A DNA stretch of 42,261 nucleotides, taken from Prevotella sp. (GTDB taxonomy: Bacteria; Bacteroidota; Bacteroidia; Bacteroidales; Bacteroidaceae). Positions 1 through 42,261 of the stretch are shown one piece after another. The notes under the pieces are model-generated. The model was not told where the DNA came from. It saw nothing but the letters and a program-made list of their open reading frames with translations, and ran no database searches. The DNA lies in assembly GCA_017964785.1 (NCBI GenBank), contig JAGCRH010000112.1:1-42261 (forward strand), in the 5' to 3' direction. The translations under genes were made by a program, and so were the position numbers. Each line of letters begins with the position of its first letter. Positions within the stretch are counted from its first letter, which is position 1.

Positions 1-165
1 CATCTGCCAGCCGGCAGGAACTACACTACTTTCAAAGGTCACAGCCAACTCAGCAGTCTCACCTGCCTTGATGGTAACGTCGCTGAACGACATAGAGACC
101 TGTGCAAATGCGCTGCTGGCCAGTGCCAACAAACCGCAAACTAATAATGATTTTATCGTTTTCAT
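1..165 (-). CDS. Exported protein, N-terminal fragment, possibly cohesin-like (cut by window edge)
   Basis: The first 55 codons of a gene that runs off the left edge. The start is the ATG at 165. Residues 1-22 form a clear signal peptide (MKTIKSLLVCGLL...SSAFA, then QVSMSF), so the product is exported; no lipobox cysteine is present. The mature start, SMSFSDVTIKAGETAELAV, resembles the opening strands of the cohesin-like beta-sandwich found at the N-terminus of many Prevotella secreted proteins, but 30 residues are too few to prove it. It follows a dockerin-bearing gene with a 57-bp gap and is probably the last visible gene of the PUL transcript. Its signal-peptide DNA shares a 13-bp word (135-147) with the signal peptide of the SusD gene at 5293-7158. 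Function is unknown. Confidence 0.7.
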   Translation of the reverse strand, partial: MKTIKSLLVCGLLALASSAFAQVSMSFSDVTIKAGETAELAVTFESSVVPAGWQM

Positions 166-203
166 AATGATAATCTTTTTAAATTTGTTGTTATTACTAT
201 TTT

Positions 204-223
204 AATGAATGACAATGAATGAC
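204..223. repeat. 10-bp tandem repeat, two copies
   Basis: AATGAATGAC occurs twice in tandem (204-213 and 214-223), at the 3' end of the dockerin gene and upstream of the partial exported gene. It resembles the other short tandem repeats at gene boundaries in this window, but has a 10-bp period. Confidence 0.75.
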
Positions 224-2373
224 TATTGATTTTCTTCATTACCTGCTCCAGCCATAATGTTGCTAATGGTGATCAGGTCGCCTACACCAACCTCTTCGTC
301 CTCGTTGACATTAGCAGCCTCAAATGTGTAACCGCTTTCCTCACCTTCAGCCATGTAGTTGCTGACAGCAATCAGGTCACCTACACCAACCTCGTTGTCG
401 TGGTTGACGTCACCCTTTGGATACTCAGGCTCAACATAGGGCTCTGGCTCTGCTGGATACTGGTAGGCACCACCACGACCAATCTTACGCCAAGCGAATG
501 TACCCTCGTCCTCAGGATCTACAAGATACTCAGATCTGTCATTCAACATAAAGACAACATTCTCGATGGTATAGTTAACAGGTGCTTCAACTTTAGCCAT
601 GTTGAAGCAGATTGACCTCATGTTCTTACAGTTAGCGTCAACAGTGAATACCTTTGAGTAGTGCTGCACTTCAGTTGTGAAGGTCGGACCAGGAACACCA
701 TCGATACCCCAATACTGGTAGTTTGTAGGATTACCGTCTGCACCTACATTATGAGCCTGAATATCAGTTGCTGCCTCGTCAACTTCATCAGATTCCATGT
801 AGTAGTCAAATTCGATAAGAATTTCCTCACCTTGTGCCAAGTCGCGGTTAGCAGCAATCCAGAACTGGTTGTCCCAATCCTGTTCGACTCTTGCCGTACC
901 TGCCAGCGTAATAGATGTCGGGTTAGGAATGATCTCAAGAAGTGGCTTATCTTCCTCACCAACGATTTTCTCGAAACTAATCAGAGAAGAACCTTCATCA
1001 ATATAAATCGTCCACTGACCACGTACTGGGAGGTCAATCACAGTCTTGCCCTTTGCTTCAAAGCCGTGGAAGTCCACAGGATCGTTTTGAATAGGACCTT
1101 CAGAGGTGTCCACCTTGATGGTAGCGCCCTTGAATCCCTTGTCATTACCCTTAGCGGTAGAGATCATTATCTGGTTAACCCATTCGTCATCGGTTGCACC
1201 ACCAACTGTAGCAGCAATCAGGCCGTCGCCAGCATCTTCAAATGAAATAGCATTGTCGAAGTCATATGCGGGATCACCATCTTCTGTGTCTGTTGAAGCC
1301 ACGAACCAGCCTTCCTCAAGTTCCATATATTCCAACTTGATATTGTCAAAGTAGAAGGTAATCTCTTTTTCGAACTGGCCATTACCACCTAAGTTGAAGG
1401 CAATTGAGTGGCAATCAGCAGTTGCATCGAATTCCTTAGTATAAGTCTGCCATTCTGTGGTGAAGTCAATAGTACCAGGACCCCAACCACCAAGATAATC
1501 GCCAGGAGCCCTGTGACCCTGACCTGCGCCTTGTGCAGCCTCTGAAGCCTTATAATCAAATGAGAGTCTGAGGTGTTCGCCATCCTTCAAGGCTCTTGGG
1601 AAGTTGATCCAGAACTGGTTCTGCCATTCCTCGGCAGCACCATCCATATCCTCACAAGGCTGGGTCGTGGTATAGAACGCACCATCCTCAATAAACGCAG
1701 CGTGAGGATTGTTCTCGTTATAACCATACTCCTTAGAATAAGCACAGACGGTCTCTGCACCATCACCCTCATAAGCATTAGCAACTACCTGTGCGTCAGG
1801 ATTAGCCCATGCAGCCGAAGCATCACCATTCTCGATGATATTAATCCAATTAACAGGTGCCTGCTCTTTCTCATCGTGAGTGATCTTGACAGATTTAATC
1901 CAGAAGTCGCCTACCCAACTACCACACTGCATGAGGAAAGAACCGCTATTTGCAAAGTACTGTGCGTCAGGATTGTTGACGTTATCTGTAAAGGTCACTG
2001 TTTGAAAGTCTGATGTGACATCAACCCAACCAGGAGTCTCAGAACCAGAGAATGCGAACCAGATCTGGCTCTGCTCACCAGTAGCAACGCCCCTAAGTGT
2101 GAGCGTAATGGTGTACGAAGCATCCAAATCATCTACACCAGGGAATGGCTGAAGTTGGATGTCATAGTTGTTTGCCGTAGCTTCATCACTGTGGAAATGG
2201 AGGCAACCATCGTCAAGATCGAAATAATCCCAAGAATTATCCGATCCCCAACCATGTTTCCATTCGGAAATGTCCGTGAGAGTAGAGAAGTCAATGTCGA
2301 CATCTACTTTCTCAATCGCGTTTGCTCCCAAGAAGCATGTCAAGAGAGCAAGAAGAGTAAATAATTTCTTCAT
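223..2373 (-). CDS. Secreted multi-jelly-roll carbohydrate-binding protein with C-terminal type I dockerin
   Basis: 716 residues. Signal peptide 1-19 (ends GANA). What follows looks like three or more beta-sandwich modules. One (about 20-170) has FDLDDGCLHFHSDEA and a closing WIKSVKI strand. A CBM4/9-like module (about 175-350) has NQFWINFPRALKDGE and ends FYFDNIKLEY. A related one (about 480-625) has NQFWIAANRDLAQGEE. A Pro/Glu-rich linker (PAEPEPYVEPEYP) leads to a type I dockerin at about 650-710, with two calcium-loop repeats, DVNHDNEVGVGDL and NVNEDEEVGVGDL, each followed by a short helix. No glycosidase catalytic domain is recognisable, so a glycan-binding role is inferred. It is the seventh gene of the leftward PUL operon. 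The dockerin would bind a cohesin partner; the next gene may encode one. Confidence 0.82.
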   Translation of the reverse strand: MKKLFTLLALLTCFLGANAIEKVDVDIDFSTLTDISEWKHGWGSDNSWDYFDLDDGCLHFHSDEATANNYDIQLQPFPGVDDLDASYTITLTLRGVATGEQSQIWFAFSGSETPGWVDVTSDFQTVTFTDNVNNPDAQYFANSGSFLMQCGSWVGDFWIKSVKITHDEKEQAPVNWINIIENGDASAAWANPDAQVVANAYEGDGAETVCAYSKEYGYNENNPHAAFIEDGAFYTTTQPCEDMDGAAEEWQNQFWINFPRALKDGEHLRLSFDYKASEAAQGAGQGHRAPGDYLGGWGPGTIDFTTEWQTYTKEFDATADCHSIAFNLGGNGQFEKEITFYFDNIKLEYMELEEGWFVASTDTEDGDPAYDFDNAISFEDAGDGLIAATVGGATDDEWVNQIMISTAKGNDKGFKGATIKVDTSEGPIQNDPVDFHGFEAKGKTVIDLPVRGQWTIYIDEGSSLISFEKIVGEEDKPLLEIIPNPTSITLAGTARVEQDWDNQFWIAANRDLAQGEEILIEFDYYMESDEVDEAATDIQAHNVGADGNPTNYQYWGIDGVPGPTFTTEVQHYSKVFTVDANCKNMRSICFNMAKVEAPVNYTIENVVFMLNDRSEYLVDPEDEGTFAWRKIGRGGAYQYPAEPEPYVEPEYPKGDVNHDNEVGVGDLIAVSNYMAEGEESGYTFEAANVNEDEEVGVGDLITISNIMAGAGNEENQ

Positions 2374-2453
2374 AATTGAAACATTTTAAATTAATAATTA
2401 AGTGAATAAAAAAAACTGTTAAAAGAGTTTAGAATAATTAAACAATAAATACA

Positions 2454-4109
2454 TTACTTACCACTGAGCGCATCGCAGAAAGCCTTGTAGGTTGCTGTGC
2501 GCACCCAGTCTTTGCTTTTCGTATCAACAGACCAGAGACCCACTGGGTCTGACGTATCGGCGAGGTTGCCCTTGCAGATGCCGGCCTGCTTTTCGTGAGG
2601 AATCTTAGCCATATAACTCCTAATGACGTAGCCATAGTAGTCGGCGAGTTGCTGACGCTGGTCTTCCGTGATGTTCTTTGCAGCCACGTTGGCACCATTG
2701 GCATCTTGATACTTGATGTCGAAGTTAGAGAGGCGGATGAGTTTACCGGTCGTAGCCAGATTCGTCAGCAAATTGTCGAGGGATGCCTTGTTGGCTTCCT
2801 GCTTTTCAGCATCCTCGCTATAAATGAGATTCATTTGGGCATTGATACCGTCGATCTTTGCGCCTTTAGCGTCCCAGATGCCAATCCAATATTTGAGACT
2901 CTCAAATTTTGTCTCGTCATCAAGGCCAGACTCACTGATGAAGAAGCGCAACTCTGCCGGGTCGCCCTCATATTTTTCAAATGCAGCGCTTGCCACCCTT
3001 GATACGGCAGGCGCATAGTTCTCACTGCCTAATACATCCTGCCAGAAAAACTTGTCGGTAGAGTGCTTGAGGTCGAGCATGCCATTTTCCAGTTCCGTCG
3101 TGCCAATAGCCCCTTCGATGAGGTCAAACGACGTGATACGGCCTGCATTGATCTTCATCAGACCATCACACCATGCGTTAAGGGCATAATTGATTGTATC
3201 TGTCTTCTCCTGTTCCGTCTGCGGACGGTGGTTGTCAGGATAGTAGCCTATCTGCACCTTTTGGATATAGAGGGCAGCAGCACGCGTATTGACAATCTGC
3301 AAGTAACCCTCTGTCGCGTCTGATGCACTCTGGCACTCGATTACAATCTTTTTCCAGTTTTCACCACCACTTACCGCAAACCTACCATTTGCAGCACCTC
3401 CGTCAATTTGATCGTTGCCAGAAAAGACCACATTAAAATTGGCAGTCTTGTCAGACTTTGCCCAGAATGTGATGGTATAAATCGCACTGGGATCCACGTC
3501 GAAGCCTTCCACGACGTTAACAGTGGCAGAAGCAGCCACCTTCAGTGCGTTCGCACCATCATATTTCTCGATGGTACCTGGTGTCTTTTCATACGTTCCT
3601 TCGTACTCACCAGCCTCCATGGTGGTAAAATCAACCGTTTTTCCTTCTACATAGTCAACGATGATTTCAATCGGAGCCGTAAGGGTGCTCAGCCAATCGT
3701 CAGCCTGGTTTTCGTTTGCCACAATCGGACTACCGAACACCTCACCACCAATTTCCTCCACGTGGTCGAGAAGGTCCTTCATGTCAAGGAAGTTCATCAC
3801 CCCCTTGGCATTGACGATGGCACCGGACATCAGGGAGGCTCCGAAAGCGAGATTGTCGAAATTGGTGACAGCGGCTGCGTGGGCCAGTTCCTGCTTGTTG
3901 AAATCAGACACATTGAGCATGGCCCCGAGCGTCAAATTCGGATATTGTTCTCTATTGATGTATGACTTGACCGGATCCAAGTCCTTGTAGGGCTCTACGA
4001 TTTCCGCCTTAGGAGCGTTGTAATCGTCTGTCACGTTATAGTCGGCACAGGAAACTACCAGTGCTCCCACTGCCAACATCAAGAGACCGTTTCTAACTAT
4101 TTTCTTCAT
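2454..4109 (-). CDS. GH10-fold lipoprotein with inserted CBM, catalytic glutamates lost (probable surface glycan-binding protein)
   Basis: 551 residues. Lipoprotein signal peptide with Cys21 (ALVVSC), so probably an outer-membrane lipoprotein. The GH10 landmarks can be followed: NLTLGAMLNVSDFN near 60, FDNLAFGASLMSG, GSPIVANENQADDWL (equivalent to the HTLVWHSQ-P-W strand), then a jelly-roll insertion at about 135-285, then ITSFDLIEGAIG, FFWQDVLG, LRFFISESGL, IDGINAQM, GKLIRLSNFDIKY and YYGYVIRSY. The position equal to the acid/base Glu of WDVVNEA is Gly333, and the nucleophile of the TELD strand is Asn462. An ND-Y motif and the late tryptophan are also changed. The CBM insertion and operon position match Xyn10C of xylan PULs, but hydrolysis should be absent, and a xylan-binding role is inferred. 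It starts 15 bp after the DUF1735 gene behind a strong AGGAGG. Confidence 0.83.
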   Translation of the reverse strand: MKKIVRNGLLMLAVGALVVSCADYNVTDDYNAPKAEIVEPYKDLDPVKSYINREQYPNLTLGAMLNVSDFNKQELAHAAAVTNFDNLAFGASLMSGAIVNAKGVMNFLDMKDLLDHVEEIGGEVFGSPIVANENQADDWLSTLTAPIEIIVDYVEGKTVDFTTMEAGEYEGTYEKTPGTIEKYDGANALKVAASATVNVVEGFDVDPSAIYTITFWAKSDKTANFNVVFSGNDQIDGGAANGRFAVSGGENWKKIVIECQSASDATEGYLQIVNTRAAALYIQKVQIGYYPDNHRPQTEQEKTDTINYALNAWCDGLMKINAGRITSFDLIEGAIGTTELENGMLDLKHSTDKFFWQDVLGSENYAPAVSRVASAAFEKYEGDPAELRFFISESGLDDETKFESLKYWIGIWDAKGAKIDGINAQMNLIYSEDAEKQEANKASLDNLLTNLATTGKLIRLSNFDIKYQDANGANVAAKNITEDQRQQLADYYGYVIRSYMAKIPHEKQAGICKGNLADTSDPVGLWSVDTKSKDWVRTATYKAFCDALSGK

Positions 4110-4117
4110 ATTCCAAG

Positions 4118-4123
4118 CCTCCT
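4118..4123 (-). promoter_or_regulatory. Strong Shine-Dalgarno sequence for the GH10-like gene
   Basis: The minus strand reads AGGAGG 8 nt before the ATG at 4109, between the upstream stop codon (4125-4127) and the start. A full-strength SD is uncommon in Bacteroidota, whose start sites are usually A-rich, and it fixes this start codon. Confidence 0.7.
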
Positions 4124-4124
4124 A

Positions 4125-5252
4125 TTATTGTTTTACATAAATGGGTGAGAAGAATACTTTCTGGTTGGACTCACGCGTCTGAACGACCAGCGTATCAGCA
4201 GTTGAGACCTGAATGTTATTCTTGGTGAAATTAACGTCGTATGCCAGACGGAGGATGTCACGCTGCACAGGCTGTCCGTTCAGGCTACCCCACTGATAGT
4301 CCTTGTACTCCTGCCGCTCTGTACCCTTTTCGATGAATTCACCGGAGCCGGTGGCTGTCACATCGGCATCGTCAGTGGAGACGGTACACTGATTGCCATT
4401 GAACGTGAGGATGAGGTTGCAGGAGATGGAAGCACCCGAAGTCTTGAAGGAGACATTGTAGATGGCCTGCGTCATGTTCTTGGTGGTGATGCCGCAGATC
4501 TCGTCGTTCTGGTTCACAGGGTTCTCCGTATAATGCTCAAGGTCAGTGTTCACCAGTGTCGTATCCTTACGTACAATGGTCTTGACCTGTCCTTTCTCCG
4601 TCACCTTGTCCACACCACGGCGGATATATTTTCCCTGCCAGGGGTTCATATACTTCACCAGGTACAGTACATAATCCTTGGGCAGGATTTCCCAATCCCC
4701 TGAATTGGTACGAGCCGGTGAGAGACCCTCACGTGGCTTACCGACGAGGATGGAGTCGATGCCTGTTACCTTCGTCATCCTCAGGGGAATGACATAGGTA
4801 TTTTCGATGGCCTGGGGATCGTTGAAGAAAGCATCTGTGAACTGCACCTCCACATAGCCGCGAGGCTCACCATTGTAAGGAATGGCATTGGACAAAAGTT
4901 GATAATAGTCTTTTGGCATAGGCAGCACACGAGCCGCTGCATTACCACCATCGTCGGTGAAATAGAGATCGTTGCAAAGTGTCTCGTCAATGACAACATC
5001 TACGGTTGCATCACGCCCGCCATAGGCGCCGCCCATCGTAGACCAAATCCGACACTTGTGCTCATTGTCGATCGTGTTGTCGTAGATATCGTTACCAAGT
5101 ATGAGCGTACGTACCGGGTACTGATAGGCGAAGTAGGCTGTTGTTCCTCCTTCATAGTCGGGGAATTCCTTGTCTGCATTGTAGCAAGCAGCAAATGTGA
5201 GAGAAATCGCTCCCACTGCTACTCCAAATATGTATTTCTTAAGTCTCATCAT
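4125..5252 (-). CDS. DUF1735-type surface lipoprotein (XusE-like)
   Basis: 375 residues with a lipoprotein signal peptide (LTFAAC, Cys23), so predicted to be anchored in the outer membrane and probably surface exposed. After it come CYNADKEFPDYEGG and an N-terminal beta-sandwich (about 30-170) with the DUF1735-like pattern of an extended-strand region, ATVDVVIDE and YVIPLRMTKV. The C-terminal half (about 210-375) is a separate beta-rich domain. The family includes surface glycan-binding proteins coded just after SusD genes, and the position between the second susD and the GH10-like gene is that of xusE in xylan PULs. Glycan binding is inferred. Met2 could also be the start. A duplicated 16-bp repeat fills the gap upstream. 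Confidence 0.78.
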   Translation of the reverse strand: MMRLKKYIFGVAVGAISLTFAACYNADKEFPDYEGGTTAYFAYQYPVRTLILGNDIYDNTIDNEHKCRIWSTMGGAYGGRDATVDVVIDETLCNDLYFTDDGGNAAARVLPMPKDYYQLLSNAIPYNGEPRGYVEVQFTDAFFNDPQAIENTYVIPLRMTKVTGIDSILVGKPREGLSPARTNSGDWEILPKDYVLYLVKYMNPWQGKYIRRGVDKVTEKGQVKTIVRKDTTLVNTDLEHYTENPVNQNDEICGITTKNMTQAIYNVSFKTSGASISCNLILTFNGNQCTVSTDDADVTATGSGEFIEKGTERQEYKDYQWGSLNGQPVQRDILRLAYDVNFTKNNIQVSTADTLVVQTRESNQKVFFSPIYVKQ

Positions 5253-5257
5253 TGTTA

Positions 5258-5289
5258 TTCAATTTTTCAACTTTTCAATTTTTCAACTT
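5258..5289. repeat. Perfect duplicated 16-mer made of octamers, between susD and the DUF1735 gene
   Basis: TTCAATTTTTCAACTT is present twice in tandem without mismatch (5258-5273, 5274-5289); each copy is two related octamers. It fills almost the whole 40-bp gap. On the coding (minus) strand it is purine-rich (TTGAAAA type) and ends a few bases before the start codon. Confidence 0.9.
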
Positions 5290-5292
5290 TTA

Positions 5293-7158
5293 TTACCAAC
5301 CCTTGTTTTGCAGGAGGCTGCTCCATTTGAGCACTTCACCCTTTGGAAGAGGTCCATACAACTGATAAGAGTTGTCGTATTTGCGATCCTCCACTTCAAT
5401 AATGGTATATTTCAGCGGACTGTCTTCCTTATCCGGGTCGACCTTCTGGATCTTCATGCCTTTGACACCCTCATCCAGAGGCATTTGCCAGCGACGGAGA
5501 TCCCAGAAGCGCTTGTTCTCAAAGCAGAGTTCAATACGACGCTCATTGCGGATAAGGTCTGTCATCTTTGCCTTGTCTGCCTTACATTCCTCAAGATAAG
5601 CATCGCCTTCAGGAAGGGCGGCACCAATCTCATCCTTTGCAATTCCAGCACGATTGCGGATGGCCTTGATGACATCGTAAGCGGTGAAACCTACACCCGT
5701 CGGGTCTGCATCAGGCCCCCATGCATCGTTGGCCGCTTCAGCGTATGCCAAGAATATCTCTGTATAGCGGATACGCGGATAGATATGATGCTGAGAAGAA
5801 TTAGAAGACGGACTCACATTGACATCTTCACGAAGAAGTTTCCTCAGATAGTAACCCGAACGTGTTGACGAGCCTCTCTGATTGTCAAGATTGTCAAGCG
5901 TCTCACCATCTTCATTGGGTATTTCAAAACCTGTTGAAATAACCGTCTTATGGAAAGTCGCACCATGATAGATGATATATTCTGAAAGACGTGGATCACG
6001 GTTGGCATACGGATTCTCCGGATCATATCCCGATTGAGAGTCTGTGATAGGACGGCCATTCACCATGGGGAATGCATCCACGAGGTTCTGGGATGGGTTG
6101 ACACGACCATTCCCGTAAAGCGTCGGGGGGAAGTTTTCCTTTTCCTGGCTATTATCCTGACTCCGATCTTCACGCCAGATCATCTCCGGAATTTCCGTTG
6201 TGGTACTATTATCGATTTTGGTCTTGTTCTTGTACCAGGTATGACCGTTATTGTCCAACCCCGACACGCCATCGATACGCTTAAGCACATTGGCACATAG
6301 TGTTGCGGCCTCGGCAGAAGTCACACCGCTCTGATCGCGGAAGGCAGGACTTGCTGCGAGGAGGGCGATCTGTGCCTTCACAGCCTCCGCAGCCTGACCA
6401 GACATCAGATTCTTGGCTTTTTTTCCGAATACGAGGTTGTAACCCGAAGCATTCGCACCAAGTGCCCGGTACTTTGCAGGGATTTCATCTTCAGAATTGA
6501 TGTCTTCATAATGATCAGGGAGGAGAGCGATGGCACTATCGCAGTCGGCAAAGCACTGCTTGACGCAGTCAGCAAATGTAGCACGTGGCTGATTGAAGTC
6601 AGAACTACCGTCCTCAGCGGCTGTGAGCAAAGGTACGCCATAGAGTTGGCCATCGTCTGCATAACCGCCATGAGCCTGTAGCAGGAAGTAATAGAAGACG
6701 GCTCGAAGGCCGAAAGCCTCACCTTTCATGCGATCGATAAACATCTGCTGCTTAGATACGGCACTTGGAGCCCACTTCACTTTTTCTACGATAGAAAGGA
6801 AGAGGTTGGCATACTGGATGCCATGCTTACAATTGTCCCATTGAGTCATCGGGTTATTGTCTGATGCCCACGTACCTGTTGCCATATTCAGGAAATTGCT
6901 GCTATAATCATTGGTAACAGCATCATCTGTGGCAACATCCGACTGAGTGGTCCTCACATAAGGAAGACGCTCGTAAGCAAAAATCAGCAGACCATGTGCA
7001 TACGCGGATTCCTCGGTCAAATCCTCCAGTTGTCGCTTGTTCTCTTCCGCCGGACTAAACATGTCATCGCATGAACAGAACAGCACTGCGCAAACTAATA
7101 ACTGACAAATGATAAATGATAAACTTATCAGAGGTCTTTTATATTGTTTTGTACTCAT
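5293..7158 (-). CDS. SusD/RagB-family outer-membrane lipoprotein (second of the PUL, XusD-like)
   Basis: 621 residues. Signal peptide with lipobox cysteine Cys30 (LFCSC). SusD hallmarks: an N-terminal helix pair with acidic LEDLTEESAYAHGLLIFAYE, the central KGEAFGLRAVFYYFLLQAHGG segment (equivalent to the usual RA-Y-L---GG motif), RIRYTEIFLAYAEAANDA, and the C-terminal IRNERRIELCFENKRFWDLR signature. SusD proteins cap the partner SusC barrel and bind the oligosaccharide at the surface; the partner here is the susC at 7194-10127, with a 35-bp gap. The signal-peptide core is coded by in-frame 7-bp repeats (7095-7122). Substrate specificity cannot be read from sequence; xylan is inferred from locus order. 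Confidence 0.93.
   Translation of the reverse strand: MSTKQYKRPLISLSFIICQLLVCAVLFCSCDDMFSPAEENKRQLEDLTEESAYAHGLLIFAYERLPYVRTTQSDVATDDAVTNDYSSNFLNMATGTWASDNNPMTQWDNCKHGIQYANLFLSIVEKVKWAPSAVSKQQMFIDRMKGEAFGLRAVFYYFLLQAHGGYADDGQLYGVPLLTAAEDGSSDFNQPRATFADCVKQCFADCDSAIALLPDHYEDINSEDEIPAKYRALGANASGYNLVFGKKAKNLMSGQAAEAVKAQIALLAASPAFRDQSGVTSAEAATLCANVLKRIDGVSGLDNNGHTWYKNKTKIDNSTTTEIPEMIWREDRSQDNSQEKENFPPTLYGNGRVNPSQNLVDAFPMVNGRPITDSQSGYDPENPYANRDPRLSEYIIYHGATFHKTVISTGFEIPNEDGETLDNLDNQRGSSTRSGYYLRKLLREDVNVSPSSNSSQHHIYPRIRYTEIFLAYAEAANDAWGPDADPTGVGFTAYDVIKAIRNRAGIAKDEIGAALPEGDAYLEECKADKAKMTDLIRNERRIELCFENKRFWDLRRWQMPLDEGVKGMKIQKVDPDKEDSPLKYTIIEVEDRKYDNSYQLYGPLPKGEVLKWSSLLQNKGW
7095..7122 (-). repeat. 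In-frame heptad repeat inside a SusD signal peptide
   Basis: On the minus strand four heptamers follow each other: TTATCAT, TTATCAT, TTGTCAG, TTATTAG. They are translated in frame as part of the hydrophobic signal-peptide core (LSFIICQLLVC). The right-hand copies are exact and the left-hand ones have drifted. Confidence 0.75.
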
Positions 7159-7169
7159 AATTTTCTATC

Positions 7170-7197
7170 TTCAATTATCAATTTTCAATTATCTTAT
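7170..7197. repeat. Heptad repeat between susC and susD
   Basis: The plus strand reads TTCAATT, ATCAATT, TTCAATT, ATCTTAT: four 7-bp units, the first and third identical. They fill most of the gap between the susC stop and the susD start at 7158. The sense strand is purine-rich. Confidence 0.8.
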
Positions 7198-10127
7198 AGA
7201 GTTACTTTCACACCGAGATTATAGAAACGCGTCTGTGGTGCGAAGCCAACGCTCGTCTCCATCAATTTACGGTTCTTGGCAATCGTAAGGAGATCATTTC
7301 CATTCAGATAAATAGAGAGTGCCTTCACCCACTTACCATCAAACATTTCCTTGGGGAAGTCGTAGGTGAGTTGTACCTTTCTGAGGTTGAAGCGGTCGGT
7401 GCTGTAGATCCAGAAGGTAGATGCCTCACCATTGGATGTGGCCACGGTTGTCAGACGGGGGTGCGTAGCGGTAGCAGCCGACGCATCACTCGTCCATCGT
7501 CCGCGTGCATTGACAGAGTACTTGTCATTTCCACTCATAAAGTAGTAAGCATTGTTCTTCAAGCCATAAGCACCGAACTGACCATTGCCCAGCATAAAGA
7601 GTGTCCAGTTCTTGTATTTGAGCGTGAGGTTGACGCCAAGGGTGAAAGGAGACCCGTATGTACCTGATTTACCAAGATCGACCTGGTCTTTGCTGTCGAT
7701 GATGTTATCACCATTGACATCTTCATACTTCAAGTCACCCGGCTGGAGATTGGCACTACCACTAAGTCTTGAAGATGGGAGACCAGCCTTCAAAGTGTAC
7801 TTGCCAGTCTCTGCATTGAAATCAAAGTCGTTAGTCGAATAGAAACCTATGCATTTATAACCTGAGATGGCATCAAGGGCATTGCCCTCATGAATAAGTT
7901 CTCCAAGTGAATTTCGCCAAGTTGCTGATGGATCGACGGTTTCATCATACTTCTTCCATTTCGTCGTAAGATAGGTACCTACAACACCGAGTTGAGCAAA
8001 GACCTGCCCAAACTGTTTCTGGGCTGTGATACTAAAGTCAAGACCCTTGCGGTTCTGTATGTTGTTGTTAAGAGCGGGCTTGAATGAACTGCCACTACCT
8101 TGCAGATGTGAGGGGAATGATGACGGGTTCTGGACAACAAAACCATCCATATCTGTATTGAAGAAGGTAAGGTCAGTGCTTATCAACTTATTGAAGAACG
8201 AGCCGCGCAGACTGACAGACCATTCCTTGCGGTGAATGTAATCGAGGGCCGGGTTGGCACCCGTGGAGGAAACGGTATGGTCGGCTGTTGTACCTTCATT
8301 CCATGAAAAACCAGAACTACTCGAATTTGACCACGTCGCATCGTAGATGAAATACTCATTACTTCCCAAATAGACATCCATATCCTCCCGCAGGTCACTG
8401 TATGAGGCACTGAGCATCAGGTCGTCTACAAAAGTATCTTTCAGTAAACTCTCCTTGGCGATGTTCCAACCAACCGTGAATGAGGGTGAGATGGCTTCAC
8501 GATGACCTTCGGCCAGACGGGCTGAATGGACACCGGCCAAGCCAACCTCGGCAAAGTAACGGCTCATATAGTCGTAACCGGCCTGAAGTCCTAAGTTCGC
8601 ATTGGCATAACGATGGTACGTTCCACTGGCTGTAGTGGTGTACATATTGGCGAGCAATATACCTGTGACATGATGTTTGTTGGCAAAGGTGTGCTCGTAG
8701 TCGAAATGACCATTCCAACTGATGGTCTGGCGATATTTCGTATTTGACATGGTCATACGACCTGTCACGATCTCATCACCCTGCTGGGTCAGGCCTACAA
8801 TGGCATCGCTTCCATTATAGTTACTCCATGTGGGAATAAACACAGCGTATGTGTTGTCGTAAGAAAGGCTGTAGTTAGCAGCATAGTCGATAGAGAACAT
8901 CGTCGTGAATGACAAGCCATTCACAAACTTGTTCATATCATACGTGAAACCCGCATCGAACTGGAACTGACGGCTGACAAGTGTTGTCTTACCACCGAAA
9001 TAACAGTCAGCAATCACATTTGACTGGGTGGTCTTTGTACCTCCAGGGAAATACCTGCCGTCAAGCAGGTTGAGCGACTTGCCAAGCATCGCAAGTGCCT
9101 TGCTGGCATTCGGGTCAACTGTATTTATATCAATCAGGGGCGCAGCATTCTCTGGGAAGTTCGGACGCATGGTGGCAGCCTGGGCCCAGAAGTCGCCCTT
9201 ATTCTTATTCTCATTGTAGAAGGTAGCAGTGGCATTGGCAAAACCCTTGATTACCTTGTTGATGACGAGGTCAACATTACCACGTACGCTGAAACGATCG
9301 GTATAGTTATCTTTTGCCGGACCGAAATTGATGAGGTCTTCTGCGCGATAGTAGTTGATGTTCGTGTAGAAGTGGGCACGCTGACCACCACCTTGAATCT
9401 CCAAGGTTCCCTCAGAGCGGTTATATATCTTTCGGATATACTCGTCAGAATAATAGTTGACGTTGGGATAACGGTAAGGGTTCACACCCGAAGCATGATT
9501 GTAGATATCGACATCGGAGTACTTTTTACCGGATGACAAGTTATCGTTAATGCATGCTTCGTTGTAAAGATTCATGTACTCGGCCGAACCAAGATACTCC
9601 GGGAATTCCTTGGCTACGTGGAAACCTGTGTTGGCATTGGCTTTGATCTGCAGGCCATCCACCTTGCCACGCTTGGTGGTAATCAGAATGGCACCCTTGG
9701 CACCCTTGGCACCATAGAGCACAACAGCCTGAGCCCCCTTCAGGAAAGTAATCTGCTCGATTTCGGAGGGAAGCACATTGTTAGACGGACGCTTCACGCC
9801 GTCAATGATGACGAGCGGCAAATTGTTGTTGTCGTTATTGTCAAGACGGTCGTTGTCCATACCCCAGAGGTTGTTGCCATTCCATCCGCCGACAAGCGCA
9901 TACATATCTTCAAGGCTGCTCTGTGTATAATCCTTCTTCGACAGTTCCTCCATATCGACGTATGAAACACCTCCTAGAAGATGGTCGGCATCCACATCAC
10001 GGAAAGCAACATGGACTTTCTGTTTTACCACCGTAGAGTCTGCGTCGTCAGCCGTCTGGGCATTGACCGTCAGCGGCGATACAGCCAACATGGCAAAGAG
10101 AAATATGTTTATCCTTTTACTTTTCAT
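7194..10127 (-). CDS. SusC/RagA-family TonB-dependent transporter lacking the N-terminal carboxypeptidase-like domain (XusC-like)
   Basis: 977 residues. Signal peptide 1-23 (VNAQ). It lacks the 80-residue carboxypeptidase-regulatory-like domain usual in SusC proteins. After about 20 residues comes KQKVHVAFRDV, where a TonB box is expected, then a plug domain (about 45-155) with LLGGVSYVDM, LPLVIIDGVKRP and the SusC signature GAKGAKGAILITTKRG. The rest is a 22-strand-type barrel ending RFYNLGVKVTL, with a terminal aromatic-rich strand. It would import glycan fragments across the outer membrane with its SusD partner at 5293-7158. Order matches xusC of xylan PULs. Heptad repeats lie in both flanking gaps. 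Confidence 0.92.
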   Translation of the reverse strand: MKSKRINIFLFAMLAVSPLTVNAQTADDADSTVVKQKVHVAFRDVDADHLLGGVSYVDMEELSKKDYTQSSLEDMYALVGGWNGNNLWGMDNDRLDNNDNNNLPLVIIDGVKRPSNNVLPSEIEQITFLKGAQAVVLYGAKGAKGAILITTKRGKVDGLQIKANANTGFHVAKEFPEYLGSAEYMNLYNEACINDNLSSGKKYSDVDIYNHASGVNPYRYPNVNYYSDEYIRKIYNRSEGTLEIQGGGQRAHFYTNINYYRAEDLINFGPAKDNYTDRFSVRGNVDLVINKVIKGFANATATFYNENKNKGDFWAQAATMRPNFPENAAPLIDINTVDPNASKALAMLGKSLNLLDGRYFPGGTKTTQSNVIADCYFGGKTTLVSRQFQFDAGFTYDMNKFVNGLSFTTMFSIDYAANYSLSYDNTYAVFIPTWSNYNGSDAIVGLTQQGDEIVTGRMTMSNTKYRQTISWNGHFDYEHTFANKHHVTGILLANMYTTTASGTYHRYANANLGLQAGYDYMSRYFAEVGLAGVHSARLAEGHREAISPSFTVGWNIAKESLLKDTFVDDLMLSASYSDLREDMDVYLGSNEYFIYDATWSNSSSSGFSWNEGTTADHTVSSTGANPALDYIHRKEWSVSLRGSFFNKLISTDLTFFNTDMDGFVVQNPSSFPSHLQGSGSSFKPALNNNIQNRKGLDFSITAQKQFGQVFAQLGVVGTYLTTKWKKYDETVDPSATWRNSLGELIHEGNALDAISGYKCIGFYSTNDFDFNAETGKYTLKAGLPSSRLSGSANLQPGDLKYEDVNGDNIIDSKDQVDLGKSGTYGSPFTLGVNLTLKYKNWTLFMLGNGQFGAYGLKNNAYYFMSGNDKYSVNARGRWTSDASAATATHPRLTTVATSNGEASTFWIYSTDRFNLRKVQLTYDFPKEMFDGKWVKALSIYLNGNDLLTIAKNRKLMETSVGFAPQTRFYNLGVKVTL

Positions 10128-10138
10128 ATCTTCATTAT

Positions 10139-10166
10139 TTCACTATTCACTATTCACTATTCACTT
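10139..10166. repeat. TTCACTA heptad repeat, four copies, between susD and susC
   Basis: TTCACTA occurs three times in exact tandem (10139-10145, 10146-10152, 10153-10159), followed by TTCACTT (10160-10166). It lies between the upstream susD stop and the susC start at 10127, so the transcript reads repeated (A/T)AGTGAA. The same heptamer reappears inside porV at 36926-36960. Confidence 0.92.
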
Positions 10167-10171
10167 CTATC

Positions 10172-12190
10172 TTACCATCCAGGGTTCTGGGGGAATCCTT
10201 CATAAAGATAAGTATCCTTGTCAGGAAGCGGGAACCAGTAGTGCTTCGATTCCAGACGACGGGTTATCAACTCTTCCTTGCGGAAATTGCCCACCTGTGC
10301 ATCCTTTGGATTATGGGTCTTAAACCACGTATCTTTTTCCAGACGCTCGAACTCATGAGAATATTTCATGGTGTAAGGAGGCTCGGTCAGGAGGAGCCAG
10401 CGCTGAAGGTCATTCCAGCGGAAGCCTTCAAAGGCAAGTTCTACGGCACGCTCACGACGCACCTCATCAATGAAATGTTCCCTGGTGTCCATGAGATTAG
10501 CTTGTACATGTTCCATCGGGTAGTCGTCTGAATTGACACGGTCACGGAGTTTATCGATGGCATCAACAGCAGAAAGTGAAGGACAGTATTCCGGCTTTTC
10601 CTTCAGGCCTGCTACACTTGTTGCGATAGCAGCCCGTGCCTCAGCATACATCAGATAGACATCGGCCAGACGCATATAAGGGAGATATGCTTCAAAAGCA
10701 TAATCCCATTCATACCATTTGTCGCCTTCATTACACTGATGAGGTGTCAACTTCTGGATGAAATAGCCCGAACTACTGCCGTCGGCAACGCCACGCATGG
10801 CACCGCCCGTGTAAAGGGTACAGTATTCATGCTTTTTCTGTTCTGATGTTAAGGCATCCGTGCTGAGCACATAGTGGAAGCCATCAAACACGATATCGTG
10901 ATAGAATCGCGGGTCACGGTCTTTATAAGGATGCTCGGGATCCCAGCCCGACTCAGGATTCAGTACATATACACCATTCCTAACAAGGTAGATGGGCTGT
11001 CCGTTAGCCATACCGTACTGGTCAATGAGGTTGGCAGTAGGATGATGGATGATTTTATCATGCGCCACGAGACCAGCCACCTTAGGACCGAAGATCTTTG
11101 CGTGGTTCCAGTTGGCTGTATTCAGACCAGAACAAATACCGCGGAAGATGGCTTCTGTAGAACCTGGCACCCTCCAACTCTGCTTGACGGTATAGAAAAT
11201 GTCTGAGTAGCAAGTCTCAGCATCCTCATCTTTCTCATGGTCATAGATATTGGTGTATCTGAAATCAGCCAATTTGTAACTGACAGTTCTTCTATTTACC
11301 ATAGTGAGTGCCTTGCCAAGTGCCTCAGCGGCCTTCTGGCAGTAGGCAACATCATAGTCGTAGGTCTTGCCATTAGAACTGGCACCTAACAGTTGGGCGA
11401 CACCACCGTTCTTGGTTTTCTCAAACTCCTTCATGAGCGGAGAACCTGCCCAGAGATAGCACTTGCCGAGATAGCAGAGCGCCATGAACTTGTTGATACG
11501 CAGGTCATTCTTTCCGGCCGTCTGCATACCTGCCAATGTTTCGTCCCAAGCCTGAGGATCGGCAGGAAGAAGATCGTATGCCCGTTGGAAGTCTTCAGCA
11601 CAGCGGTCAGCACATTCCTGGAAAGAAAGACGGGGAAGTTCAGGAATGGCCGCAGCCTCGTATGCTTCATCAATATAGGGAAGACCACCGAAGAAGCACA
11701 TCAGTTCGAAATGCCACCATGCACGGAAGAAATACATCTGTCCGAGCAAGAGGTCGCGCTCCTCGTCTGTACCCACCATAGACTTGATGTTCGCAATACC
11801 CATATTACACTTACGGATACAATACCATGAACTTTTCCAGAGCGAAAATCTGTCACCATTCAGCCAGAACTGGGAGTTGGTTAACCAATCCCGATAGTTG
11901 CCAAGATCTGCCTGATGATCGATGTGCGCATAGCCTTCTGTATTGTGAAGAGCATCGTCACCTAAGTTCCATCCGCTACAATAGTTCACCTTCTCCTTGT
12001 CGGGAACCAAACTATAGATTTCCTCAATATACCCCTGGAAGTTACGATAGTTCTTAAACGCCTCATCTTCTGCCACAATAGACTCAGGATCCTTATCGAG
12101 CCAGTCTTTGCAAGAAGTGAGGGAAGCACTGACAGCCATCAGGAGCAGCGTACCGCACAAGAGGGATTTTATGTTATTATAATATTTCAT
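10172..12190 (-). CDS. SusD/RagB-family outer-membrane lipoprotein (first of the PUL, XusB-like)
   Basis: 672 residues from the ATG at 12190. An in-frame start 8 codons upstream (12214) would add MGLIGLSD, which is coded by a short 9-bp repeat and spoils the signal peptide, so 12190 is preferred. Lipoprotein signal with Cys27 (SLTSC). SusD features: KDWLDKDPESIVAEDEAFKN, the LLLGQMYFFRAWWHFELMCF segment, PYMRLADVYLMYAEARAA and VRRERAVELAFEGFRWNDLQ. It is the surface glycan-binding lid of the susC at 12224-15448, from which it is separated by 33 bp. A xylan-type substrate is inferred from the locus. Confidence 0.93.
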   Translation of the reverse strand: MKYYNNIKSLLCGTLLLMAVSASLTSCKDWLDKDPESIVAEDEAFKNYRNFQGYIEEIYSLVPDKEKVNYCSGWNLGDDALHNTEGYAHIDHQADLGNYRDWLTNSQFWLNGDRFSLWKSSWYCIRKCNMGIANIKSMVGTDEERDLLLGQMYFFRAWWHFELMCFFGGLPYIDEAYEAAAIPELPRLSFQECADRCAEDFQRAYDLLPADPQAWDETLAGMQTAGKNDLRINKFMALCYLGKCYLWAGSPLMKEFEKTKNGGVAQLLGASSNGKTYDYDVAYCQKAAEALGKALTMVNRRTVSYKLADFRYTNIYDHEKDEDAETCYSDIFYTVKQSWRVPGSTEAIFRGICSGLNTANWNHAKIFGPKVAGLVAHDKIIHHPTANLIDQYGMANGQPIYLVRNGVYVLNPESGWDPEHPYKDRDPRFYHDIVFDGFHYVLSTDALTSEQKKHEYCTLYTGGAMRGVADGSSSGYFIQKLTPHQCNEGDKWYEWDYAFEAYLPYMRLADVYLMYAEARAAIATSVAGLKEKPEYCPSLSAVDAIDKLRDRVNSDDYPMEHVQANLMDTREHFIDEVRRERAVELAFEGFRWNDLQRWLLLTEPPYTMKYSHEFERLEKDTWFKTHNPKDAQVGNFRKEELITRRLESKHYWFPLPDKDTYLYEGFPQNPGW

Positions 12191-12193
12191 ATC

Positions 12194-12217
12194 ACTTAAA
12201 CCTATTAAACCCATTCT
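12194..12217. repeat. 9-bp imperfect repeat before the first susD
   Basis: The coding (minus) strand reads GGTTTAATA and GGTTTAAGT back to back, preceded by a decayed copy (GGTAGAATG), just upstream of the ATG at 12190. The repeat covers the alternative upstream start, which supports the shorter reading frame. Confidence 0.6.
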
Positions 12218-12223
12218 ACCTAT

Positions 12224-15200
12224 TTAAATATATAACTTAAATCCGAGGTTATAACGTCTGACTGTGGGGTAAGCACCGCCACCGCCACTCCAACCATAGT
12301 TACTCTCACGGTCATCAGGCATCTTTGTGATGAGGAAGAGGTTATTGCCGTTCAGATAAATCTTCAGGCTTGTGAAACCAAGTTTCTTGATCCAGCCCTT
12401 CGTCCAAGTGTAAGCCACTTCCACATTCTTCAGTCGGAAATAGGAGCCATCGAAGAAATACTGTGTACCGTTGTTGCCACCGGTAGCCTGAGTGTTGAAA
12501 CGCGGCATGACTACTTCTCCGCCTTTTGCTGCAGAACTCCACCAAGTACCCGTATCATATACAGTAAGCAACTGATCCGGGAAAGATGTAAGGGTGACAT
12601 CACGTGTGACACCTGTGACACCATATAACTGGGCGAAGCAGGAGAAACCTTTCCACTCCCAACCGATTGTGGCATTATAGGTGTGCTCTGGGGTTCCCGT
12701 GTAGCCGTATGGAGCCTGATCATTAGTCTGATCAACAACGCCATCACCATTGAAGTCAACGATATAATGGTCACCGATGAGAACCTGCGCATCATTACTC
12801 TGATGTTCCGGTGTACTATAGAGTTCGTCGTAGGTATTGATAAAACCGTTATCGATGTATGACACATACTGTCCCTGTGAATAGCCTTGCGCCTTACGGT
12901 AAGCAGGTATCAGTTCGGGGTCATCCTTCAGTTTAATCTCATTGTGCGCATAGGTGTAGTTGGCATTGACCCAGAAACGCATGCTATTATTCAACACCTT
13001 ATTGAAGCGTACTTCTAATTCGAAACCGGAGTTCTTGATCTTACCCTTGTTGACGTCAGGGGTCTTGGCTGCACCATAATAGGAAGGCACAGAACGGTCA
13101 GTTCCGTAGATAAAGATGTCGTAACGATCGTCACGGAACCAGTCGAAACTACCGGCAAACATACCACCTAAGAAAGCATAGTCAAAACCGATATTCATCT
13201 TCTTGACCGTAGCCCAGCGGAGGTCAGGGTTGGCAATAGTGGCTTCCTTGTAGCCAGTGAACGGGCTGTCGGTACGATCCAGTCCCATCTGGAATTTACT
13301 CATTGCTTCCCAACCTGTCAGGTAGGCCCAACGGTCGCCCGCACTGTCATCACCGATCTCACCATAGGAACCACGGATCTTGAACATATCGATAATCTTC
13401 TTATCTCTCAGCACTTTCATGAATTTCTCGTCGGAGACCATCCAGCCAAGCGCTCCCGAAGCGAAGAATGCGAAACGGTTGTCCGGGGAGAACTTCTGCG
13501 AGCCGTTATAGGCGCCATTGACTTCGGCGAAATACCTGCTCTTATAGTCGTATGTGGTACGGAACACCCAGTCTTCACGACGATTCTCGAGTTCTGAATT
13601 ATAGGCATTATTACGCCGCTTCCAGTTACCCATCAGAGTCACGTTATGGTCGCCGAACTGCCGTCCCCAGAAGAGTTGGAGCGACATTTCCGTAGCACGA
13701 CTTGTACGACTGACGCTACCTGCCTGAGTAGACCAATCTCGCTTTTCATAATAATCGAAACCTGTGTTACTGAATATCTCATTCTCAAAAAGTAACTCAC
13801 CATCCTCAGGGAGTATGTATGCCGTATTGTTCACATGACCACCTCCGGCGGCATTAATACCTCGATCAGCCTCATTAAACTGATTGTCCCAAGAAATCGT
13901 ACCGCGTGCCACAAGTCCTTTTGTGATAAAATCGAGGTTCTGCTCAAGCGCAAAGTCTGTGAATACACGCGTAATGGTACCCAATTCATAACCGGCCGTT
14001 GCAACGTTCATAGGAGAGTTTGCCATGTTAGAGGCAGCCAGTCTGGAATAACCCCAAGCACCATTCGAGAACTTGACCGGGTACACGTTTGGCGGCATAC
14101 GATAAGCACCTGCCCAGTTCTGCTGCTGGAAGAACTCACCGCTATTACCATAATAATAACGTGGATTCTTCTGCTGTGCATTGGAACCTGCCAGATTCAC
14201 CTTGAACTGGGTGGTCTTGGTGATCTGGAAGTCAAGATTTGAACGAACATTCAGACGATTGTATGAATAACCACCTTCATAACCCTGATTGTTTTCCCAA
14301 ATCTTTGTCATATCACCTTCATTCTGGAAGTCGAAGGCCACGAAATATTTAACAGCCTTTGTACCGCCAGAGAAATTGATGTTTGTATTATACGACAAGG
14401 CCGTTTTCCTGAACATCTCCTCCTGCCAGTCAATATTTGGATAGCGCTCAGCCTGACTATAGTCGCCAAGATAAGCACCCTGAGCATTATAGTGAGGCTT
14501 GACAGTATAATCCTGATTGCGGAAATTGTTGATGAACGTCTGTGGACGATAGTACGCCCAAGAGGCGTCACCACTGAGGGCAAGTTCATGCTCAATGACC
14601 TGATTGCGGAGCATATAGCCGTCGTAAGAATCGTATTTACGCGGGAGTTTTGACACAGCCTTTAATGTTGCATTGAAACCGATATCGATTCTGGCCTTGC
14701 CTTCCACACCACGCTTGGTGGTGATCAGAATAACGCCGTTAGCGCCTTCCACGCCATAAACGGCTGTGGCAGAGGCATCTTTCAACACAGAGACTGTTGC
14801 TACGGATGTAACATCCACAGACTTGATCTCACGCTTGACACCATCGACGAGGATCAGAGGCTGAGCATCCTGGTTCCAGGCGGCTGCACCACGGATATAA
14901 ATACGTGGGTCTTCTTCACCCGGCTGACCGGTAGAAGCAATGGTTGCAACACCTGGAAGGTTACCAGTAAGAGCCGCACTGACACTACCGATACCTGCTG
15001 CACGCTCAAGGACTTCACCCGTTGTCTGGGTGATGGCACCCACCACTGAGGCTTTCTTCTGCTGGCCGAAACCGACGACCACCACTTCTTCCAATTCAGT
15101 ATTGTCGGTCAGGGTCACTTTAAAGTCGCGCTGCTTACCAACTTTCATTTCCTTGGTATTCATTCCTACATAGGAAACAACGATTGTCGTCGATTCAGAA

Positions 15201-15448
15201 GGAACACTCAAGGAGAAATTACCATCGAGGTCCGTGATCGTACCCATCGACGTATTTCCCTTTACCACAACGGAGGCACCTATCAGCGCCTCGCCGTTTG
15301 AATCGACAACGGTTCCCTTAATGGCAATGCCGCCCTGCGCCCATATCGTGGTACAGAACGCCATCATCAACAACATGACCGCCACGCGGCGTAGTCGATT
15401 AGCCCCCAAGAGAACAGTTTCGTTCAGTAAAAAACTCAACTGTTTCAT
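12224..15448 (-). CDS. SusC/RagA-family TonB-dependent transporter (XusA-like), first PUL gene
   Basis: 1074 residues from the ATG at 15448; an in-frame ATG at 15481 would add 11 polar residues (MIKAYESKSGK) before the signal sequence. Signal region with RRVAVMLLMMAFCTTIWAQ. Then a carboxypeptidase-D-regulatory-like domain (IKGTVVDSNGEALIGASVV to VVSYVGMNTKEM, about residues 40-105), a TonB box (ELEEVVVVGFG), a plug domain with LPGVATI, RIYIRGAAAW and the SusC signature GVEGANGVILITTKRG, then the barrel ending RRYNLGFKLYI. It takes up glycan fragments with the SusD at 10172-12190. The promoter at 15537-15568 faces the HTCS regulator that presumably controls it. Confidence 0.95.
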   Translation of the reverse strand: MKQLSFLLNETVLLGANRLRRVAVMLLMMAFCTTIWAQGGIAIKGTVVDSNGEALIGASVVVKGNTSMGTITDLDGNFSLSVPSESTTIVVSYVGMNTKEMKVGKQRDFKVTLTDNTELEEVVVVGFGQQKKASVVGAITQTTGEVLERAAGIGSVSAALTGNLPGVATIASTGQPGEEDPRIYIRGAAAWNQDAQPLILVDGVKREIKSVDVTSVATVSVLKDASATAVYGVEGANGVILITTKRGVEGKARIDIGFNATLKAVSKLPRKYDSYDGYMLRNQVIEHELALSGDASWAYYRPQTFINNFRNQDYTVKPHYNAQGAYLGDYSQAERYPNIDWQEEMFRKTALSYNTNINFSGGTKAVKYFVAFDFQNEGDMTKIWENNQGYEGGYSYNRLNVRSNLDFQITKTTQFKVNLAGSNAQQKNPRYYYGNSGEFFQQQNWAGAYRMPPNVYPVKFSNGAWGYSRLAASNMANSPMNVATAGYELGTITRVFTDFALEQNLDFITKGLVARGTISWDNQFNEADRGINAAGGGHVNNTAYILPEDGELLFENEIFSNTGFDYYEKRDWSTQAGSVSRTSRATEMSLQLFWGRQFGDHNVTLMGNWKRRNNAYNSELENRREDWVFRTTYDYKSRYFAEVNGAYNGSQKFSPDNRFAFFASGALGWMVSDEKFMKVLRDKKIIDMFKIRGSYGEIGDDSAGDRWAYLTGWEAMSKFQMGLDRTDSPFTGYKEATIANPDLRWATVKKMNIGFDYAFLGGMFAGSFDWFRDDRYDIFIYGTDRSVPSYYGAAKTPDVNKGKIKNSGFELEVRFNKVLNNSMRFWVNANYTYAHNEIKLKDDPELIPAYRKAQGYSQGQYVSYIDNGFINTYDELYSTPEHQSNDAQVLIGDHYIVDFNGDGVVDQTNDQAPYGYTGTPEHTYNATIGWEWKGFSCFAQLYGVTGVTRDVTLTSFPDQLLTVYDTGTWWSSAAKGGEVVMPRFNTQATGGNNGTQYFFDGSYFRLKNVEVAYTWTKGWIKKLGFTSLKIYLNGNNLFLITKMPDDRESNYGWSGGGGAYPTVRRYNLGFKLYI

Positions 15449-15536
15449 CTTGCCTGATTTAGATTCATACGCTTTAATCATTAAAATTGATTAGGCTATT
15501 TGTAAAATATACATTAAATAATATCAAAAATCGGTG

Positions 15537-15568
15537 CAAAGGTAAGGGTTTTTTGCATAATTAACAAA
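15537..15568 (-). promoter_or_regulatory. Predicted promoter of the PUL operon
   Basis: On the minus strand a TTTG (15568-15565) is followed 20 bp later by TACCTTTG (15544-15537). This fits the Bacteroidota vegetative consensus TTTG / TAnnTTTG. Transcription would begin near 15530 and give a leader of about 80 nt to the susC start at 15448. Confidence 0.72.
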
Positions 15569-15575
15569 AAAACGA

Positions 15576-15602
15576 GTAACATTTTCTTTATTTTAGGTAA
15601 CA
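15576..15602. promoter_or_regulatory. Candidate HTCS operator: GTAACA direct repeats
   Basis: GTAACA occurs at 15576-15581 and 15597-15602, 21 bp apart start to start (two helical turns), just upstream of the susC -33 element. A weaker copy (TTAACA, 15561-15566) overlaps that element. The right-hand repeat ends 5 bp before the -33 box of the divergent regulator. AraC-type domains bind direct repeats in such places; binding here is inferred. Confidence 0.4.
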
Positions 15603-15607
15603 AATTG

Positions 15608-15636
15608 TTTGTTTTTAAAAAAAAACAGTATCTTTG
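15608..15636 (+). promoter_or_regulatory. Predicted promoter of the HTCS gene
   Basis: TTTG at 15608-15611 and TATCTTTG at 15629-15636 are separated by 17 bp and match the Bacteroidota TTTG / TAnnTTTG pattern. The upstream TTG start candidate (15634) lies inside the -7 box, so the coding region must begin at the ATG at 15664. Confidence 0.72.
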
Positions 15637-15663
15637 CATCGATTTTGTAATATACTAAAACAA

Positions 15664-18600
15664 ATGGAAAGGAAAAAACTTCGACTAACTAACGGACTTT
15701 TAAGAGTCCTTTTAACCATCATTATCATATTTCCCCTTGCATTGAACACATGGGCTCAGATGGGAAAGTTGTTTGATGCAAACCATCAACTATCGAGCAA
15801 TTTCACCAACCAGGTTTATCTCGACAACGACGGATTCATCTGGTCAGCCTCCCGTAATGGTCTGAACAGATATGACGGCTACCAGTTCCACATCTATAAA
15901 AAAGACGACAGGACGGGCATGGCCAGTAACTATGTGAACTGTATCGTACAGGATCAGAAAGGCCATTTCTATTTAGGCATGTGGGGCGTTCTGCAAATAT
16001 ATGACGGTAAGGCCTTCCAGACCATTGAGGTGAAAGACTTAGATGGAAAACGCATTGACTGCTATGTCACCTGCTTCCTCGTCAGGAAGAACGGCGAGGT
16101 CTGGGCAGGTACCTCAGGCTTTGGCGTCCTGAAGATTGACGATACAAGACATGCCCATCAGGTGGGAGGTCCCTTAAAAGGAATCCATACAGCGGAACAA
16201 CTGATGGAAGACCAAAAAGGCAACATCTGGGTGCTCACCAGGGATGACGGTCTGATCTGTCTCCATGAAAAGGACGCACGTACCTATTTTAAGGACAGTC
16301 CTATGAGAACCTCCCTGCGAAAGATTTGTGAAGGTTCTGACGGAACATTGTATCTGGGCACATCGAATGCAGGCCTCTTCAAATTAGCGGGAAACGACTT
16401 CCAGAAGATTGAGAATACGGGCAATAAGCCTATCACGGAACTGTACTTCAACAGCAAAAAGGAACTGATGTTAGGCTACGATGGAGAAGGGTTAGGCATC
16501 TATAACCCTCTGACCGGCATTCTCACCGACAATCCTTTCCACAGTCTTGAGGCAGACCTTCCCAAAAGCAAGGTCGTCTCCATCACCGAAGACCAGAACG
16601 GCAATTACTGGTTCGGCCTCCTTCAGAAAGGTATCTTCATGCAGCCAGGTTTCTCTACCGGGTTTCATTATATAGGATATAAATTAGGTACGCGTAATAT
16701 AATAGGTAATGCCTGTGTCGTCAGCACCTGTCAGGACAGCAGGGGACGCATTTGGATTGGAACAGATAAAGACGGGCTTTACTGCTTAGACAATAGCCAA
16801 AGACCACTCAAGCATTTCAAAGAGCATTTCCCTGCCTCCATCATGGCCATTGAAGAAGACCTGAAGGGGCATATCTGGGTAGGTTCTTATAATGAAGGCG
16901 GCGGGTGGATAGACCCCAATACCCTGCAATATCACAGATACGACTTCCCCCAGGCTACCAACATCAGCATCTTCGACATTGAGGTGGATAACAAGAACCG
17001 TTTGTGGTTCGCTACGATGGGACAGGGTGTGGTGATGCTCGACCAACAGGCCAACAAGATGGAGACCTACAAGGTGAAGGACCATGCCGAGAGTGACCGC
17101 AATGTTAACAGCATCCCCAACGACTACATATCCCAACTCTCCGTCTCACCAGACAACAAACGGATCTATGTGGCAACCTCAACGGGTGTCTGCTGCTTAG
17201 ACCTGGAGAAGAACAGTTGGACAAGTTTCTTCGGGAAGAACTGCCTGAACTACTCTAACCCCACCCGTATCGCCAGGGAATATTCCGGCAGGCTGTGGAT
17301 AGGTACAAACGACGGTCTCTATTGTTATGACCTGTTGAAAAAGAGCCTGAAACAGGCAACAACGGACAGAGGACTGTCGGAAAACGGCATTGCCGCCATC
17401 GAACAGGACGCCAAGGGAAGACTCTGGGTTGCGACAGACCATGGCCTCTACTGCTACGATCCCAAGACCGAACTGACACAAAACTATTTCAATGACAACG
17501 GTCTGCAGTCCAACGAGTTCTCCGACGGAGCCTCCTGGAGTTCCTCCAACGGCACCATGCTGTTCGGCGGTGTCGGCGGTCTGACTTGGTTCAATCCAGC
17601 GGACATCCAACAAGCCAAATGGGATGCAACCGTCCGACTGGTAAGGTTCATCGTCAACAGCAGTCCCATCAACAGCACTTCCGAGTCTGGCATCTACCAC
17701 ATCTGCGACACATCGGTCATCGCTTCCGACCGTTTCCAGTTGGCAGCCCATGACAACAACTTCGGTCTACAATTCTCAACGCTCACCTATGACAATCCGG
17801 AACATATTACCTATCTATACAGCATCAACGGCGAGGAATACTCAAGTCTGTTGCCTGGCGTCAACGAGATTACTTTCACGCACCTGCCACCGGGCGCCTA
17901 CCGCTTCCGTGTGAAGGCCGTACGCAACAACATTGAGACGCCGGAGAAGGTCTTTACGGTCATTATTCACAGTCCGTGGTACCGATCCGCCTGGGCCTAT
18001 TGCCTCTATCTTCTCGTGATCGGCGCCGTCCTCTCCCAACTGCTGATAGCCTATCGCCGCAGAGAGAAGAACCGTCGACGCCTTCAGGAACATATCCATG
18101 CCGAAGAGATGAGCGATGCCAAACTGCGTTTCTTCATGAATATCAGTCATGAGATACGCACCCCGATGACCCTCATCCTGACCCCGTTGCTCTCACTGAT
18201 CAAGAACGAGGAAGATCCGCAGCGGAAGGGGGTCTATGAGATCATCAAACGTAATGCAGACCGCATCCTTAACCTCGTCAACCAGATGATGGACCTCCGG
18301 AAGATTGACAAAGGCCAGATGCAGATGCGCATGGCAGAGACCGACCTGATAAAGTTCGTGAAGGACGTGTACGACCTTTTTGACAACCAGGCTAAGACAA
18401 AACTTCTCACCTTCACCTATGAACATGACGACGACACACTGCCAGTATGGATTGACCGCCGTAATTTCGACAAAGTGATCGTGAACATTCTTTCCAACGC
18501 CTTCAAATTCACGCCCTCCGGCGGAAAAATCGGCATCCACATCACCCATGACGAGCAGGCTGCCCATATCACCATCAGCGACAACGGCGAGAAGATACCC

Positions 18601-19677
18601 GAAGACAAGTTAGACAAGATTTTCGAGCGTTTCTACCAGACAGCCTCCTCCGTCAACGACAGGCATACCGGTACAGGTATCGGCCTCGATCTGACCCGCT
18701 CGCTCGTAGAACTGCATCACGGCACCATCACTGCCCGGAATCTGGAAGAGGGCTGCGAGTTCGCGGTGTCCATCCCATTAGGAAATGCCCATTTGAAGCC
18801 GGAGGAAATGATTGTCGATGAGGAGGTCATCCCAGAACCGACATCCGCAGAGATAGACAGTGTGGAAGAGGAAAAACCGTCTATCATGGAACAGCCGTCT
18901 AATCACAAGATGAGGATTGTCATTGCCGAGGATGACGACGAGATACGTGACTATTTAGATAGCGAACTTAGCAAAGACTATGATGTGAGGATCTGTGTCA
19001 ATGGCCGCGAGGCCTTGTCGGAAGTGTTCCATACGAAGCCAGACCTTGTGCTCAGCGATGTAATGATGCCTGAAATGGATGGCAATGCGCTCTGCAGCAA
19101 GATCAAGTCGAACCCGAGCACCAACCATATCCCCGTCATCCTGCTGACGGCCAAGAACCGTGACGAGGACAAGTTGGAGGGATTAGAGACGGGTGCCGAT
19201 GCCTATGTCGTCAAGCCGTTCAACATGGACATTCTGCGCCGCACAATCATCAACATGCTCAACACGCGCCGTCTGCTCCAACTGAAATACGCACGTAACG
19301 ACAATCTGGAAGAGCAGGTGGACGAAATCAAGATGAAGTCGCCCGACGAAAAACTGCTGGAACGTGTGATGACGGCCATCAATACCCATCTCGACGACTC
19401 AGACCTCAGCGTTGACATGGTGGCCGAACAGGTCGGCATCAGTCGCGTGCACCTGCACCGAAAGATGAAGGAACTGACAGGTCAGACGCCTCATGACTTC
19501 ATCCGTAACCTCCGCCTGAAACAGGCCGCCAACCTGTTGGCCAACCAGGGCATGAATGTCACGGAGGTCATGTATGCCTGCGGCTTCTCCAACTCTGCCT
19601 CCTTCTCCACCGTCTTCAAGAAGTTCTACGGTATGTCGCCCCGCGACTACATGAAGGAACACCAATCGAGGAGATAA
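15664..19677 (+). CDS. Hybrid two-component system (HTCS) sensor-regulator of the PUL
   Basis: 1337 residues; one-protein two-component system. An N-terminal signal or anchor helix (LLTIIIIFPLALNTWA) is followed by two periplasmic seven-bladed propellers of Reg_prop repeats (GFIWSASRNGLNRYDGY, IWIGTDKDGLYCLD, LWIGTNDGLYCYD), then a Y_Y_Y immunoglobulin-like domain (about 690-765) and a membrane helix near 775-795. Inside the cell: HisKA with His829 (SHEIRTP), HATPase with NAFKFTPSGGK and GTGIGLDLTRSLVE, a receiver with phospho-acceptor Asp1132 (LVLSDVMMPEMDG), and an AraC-type DNA-binding domain (about 1240-1337, ACGFSNSASFSTVFKKFYGM). It lies divergent to the first susC, as xylan-PUL HTCS regulators do, and should switch the operon on when an oligosaccharide binds. 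Confidence 0.95.
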   Translation: MERKKLRLTNGLLRVLLTIIIIFPLALNTWAQMGKLFDANHQLSSNFTNQVYLDNDGFIWSASRNGLNRYDGYQFHIYKKDDRTGMASNYVNCIVQDQKGHFYLGMWGVLQIYDGKAFQTIEVKDLDGKRIDCYVTCFLVRKNGEVWAGTSGFGVLKIDDTRHAHQVGGPLKGIHTAEQLMEDQKGNIWVLTRDDGLICLHEKDARTYFKDSPMRTSLRKICEGSDGTLYLGTSNAGLFKLAGNDFQKIENTGNKPITELYFNSKKELMLGYDGEGLGIYNPLTGILTDNPFHSLEADLPKSKVVSITEDQNGNYWFGLLQKGIFMQPGFSTGFHYIGYKLGTRNIIGNACVVSTCQDSRGRIWIGTDKDGLYCLDNSQRPLKHFKEHFPASIMAIEEDLKGHIWVGSYNEGGGWIDPNTLQYHRYDFPQATNISIFDIEVDNKNRLWFATMGQGVVMLDQQANKMETYKVKDHAESDRNVNSIPNDYISQLSVSPDNKRIYVATSTGVCCLDLEKNSWTSFFGKNCLNYSNPTRIAREYSGRLWIGTNDGLYCYDLLKKSLKQATTDRGLSENGIAAIEQDAKGRLWVATDHGLYCYDPKTELTQNYFNDNGLQSNEFSDGASWSSSNGTMLFGGVGGLTWFNPADIQQAKWDATVRLVRFIVNSSPINSTSESGIYHICDTSVIASDRFQLAAHDNNFGLQFSTLTYDNPEHITYLYSINGEEYSSLLPGVNEITFTHLPPGAYRFRVKAVRNNIETPEKVFTVIIHSPWYRSAWAYCLYLLVIGAVLSQLLIAYRRREKNRRRLQEHIHAEEMSDAKLRFFMNISHEIRTPMTLILTPLLSLIKNEEDPQRKGVYEIIKRNADRILNLVNQMMDLRKIDKGQMQMRMAETDLIKFVKDVYDLFDNQAKTKLLTFTYEHDDDTLPVWIDRRNFDKVIVNILSNAFKFTPSGGKIGIHITHDEQAAHITISDNGEKIPEDKLDKIFERFYQTASSVNDRHTGTGIGLDLTRSLVELHHGTITARNLEEGCEFAVSIPLGNAHLKPEEMIVDEEVIPEPTSAEIDSVEEEKPSIMEQPSNHKMRIVIAEDDDEIRDYLDSELSKDYDVRICVNGREALSEVFHTKPDLVLSDVMMPEMDGNALCSKIKSNPSTNHIPVILLTAKNRDEDKLEGLETGADAYVVKPFNMDILRRTIINMLNTRRLLQLKYARNDNLEEQVDEIKMKSPDEKLLERVMTAINTHLDDSDLSVDMVAEQVGISRVHLHRKMKELTGQTPHDFIRNLRLKQAANLLANQGMNVTEVMYACGFSNSASFSTVFKKFYGMSPRDYMKEHQSRR

Positions 19678-19687
19678 GATTATCTCC
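19670..19687. other. Perfect 8-bp dyad spanning two convergent stop codons
   Basis: GGAGATAA and TTATCTCC, separated by 2 bp, form a perfect inverted repeat. Each arm contains the stop codon (TAA) of one of the two convergent genes, the HTCS gene and the prenyl synthase. There is no U-tract and the loop is too short for a typical terminator. Confidence 0.6.
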
Positions 19688-20750
19688 CACGGCGGAGAAT
19701 GAAGTTGACCATCTCGCGAAAGAGGGGACGGTAGGAATCCTGAATAAAATCAATGGTAGACAACAAATTCAGTGCCTGACAGGCATAGTCCTCAGCGCGC
19801 GACTCGGCATAGCGGATACAGCCATAGGTGTCCATCAGGTCACGGATATACTGCACCTCATCCGCCGTCTTCTGTTCACGAGGCTTGCCTAAGATAGCCT
19901 CGACGCGCTCACGCTCCTCCTGCGTGCAATGGCGCAACAGATGTAGCAAGATGAGCGTGCGCTTGCCCTCGTAAATATCGTTCAGCGACTGCTTCTTCTG
20001 TCCCTCGAAATCGCCCGTGAGGTCGAGTACATCGTCACGGATCTGGAAACAGAGGCCCAACGGATAACTGAATGCATAGATGCGCTGCAACTGCTCGTCG
20101 GTGGCACCCGCCAAGATAGCACCTAAGCGCAGAGGACCTGCCACTGTGTAATAGACCGTTTTACCGCTGACGGTGAAGAGCACGTCGTCGTCCGACATAT
20201 CCTGTTTGTTGTCCTGCGTCCACTTGATCTCGGCATACTGACCGAAGGTGGTGCGCCCCAACATCAGGAAAAACTCGTGTTGCACACGGCGTGCTAATGA
20301 CACATCCAGCAAACGGAAATTCTCGCTGAGCACACGGTGCATACATTCATGCAGAGTGTCGCCCGCATTGACGGAAATCTCTGAACTGACGATATGGTGG
20401 AGAGCGGGTTTGCCACGACGCTCCAAGGAGCCATCTTCCCAGTCATCGTGTATCAGGATCCAGTCCTCGCTCATCTGCATGGCGGTCGCCGTATAGACCG
20501 CCTTCTCCGACGAGCCGCTCATGGCCTCAGCCATCAGCATCACAAGGGCCGGACGGAGGTATTTGCCCCGACGTGAGGGATAGTCGGTAATTATATCCCA
20601 ATGTTCATCGAATAGGGACTTATACCTATCCTGTCCCATCATGACAACGGTCTCCCAATCCTCCGCCTTAAACTGGCTAAGGCTCGCATCGATCACCTGA
20701 CCGATGCGAGCCTTCTGCTGATCCAGATAGTCACTGAAAACTTCTGTCAT
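19680..20750 (-). CDS. Polyprenyl (trans-isoprenyl) diphosphate synthase
   Basis: 356 residues, cytosolic all-helical fold. It condenses isopentenyl diphosphate units onto allylic diphosphates to make precursors of quinone side chains or related isoprenoids. Both aspartate-rich metal-binding motifs are intact: the first, DDWED in ILIHDDWEDGSLERRGKPA, and the second, DDVLD in CFQIRDDVLDLTGDF. The RGKYLRPALVMLMAEA substrate-binding motif and the GKRTLILLHLL segment are also typical. Chain length cannot be deduced. It is convergent with the HTCS gene (2-bp gap) and lies 15 bp after the OmpA-like gene, so it is probably co-transcribed with that gene. Confidence 0.92.
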   Translation of the reverse strand: MTEVFSDYLDQQKARIGQVIDASLSQFKAEDWETVVMMGQDRYKSLFDEHWDIITDYPSRRGKYLRPALVMLMAEAMSGSSEKAVYTATAMQMSEDWILIHDDWEDGSLERRGKPALHHIVSSEISVNAGDTLHECMHRVLSENFRLLDVSLARRVQHEFFLMLGRTTFGQYAEIKWTQDNKQDMSDDDVLFTVSGKTVYYTVAGPLRLGAILAGATDEQLQRIYAFSYPLGLCFQIRDDVLDLTGDFEGQKKQSLNDIYEGKRTLILLHLLRHCTQEERERVEAILGKPREQKTADEVQYIRDLMDTYGCIRYAESRAEDYACQALNLLSTIDFIQDSYRPLFREMVNFILRRGR

Positions 20751-20765
20751 AACAGATCAGTCCGG

Positions 20766-21620
20766 TTATTCTGTCTCCGGGGCCTTACCGATGAGATCCA
20801 TGAACTCATCGAGTTTCGGTGTGATGATGATCTGGGTACGGCGGTTGCGCTGCTTACCCAACTCTGTGTCGTTGGTGGCAAGGGGGTTATACTCACCACG
20901 ACCACCAGCCGTCAGACGCTTCGGGTCCACGCCATAATCGTTCTGCAAGGCCTGTACAACCGAAGAGGCACGGAGGGCAGAGAGATCCCAGTTATTGCGG
21001 ATGTTTGGCTTGGAGATGGGCACATTGTCGGTGTTACCTTCGATAAGCACATCGTAGTCCTTGTAGTCCTTGATGATCTTGGCAATCTTCGACAGGGTCT
21101 CAGCGGCACGGCTGTTGATCTCATAGGAACCACTCTTATAGAGCATATTGTCGGCCAACGAGATATAGACCACGCCCTTCAGCACCTGCACATCGACCTC
21201 CTTCATCTCCTCCTTTGAGAGTGAGCGTGTCAGATTATTGGTGAGCACCATATTCAGAGAGTCACTCTTACTCTTCACCTCCACCAAGTGGCGGATATAT
21301 TGGTTCGACTCATTGATCTGATCCACCAGTTTCTCAATAGAGATGTTGTTCTGATTAGCATTCGACAGACTCTTGTCAAGCGATTCCTGAAGTTTCTCAT
21401 ACTTGGCCTCAGAAGTCCTTAACAACTGCTGCATACCTTTCTGCTGTTCTTCCAGGCTGGCAATACGGGCATTCTTGGCAGCCAACTCTTCCTTTGCATT
21501 CTGCAGACTCTCGGTCAGCGACTTATTCTCCGTCTGGCAATTCAGCAGTTCCTTCTTCGATCCACAACTGGCCAGCAGAAGTCCGCCTGCCAGCACAACA
21601 AACAATACATTCTTTTTCAT
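20766..21620 (-). CDS. OmpA-family peptidoglycan-binding lipoprotein with coiled coil
   Basis: 284 residues. Lipoprotein signal peptide with Cys19 (LLLASC). Residues about 28-110 are a charged heptad-rich coiled coil (NAKEELAAKNARIASLEEQ). The C-terminal OmpA/MotB domain (about 150-270) has LIEGNTDNVPISKP, the peptidoglycan-binding NWDLSALRAS with Asp and the downstream RNRRTQIII arginine, and GGRGEYNPLATN. It should tether the outer membrane to the cell wall from the periplasmic side. It has its own predicted promoter (21654-21687) and precedes the prenyl synthase by 15 bp. Confidence 0.9.
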   Translation of the reverse strand: MKKNVLFVVLAGGLLLASCGSKKELLNCQTENKSLTESLQNAKEELAAKNARIASLEEQQKGMQQLLRTSEAKYEKLQESLDKSLSNANQNNISIEKLVDQINESNQYIRHLVEVKSKSDSLNMVLTNNLTRSLSKEEMKEVDVQVLKGVVYISLADNMLYKSGSYEINSRAAETLSKIAKIIKDYKDYDVLIEGNTDNVPISKPNIRNNWDLSALRASSVVQALQNDYGVDPKRLTAGGRGEYNPLATNDTELGKQRNRRTQIIITPKLDEFMDLIGKAPETE

Positions 21621-21653
21621 ACTTAATTATGTTCTATATTTGTTATTCGACTG

Positions 21654-21687
21654 CAAATTTACACATAGAACGCAAAAAACCATCAAA
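21654..21687 (-). promoter_or_regulatory. Predicted promoter of the OmpA-like lipoprotein gene
   Basis: The minus strand has TTTG (21687-21684) and TAAATTTG (21661-21654), separated by 22 bp, about 33 bp upstream of the start codon at 21620. It fits the TTTG / TAnnTTTG consensus with slightly long spacing. Confidence 0.6.
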
Positions 21688-21690
21688 AGA

Positions 21691-21723
21691 TTTGCTGAAT
21701 TAGAATTATTTTAATTAAATTTG
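21691..21723 (+). promoter_or_regulatory. Predicted promoter of the M1-peptidase-like gene
   Basis: TTTG at 21691-21694 and TAAATTTG at 21716-21723, 21 bp apart, match the Bacteroidota promoter pattern. The ATG at 21744 lies about 20 bp downstream of the -7 box, so the leader is short. It is back to back with the OmpA promoter. Confidence 0.68.
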
Positions 21724-21743
21724 CACTCAAAAACTATATCACG

Positions 21744-24260
21744 ATGAAAAAATACAGATTACTACTCATGTCGACACTCTGTTTAGTGTCACTATGCATC
21801 TGTTCACAGACCTCGAAAAAAGGCGTTTCAGAGGAACTTGCCGCTCAGCGGAAAGCCAACATCAGTAACGTAAGATACGATCTGACCTTTAACATTCCTG
21901 CCAACAAAAAGGACAAAGTAACGGGACAGGCCGTCGTCTCCTTCAACCTGAAGAACAAAGTCGATGTAGTACTCGACTTTCAGGGAAAACTCAATGGAGA
22001 CGTATATGTGGGAAAGAAAAAACGCAAAGTGTCTACAAAGAACGACCATATCACCGTGCCGGCAAAATTCCTGAAACCCGGACTTGTCGCCATCACGTTC
22101 GAGTTTACATCCCAGAATGATGCCCTGGAGCGCAACGACGACTATCTGATTACCCGCTTTGCCACCAATAACATCAGTTCGGCCTTCCCCTGTTTCGACC
22201 AGCCCGACATTGAGGCAAGATACAACACGAAACTAAAAGTACAGGAAGGATGGAAGGGCATCATCTGCGATGAAGAAAAGCCCCTGCCCTCCCGTCTATA
22301 TTCCTTCATTGCAGGCAAATTCCAAGAAAAGATGTCCAACCATGACGGCTACCTACTACGCGTCCTCTATCGCGAGACCGACCCTGCCAAAGTGGAGCAA
22401 CTGGAGAAGATATTCGACGAGACATCAGTTTCACTGAAATGGGTGGAAAACTATACCGGCATGAAGTACCCCTTCAAAGAGTGTGGCCTTGTCATCATGC
22501 CCGACTATCCGTTAAAAAACGAATTTCTGGGATACACCCTGCTGAGTAGCCAAAGCGTTTTCCTTGGCAACGCCCCCACCAAAGAGGAGCAGCAGAGCCG
22601 CTCAGAATTCATTACCCATGAGATCTCCCAACTCTGGTTTGGCGGTCTGGTGACCCTGAAGAATCCTGAAGAGACATGGGCCAAGGAGGTGATAGCCAAC
22701 TATATCGCCTCGAAAGCCATTCAAAGCAAACTCCCCAAGACAGATAATGACCTCGACTTCATCAGAACCTATCAGGCACGGGCCATGGCCATTGACCGTA
22801 CAGAGGGTACCCATCCCATCGCCATACCGATGGAAGGCAACTATTCCTCAATGCGAAATGATCAGATTTTCAGCAACAAGGTGCCCGTCATGATGCGTAT
22901 GCTTGAGGACCTGATGGGAGAGACCGGTCTACAGAACGGATTGCGTACCTTTCTGAAAGACTATTCTTACAAAGAGGCTTCTTTGGACGATCTGCTTACC
23001 ACCCTTGACAAAGGGGTTCCTGCAGCCGGCATCCGCCAGTTCAGCGAGGTATGGGCGCAGCAAAAAGGCATGCCTGTCATACACACCACCTATAGGGACG
23101 GCCAACTGATCATCTCACAGACCGACCCATTCGGACGCGGTCTCTGCTGGCGACAGAAGTTCCAAGTGTACGTCATCTTCAATTTGGGCAGCAGCCGCAC
23201 CATCAACGTAGACATGCAGCAACCTATCATGACCTTCAAACTGAAGGGTACTCCCAGTTTCATCATTCCCAACTATGATGGACGAGGCTATGGTAAATTC
23301 ACGCTCGATGATAACTTCGTGAAACAACTACCCCTCCGTCTCATCACCACCCGTAAGGATATGAACCGCTACCTACTGTTGGAGACCATTCACGATCACT
23401 ATCTGATGGGAAAGGTTAACCCCGCCTACTTCGGAGAAATCTACCGTCTGATGATGAAAGAGAAGAACCCGTTGATCATGTCGACAGCCATCGACCACAT
23501 GTTCAAGATTGCCTTCGACATGACACCGAGTCAGCGCAGCACCCTCGAACTCTGTATGATGGATCTGTTGGGCGAAAACAGAAGCAAAGAGTGTCGTCAG
23601 ATCATTATCAGGAAACTGTCCTCCAACATGACATCGCCAGATGTGAGACGCCAGATCAACACGATTTGGGAGAGACACAATGAGACCACCCTTTTCGACG
23701 AACACGACTATATGAACATGGCCTATCGTCTTGCCATGCTACAGCCCGAATGTTGGAAAGAAATACTGGACACCCAGCGCAGTCGTCTACAGACAGAAGA
23801 TTTGAAGAATGAGTTCGATTATGTGAGCCGGGCCTGCAATCCCGATGAGAACAAACGGGCAGAACTCTTCAATAGTCTGTTGAAGTCTCAGAACCGTCAA
23901 CAAGAGAAGTGGGCACTCCAGACCCTCGACCTGTTGAGCGCTGATATCTACGAACCTCAAAACCTCAATTATATCGCAACAAGTCTCTCTTCGCTCAAGG
24001 ATATTCAGAAGAGCAGTAGTACATACTTCACCCGCGACTGGATAAAGGCCGTTCTCGCCCACCATAAGAGCGTCGTGGCGAAGCAGGCCGTAGAGAATTT
24101 CCTCGCAGCCAATCCCAACTATCCCGACGATCTCAAGAACAACATCTTGGAGGCCGCCTGGACACTCTTGAAACAGGAACCCTATGTCGAAAAGGAGAAG
24201 CCTGTAGTCGTGAGCAAACCGAAGACCACCAGAAAATCGACAGCAAAAAAGAAGAGATAA
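21744..24260 (+). CDS. Exported M1 (gluzincin) aminopeptidase homologue with degenerate active site
   Basis: 838 residues with a signal peptide (LLLMSTLCLVSLCICS). The M1 family architecture is visible: N-terminal beta-sandwich (NISNVRYDLTFNIPANKKD), SAFPCFDQPDIEARY, the peptidase domain, and a long helical C-terminal region from about 500. The zinc motif HEXXH-X18-E reads HEISQ (292-296) with Glu315, so the second histidine ligand is Gln296. The GAMEN exopeptidase loop is replaced by LKNEF (257-261, Glu260 kept), and the catalytic Tyr of the YxKG motif is Ser377. The protein probably does not act as a normal zinc aminopeptidase; peptide binding or a structural role is inferred. The C-terminus ends in a Lys/Arg-rich tail (TTRKSTAKKKR). 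purL follows after 24 bp. Confidence 0.87.
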   Translation: MKKYRLLLMSTLCLVSLCICSQTSKKGVSEELAAQRKANISNVRYDLTFNIPANKKDKVTGQAVVSFNLKNKVDVVLDFQGKLNGDVYVGKKKRKVSTKNDHITVPAKFLKPGLVAITFEFTSQNDALERNDDYLITRFATNNISSAFPCFDQPDIEARYNTKLKVQEGWKGIICDEEKPLPSRLYSFIAGKFQEKMSNHDGYLLRVLYRETDPAKVEQLEKIFDETSVSLKWVENYTGMKYPFKECGLVIMPDYPLKNEFLGYTLLSSQSVFLGNAPTKEEQQSRSEFITHEISQLWFGGLVTLKNPEETWAKEVIANYIASKAIQSKLPKTDNDLDFIRTYQARAMAIDRTEGTHPIAIPMEGNYSSMRNDQIFSNKVPVMMRMLEDLMGETGLQNGLRTFLKDYSYKEASLDDLLTTLDKGVPAAGIRQFSEVWAQQKGMPVIHTTYRDGQLIISQTDPFGRGLCWRQKFQVYVIFNLGSSRTINVDMQQPIMTFKLKGTPSFIIPNYDGRGYGKFTLDDNFVKQLPLRLITTRKDMNRYLLLETIHDHYLMGKVNPAYFGEIYRLMMKEKNPLIMSTAIDHMFKIAFDMTPSQRSTLELCMMDLLGENRSKECRQIIIRKLSSNMTSPDVRRQINTIWERHNETTLFDEHDYMNMAYRLAMLQPECWKEILDTQRSRLQTEDLKNEFDYVSRACNPDENKRAELFNSLLKSQNRQQEKWALQTLDLLSADIYEPQNLNYIATSLSSLKDIQKSSSTYFTRDWIKAVLAHHKSVVAKQAVENFLAANPNYPDDLKNNILEAAWTLLKQEPYVEKEKPVVVSKPKTTRKSTAKKKR

Positions 24261-24284
24261 GAAAAACAAATAATATTTAAAGGT

Positions 24285-27200
24285 ATGATACGTTTCTTTC
24301 AGACCACACAGAAAAATCGTTCTGTGATTGCCACAGAGGTTGATCACATACTCAATGAACAGGAAATAAAGGAATTAAACTGGCTTTATGGCAATGCAAC
24401 ACTGCTCGAGGCAGACGAACTCGAGGGTTACTTCGTCGGTCCGCGACGAGAAATGGTGACCCCATGGAGCACCAACGCCGTCGAAATCACACAGAACATG
24501 GGCCTCAAGGGCATCAGCCGCATCGAGGAATACTTCGCTGTCGACAGCAAGGATGCAGAACACGACGAGATGTTGCAGCGAATGTATAATGGTTTGGATC
24601 AGGACATCTTCACCATCAACATCAAACCTGATCCCATCAAGTATGTCGATAACCTTGAGGAATATAACGAGCAGGAGGGTCTGGCCCTCAGTCCTGAGGA
24701 GATTGAGTATTTGCACGGATTAGAGAAGCAGAACGGCAGACCTCTTACCGATTCAGAAATCTTCGGTTTCGCCCAGATTAACTCTGAGCACTGCCGTCAC
24801 AAGATTTTCGGTGGTACGTTTATCATCAACGGCAAGGAGATGGAGTCAAGTCTCTTTGCGATGATCAAAAAGACCACGCAGGAGAACCCCAACAAGATCC
24901 TCTCGGCCTATAAAGATAATGTGGCTTTTGCTCAGGGACCGGTGGTTGAGCAATTCGCACCAAAGGATCAGAGCACGAGCGATTGGTTCCAGGTAAAGGA
25001 CATCGAGAGTGTCATCTCGCTGAAGGCCGAGACCCATAACTTCCCCACCACCGTAGAGCCCTTTAATGGTGCTGCTACGGGTACAGGCGGTGAAATCCGC
25101 GACCGTATGGGCGGTGGTGTCGGTTCTTGGCCGATTGCTGGTACGGCGGTCTATATGACGGCGTATCCGAGATTGACGGATGATGAGAAGGTGGCTCGCG
25201 ATTGGGAGGATATTCTGCCCGTTCGCCAGTGGCTGTATCAGACGCCTGAGCAGATCCTGATTAAGGCTTCGAATGGTGCATCCGACTTCGGCAATAAGTT
25301 CGGTCAGCCACTGATCTGCGGTTCTGTACTGACTTTCGAGCATCAGGAGCCCAACGATACTAAGTATGCTTACGATAAGGTCATCATGCTGGCTGGTGGT
25401 GTGGGTTACGGCACCAAACGCGACTGTCTGAAGAAGGAACCCCAGAAAGGTAACAAAGTGGTCGTTGTCGGTGGTGATAACTACCGCATCGGATTGGGTG
25501 GTGGTTCTGTATCATCTGTCGATACCGGCCGTTATAGTAATGGTATCGAGTTGAACGCCGTTCAGCGTGCTAACCCTGAGATGCAGAAACGTGCCTATAA
25601 CTTGGTACGTGCCCTCTGTGAGGAGGATGTAAACCCCGTCGTCTCTATCCACGACCACGGCTCTGCTGGACACCTGAACTGTCTCTCCGAACTCGTAGAG
25701 GAATGTGGCGGTGAGATCGATATGACCAAACTGCCTATCGGTGACAAAACCTTGAGTTCTAAAGAAATCATTGCTAATGAAAGTCAGGAGCGCATGGGCC
25801 TGCTCATCGACGAGAAGCACATTGAACATGTCCGTAAGATTGCCGAGCGTGAGCGTGCACCGCTGTATGTGGTCGGTGAGACCACGGGCGATGCCCACTT
25901 CTCGTTCAAGCAGGGCGACGGCGTGAAGCCCTTTGATCTCGACGTGGCGCAGATGTTCGGTCACTCGCCGAAGACCATCATGCGCGACAATACCGTCGAG
26001 CGCCATTATGCTAACGTGACCTACTCTCAAGATAAGATTGACGAATACCTCGACCGCGTGCTCCAATTAGAGGCTGTGGCCTGTAAGGACTGGTTGACGA
26101 ATAAGGTAGACCGCTCTGTGACAGGTAAGATTGCCCGTCAACAATGTCAGGGTGAGATCCAGTTGCCATTGAGCGACTGTGGCGTCGTCGCCCTCGACTA
26201 CCGTGGTGAGAAAGGTATCGCCACCGCTCTGGGGCACGCTCCTCAGGCTGGATTGGCTAATCCTGCTGCCGGAAGTGTGCTATCTGTGGCTGAGGCCCTG
26301 ACGAATATAGTTTGGGCACCGATGGCAGAGGGTATGGACTCTATCTCCCTCTCTGCCAACTGGATGTGGCCCTGCCGTTCTCAGGAGGGTGAGGATGCCC
26401 GTCTGTACGCTGGTGTGAAGGCCCTGAGCGATTTCTGTTGCGACCTGCATATCAACGTGCCCACTGGTAAGGACTCGCTGTCACTTAGTCAACAGTATCC
26501 TAATGGCGAGAAGATCATCTCTCCAGGAACCGTGATTGTTTCTGCCGGTGGTGAGGTCAGCGACATCAAAAAGGTTGTTTCGCCCGTCCTCGTCAACGAT
26601 AAGAACGCCTCACTCTATCATATCGACTTCTCATTCGACGAGCAGCGCCTTGGTGGTTCTGCCTTCGCCCAAAGTTTAGGCAAGGTGGGCGACGACGTAC
26701 CCACAGTGAAGAACGCAGAATACTTCGCTGATGCCTTCATGGCCATCCAACAACTCATTGAGAAGGGGTGGATCATGGCAGGCCATGATATCTCCGCCGG
26801 TGGACTCATCACCACGCTCCTTGAGATGTGCTTCGCCAACACGAAGGGTGGACTGCATATCAACCTCCACGACATCTGTGCCGATGGTGATATCGTAAAG
26901 GCACTCTTTGCTGAGAACCCAGGCGTAGTCATTGAGGTCAGCGACGAACACAAGCAGGAGTTCAAGGACTTCATGGAAGGACAGGGGGTCGGCTTTGCCA
27001 AGATTGGTTATCCTGTCGAAAGTGCCCGCACCATCGTGGTTAAGGCCGGTGATGAAGAGAAGGTTTTCAACATCGACGCCCTCCGCGATGTTTGGTATAA
27101 GACCTCCTATCTCCTGGATCGCAAGCAGAGTTTCAACGGCAAGGCTGCAGAGCGCTTCGAGAACTACAAAAAGCAACACATCGAGATGAAGTTCCCCAAG

Positions 27201-27998
27201 GGCTTCACTGGCAAACTCTCGCAATACGGCATTTCTGCCGATCGTCGTAAGCCATCAGGTGTCAAGGCTGCCATCATCCGCGAAAAAGGCACCAACGGTG
27301 AGCGCGAGATGGCTTATATGCTCTACCTCGCCGGCTTCGATGTAAAGGATGTAATGATGACCGACTTGATTACAGGTCGCGAGACCTTAGAGGAAGTCAA
27401 CCTCATCGTCTTCTGCGGCGGATTCTCCAACTCTGACGTCCTCGGCTCTGCCAAAGGCTGGGCAGGTGCCTTCCTTTTCAACCCGAAGGCAAAAGAGGCT
27501 TTGGATAAGTTCTATGCCCGCGAAGACACCCTCTCACTCGGTATCTGTAACGGTTGTCAGTTGATGGTGGAACTCGGTCTGACTGGTGCTAAGGGTGCCA
27601 AGATGCTACACAACGACTCACACAAGTTTGAGAGCGAGTTCATCAGCCTTAACATCCCACAGAACAATAGTGTCATGTTTGGCAGTCTCAGCGGTTCAAA
27701 ACTGGGTCTCTGGGTGGCTCATGGAGAGGGGAAGTTCCATCTGCCAGAGGCAGAGAGCGCCTACAACGTGATTGCCAAGTACAACTATGCCGGCTATCCC
27801 GCCAATCCCAACGGCTCCGACTATAACGTGGCAGGCATCTGCTCTGCCGACGGCCGTCATCTCTGTATGATGCCACACCTGGAGCGTGCTTTCTTCCCCT
27901 GGCAGAACGCCTGGTATCCCTCCGACCGCAAGAACGACGAGGTGACACCCTGGATCGAGGCCTTCGTGAACGCCCGCAAATGGATTGAGCAACGATGA
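24285..27998 (+). CDS. purL: Phosphoribosylformylglycinamidine synthase, single-chain
   Basis: 1237 residues. Catalyses the ATP- and glutamine-dependent conversion of FGAR to FGAM in de novo purine synthesis. It is the large form that fuses PurS-like, PurL and PurQ functions. An N-terminal PurS-like region and linker (about 1-170, with FAQINSEHCRHKIF) precede the first ATP-binding domain (KAETHNFPTTVEPFNGAATG, GGGVGSWPIAG), a second domain with WMWPCRSQEGEDA and PTGKDSLSLSQ, and the C-terminal glutaminase with nucleophile Cys1088 in GICNGCQ and the C-terminal MMPHLERAFFPWQ containing the His-Glu pair. Length is close to the usual 1200-1300. The next gene starts inside its stop codon. Confidence 0.98.
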   Translation: MIRFFQTTQKNRSVIATEVDHILNEQEIKELNWLYGNATLLEADELEGYFVGPRREMVTPWSTNAVEITQNMGLKGISRIEEYFAVDSKDAEHDEMLQRMYNGLDQDIFTINIKPDPIKYVDNLEEYNEQEGLALSPEEIEYLHGLEKQNGRPLTDSEIFGFAQINSEHCRHKIFGGTFIINGKEMESSLFAMIKKTTQENPNKILSAYKDNVAFAQGPVVEQFAPKDQSTSDWFQVKDIESVISLKAETHNFPTTVEPFNGAATGTGGEIRDRMGGGVGSWPIAGTAVYMTAYPRLTDDEKVARDWEDILPVRQWLYQTPEQILIKASNGASDFGNKFGQPLICGSVLTFEHQEPNDTKYAYDKVIMLAGGVGYGTKRDCLKKEPQKGNKVVVVGGDNYRIGLGGGSVSSVDTGRYSNGIELNAVQRANPEMQKRAYNLVRALCEEDVNPVVSIHDHGSAGHLNCLSELVEECGGEIDMTKLPIGDKTLSSKEIIANESQERMGLLIDEKHIEHVRKIAERERAPLYVVGETTGDAHFSFKQGDGVKPFDLDVAQMFGHSPKTIMRDNTVERHYANVTYSQDKIDEYLDRVLQLEAVACKDWLTNKVDRSVTGKIARQQCQGEIQLPLSDCGVVALDYRGEKGIATALGHAPQAGLANPAAGSVLSVAEALTNIVWAPMAEGMDSISLSANWMWPCRSQEGEDARLYAGVKALSDFCCDLHINVPTGKDSLSLSQQYPNGEKIISPGTVIVSAGGEVSDIKKVVSPVLVNDKNASLYHIDFSFDEQRLGGSAFAQSLGKVGDDVPTVKNAEYFADAFMAIQQLIEKGWIMAGHDISAGGLITTLLEMCFANTKGGLHINLHDICADGDIVKALFAENPGVVIEVSDEHKQEFKDFMEGQGVGFAKIGYPVESARTIVVKAGDEEKVFNIDALRDVWYKTSYLLDRKQSFNGKAAERFENYKKQHIEMKFPKGFTGKLSQYGISADRRKPSGVKAAIIREKGTNGEREMAYMLYLAGFDVKDVMMTDLITGRETLEEVNLIVFCGGFSNSDVLGSAKGWAGAFLFNPKAKEALDKFYAREDTLSLGICNGCQLMVELGLTGAKGAKMLHNDSHKFESEFISLNIPQNNSVMFGSLSGSKLGLWVAHGEGKFHLPEAESAYNVIAKYNYAGYPANPNGSDYNVAGICSADGRHLCMMPHLERAFFPWQNAWYPSDRKNDEVTPWIEAFVNARKWIEQR

Positions 27999-28570
27999 AT
28001 ATCTATTGGGAACCGTTCAAAACTTTCTTTAAGATTGGCATTTTCACCCTCGGTGGTGGGTATGCCATGATACCGTTGATTGAGGAAGAAGTCGTGAACA
28101 GGAAGAAATGGGTATCGAAGGAAGAGATGCTCGACTTGATAGCCATCGCCCAGAGTTGCCCGGGGGTCTTTGCGATTAACATCGCCACCTTCATCGGCTA
28201 TAAACTAAATAAAGTACGCGGTGCCATTGCCACTACCCTTGGCACGGCCCTGCCCTCCTTTCTCATCATCCTCGCCATCGCCATCTTCTTCAAACAGTTT
28301 GAGGACAATCGGATTGTGGCGGCCATCTTCCGAGGCATCCGCCCGGCGGTGGTGGCACTGATAGCCGTACCTACCTTCCGATTGGGACAAAGGGCGAAAC
28401 TCAATCGATATACCATCTGGATTCCTATTACCTGTGCGCTTGCGATATGGGCGCTAGGCGTGTCGCCGATATGGATTATCATCATTGCTGGCTTCACAGG
28501 CTATCTTTATGGGTTGAGTGGGATGAATGGGTTTAATGGATCCAATGGGAAGGAGGTGACGGAGGGATGA
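27995..28570 (+). CDS. Chromate transporter (CHR) family half-protein, first copy
   Basis: 191 residues, an integral inner-membrane protein with about six hydrophobic segments. CHR signatures: FFKIGIFTLGGGYAMIPL at the N-terminus, the conserved segment LIAIAQSCPGVFAINIATFIG (the usual motif has PGP) and ALPSFLIILAIAIF. The ATG overlaps the purL stop by 4 bp (ATGA), so the two are translationally coupled. Its stop overlaps the start of the second CHR gene in the same way. Short CHR proteins come in pairs of opposite topology and together equal one full-length ChrA. Family members export chromate, but in an anaerobe the real substrate is uncertain. Confidence 0.9.
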   Translation: MNIYWEPFKTFFKIGIFTLGGGYAMIPLIEEEVVNRKKWVSKEEMLDLIAIAQSCPGVFAINIATFIGYKLNKVRGAIATTLGTALPSFLIILAIAIFFKQFEDNRIVAAIFRGIRPAVVALIAVPTFRLGQRAKLNRYTIWIPITCALAIWALGVSPIWIIIIAGFTGYLYGLSGMNGFNGSNGKEVTEG

Positions 28571-29142
28571 TTTTCCTTAGTCTGTTTATCACCTTTTTTG
28601 AGATCGGGCTGTTTGGGTTCGGCGGGGGCTATGGGATGCTGTCGCTCATCCAGCATGAGACGGTGGAAGCGCATCACTGGCTCTCCACAGCAGAATTTAC
28701 CGATATCGTTGCCATCTCGCAGATGACGCCTGGGCCTATCGGCATCAACAGCGCTACCTATTGCGGCTATACCGCCATCCACAACGCGGGCTATGGTGAA
28801 ATGATGGCAATCCTCGGCTCTGCCACTGCCACCTTCGCACTGGTATTGCCCTCGCTGATTCTGATGATCCTGATTAGTCGTATGTTCATGAAGTATATGA
28901 ACACCCCGCTCGTGCAGTCCATATTCACGGGTCTGCGCCCCGCCGTCGTAGGACTGCTTGCCGCCGCCACCCTGCTGCTCTGCAACAAGGAAAACTTCTC
29001 TACCCCGACTGAGAACCCCTGGCAGTTCTGGATCAGTTGTGCCCTACTCGTCGCTACGGCCTTCGGAACAGGGTACCTGAAGATCAACCCCATCAAGATG
29101 ATCTGCTTAGCGGGCATTGCGGGGCTGCTCCTGCTCTATTGA
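28567..29142 (+). CDS. Chromate transporter (CHR) family half-protein, second copy
   Basis: 191 residues, with similar hydrophobic segments. It repeats the CHR pattern: FFEIGLFGFGGGYGMLSL, then IVAISQMTPGPIGINSATYCG with the canonical PGP, and VLPSLILMILISRMF. The start overlaps the upstream gene by 4 bp. The pair differs in length of loops and in the PGP motif, as expected for two non-identical halves of one heterodimeric transporter. The stop lies 25 bp before the beta-glucuronidase start. Confidence 0.9.
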   Translation: MIFLSLFITFFEIGLFGFGGGYGMLSLIQHETVEAHHWLSTAEFTDIVAISQMTPGPIGINSATYCGYTAIHNAGYGEMMAILGSATATFALVLPSLILMILISRMFMKYMNTPLVQSIFTGLRPAVVGLLAAATLLLCNKENFSTPTENPWQFWISCALLVATAFGTGYLKINPIKMICLAGIAGLLLLY

Positions 29143-29167
29143 TCACCAAACAAAAACAATAATTACA

Positions 29168-31075
29168 ATGAAAAAGTTACTGACTGCTACCTTACTCTTT
29201 GCAATTGCCATTCTTCCCTCGGCAGCAAAGGATCATACTGTGCCCCTCCTGCAAAATGTACTGGCTTACGAGAGCCTGTCGCTCAACGGCGAGTGGAACT
29301 ACATCGTCGATGTGCAGGAGGAAGGCTATTACGACTACCGCATGAACCCCACGCCTTGGGGATTCTTCCGTAATGCCAAGCCACAGAGGCCTGAGGATCT
29401 CGTCGAGTACGACTTCGACAAGTCGCCCACGATGCACATCCCTGGCGACTGGAACACGCAGGATGAACGCCTGTTTTTCTATGAGGGCACAATATGGTTC
29501 AAGAAGAATTTTGAGTGGAAGAGTTCCCAAAGTGTTGCGAGTGATTTGCAATCTCCCGCCTATCGCACCCTCCTCTACTTCGGTGCTGCGAACTACGACT
29601 GTCGCGTCTGGGTGAATGGCCAAGAGGCTGGCCACCACATCGGCGGCTTTACGCCCTTCAACTTCGATGTCACCGACCTACTAAAAGAGGGTGAAAACAC
29701 CATCATCGCGAAGGTTGACAACAAGCGTCACGCGGAGGATGTGCCCACACAGATATTCGACTGGTGGAACTACGGCGGTATCACTCGCAACGTAATGTTG
29801 GTCAAGGTGCCAACGGCTTTCTTTGGTGACTTCACCGAAGTGGCATCACAAGAGAGGAGTCTTGCGTCAGTCGCAATGCCAAGTTATATTGAGGACTATA
29901 GTCTGCAACTGATGAAAGGTGAGGTCAAGGACAAACAACGTAAGATTTTTGTCAAGGTACAACTCAGTGAGCCCCTTGAGGGTCATCTGCTAACAGTAAA
30001 CATCCCAGAGTTAAAACTGTCGCTGTCACTGTTGACCAATGCAAAGGGGTGGGCTAGCGACATCATCAGTGTACCTGCCAAGAAACTCACGCTTTGGAGT
30101 CCTGACAACCCCAAGCGTTACCGTATAGAGATCAAGCACTACATGACAAGCATCGTCGACAGCATCGGTTTCCGTACCATCGAAACACGCGATAAACAGA
30201 TTCTTCTCAATGGCCAGCCCATCTTCCTAAAGGGTATCTCCATCCACAACGAGAAACCCAATGGAGGCGGTCGTGCCAACACCGTTGAAGATGCCCACGC
30301 CCTGCTCTCGTGGGCCAAGGAACTGGGTTGTAACTTCGTCCGACTGGCCCACTATCCCCACCATGAGGAGATGGTGCGCGAGGCGGAAAAGATGGGAATC
30401 CTCGTGTGGTCAGAGATACCTGTCTATTGGACCATCTCATGGAAGAATCCCAAGACCTATGAGAACGCACAGAACCAACTGCGCGATATGATCCTTCGTG
30501 ACCACAACCGTGCGAATGTCATCATCTGGAGCATCGCCAACGAGACACCACACTCCCGTGAGCGCGACACCTTTCTCAGTAACCTTGCCAAATACGCCCG
30601 GAGTATCGACGACAGTCGTCTCATCTCGATGGCAATGGAGGTGACAGGTGCCTCGAACTACGTGAATCGCCTTAACGACAATATGAACGAATATGTCGAC
30701 GTGGTGAGTTTCAACCAATACATTGGCTGGTACCGCGACGTGAACGATGCAGTGAAGATGACGTGGAAGATCCCATATAACAAGCCCGTCATCGTCAGCG
30801 AGTTCGGCGGTGGTGCCAAGTACGGTTACCACGGTGCCAAGAACCAGCGCTGGACGGAAGAGTTCCAGGAGAATCTCTACCGCGAGAATTGTGCCATGCT
30901 CGACAAGATTGAGGGGTTGGCAGGCACTACACCCTGGATATTGAAGGACTTCCGCTCACCCCGTCGTGTGCTGCCCGACGTGCAGGACTACTACAACCGC
31001 AAGGGTCTGTTCAGCGACAAAGGCGAGAAGAAACTGGCCTTCTATGTGCTCCGCGACTGGTACACCAGAAAGTAA
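29168..31075 (+). CDS. Exported GH2 beta-glucuronidase
   Basis: 635 residues from the ATG at 29168, which begins a proper signal peptide (MKKLLTATLLFAIAILPSAA); an earlier in-frame start at 29117 lies inside the preceding gene and is rejected. Three-domain GH2 layout: sugar-binding jelly roll (YFGAANYDCRVWVNGQEAG, HIGGFTPFNFDVTD), an Ig-like sandwich, and a TIM barrel starting near FLKGISIHNE. Acid/base Glu459 is in SIANETPHS and nucleophile Glu545 in VSEFGGG. The NRKG motif (610-613), which binds the glucuronate carboxylate in known beta-glucuronidases, and WILKDFRSPRR favour glucuronidase over galactosidase. It probably acts in the periplasm on beta-glucuronide conjugates or glycans. Confidence 0.9.
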   Translation: MKKLLTATLLFAIAILPSAAKDHTVPLLQNVLAYESLSLNGEWNYIVDVQEEGYYDYRMNPTPWGFFRNAKPQRPEDLVEYDFDKSPTMHIPGDWNTQDERLFFYEGTIWFKKNFEWKSSQSVASDLQSPAYRTLLYFGAANYDCRVWVNGQEAGHHIGGFTPFNFDVTDLLKEGENTIIAKVDNKRHAEDVPTQIFDWWNYGGITRNVMLVKVPTAFFGDFTEVASQERSLASVAMPSYIEDYSLQLMKGEVKDKQRKIFVKVQLSEPLEGHLLTVNIPELKLSLSLLTNAKGWASDIISVPAKKLTLWSPDNPKRYRIEIKHYMTSIVDSIGFRTIETRDKQILLNGQPIFLKGISIHNEKPNGGGRANTVEDAHALLSWAKELGCNFVRLAHYPHHEEMVREAEKMGILVWSEIPVYWTISWKNPKTYENAQNQLRDMILRDHNRANVIIWSIANETPHSRERDTFLSNLAKYARSIDDSRLISMAMEVTGASNYVNRLNDNMNEYVDVVSFNQYIGWYRDVNDAVKMTWKIPYNKPVIVSEFGGGAKYGYHGAKNQRWTEEFQENLYRENCAMLDKIEGLAGTTPWILKDFRSPRRVLPDVQDYYNRKGLFSDKGEKKLAFYVLRDWYTRK

Positions 31076-32470
31076 TCACACGGATGTTACAAGGGAAGAG
31101 AAACCGTCCTCCACAGGCAACTCAAAATGCATCCACTTGCTTGTGAAGGGATGGGTAAAGGCGATGGCCTGTGCCTGAAGATAGAGACGGTCTGATTTGT
31201 GACCGTACAGTTCATCGCCTACGATAGGACAACCAAGACCATCGGGATGGGCACAATGCATCCGCAACTGGTGCGTCCGTCCAGTATGCGGCCAGAGGGC
31301 GAGAAGAGTGAAAAGCGAAGAGTGAAAAGTAATCGATTTGCTACCGCTATCAAAAGTGCGAAGCACCCGGTACTCCGTGATGGCGCGCTTGCCGTGTTCA
31401 TAGTCTACCACCTGACGGGGGCGGTTGATGGGGTCGCAGAGTAGCGGCAGATCAATGATGCCATGCTCCCTTGCAGGCACGCCCTCCACCACAGCCAAGT
31501 ACTTCTTCTTGATGATACGCTCCTCGAACTGTCGTTGCAGATGATGGTAGACTCCCGTGTTTTTCGCCACGAGGAGGAGTCCCGATGTCCACATATCGAG
31601 CCGATGCACCAGCATAGCACCTAGCCAACGCTGCTGCGCCCACGTGGCGACGGAATGATCCTCGGTACGCCCTGGCACACTCAGCATACCGGCAGGTTTG
31701 TTGACCACCGCCAGTATCTCGTCCTCATAGACAATCTCCGGATGAAGATGTGGGAAGCCACCCTCCTCAGGGTTAGGATCGATATCGAGTCCCTGTAACA
31801 TCCAAGTGAGGATAGGCTTGCACTTGCCACGACAGGCAGGATAGAACTGTCCGTGCTGGCGGATCTCACTCTTCGGCGAGGATCCCCACCAGAACTCCGC
31901 CATACACAGGGGTTTTAAATGGTGCTGATAGGCATACTGCAATAGTTTCGGCGCACAGCAGTCGCCCGTACCGCCCGGGGGCAGCGGATACTTGTTACGG
32001 ATACGGGGCGAACAATGATAGTCCTGCCAGATATCAACGAGATCCTTCACCTCGCCATAGGCATTCAGCATCCGATACTGGCGGAAGAGCCAGAGTTGCA
32101 GGTCCTGCGACATTTTTTTAGAGGTGAGTGGTGCATGGTGAGAGGCAAGAGATATCTCACGCTCTTTCTGTTTAAAGTAGCCATCGGGCTGCTGTGCATC
32201 AAAGACGGGCGGCACGAAGTAGTCCCAGTCGTTACGGCCTTCCAACAAGCCAGAATAAGCAGCCAGAAATTCTTTGGAAGTGCCGAATTTGCTATTCGGC
32301 GCTTCCACTACCATGACCCCGAACATCTTCCCCTCTGTGGGCTGGATGCGCTCTATCTCGCGCTTCACCTCCTCCGCTGCAAGGATGCACAACGGATGGG
32401 GCTCATAGCAGAAAGGATAGGTGAACCGCTCCGGTCCAGGAATATCGGAAGACAGGAGGTGCAACCTCAT
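31076..32470 (-). CDS. Large RluA-family RNA pseudouridine synthase
   Basis: 464 residues from the ATG at 32470; a GTG 7 codons upstream would overlap the kinase gene. The catalytic domain is C-terminal (about 225-464): EDEILAVVNKPAGMLSVPG, catalytic Asp292 in VHRLDMWTSGLLLVAK, and PHTGRTHQLRMHCAHP. The first 200 residues form an extension with YPACRGKCKPIL and EFWWGSSPKSE, as in the longer RluA homologues of about 500 residues. It isomerises uridine in RNA; the target site is unknown. Two stretches look inserted and are coded by heptad repeats: LASHHAPLTSKK (32116-32150) and ITFHSSLFTL (31299-31326), the second between YRVLRTFDSG and the TGRTHQ strand. It abuts the glucuronidase stop with no gap. 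Confidence 0.88.
   Translation of the reverse strand: MRLHLLSSDIPGPERFTYPFCYEPHPLCILAAEEVKREIERIQPTEGKMFGVMVVEAPNSKFGTSKEFLAAYSGLLEGRNDWDYFVPPVFDAQQPDGYFKQKEREISLASHHAPLTSKKMSQDLQLWLFRQYRMLNAYGEVKDLVDIWQDYHCSPRIRNKYPLPPGGTGDCCAPKLLQYAYQHHLKPLCMAEFWWGSSPKSEIRQHGQFYPACRGKCKPILTWMLQGLDIDPNPEEGGFPHLHPEIVYEDEILAVVNKPAGMLSVPGRTEDHSVATWAQQRWLGAMLVHRLDMWTSGLLLVAKNTGVYHHLQRQFEERIIKKKYLAVVEGVPAREHGIIDLPLLCDPINRPRQVVDYEHGKRAITEYRVLRTFDSGSKSITFHSSLFTLLALWPHTGRTHQLRMHCAHPDGLGCPIVGDELYGHKSDRLYLQAQAIAFTHPFTSKWMHFELPVEDGFSSLVTSV
31299..31326 (-). repeat. Heptad repeat inside the pseudouridine synthase core
   Basis: The minus strand reads TTCACTC, TTCGCTT, TTCACTC, TTCTCGC. These are four 7-bp units of the same type as the intergenic TTCACTA array, and they are translated in frame (HSSLFTLL). 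Confidence 0.75.
32116..32150 (-). repeat. Heptad repeat inside the pseudouridine synthase N-terminal region
   Basis: The minus strand reads TCTTGCC, TCTCACC, ATGCACC, ACTCACC, TCTAAAA. The TCACCTCTAAAA end is the same as in the array at 32479-32506, which lies in the opposite orientation 330 bp away. Confidence 0.72.
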
Positions 32471-32478
32471 AAGTAACT

Positions 32479-32506
32479 TCTCACCTTTCACCTCTCACCT
32501 CTAAAA
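32479..32506 (+). repeat. Heptad repeat at the junction of the kinase and pseudouridine synthase genes
   Basis: The plus strand reads TCTCACC, TTTCACC, TCTCACC, TCTAAAA. It codes for the last residues and stop of the kinase (EVRGER) on the minus strand and ends 8 bp before the start of the pseudouridine synthase. In the transcript it appears as repeated AGGTGA, which may also serve as a ribosome-binding region. Confidence 0.82.
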
Positions 32507-33311
32507 TATCAAGGCACTTCTCCACGGGGATACCCTTGTTTCTGTCTGGCGTATCACGGTAACGGTCAATCATGCGGAACACGGTATCCATCGCCGTACG
32601 GGTGGACATGCGTAGGTTCTCTCCATTCAACAGATGACCGATAAGGACGGCAGAAAAAATGTCACCCGTGCCATGAAACAGACCGGGAATCTCGTGATAC
32701 TCCAAATGGAAATAGGTATCGTCGTAGTGGTTGTAGCCCACCACGGCGTTCTGGCCTTCGATTTTACAACTGGTAATCAGCACCGACTTACAGCCAATGT
32801 CGCGTAGTCGGTCTAACAATCGCTCAGCCTCCATCCACGAGATACCCTCCATCTTGATGGGTGTATCGGTGAGATAGCAGGCCTCCGTATAGTTAGGAAA
32901 GGTGAGATGAGCCACACTGACCATCTCACGCATCAGTTCCACCTGACGATTGGTCATACCGTTATAGAGCCGTCCGCCGTCACCGAGGATAGGGTCCACG
33001 AAGACCGTCGTCCCCTGCTCGCCCTGTTCCTTGCAATAGCCCGCCACCAACCTGGCCTGTTCTTCGCTAAACATCAAACCGGTGCAGATGGCATCGAAGC
33101 CGAAGCCGAGTTCCTTCCATACCGGCAACGTACCACGTATATAGTCGGTAGTGTCCTGGATATTAAACTTCCCGTAATCGAGTGTGTTCGACACGAGGGC
33201 TGTGGGCAAACTGTACGTGGGTATACCTAAATACGACAGGATCGGGAGCATGGCACCCATGCCCACCTTGCCGTAGCCCACCACATCATTGATCAGCAAT
33301 ATTTGTTTCAT
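32481..33311 (-). CDS. PfkB-family kinase, probable pyridoxamine/pyridoxal kinase
   Basis: 276 residues, cytosolic, ribokinase fold. It begins MKQILLINDVVGYGKVGMGA, the typical start of pyridoxal kinases, where the first strand and GxG turn meet the substrate. The anion-hole motif GTGD (214-217, catalytic Asp217) lies in GLFHGTGDIFSAVLIGHLL. VDPILGDGGRLYNGM and LTFPNYTEACYLT are the usual PdxK/PdxY segments (D-P-V-(M/L)-GD and TPN-EA). It would phosphorylate B6 vitamers to the 5'-phosphate with ATP. A -7 promoter box lies 9 bp upstream of the ATG. The pseudouridine synthase follows after 10 bp, probably in one transcript. Confidence 0.87.
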   Translation of the reverse strand: MKQILLINDVVGYGKVGMGAMLPILSYLGIPTYSLPTALVSNTLDYGKFNIQDTTDYIRGTLPVWKELGFGFDAICTGLMFSEEQARLVAGYCKEQGEQGTTVFVDPILGDGGRLYNGMTNRQVELMREMVSVAHLTFPNYTEACYLTDTPIKMEGISWMEAERLLDRLRDIGCKSVLITSCKIEGQNAVVGYNHYDDTYFHLEYHEIPGLFHGTGDIFSAVLIGHLLNGENLRMSTRTAMDTVFRMIDRYRDTPDRNKGIPVEKCLDILEVRGER

Positions 33312-33319
33312 CTCGGCTG

Positions 33320-33327
33320 CAAAGGTA
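33320..33327 (-). promoter_or_regulatory. -7 promoter element of the kinase gene
   Basis: The minus strand reads TACCTTTG, a full TAnnTTTG match, ending only 8 bp before the ATG at 33311. The transcript should be leaderless or nearly so. No clear TTTG -33 box is seen. Confidence 0.62.
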
Positions 33328-33334
33328 ATAAGAA

Positions 33335-33362
33335 ATTAAGAATAAAGAATTAAGAATTAAGA
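33335..33362. repeat. ATTAAGA heptad repeat in the divergent kinase/helicase intergenic region
   Basis: Four 7-bp units: ATTAAGA, ATAAAGA, ATTAAGA, ATTAAGA. They lie between the two divergent -7 boxes, where the -33 regions of both promoters would be. Confidence 0.85.
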
Positions 33363-33372
33363 AAAAAATGTG

Positions 33373-33380
33373 TACCTTTG
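33373..33380 (+). promoter_or_regulatory. -7 promoter element of the helicase gene
   Basis: TACCTTTG matches TAnnTTTG and ends 10 bp before the ATG at 33391, so the leader would be only a few nucleotides. An in-frame GTG at 33370 lies upstream of the box and cannot be the start of this transcript. Confidence 0.62.
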
Positions 33381-33390
33381 CAGCAAAATT

Positions 33391-35328
33391 ATGGGAAATC
33401 AGCAGAATTCACCGATATTGGCACTCCAACAACAACGACTACTGCTCCAGATGGAGTACGTTGCCGAGAAAGATGCCTACCGCCAGCAGACCGAGGAGAT
33501 GGGCTTGCAACGGCAGGTGAAACGCGGCGATGCCTGGTGGCCCGTGAAGATGGGCAAAAGTTACTACAACTCGCTGAACCAACTCGTGGTGGAGGTGCAT
33601 CGTCAGGGCGACGAGGAGATAGAGCATAACTTCGAATTCGGGCGACCGGTGGTTTTTTTTAGGAGCCAAGGCGGCCCTATGGAGGGCTTAGGCAATCCTA
33701 GGGGTAACTCAGAAAATCCTAGGATATCCTATTTCCCCTTTACGGGGACGGTCAGTTTCGTCGATGGCGACAGGATGGTGGTGGCAGTGCCGGATAATGG
33801 CCATCTCATCGATGTGCAAGGCGCAGAGAACGTCGGCATCCAACTCTTCTTCGACGAGACCAGTTATAAGATGATGTTCGAGGCCCTCGACAGGGTAATT
33901 AGGGGAAAAGGGCGACTGGGCTACCTGCGCGATCTCTTCTACACGCCGGCGATGAAGGCAGAAACTTTTTCATTTGCCGCCCTCCATTTCCCTTATCTGA
34001 ACCCGACGCAGGAGGATGCCGTCAATAAAGTATTACGGGCGAAGGATGTCGCTATCGTCCACGGTCCCCCAGGCACCGGCAAGACCACGACACTTGTAGA
34101 GGCCATCTACGAGACACTGCGACGGGAGAGTCAGGTGCTGGTCTGTGCACAGAGCAATCTGGCGGTGGATTGGATTTCTGAAAAACTTGTGGATCGTGGT
34201 GTCAACGTGCTCCGTATCGGCAATCCAACCCGCGTCAACGACAAGATGCTCTCCTTCACCTACGAGCGCCGTTTCGAGGCTCACCCTGATTACGACCAAT
34301 TGTGGGCCATCCGCAAAGCCATCCGTGATCTACGCAATCACAGGAAACGGGGTGATGAGAAATACCACCAGAAGATAGAACGCCTGAAGGAACGGGCCAC
34401 CGAACTAGAGTTGCGCATCAATGCCCAACTTTTCGGTGAAGCCCGCGTCATTGCCTGTACACTCGTGGGATCAGCCAACCGTCTGTTGGAAGGTCAGAAG
34501 TTCGGTACCTTATTTATTGATGAAGCCGCCCAGGCTCTTGAAGCAGCCTGTTGGATTCCCATACGAAAAGTGTCAAGAGTGGTATTGGCGGGGGATCACT
34601 GCCAACTGCCACCCACCATCAAGAGTTTTGCCGCCTTAAAAGCAGGTCTCGGCAAGACACTGATGGAGCGTCTCGTGGAAAATCATCCGGAAGCAGTCAC
34701 CCTGTTGAAAGTACAGTACCGTATGAACGAGGAGATCATGCGCTTCTCGTCAGACTGGTTCTACGATAATCAGGTGGAGAGTGCGCCAGAGGTAAAGTAC
34801 CGGAGCATCCTCGACCTCGATATCCCCATGACGTGGATAGACACCAGTCTATTTGATTTGCCAGAAGGGGAAAAGGTGTTGTTTCAAGAGGAGTTCGTCG
34901 GTGAGAGTTTCGGACGCATCAACAAGGCCGAGGCAGAACTGACTTTGTTGGCGTTGGAGAACTATTTCAAGAAGATCGGCAAGGAGCGTATCCTCGACGA
35001 ACGGCTTGATGTCGGAGTCATCTCACCCTATCGTGCTCAGGTGCAGTATCTTCGTCGGCTATTCAAGAAACGAGCGTTCTTCAAGCCCTATCGCAACCTC
35101 ATCAGCGTGAATACCGTCGATGGCTTCCAGGGGCAGGAGCGTGACATCATACTCATCTCTCTCGTCCGCGCCAATGACAAGGGACAGATTGGCTTCCTTC
35201 GTGATCTGCGCCGTATGAATGTTGCCATCACCCGCGCCCGGATGAAGGTCATCATCCTCGGTGATGCCTCCACCCTCACCCGCCATCCCTTCTACAAGAA
35301 ACTCTATGATTATATCGAAGCGTTATAG
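33391..35328 (+). CDS. Superfamily 1B (UPF1/IGHMBP2-like) DNA/RNA helicase
   Basis: 645 residues from the ATG at 33391 (MGNQQNSPIL). Helicase motifs in order: Q-like FPYLNPTQEDAVNKVL, Walker A GPPGTGKTTT (from Gly225), Ia VCAQSNLAVDWISEKL, Walker B LFIDEAAQ (Asp377, Glu378), III VVLAGDHCQLPPTI, IV LLKVQYRMNEEIM, V NTVDGFQGQERDIILISLVR and VI NVAITRARMKVIILGD. DEAA plus the VNTVDGFQGQE motif place it with the UPF1-like group; bacterial members are poorly studied. An N-terminal beta-barrel-like region (about 30-160) and a charged stretch (RNHRKRGDEKYHQKIERLKE, between motifs Ia and II) are typical of the group. It is convergent with ispF, 6 bp apart. The cellular role is unknown. Confidence 0.92.
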   Translation: MGNQQNSPILALQQQRLLLQMEYVAEKDAYRQQTEEMGLQRQVKRGDAWWPVKMGKSYYNSLNQLVVEVHRQGDEEIEHNFEFGRPVVFFRSQGGPMEGLGNPRGNSENPRISYFPFTGTVSFVDGDRMVVAVPDNGHLIDVQGAENVGIQLFFDETSYKMMFEALDRVIRGKGRLGYLRDLFYTPAMKAETFSFAALHFPYLNPTQEDAVNKVLRAKDVAIVHGPPGTGKTTTLVEAIYETLRRESQVLVCAQSNLAVDWISEKLVDRGVNVLRIGNPTRVNDKMLSFTYERRFEAHPDYDQLWAIRKAIRDLRNHRKRGDEKYHQKIERLKERATELELRINAQLFGEARVIACTLVGSANRLLEGQKFGTLFIDEAAQALEAACWIPIRKVSRVVLAGDHCQLPPTIKSFAALKAGLGKTLMERLVENHPEAVTLLKVQYRMNEEIMRFSSDWFYDNQVESAPEVKYRSILDLDIPMTWIDTSLFDLPEGEKVLFQEEFVGESFGRINKAEAELTLLALENYFKKIGKERILDERLDVGVISPYRAQVQYLRRLFKKRAFFKPYRNLISVNTVDGFQGQERDIILISLVRANDKGQIGFLRDLRRMNVAITRARMKVIILGDASTLTRHPFYKKLYDYIEAL

Positions 35329-35334
35329 GAAAAC

Positions 35335-35814
35335 TTAATCTTTCTGGATTAGAACCACGGCGTAGGCGGAGATGCCTTCTTCACGACCCGTGAAGCCCAG
35401 TTTCTCAGTTGTCGTGGCCTTGATGGAAATGTCGTCGGCATCGCAGCCAATGACTTGCGCCATACATTCTTTCATGGCAGGGATGTGGGGATTCATCTTG
35501 GGCCGCTCGGCGCAGATGGTGGCATCGATGTTCACGAGGCGGTAACCCTTGGTGGCGATGAGGTCGATGGTCTTTTTCAGGATGATCTTGCTGTCCATGC
35601 CATCGGTCTCTGCCGCTGTGTCGGGGAAGTGATAGCCGATATCACGCATATTGGCGGCGCCCAACAGGGCATCACAGACAGCATGTAGCAACACGTCGGC
35701 GTCGCTATGACCCAGCAGCCCCTTCGCATGTTCCAACTTGATGCCGCCCATCCATAGGTCGCGGCCTTCTACTAACTGATGGACATCATAGCCCATGCCT
35801 ACACGTATCTTCAT
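35335..35814 (-). CDS. ispF: 2-C-methyl-D-erythritol 2,4-cyclodiphosphate synthase
   Basis: 159 residues, the normal length. Fifth step of the MEP isoprenoid pathway: converts CDP-methylerythritol 2-phosphate to the cyclodiphosphate and CMP. The zinc ligands Asp10 and His12 (GYDVHQL) and His44 (HSDADVLLHA) are present, as are FPDTAAETDGMDS, ERPKMNPHIPAM and the C-terminal ATTTEKLGFTGREEGISA signature. The protein forms a trimer with active sites between subunits. The start overlaps the porV stop by 4 bp, so it is translated with porV. The porU-porV-ispF order links secretion genes to isoprenoid synthesis only by position. Confidence 0.97.
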   Translation of the reverse strand: MKIRVGMGYDVHQLVEGRDLWMGGIKLEHAKGLLGHSDADVLLHAVCDALLGAANMRDIGYHFPDTAAETDGMDSKIILKKTIDLIATKGYRLVNIDATICAERPKMNPHIPAMKECMAQVIGCDADDISIKATTTEKLGFTGREEGISAYAVVLIQKD

Positions 35815-37007
35815 TTCCTGAATAAATCTTTGATGCCATCCATATCGAAGGCAAGAGTGAAACGCAGAGTCTGGTCAAGGGGGTTCGAGCGGGCGGTAGA
35901 GATGACATAGCCCACATCGAGTGAGAAGACATTCATGCGAAAACCGCCACCCACGGTGAAATATTTCAGGTTACCCTTCGACTCGGCCTGATGGTGATAG
36001 CCTGCACGGATGGAGAACTGGTCATGGTAGACATACTCGGCACCGACGCTCCACTGGATCTCATCGAGTTCCTCCTTGAAGCCACCGGGGGCATCGCCAA
36101 AACTTTTGAAGATGCCGCTGATGGCACTCACATCACTGTACTCACGGCGCACGCGATCCTGATAGTCTGTGTTCGACTCTCCCTCCTCCTGGGCCGGCAC
36201 GGTAGGCACCAACAATTTGTTGGCATCGGCGGTGATGGTGAAGCGGTTCCACTCGTCAACGGGTATGAGCAATGAAGCACCGAGACGCATGTTGGCGGGG
36301 ATGAACTGGCTCTCCTCGTCGCCGTAGAAGGATATCTTTGAACCAATGTTCGAGAGGTTCAGGCCGAGGGCCAACTGACACTCGCGGCTACCCAGGTTGA
36401 CATACCTATTGTAATACATCGCCAGGTCGGCGGCGAAGGCTGAGGCGGGCTTGGAGTCCTCAGAGTAGTCGTAGCGCAGGTCGCTGTAAATCCAGCGCAG
36501 GGCGGCGGCCATCGAGAAATGCTCGGAGAGCATCAGTGAGTAGGCCACGTCGAGCGACATCTCGTAGGGCTTCACCGTCATATCGGTCTGGCCGTAATCA
36601 GTAAAGACCTCGCCGAGCGAGAAATAGCGCAGCGAGCCGGAGATGGCGGAGTAGTCACCGATGCGGTAGTAACCTGCCACGTAGGCCAGGTCAATATCGT
36701 TCACCAACTGGCGCAGCCACGGGGTGTAGTTCAATGCGATGCCGGCGCGGGAAATACAAAACGGATACTTGGCGGGGTTCCAGTACTGCGAGTTGACATC
36801 AGGCTCGGTGGCGGCACCCACGTCACCCATACCGGCGGCACGGGCGTCTGGGGCGATGGTCTGCGAGATGACGGCATGCTCCACGGGGTTGAACATCGTC
36901 ACCTTGTCATCGTCCTGAGCAGAAGAAGTGAATAGTGAACCGTGAATAGTGAATAGTGTCACCATCACTCTCAACAGGGTTATCTTCGTTGCTTTCTTCA
37001 TATTCAT
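35811..37007 (-). CDS. porV: Type IX secretion system outer-membrane barrel PorV (LptO)
   Basis: 398 residues. FadL-like outer-membrane beta-barrel that carries cargo from the translocon to the PorU attachment complex. Family landmarks: ISQTIAPDARAAGMGDVGAA after the signal peptide, SQYWNPAKYPF, alternating hydrophobic strands, and a C-terminus ending RFTLAFDMDGIKDLFRK. The gene lies 8 bp after porU, as in Porphyromonas gingivalis. Two starts, 6 bp apart (37007 and 37001), are equally good. The signal-peptide hydrophobic part (VTLFTIHGSLFTSSAQ) is coded by TTCACTA-type heptad repeats at 36926-36960. Confidence 0.93.
   Translation of the reverse strand: MNMKKATKITLLRVMVTLFTIHGSLFTSSAQDDDKVTMFNPVEHAVISQTIAPDARAAGMGDVGAATEPDVNSQYWNPAKYPFCISRAGIALNYTPWLRQLVNDIDLAYVAGYYRIGDYSAISGSLRYFSLGEVFTDYGQTDMTVKPYEMSLDVAYSLMLSEHFSMAAALRWIYSDLRYDYSEDSKPASAFAADLAMYYNRYVNLGSRECQLALGLNLSNIGSKISFYGDEESQFIPANMRLGASLLIPVDEWNRFTITADANKLLVPTVPAQEEGESNTDYQDRVRREYSDVSAISGIFKSFGDAPGGFKEELDEIQWSVGAEYVYHDQFSIRAGYHHQAESKGNLKYFTVGGGFRMNVFSLDVGYVISTARSNPLDQTLRFTLAFDMDGIKDLFRK
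36926..36960 (-). repeat. TTCACTA heptad repeat coding for the PorV signal peptide
   Basis: Read on the plus strand the units are AAGTGAA, TAGTGAA, CCGTGAA, TAGTGAA and a partial TAGTG. On the coding strand this is ACACTA, TTCACTA, TTCACGG, TTCACTA, TTCACTT. Each unit is 7 bp, so five units make most of the coding for TLFTIHGSLFTSS. The same heptamer forms the intergenic array at 10139-10166. Confidence 0.88.
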
Positions 37008-37015
37008 ATCGGGGT

Positions 37016-40000
37016 TTAGTTTGTATTTGTAATCAAGAGTTTCTTGGTCTTCGACGACTGTCCGCTGCCATCGCTGCTGATGGATATCTTGAACAGATAG
37101 ACACCCGTCTGGAGGCGGCGTCCGCCATCCATCGAGAGGTTCCAGTCGAATGTATAAGTGTTGTCGGCAGGCACACCCGACTCAGTGTAGCGCCAGAGTT
37201 GGCGGCCAGCCATGTCGTAAATGTCGAGTTGCACGTGGAGTTCGCAGCCGGCGCGGTCGTGGGTGATGATGAAAGTGGCGCCGCCGGTGGACGCGTCGCG
37301 CACGCATCTCACGCTGATGCACTCGGGCGCGATGTCGCGGGCCACCTCAAAGTCGAGTTCCGCCGTCGATGAGTTATTCAACACGTCCCAAGCGCGGAAG
37401 AGGAGTTTGTGATGGCCATAGTCGAGTTTGGGAATACTAAAGCCTAATGATCCGCTGCGATAATCGCCAAACTCGTAGTTGAAGTAACTGTTCAGGTTAT
37501 AGGTCTTTGTCATGTCGCCGTCGATAATCAACTCCAGGTCGTGTCCGATACTGCTGCCGGAGGCGTTGATGCCGTTGTCGTCGTAGAGTTCTGCCACGAA
37601 GTAGGGTGAGGTATGCACCTTGTTACCATTCTTAAACGACTTGGAGTTCAGATAGCAGTATATGCTCGGACCGATGGAGTCGTTGAGGGCAGCGCTACTG
37701 CCATTGAGGATGAAACTGCTGTTCTCGCCGTGGGCCGTCCTGGTCTTCTCATGGTTAACGGCATAGAGGGTCACCAGACCCGTACCGTCGGTATAACTGA
37801 TATCCTTCGGCACAGCGAAGGTAAAGGTGAAAGCACCATTGCGGATACTGTCAGAGCCGCTGTAAAGAGTCTTCGTACGATCCTTGAAGGTAAAGGGGTC
37901 GTCAGCATCCGACGGATCGTTCAGACGACAAACAACTGTCTCTTCCGCATCTCTGACGGAGGCAGTAATGGTACCATTGAATGTCTCATCGACCACTTGT
38001 CCGTTCACCACATGCCCCGTCATCTTGGCGATGGAGCCTGCGGCTAAACGGACGGTCGATGTCTCGTCAAGAGGCAGGCCGTTGATCTCATCAATAACCA
38101 CTTTTTGCGTCGGGGCGGCCAGCACGAGGGCAGGATCACCCAATAGGGTGTATTGCAGTTTATTGGGCGTAACATCCTTTCGCGACTCCACCAGGTCGCA
38201 CTTGACCAGTCGAGCGGCCTCACCGATGGTGTTGCGCACGCCGTTGGTGGAGCCGAACACATACTGCGAAAAACCGAGATTGATCAATTCGTTATAATTG
38301 GCATAGACGGTACGCGTGGTACCGAAGAAAGCGATGGCACCACCCTTCTTGTTGAGCATGGCTGTCTCGCCGATATTCTCTTCCTGTCCGTCAAAGGCCA
38401 TGATATCGCAGGAGGCCGTTACCCAGAGGGGCAGGCGCAAGGAAGTGGCTTCCTCAAAATCGGCCAGGCGTAGCACGAACTCGTGTGAGATGCCGTAAGA
38501 GATGCCGTGGCCGGAGTAGTTCATCATCAGGGCACCCTCGGCCATCTGACTCTTGATCAGCGTGGAGACGTCAGGGTAGGTATTGCCCGTCGAGGATGAC
38601 TGGCGGGTGTAAGCATCCCAGTAGACCTTCTTGATATTGAGGGCGGGATGGGCGGTCTGCAAGGCGGTGGCCACCTTATCGGCAGTAATCATGTGGGCAT
38701 TGTTGTTGCCGTCGTCACCCATGAACATGAGGGTGTTCTGCCAAGGACCGGCATTCTCGTTGTTGGCATAGCCCACGGTCTTGTCCACTAGCGTCTTTGC
38801 CTCCTCTGTTGTCCTGACGGGAAATCGTCCAACAGCCACATCCGGCTTGCCAAGATAAGAGAGTCTTCCACTACTATTCGACTGCTGGATCTGCTCTTCA
38901 TCGTCAAGCAGACAGAAATAGTCATCACTGACATAGCAGTTGACCTCACTGAACGAGTTCTCGCTCTCGTAGCAGAGCAGGAAGTCGTCGGGATTGCAGT
39001 TCCGCCAGTCGGAGATCAGCATACGGTTATCCCACGCCCCGTCACCAAACAGCAACAGGTAGCGCGGCATGTCAGCCTCGGTCTCTGCCCTGTCATAGAA
39101 CATCTTCAGGTAACGGCGGTAGGCATTGGCATCGGGCGTACCACTCGAGAACTCGTTATAGAGTTCGTCGGCTGGCACAATACCGACGCGCAAGCCGTCC
39201 TTCGTCTCGTGGAGTGTCTTGATACGCTCTGCCTCTGATAGCCACTTCTGTGTGGTGGGAATGATGATGACCATATCCACTGGTGCATCAGCATGATGAT
39301 CCTGGTTCGTGATATGATAGACATATTCGGGTGTCGGTATACTGGCAGAGGCGAGGTCTGGCAGTGCCTTCGGCTGGCGGCTGGTCAGAACCAGATAGTC
39401 CAAACGAACGTTGGCACCCGATGTCTGGGTGATCTTGATGGTATTGGCGCCTGTCTGGATACTATCCAAAGAAAAAGACCAGGTATGATCGGCAGCCTTC
39501 GAGTAGTCATCTACGTAATTAATCGGATCCTTGGTATTCTTCGTCTTCGAGACTACATCCTTGTTCACCACGATCTGTCCCACCTCCTGGTCGTTGACGC
39601 GGACGGTCGCCTCAAAATAGCCATCATAACTCAGTGTCACCGTCAGTGTGCCACTGGTGCCGCCAGACGTTAAGGTATAAGTCTGCGGACTGCCGATGGC
39701 ATAGAGCGTCTTGTCGAAAAGTTTTCTGCCGCCGTGAAACCAGGCATAGTCGTCCACCTCGTAGAGGGAGTGGTAATCATCGACCATCGGATAATAGGCG
39801 GCCTTGAACGCCTCCTCGCTGATGGTCAGCGGCTCCTCGTCGCCGGCATTCGTCAGGAAATAGTAACCGTAGTTGGAATAGTTGTTGCGTATACGGGTCA
39901 TAGCGGAATCAGACTCCCACGTGACGGGACCGACACCATAGAAGAGTTTGCGCCCGCCCACCACGCAGGTCGGCACTTCTTTCAGGTCGTCGGTTGCTAT

Positions 40001-40636
40001 CAGATAGTCGCCAGTCAACTTCTCTGGCTGCAAGGCACCACCATAACCGTAAATCTTCACCTTGGAGATATCAGAGATGCCACAAGTGCGAGCCAGGCTA
40101 CTGGATATCTGGTAGATGCCGCTGGCGGGGATGCGGATCTTCGCCCAGATACCACTTTTAAGCACAGAGTGCTCGGCATAACGTACAGAGTGCGATTCAT
40201 CGGCTCTGGTTCGTGTAGCCGGTGCTGCAAGGCCTCCCCTCGCCTTCCCCTTCACGACCAGTTTGAAACTTACCAACTTCTGATACTTCCCTTCGCGCTT
40301 CACGATTGGACAGAACGAAATATCGAGCACGCCCTGCTTCCGTGCCACACAAAGATTCTGCGTCACCTCGGGCAGGGCCCCAGGCTCTTCGCCACCCAAC
40401 TGCTGATAGCGCCGGATATCGGCCTCTGTCATATCGATGAATTCGGGGTATTCGATGCTGACGGTATAAGTGGAGTCAGCATAGTGGGAACCCAATGGTT
40501 TCTGGTAGGTGTAGGACGGCAGAACGGAGTCAATCCTGACCTCCTGAGCGGTCAAGTTAATAAACCCTTGTGCTTTGCCCTGCAAGCAGAGCAGCAGAAG
40601 AGTCAAGCCTGCTATCAGCCTCCAATTTGTTTTCAC
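37016..40636 (-). CDS. porU: Type IX secretion sortase PorU (gingipain-like C25 peptidase)
   Basis: 1206 residues with a signal peptide (LTLLLLCLQGKAQ). Surface transpeptidase that removes the C-terminal signal of type IX cargo and links it to the anchoring lipopolysaccharide. The C25 caspase-like domain (about 440-800) carries His710 in MMNYSGHGISYG and Cys743 in WVTASCDIMAFD. Their spacing of 33 residues equals that of the RgpB gingipain pair. N-terminal region has VSIEYPEFIDM and a jelly-roll-like domain. An Ig-like domain and a type IX C-terminal domain follow (GVYLFKISISSDG ... KKLLITN). It lies upstream of porV with an 8-bp gap and downstream of the FAH-family gene by 42 bp. Confidence 0.95.
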   Translation of the reverse strand: MKTNWRLIAGLTLLLLCLQGKAQGFINLTAQEVRIDSVLPSYTYQKPLGSHYADSTYTVSIEYPEFIDMTEADIRRYQQLGGEEPGALPEVTQNLCVARKQGVLDISFCPIVKREGKYQKLVSFKLVVKGKARGGLAAPATRTRADESHSVRYAEHSVLKSGIWAKIRIPASGIYQISSSLARTCGISDISKVKIYGYGGALQPEKLTGDYLIATDDLKEVPTCVVGGRKLFYGVGPVTWESDSAMTRIRNNYSNYGYYFLTNAGDEEPLTISEEAFKAAYYPMVDDYHSLYEVDDYAWFHGGRKLFDKTLYAIGSPQTYTLTSGGTSGTLTVTLSYDGYFEATVRVNDQEVGQIVVNKDVVSKTKNTKDPINYVDDYSKAADHTWSFSLDSIQTGANTIKITQTSGANVRLDYLVLTSRQPKALPDLASASIPTPEYVYHITNQDHHADAPVDMVIIIPTTQKWLSEAERIKTLHETKDGLRVGIVPADELYNEFSSGTPDANAYRRYLKMFYDRAETEADMPRYLLLFGDGAWDNRMLISDWRNCNPDDFLLCYESENSFSEVNCYVSDDYFCLLDDEEQIQQSNSSGRLSYLGKPDVAVGRFPVRTTEEAKTLVDKTVGYANNENAGPWQNTLMFMGDDGNNNAHMITADKVATALQTAHPALNIKKVYWDAYTRQSSSTGNTYPDVSTLIKSQMAEGALMMNYSGHGISYGISHEFVLRLADFEEATSLRLPLWVTASCDIMAFDGQEENIGETAMLNKKGGAIAFFGTTRTVYANYNELINLGFSQYVFGSTNGVRNTIGEAARLVKCDLVESRKDVTPNKLQYTLLGDPALVLAAPTQKVVIDEINGLPLDETSTVRLAAGSIAKMTGHVVNGQVVDETFNGTITASVRDAEETVVCRLNDPSDADDPFTFKDRTKTLYSGSDSIRNGAFTFTFAVPKDISYTDGTGLVTLYAVNHEKTRTAHGENSSFILNGSSAALNDSIGPSIYCYLNSKSFKNGNKVHTSPYFVAELYDDNGINASGSSIGHDLELIIDGDMTKTYNLNSYFNYEFGDYRSGSLGFSIPKLDYGHHKLLFRAWDVLNNSSTAELDFEVARDIAPECISVRCVRDASTGGATFIITHDRAGCELHVQLDIYDMAGRQLWRYTESGVPADNTYTFDWNLSMDGGRRLQTGVYLFKISISSDGSGQSSKTKKLLITNTN

Positions 40637-40678
40637 TTCCCTATTATAACGGATAATGCGCCGATTTATTGTGAAAGC

Positions 40679-41296
40679 CTACTTACAATTGAACGCCAAG
40701 ACCTTCCGCGCTTCGAGCCAGCCCTCTAAATGGTCGTCGATATGCACGGGGCCAACACCTGCCGGCGTACCGGTATAGAGTAAGTCACCCGTCTTCAAGG
40801 TAAAGAACTGCGAGATGTAGGCGATAATCTCATCCACCTTATATAACATATCACTGGTACAGCCCTCCTGGACGGTCTTGCCGTTGATGTCCAGATGGAA
40901 GTGGAGACGCTGGATATCCAGGAACTTTTCTTTTGGTACCCACTCGCCGATGGCGGCTGATCCATCAAAGCCCTTGCAAATGGTCCAAGGCTGTCCGGCC
41001 TCGGAGGCTTTCTTCTGCAAGTCACGAGCCGTGAAATCGATACCAAGCGTCACCGCATCGTAATAGCGGTGGGCAAAGCGCTCCGGGATATTCTTCCCCA
41101 AGCGACAGATACGTACCACCACCTCCGTCTCATAGTCGATGCGTCCCAGATGGTCTGGGATAAAGAAAGGCTTCCCCTGATTGAGTATCGCGGAGTCCGC
41201 CTTGGTGAATATCACGGGTTCATCGGGCCGCTTCAGCGTCCCGTGCAACTCCTGGTTATGTGCGGCATAGTTCATGCCGATGGCAAAAATCTTCAT
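40679..41296 (-). CDS. Fumarylacetoacetate hydrolase (FAH) family protein
   Basis: 205 residues from the ATG at 41296 (MKIFAIGMNYAAHNQE); an in-frame start at 41350 lies in the tsf terminator, upstream of the promoter box. The small FAH fold (FAHD1-like) has FTKADSAIL, the metal-binding YETEVVVRI Glu pair followed by Asp in DFTARDLQKKASE, FDGSAAIGEWVPK, and the C-terminal GDLLYTGTPAGVGPV. Such enzymes use a divalent metal to cleave or decarboxylate beta-keto acids such as acylpyruvates or oxaloacetate. The exact substrate is not determined by sequence. It has its own -7 promoter box and probably starts the transcript that continues into porU, porV and ispF. Confidence 0.9.
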   Translation of the reverse strand: MKIFAIGMNYAAHNQELHGTLKRPDEPVIFTKADSAILNQGKPFFIPDHLGRIDYETEVVVRICRLGKNIPERFAHRYYDAVTLGIDFTARDLQKKASEAGQPWTICKGFDGSAAIGEWVPKEKFLDIQRLHFHLDINGKTVQEGCTSDMLYKVDEIIAYISQFFTLKTGDLLYTGTPAGVGPVHIDDHLEGWLEARKVLAFNCK

Positions 41297-41315
41297 ACTG
41301 CTGGAATATTTTCGG

Positions 41316-41323
41316 CAAAGGTA
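41316..41323 (-). promoter_or_regulatory. -7 promoter element of the FAH-family gene
   Basis: The minus strand reads TACCTTTG, a TAnnTTTG match, 20 bp before the ATG at 41296. It lies just beyond the tsf terminator and no TTTG -33 box is clear. It could drive the FAH-porU-porV-ispF group. Confidence 0.6.
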
Positions 41324-41324
41324 C

Positions 41325-41358
41325 GAAAAAAATCGGCACTGCGCAAGCAATGCCGATT
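41325..41358 (-). terminator. Intrinsic terminator of tsf
   Basis: The arms TGCCGATT (41351-41358) and AATCGGCA (41331-41338) form an 8-bp stem that extends by GC pairs in the loop. Read on the minus strand the stem is followed by a run of six Ts (41330-41325). It lies 22 bp after the tsf stop. Confidence 0.85.
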
Positions 41359-41380
41359 CTTTTTATGATAGGGACTAATA

Positions 41381-42261
41381 TTAGTCGGCTACGAGTGTGA
41401 AGCGCTTGAAGGCAACGATCTTCAAATCCTTGTCCTGCTTAGCGAGCCACTGGGCAACAGTAGCCTTGTCGCCGTCGCCGAACTGGAACTCCTGGTCAAC
41501 CAGACAACTCTCCTTCAAGAACTTCTGTACACGACCCTTGGCGATGTTCTCGATCATCGGCATCTTCAGTTGGGCCTCACCCTCGACCTTTGCCTCGGCA
41601 ATGATCTTGCGGGCCTCGTCAGCCTGCTCCTTGGTGAGCCAACCCTTAGCGGTGTTGCTCTCGATGTGATCCTCAGAGTCAACGAGGTTGGGGTTGATGC
41701 CAGCCTTCTTAACCTTCATCTCCACAAACTTCTCCACCTGCTCCAACTTGGTCTTCTCGAAAGAGGTCTTGTACTCCTCGTCGAGGATCTTCTGGTCTAC
41801 GCTCTGGGCATCGAGAGCCACGGGCTTCATAGCAGCCACCTGCATGGCTACGAGGTGACCCTGCTCAGCAGCAGCCTTGTTGGTCTGAACCATGGTGCAG
41901 AGGGTGTGCTTGCCCATGTGGTCGTAGATCTCCACATTGTCACCTTCGAGCGTCAGGTAACCATCGAGTTCCATCTTCTCACCGGTGATACCAGAACGCT
42001 GTGTCACAGCCTCCTGAGCACTCTGACCATTGATGTCGAGGGCCTTTACAGCCTCGATGTCGGCACACTTGGCGGCGATGGCAGCGTCGAGGATGCTCTG
42101 TGTCAGAGCGATGAAATCGGCACCGTTAGCCACGAAGTCGGTCTCGCACTTCAAGGCGAGCATAGCAGCGAAGCCGTCCACCTTCTTTACGAGTACACAA
42201 CCATTAGATGTCTCACGGTCGCTACGCTTGGCAGCGATAGCCAGGCCACGCTCACGGAGCA
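41381..42261 (-). CDS. tsf: Translation elongation factor Ts, C-terminal 293 residues (cut by window edge)
   Basis: The right-hand edge removes roughly the first 40 residues, so only the core and C-terminal part are present. EF-Ts recycles EF-Tu by exchanging GDP for GTP. Visible signatures are the N-terminal-domain end LRERGLAIAAKR, the conserved ALKCETDFVANGADF, the dimerisation core HMGKHTLCTMVQTNKAA and VAMQVAAMKPVALD, and the C-terminal module with IENIAKGRVQKFLKESCLVDQ. The reading frame is open to the window edge with no start codon needed inside it. An intrinsic terminator follows. Confidence 0.96.
   Translation of the reverse strand, partial: LRERGLAIAAKRSDRETSNGCVLVKKVDGFAAMLALKCETDFVANGADFIALTQSILDAAIAAKCADIEAVKALDINGQSAQEAVTQRSGITGEKMELDGYLTLEGDNVEIYDHMGKHTLCTMVQTNKAAAEQGHLVAMQVAAMKPVALDAQSVDQKILDEEYKTSFEKTKLEQVEKFVEMKVKKAGINPNLVDSEDHIESNTAKGWLTKEQADEARKIIAEAKVEGEAQLKMPMIENIAKGRVQKFLKESCLVDQEFQFGDGDKATVAQWLAKQDKDLKIVAFKRFTLVAD

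Follow-up and report, generated by a model that had tools for sequence, protein, structure and literature searches.

Tandem arrays with a period of 7 bp form a real family in the genome of a rumen Prevotella and in its genus, beyond what chance produces. The arrays were followed up from a single window, by which we mean the whole stretch of 42,261 nucleotides analyzed, and were compared with those of a set of related genomes (G labels) and stretches (L labels). On balance we think it probable that they arise by recurrent duplication at period 7 and turnover of the units, filtered by what each site tolerates, and that they are fast-changing filler and not a translation switch.

Abundance and units of the arrays

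In 306 kb of the window's own genome no other period from 2 to 30 was as common as 7: score 11 admitted 17 arrays and score 14 admitted 11, where a single shuffle gave 0, and 1.08 Mb of congeners contained 71 period-7 arrays against 0 in the shuffle. The 7-bp excess which the preliminary description of the window had expected from a scan of genome and genus is thus present. Within the window a stricter score retained two period-7 arrays, the mean of 20 local dinucleotide shuffles being 0.0. Periods 8, 9, 11, 14, 15, 18, 21, and 22 were likewise above the shuffle in the 306 kb, at lower counts. Most of the 169 arrays collected are short: 35 have three units, 67 have four (the mode), 43 have five, and seven have six, and length peaks near 30 bp at period 7 (median 30) as at period 8 (median 29). 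Arrays occupy 1.23% of intergenic bases vs. 0.12% of coding bases, genes being simple longest-ORF calls, and despite this low density coding arrays are numerous (56/118). Distribution among congeners is patchy, G008 having 183 pattern matches and several genomes none, while G001 is dominated by octamers (301 octamer vs. 40 heptamer pattern matches), so that period 7 is not obligatory.

The 169 arrays fall into 80 unit classes, the commonest units being TTCACTA, TTCACTT, TTCACTC, and TTCAATT. Identical units were found in 6.2% of array pairs located on separate stretches within a genome, in 1.3% of pairs between genomes, and in 0.1% for random flank 7-mers; near-identical pairs within a genome numbered 308, where permuting the labels gave 151.6 and, at the highest of 500 permutations, 207. 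Such sharing between distant loci is not predicted by local slippage alone. Long shared blocks showed no excess over unit-permuted arrays (3, 7, and 22 pairs vs. means of 3.7, 10.9, and 25.4), and copying of whole blocks was rejected on this ground. Single long matches between arrays do occur, of 53 bp in G008, 31 bp in G106, and 27 bp in G000. One pair of stretches, L162 and L163, the single such pair, differs by 35 bp, equal to five units, with a flank identity of about 94%; at the equivalent place in L164 there is an inverted pair whose two arms have GTGAGAR units where the others have GCAAGAR. Inverted-complementary neighbors are in excess generally (20/48). Orthologs which have no array mostly have no copy of the unit either, 25/375 containing one where 11.0 were expected, in comparisons that are not independent of each other. 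Templating by a reverse transcriptase was also rejected, since tables read by eye, with no statistic, showed no association with the arrays: there was no RVT_1 match in G007, G008, G018, G022, G047, or G049, and G010 has six RVT_1 matches and no array pattern match. Among frequent flank words no consistent flank was found besides the promoter boxes, these words being those of the -7 box.

Arrays in the window

Of the eight arrays originally listed with a period of 7 bp, six were recovered at that period by Tandem Repeats Finder with a reporting threshold of score 30. On the minus strand, a perfect TTCACTA array of 3.9 copies (10139..10165) lies 11 bp upstream of a SusC-like gene (7194-10127) and is purine-rich on the transcript (AGTGAAT), and a TCAATTA array of 3.3 copies (7171..7193), also purine-rich on the transcript, lies 12 bp upstream of a SusD-like gene (5293-7158). 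Within the 5' end of the latter gene an ATAAATG array of 3.7 copies (7098..7123, minus strand) probably encodes part of the signal peptide region. These last two arrays form an inverted pair flanking the SusD-like start codon; as the predicted fold is weak (-8.0 kcal/mol), a hairpin switch is not proposed. The remaining three are a TCTCACC array of 3.4 copies (32479..32502, minus strand), which covers the C-terminal codons and stop of a kinase gene (32481-33311) in purine sense; a TAAGAAT array of 4.9 copies (33329..33363, no strand assigned), which fills the interval separating a pair of divergent -7 boxes; and an AGTGAAT array of 4.6 copies (36927..36958, minus strand), which is read as TTCACTA in the signal-peptide core of the PorV gene (35811-37007).

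The other two of the eight both lie on the minus strand within a pseudouridine synthase gene (31076-32491). That described at 31299-31326 was seen just as a 14-bp repeat with 1.9 copies (31303..31329), while the degenerate array in a variable linker of the protein (32116..32150) fell below score 30, although clear heptamer arrays occupy the matching place in related species (L030, L037, L140, and L149). As for the related arrays of other periods, an octamer array (8/16 bp; TTCAACTT / TTCAATTT) was confirmed at 5258..5291, 5 bp upstream of the gene at 4125-5252, and a 9-bp array (3.2 copies, 80%) at 12196..12224, overlapping the mechanical start of a second SusD-like gene (10172-12214), all on the minus strand; an alternative in-frame ATG at 12190 would put this array in the leader. 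The 10-bp unit at 204..223 (no strand assigned), beside the stop of the gene at 223-2373, is present in 2.0 copies and may be a chance repeat. The placement of arrays at gene starts holds for those beginning at 5258, 7171, and 10139 and not for 33329-33363, which lies between divergent boxes and not in a leader.

Position relative to genes and promoters

Across the sampled set 51/93 intergenic heptamer arrays lie within 60 bp of a start, vs. 25.0 under random placement (highest of 60 sets, 37), which bears out the suggested enrichment. Crowding is stronger beside gene 3' ends, with 38/93 arrays no more than 15 bp away vs. 9.2 (highest 15). In the window's genome alone, which has 10 intergenic arrays, neither starts nor 3' ends exceed the random range. 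A third concentration lies immediately 5' of the -7 box of Bacteroidota (TAnnTTTGC), where 16/93 arrays were found vs. 3.6 under random placement, three of the 16 being one orthologous site (window, L029, and L041); a base-count test gave 16 vs. 5.9 (p = 2.6e-4). With all three of these orthologous copies set aside, the remaining 13 promoter arrays would still be above the highest random value, 10, the random control being from the full set. For period 8 the count upstream of the box (4/35 vs. 1.26) is inside the random range. When arrays of period 7 and period 8 upstream of the box are combined, most are in pyrimidine sense (14:3, p = 0.013). The stretch from box to start contains three arrays vs. 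7.6 expected, a deficit that is not significant (p = 0.088), and in a smaller sample array coverage is near zero at 0 to +59.

Arrays upstream of a -7 box are not transcribed from that promoter and hence cannot tune that leader. The tuning of leader length or translation that had been suggested was rejected as a general role, as the region upstream of the -7 box and gene 3' ends are crowded too. The purine sense claimed for leaders is present and weak (34:18, p = 0.036). A residual class of other intergenic arrays, which had been scored on whichever strand fitted better, was excluded from the strand comparisons as meaningless.

The spacer between the divergent kinase and helicase genes shows what can change at a promoter. 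In the window the kinase gene (start 33311) has its box, TACCTTTGC, at 33319..33327 on the minus strand, and the SF1 helicase gene has its own, also TACCTTTGC, at 33373..33381 on the plus strand, which would put the helicase start at about 33391, not 33370. In five related stretches (L126, L128, L130, L161, and L202) the spacer has different heptamers, in L145 and L179 it has octamers, and in L125 and L129 it has no array, both boxes being kept. A single AATTAAG stands in L129 beside a flank, AAAAATGTGTA, that is shared with the window, whose copies number about four; judged from the sequence this may be the in situ seed of the array, and we have counted it for the duplication view.

Coding arrays and strand sense

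Coding arrays are concentrated at the 5' end of genes, and 14/19 arrays in these 5' ends were judged by eye to be within signal peptides; the sample behind this count, and behind the 56/118 above, over-represents PorV and helicase loci, some stretches having been chosen for holding either gene. The preliminary description had all coding arrays in the sense opposite to that of leaders, which the purine-sense array at 32479-32502, ending in the kinase stop, contradicts, and had seen a special use behind this. Since 7 is coprime with 3, any stop in a unit recurs in every frame, and stop codons are the reason for the strand rule inside genes: among 84 coding arrays, those whose unit contains a stop on just one of its strands are read in the open sense in 56 cases and in the other sense in 8, and those whose unit is open on both strands show no bias (nine purine vs. 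nine pyrimidine). Selection as the cause of sense inside genes was rejected accordingly. Eight coding arrays have a stop in the consensus sense unit, and two have stops on both strands; the calls being longest-ORF calls, these may partly be false genes or gene ends. Nor need in-frame arrays be maintained by selection, as had been asserted, given that the heptamer arrays in corresponding variable loops of the helicase and of PorU differ between some species and are absent from others.

Origin of the arrays

The account that we prefer starts from recurrent tandem duplication in the Prevotella lineage, favoring 7 bp with 8 bp second, which would yield arrays of about 30 bp. The cause would probably be replication slippage together with template switching, and the part of the switching that occurs between strands would leave inverted partner arrays behind. 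Units would turn over fast and become alike within one genome. Arrays would persist where nearly any sequence of suitable composition serves, i.e., at operon junctions, in the stretch upstream of the -7 box (with its weak -33 element), in signal-peptide hydrophobic cores, in protein linkers, and at gene ends, and most would have no dedicated function. Orientation would be set afterwards by stop codons in coding sequence, by T-rich promoter spacers, and, to a weak degree, by purine-rich leaders. Against this account stand the sharing of units between distant loci, the lack of any unit copy in most array-less orthologs, the octamer-dominated G001, and the crowding of arrays before the -7 box, which might reflect a promoter function.

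A regulatory element, with transcription or translation adjusted by the copy number or sequence found before a -7 box or start codon (whether as a phase-variable or an S1/Csp-like recognition site), is unlikely. The enrichment directly upstream of TAnnTTTGC with its pyrimidine sense and that near starts speak for it, and there are precedents in hmw1A of Haemophilus, whose expression is altered by heptamers between two promoters (PMC8262952), and in the TAACTGA heptamers adjoining start codons in Beggiatoaceae (PMC4679880). The arrays are, however, few-copy and often imperfect, orthologous promoters differ in their units and several orthologs have no array, 3' ends are more enriched than starts, the leader strand bias is weak, and one orthologous site supplies three of the 16 promoter arrays. 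A dispersed element, that is, a dedicated or templated mechanism (mobile element or polymerase) writing heptamer arrays of about 30 bp into many loci, is likewise unlikely: within-genome unit sharing, the common length mode of periods 7 and 8, the patchy spread, and the inverted neighbors all suit it, but long shared blocks are not in excess, reverse transcriptases do not track the arrays, and frequent flank words show no consistent flank besides promoter boxes. It is improbable, too, that a lineage-specific activity keeps writing such arrays, often with inverted partners, and that the cell has taken them up as interchangeable parts, serving as promoter spacers before the -7 box, as operon junctions that carry a stop in each frame, and as raw material for the cores of signal peptides and for protein loops. 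Chance or AT-rich composition can practically be dismissed. Some listed arrays are weak (204, 32116, and 31299), but local dinucleotide shuffles yield none or almost none, and control patterns with identical fixed bases at other spacing or in reversed reading give different counts, which refutes chance for the family as a whole.

Relation to known heptamer repeats

Heptamer repeats are already known in bacteria and have been noted widely without an agreed cause; the promoter-spacer and signal-peptide niches look new. In this genus arrays number in the hundreds and belong to many unit families, their spread among species is patchy, and some relatives are array-poor; such diversity makes period choice, unit homogenization, and site tolerance testable by comparison. 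It also provides a natural experiment on Bacteroidota promoters, in which repeats can take the place of the -33 element region and the -7 box is retained. Signal peptides and loops, moreover, are seen to be rebuilt from repeats of a non-coding type.

Closest in general character are the heptameric long simple sequence repeats (Mrazek, 2007), which, as cited in PMC4679880 and PMC4692102, have period 7 as the most abundant, are mostly intergenic with few copies, and have slippage as their proposed cause. The Prevotella arrays also have period 7 above composition, a higher intergenic density, and few copies, and add to these features many unit families per genome and the promoter-spacer and signal-peptide niches. 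The heptamers of hmw1A/hmw2A in H. influenzae adjoin promoters as well; they are pure (PMC8262952), have 14-24 copies, belong to adhesin genes, and have shown phase variation, whereas those of Prevotella have about four copies and accompany ordinary genes. BrickBuilt, a minisatellite MITE of Porphyromonas gingivalis, is a further Bacteroidota example of tandem repeats accompanied by bidirectional promoters, but has a 23-bp unit within an element with inverted ends (PMC4596501), none such appearing among the frequent flank words here. TAACTGA direct repeats of Beggiatoaceae, Cyanobacteria, and five Bacteroidetes (MacGregor, 2015; PMC4679880) are short heptamers near start codons, with stops in the sense unit, an open antisense in genes, and a patchy spread; TAACTGA is the unit of 0/169 Prevotella arrays, which differ in having 80 unit classes, a large subset that precedes promoter boxes or adjoins gene 3' ends, and a weak leader purine bias. 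The GGGAATC / GGGGAYT repeats of Xanthomonas and Nostoc (Rehm, 2015; PMC4692102) are likewise intergenic heptamers with a mode of four units that vary in length and sequence between relatives, in Xanthomonas with inverted pairs nearby. The GGGAATC class accounts for 0/169 Prevotella arrays, with no unit of G-quadruplex type among them; the Prevotella units are instead A/T- and pyrimidine-rich and of many kinds.

Period-7 arrays in the genome and the genus

The preliminary description listed eight heptamer arrays in the window; six were found independently, and the remaining two are weak in this genome. Such arrays are absent from local shuffles of the window. A scan of a further 306 kb of this genome, beyond the window, for periods 2 to 30 at two score thresholds and against one shuffle put period 7 first at both scores, with 17 and 11 arrays and none in the shuffle. 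Sixty congener stretches (1.08 Mb) held 71 period-7 arrays, together with 26, 34, 26 and 28 arrays of periods 8, 14, 21 and 22, and shuffles gave 0 or 1. An excess of period 7 is found both in this genome and in related Prevotella. Four TTCA at a spacing of 7 are present in 98 of 120 genus genomes, a set that includes the window's own, and at a spacing of 8 in 58 of them; elsewhere in the order, 5 of the 16 genomes from other genera also have the heptamer pattern. In the window's genome the spacing-7 pattern matches 57 times, the spacing-8 pattern 32 times and the reversed heptamer pattern 27 times, overlapping matches included, and the congener G001 is octamer-rich (301 octamer vs 40 heptamer pattern matches), its arrays being mainly TTCAATTC/TTCAATTT octamers in place of heptamers. 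A 2025 survey reports a high density of short tandem repeats in Bacteroidota (PMC12699852).

The genome, 2.88 Mb in 147 contigs, is 81% complete, and the window is its contig C63. By Pfam the window encodes two SusC/SusD-like pairs, a GH10-domain protein, a hybrid two-component regulator, a pseudouridine synthase, a phosphomethylpyrimidine-kinase-family protein, an SF1-type helicase, IspF (YgbB), PorV and a C25 peptidase (PorU-like). Because the helicase gene has its named relatives in genomes of Prevotella and Prevotellaceae, the closest including MAGs such as RUG12981 and the yak-reticulum isolate RGIG10002 (~89-90% protein identity), the window probably derives from a rumen-type Prevotella.

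Array units and placement

Across 117 stretches, 169 heptamer arrays fell into 80 unit classes, and 67 of the 169 units contain TTCA. Arrays of three, four, five and six units number 35, 67, 43 and 7, with 17 longer; the peak is at four units, and the low end of this distribution is partly censored since the detection score drops the shortest arrays. Median length is 30 bp for heptamer and 29 bp for octamer arrays. Within one genome, 6.2% of unit pairs drawn from different stretches are identical; the figure is 1.3% for pairs from different genomes and 0.1% for random flank 7-mers. Near-identical unit pairs within genomes number 308, where 500 label permutations gave 151.6 (highest 207).

The share of bases within arrays is 1.23% in intergenic DNA and 0.12% in coding DNA. 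The proposed concentration at gene starts is supported, 51 of 93 intergenic heptamer arrays lying within 60 bp of a start (random 25.0, highest 37) and 24 within 15 bp (random 9.9, highest 19); for gene 3' ends, the count within 15 bp is 38 (random 9.2, highest 15). Around 337 intergenic TANNTTTGC boxes, arrays take up 3.5-4.9% of the positions between -40 and -11 and almost none between 0 and +59, and 16 of the 93 arrays, each counted once, sit 0-14 bp upstream of a box (random 3.6, highest 10 in 300 sets). Promoters having such a box number 237, and at 18 of them a heptamer or octamer array stands upstream of it. In the other 219, TTG is present at -23 (35%) or -22 (13%); where an array occurs, this TTG is mostly replaced. 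This is in line with published accounts from Flavobacterium, where the -33 element is hard to discern and AT-rich motifs are seen instead (PMC6847099, PMC7366714). In the PubMed Central open subset we found no description of heptamer arrays upstream of the Bacteroidota -7 box.

Within genes, 27 of 83 coding arrays (genes with their start inside the stretch) begin within 80 nt of the gene start (p 1.6e-9; the expectation of 8.9% was computed with 110 nt). The first 110 nt of genes hold 19 heptamer-type arrays; 14 of these fall in signal peptides, as judged by eye, a location for which the same open subset yielded no description. Of the 46 PorV N-terminal regions found (gene 35811-37007 in the window), 6 have an array, with one further case (L036) from another sample. 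Arrays occupy a helicase loop at 3 of 10 loci and a PorU loop at 4 of 19 (score >=8), with differing units. Orientation among 84 coding arrays tracks stop codons, being 56:8 where one strand carries a stop and 9:9 where units are stop-free on both strands; in this the Prevotella heptamers resemble TAACTGA repeats, for which MacGregor gives the identical argument (PMC4679880). The pseudouridine synthase linker (gene 31076-32491, linker near 32116-32150) is rebuilt from differing repeats in many species, and its flanking domains remain alignable across orthologues.

Turnover at orthologous sites and a proposed origin of the arrays

Upstream of the helicase gene, a heptamer or octamer array was flagged at 8 of the 73 related loci listed. 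In near relatives with the divergent kinase/helicase arrangement (array at 33329-33363 in the window) both -7 boxes are kept and the spacer between them is altered: it holds heptamers in L126 (AATTAAG), L128 (ATTATGC/ATTATGA), L130 (TAATTCA), L161 (AATTATG) and L202 (AAATTAG), octamers in L145 and L179, and no array in L125 and L129, the latter retaining a single AATTAAG in an unchanged flank. Five units separate L162 from L163. The helicase ORF start at 33370 overlaps its own -7 box, and an ATG near 33391 is the likely start. In the relatives L139, L141 and L157 another repeat, of ~10 bp and TTCGTGTAAT or AATCCGTG type, occupies the promoter-upstream region of this gene.

A purely regulatory role would have to account for arrays being enriched in loops, signal peptides and gene 3' ends, and for units being replaced at orthologous promoters; purely local slippage would have to account for the sharing of units. 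The data are covered best by a combination in which recurrent period-7 duplication would be coupled with unit turnover and a filter of tolerance; from the array pattern to this mechanism we infer. A period of 7 nt has been linked to polymerase contact in a proposal by Mrazek, as cited in PMC4679880 and PMC4692102. No account of heptamer arrays in Prevotella was found in the PubMed Central open subset.

Inverted pairs and other repeats

Among 48 neighbouring array pairs (<=200 bp apart), 20 are inverted-complementary, four of these being one orthologous locus, and 5 are direct; the shares among distant pairs are 10% and 15%. The purine arm comes first in 19 of the 20, and nine have a mechanical ORF start between their arms, some of these being unlikely TTG starts. 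In the window such a pair (7107-7190) brackets the ATG of the SusD-like gene (5293-7158), with a weak predicted fold. Others lie at L162:475-576, L163:474-599, L164:485-578 and L165:524-617; in L164 both arms changed unit together, as though one arm had been the template for its partner. A GC-rich palindromic repeat of CCCCTCCC...GGGAGGGG type, resembling a REP-type element, was seen in other Prevotella genomes (L040, L065/L079, L077, L084, L162-L165), at the same kinds of permissive site as the heptamers, namely gene gaps, a PorV signal peptide and protein loops.
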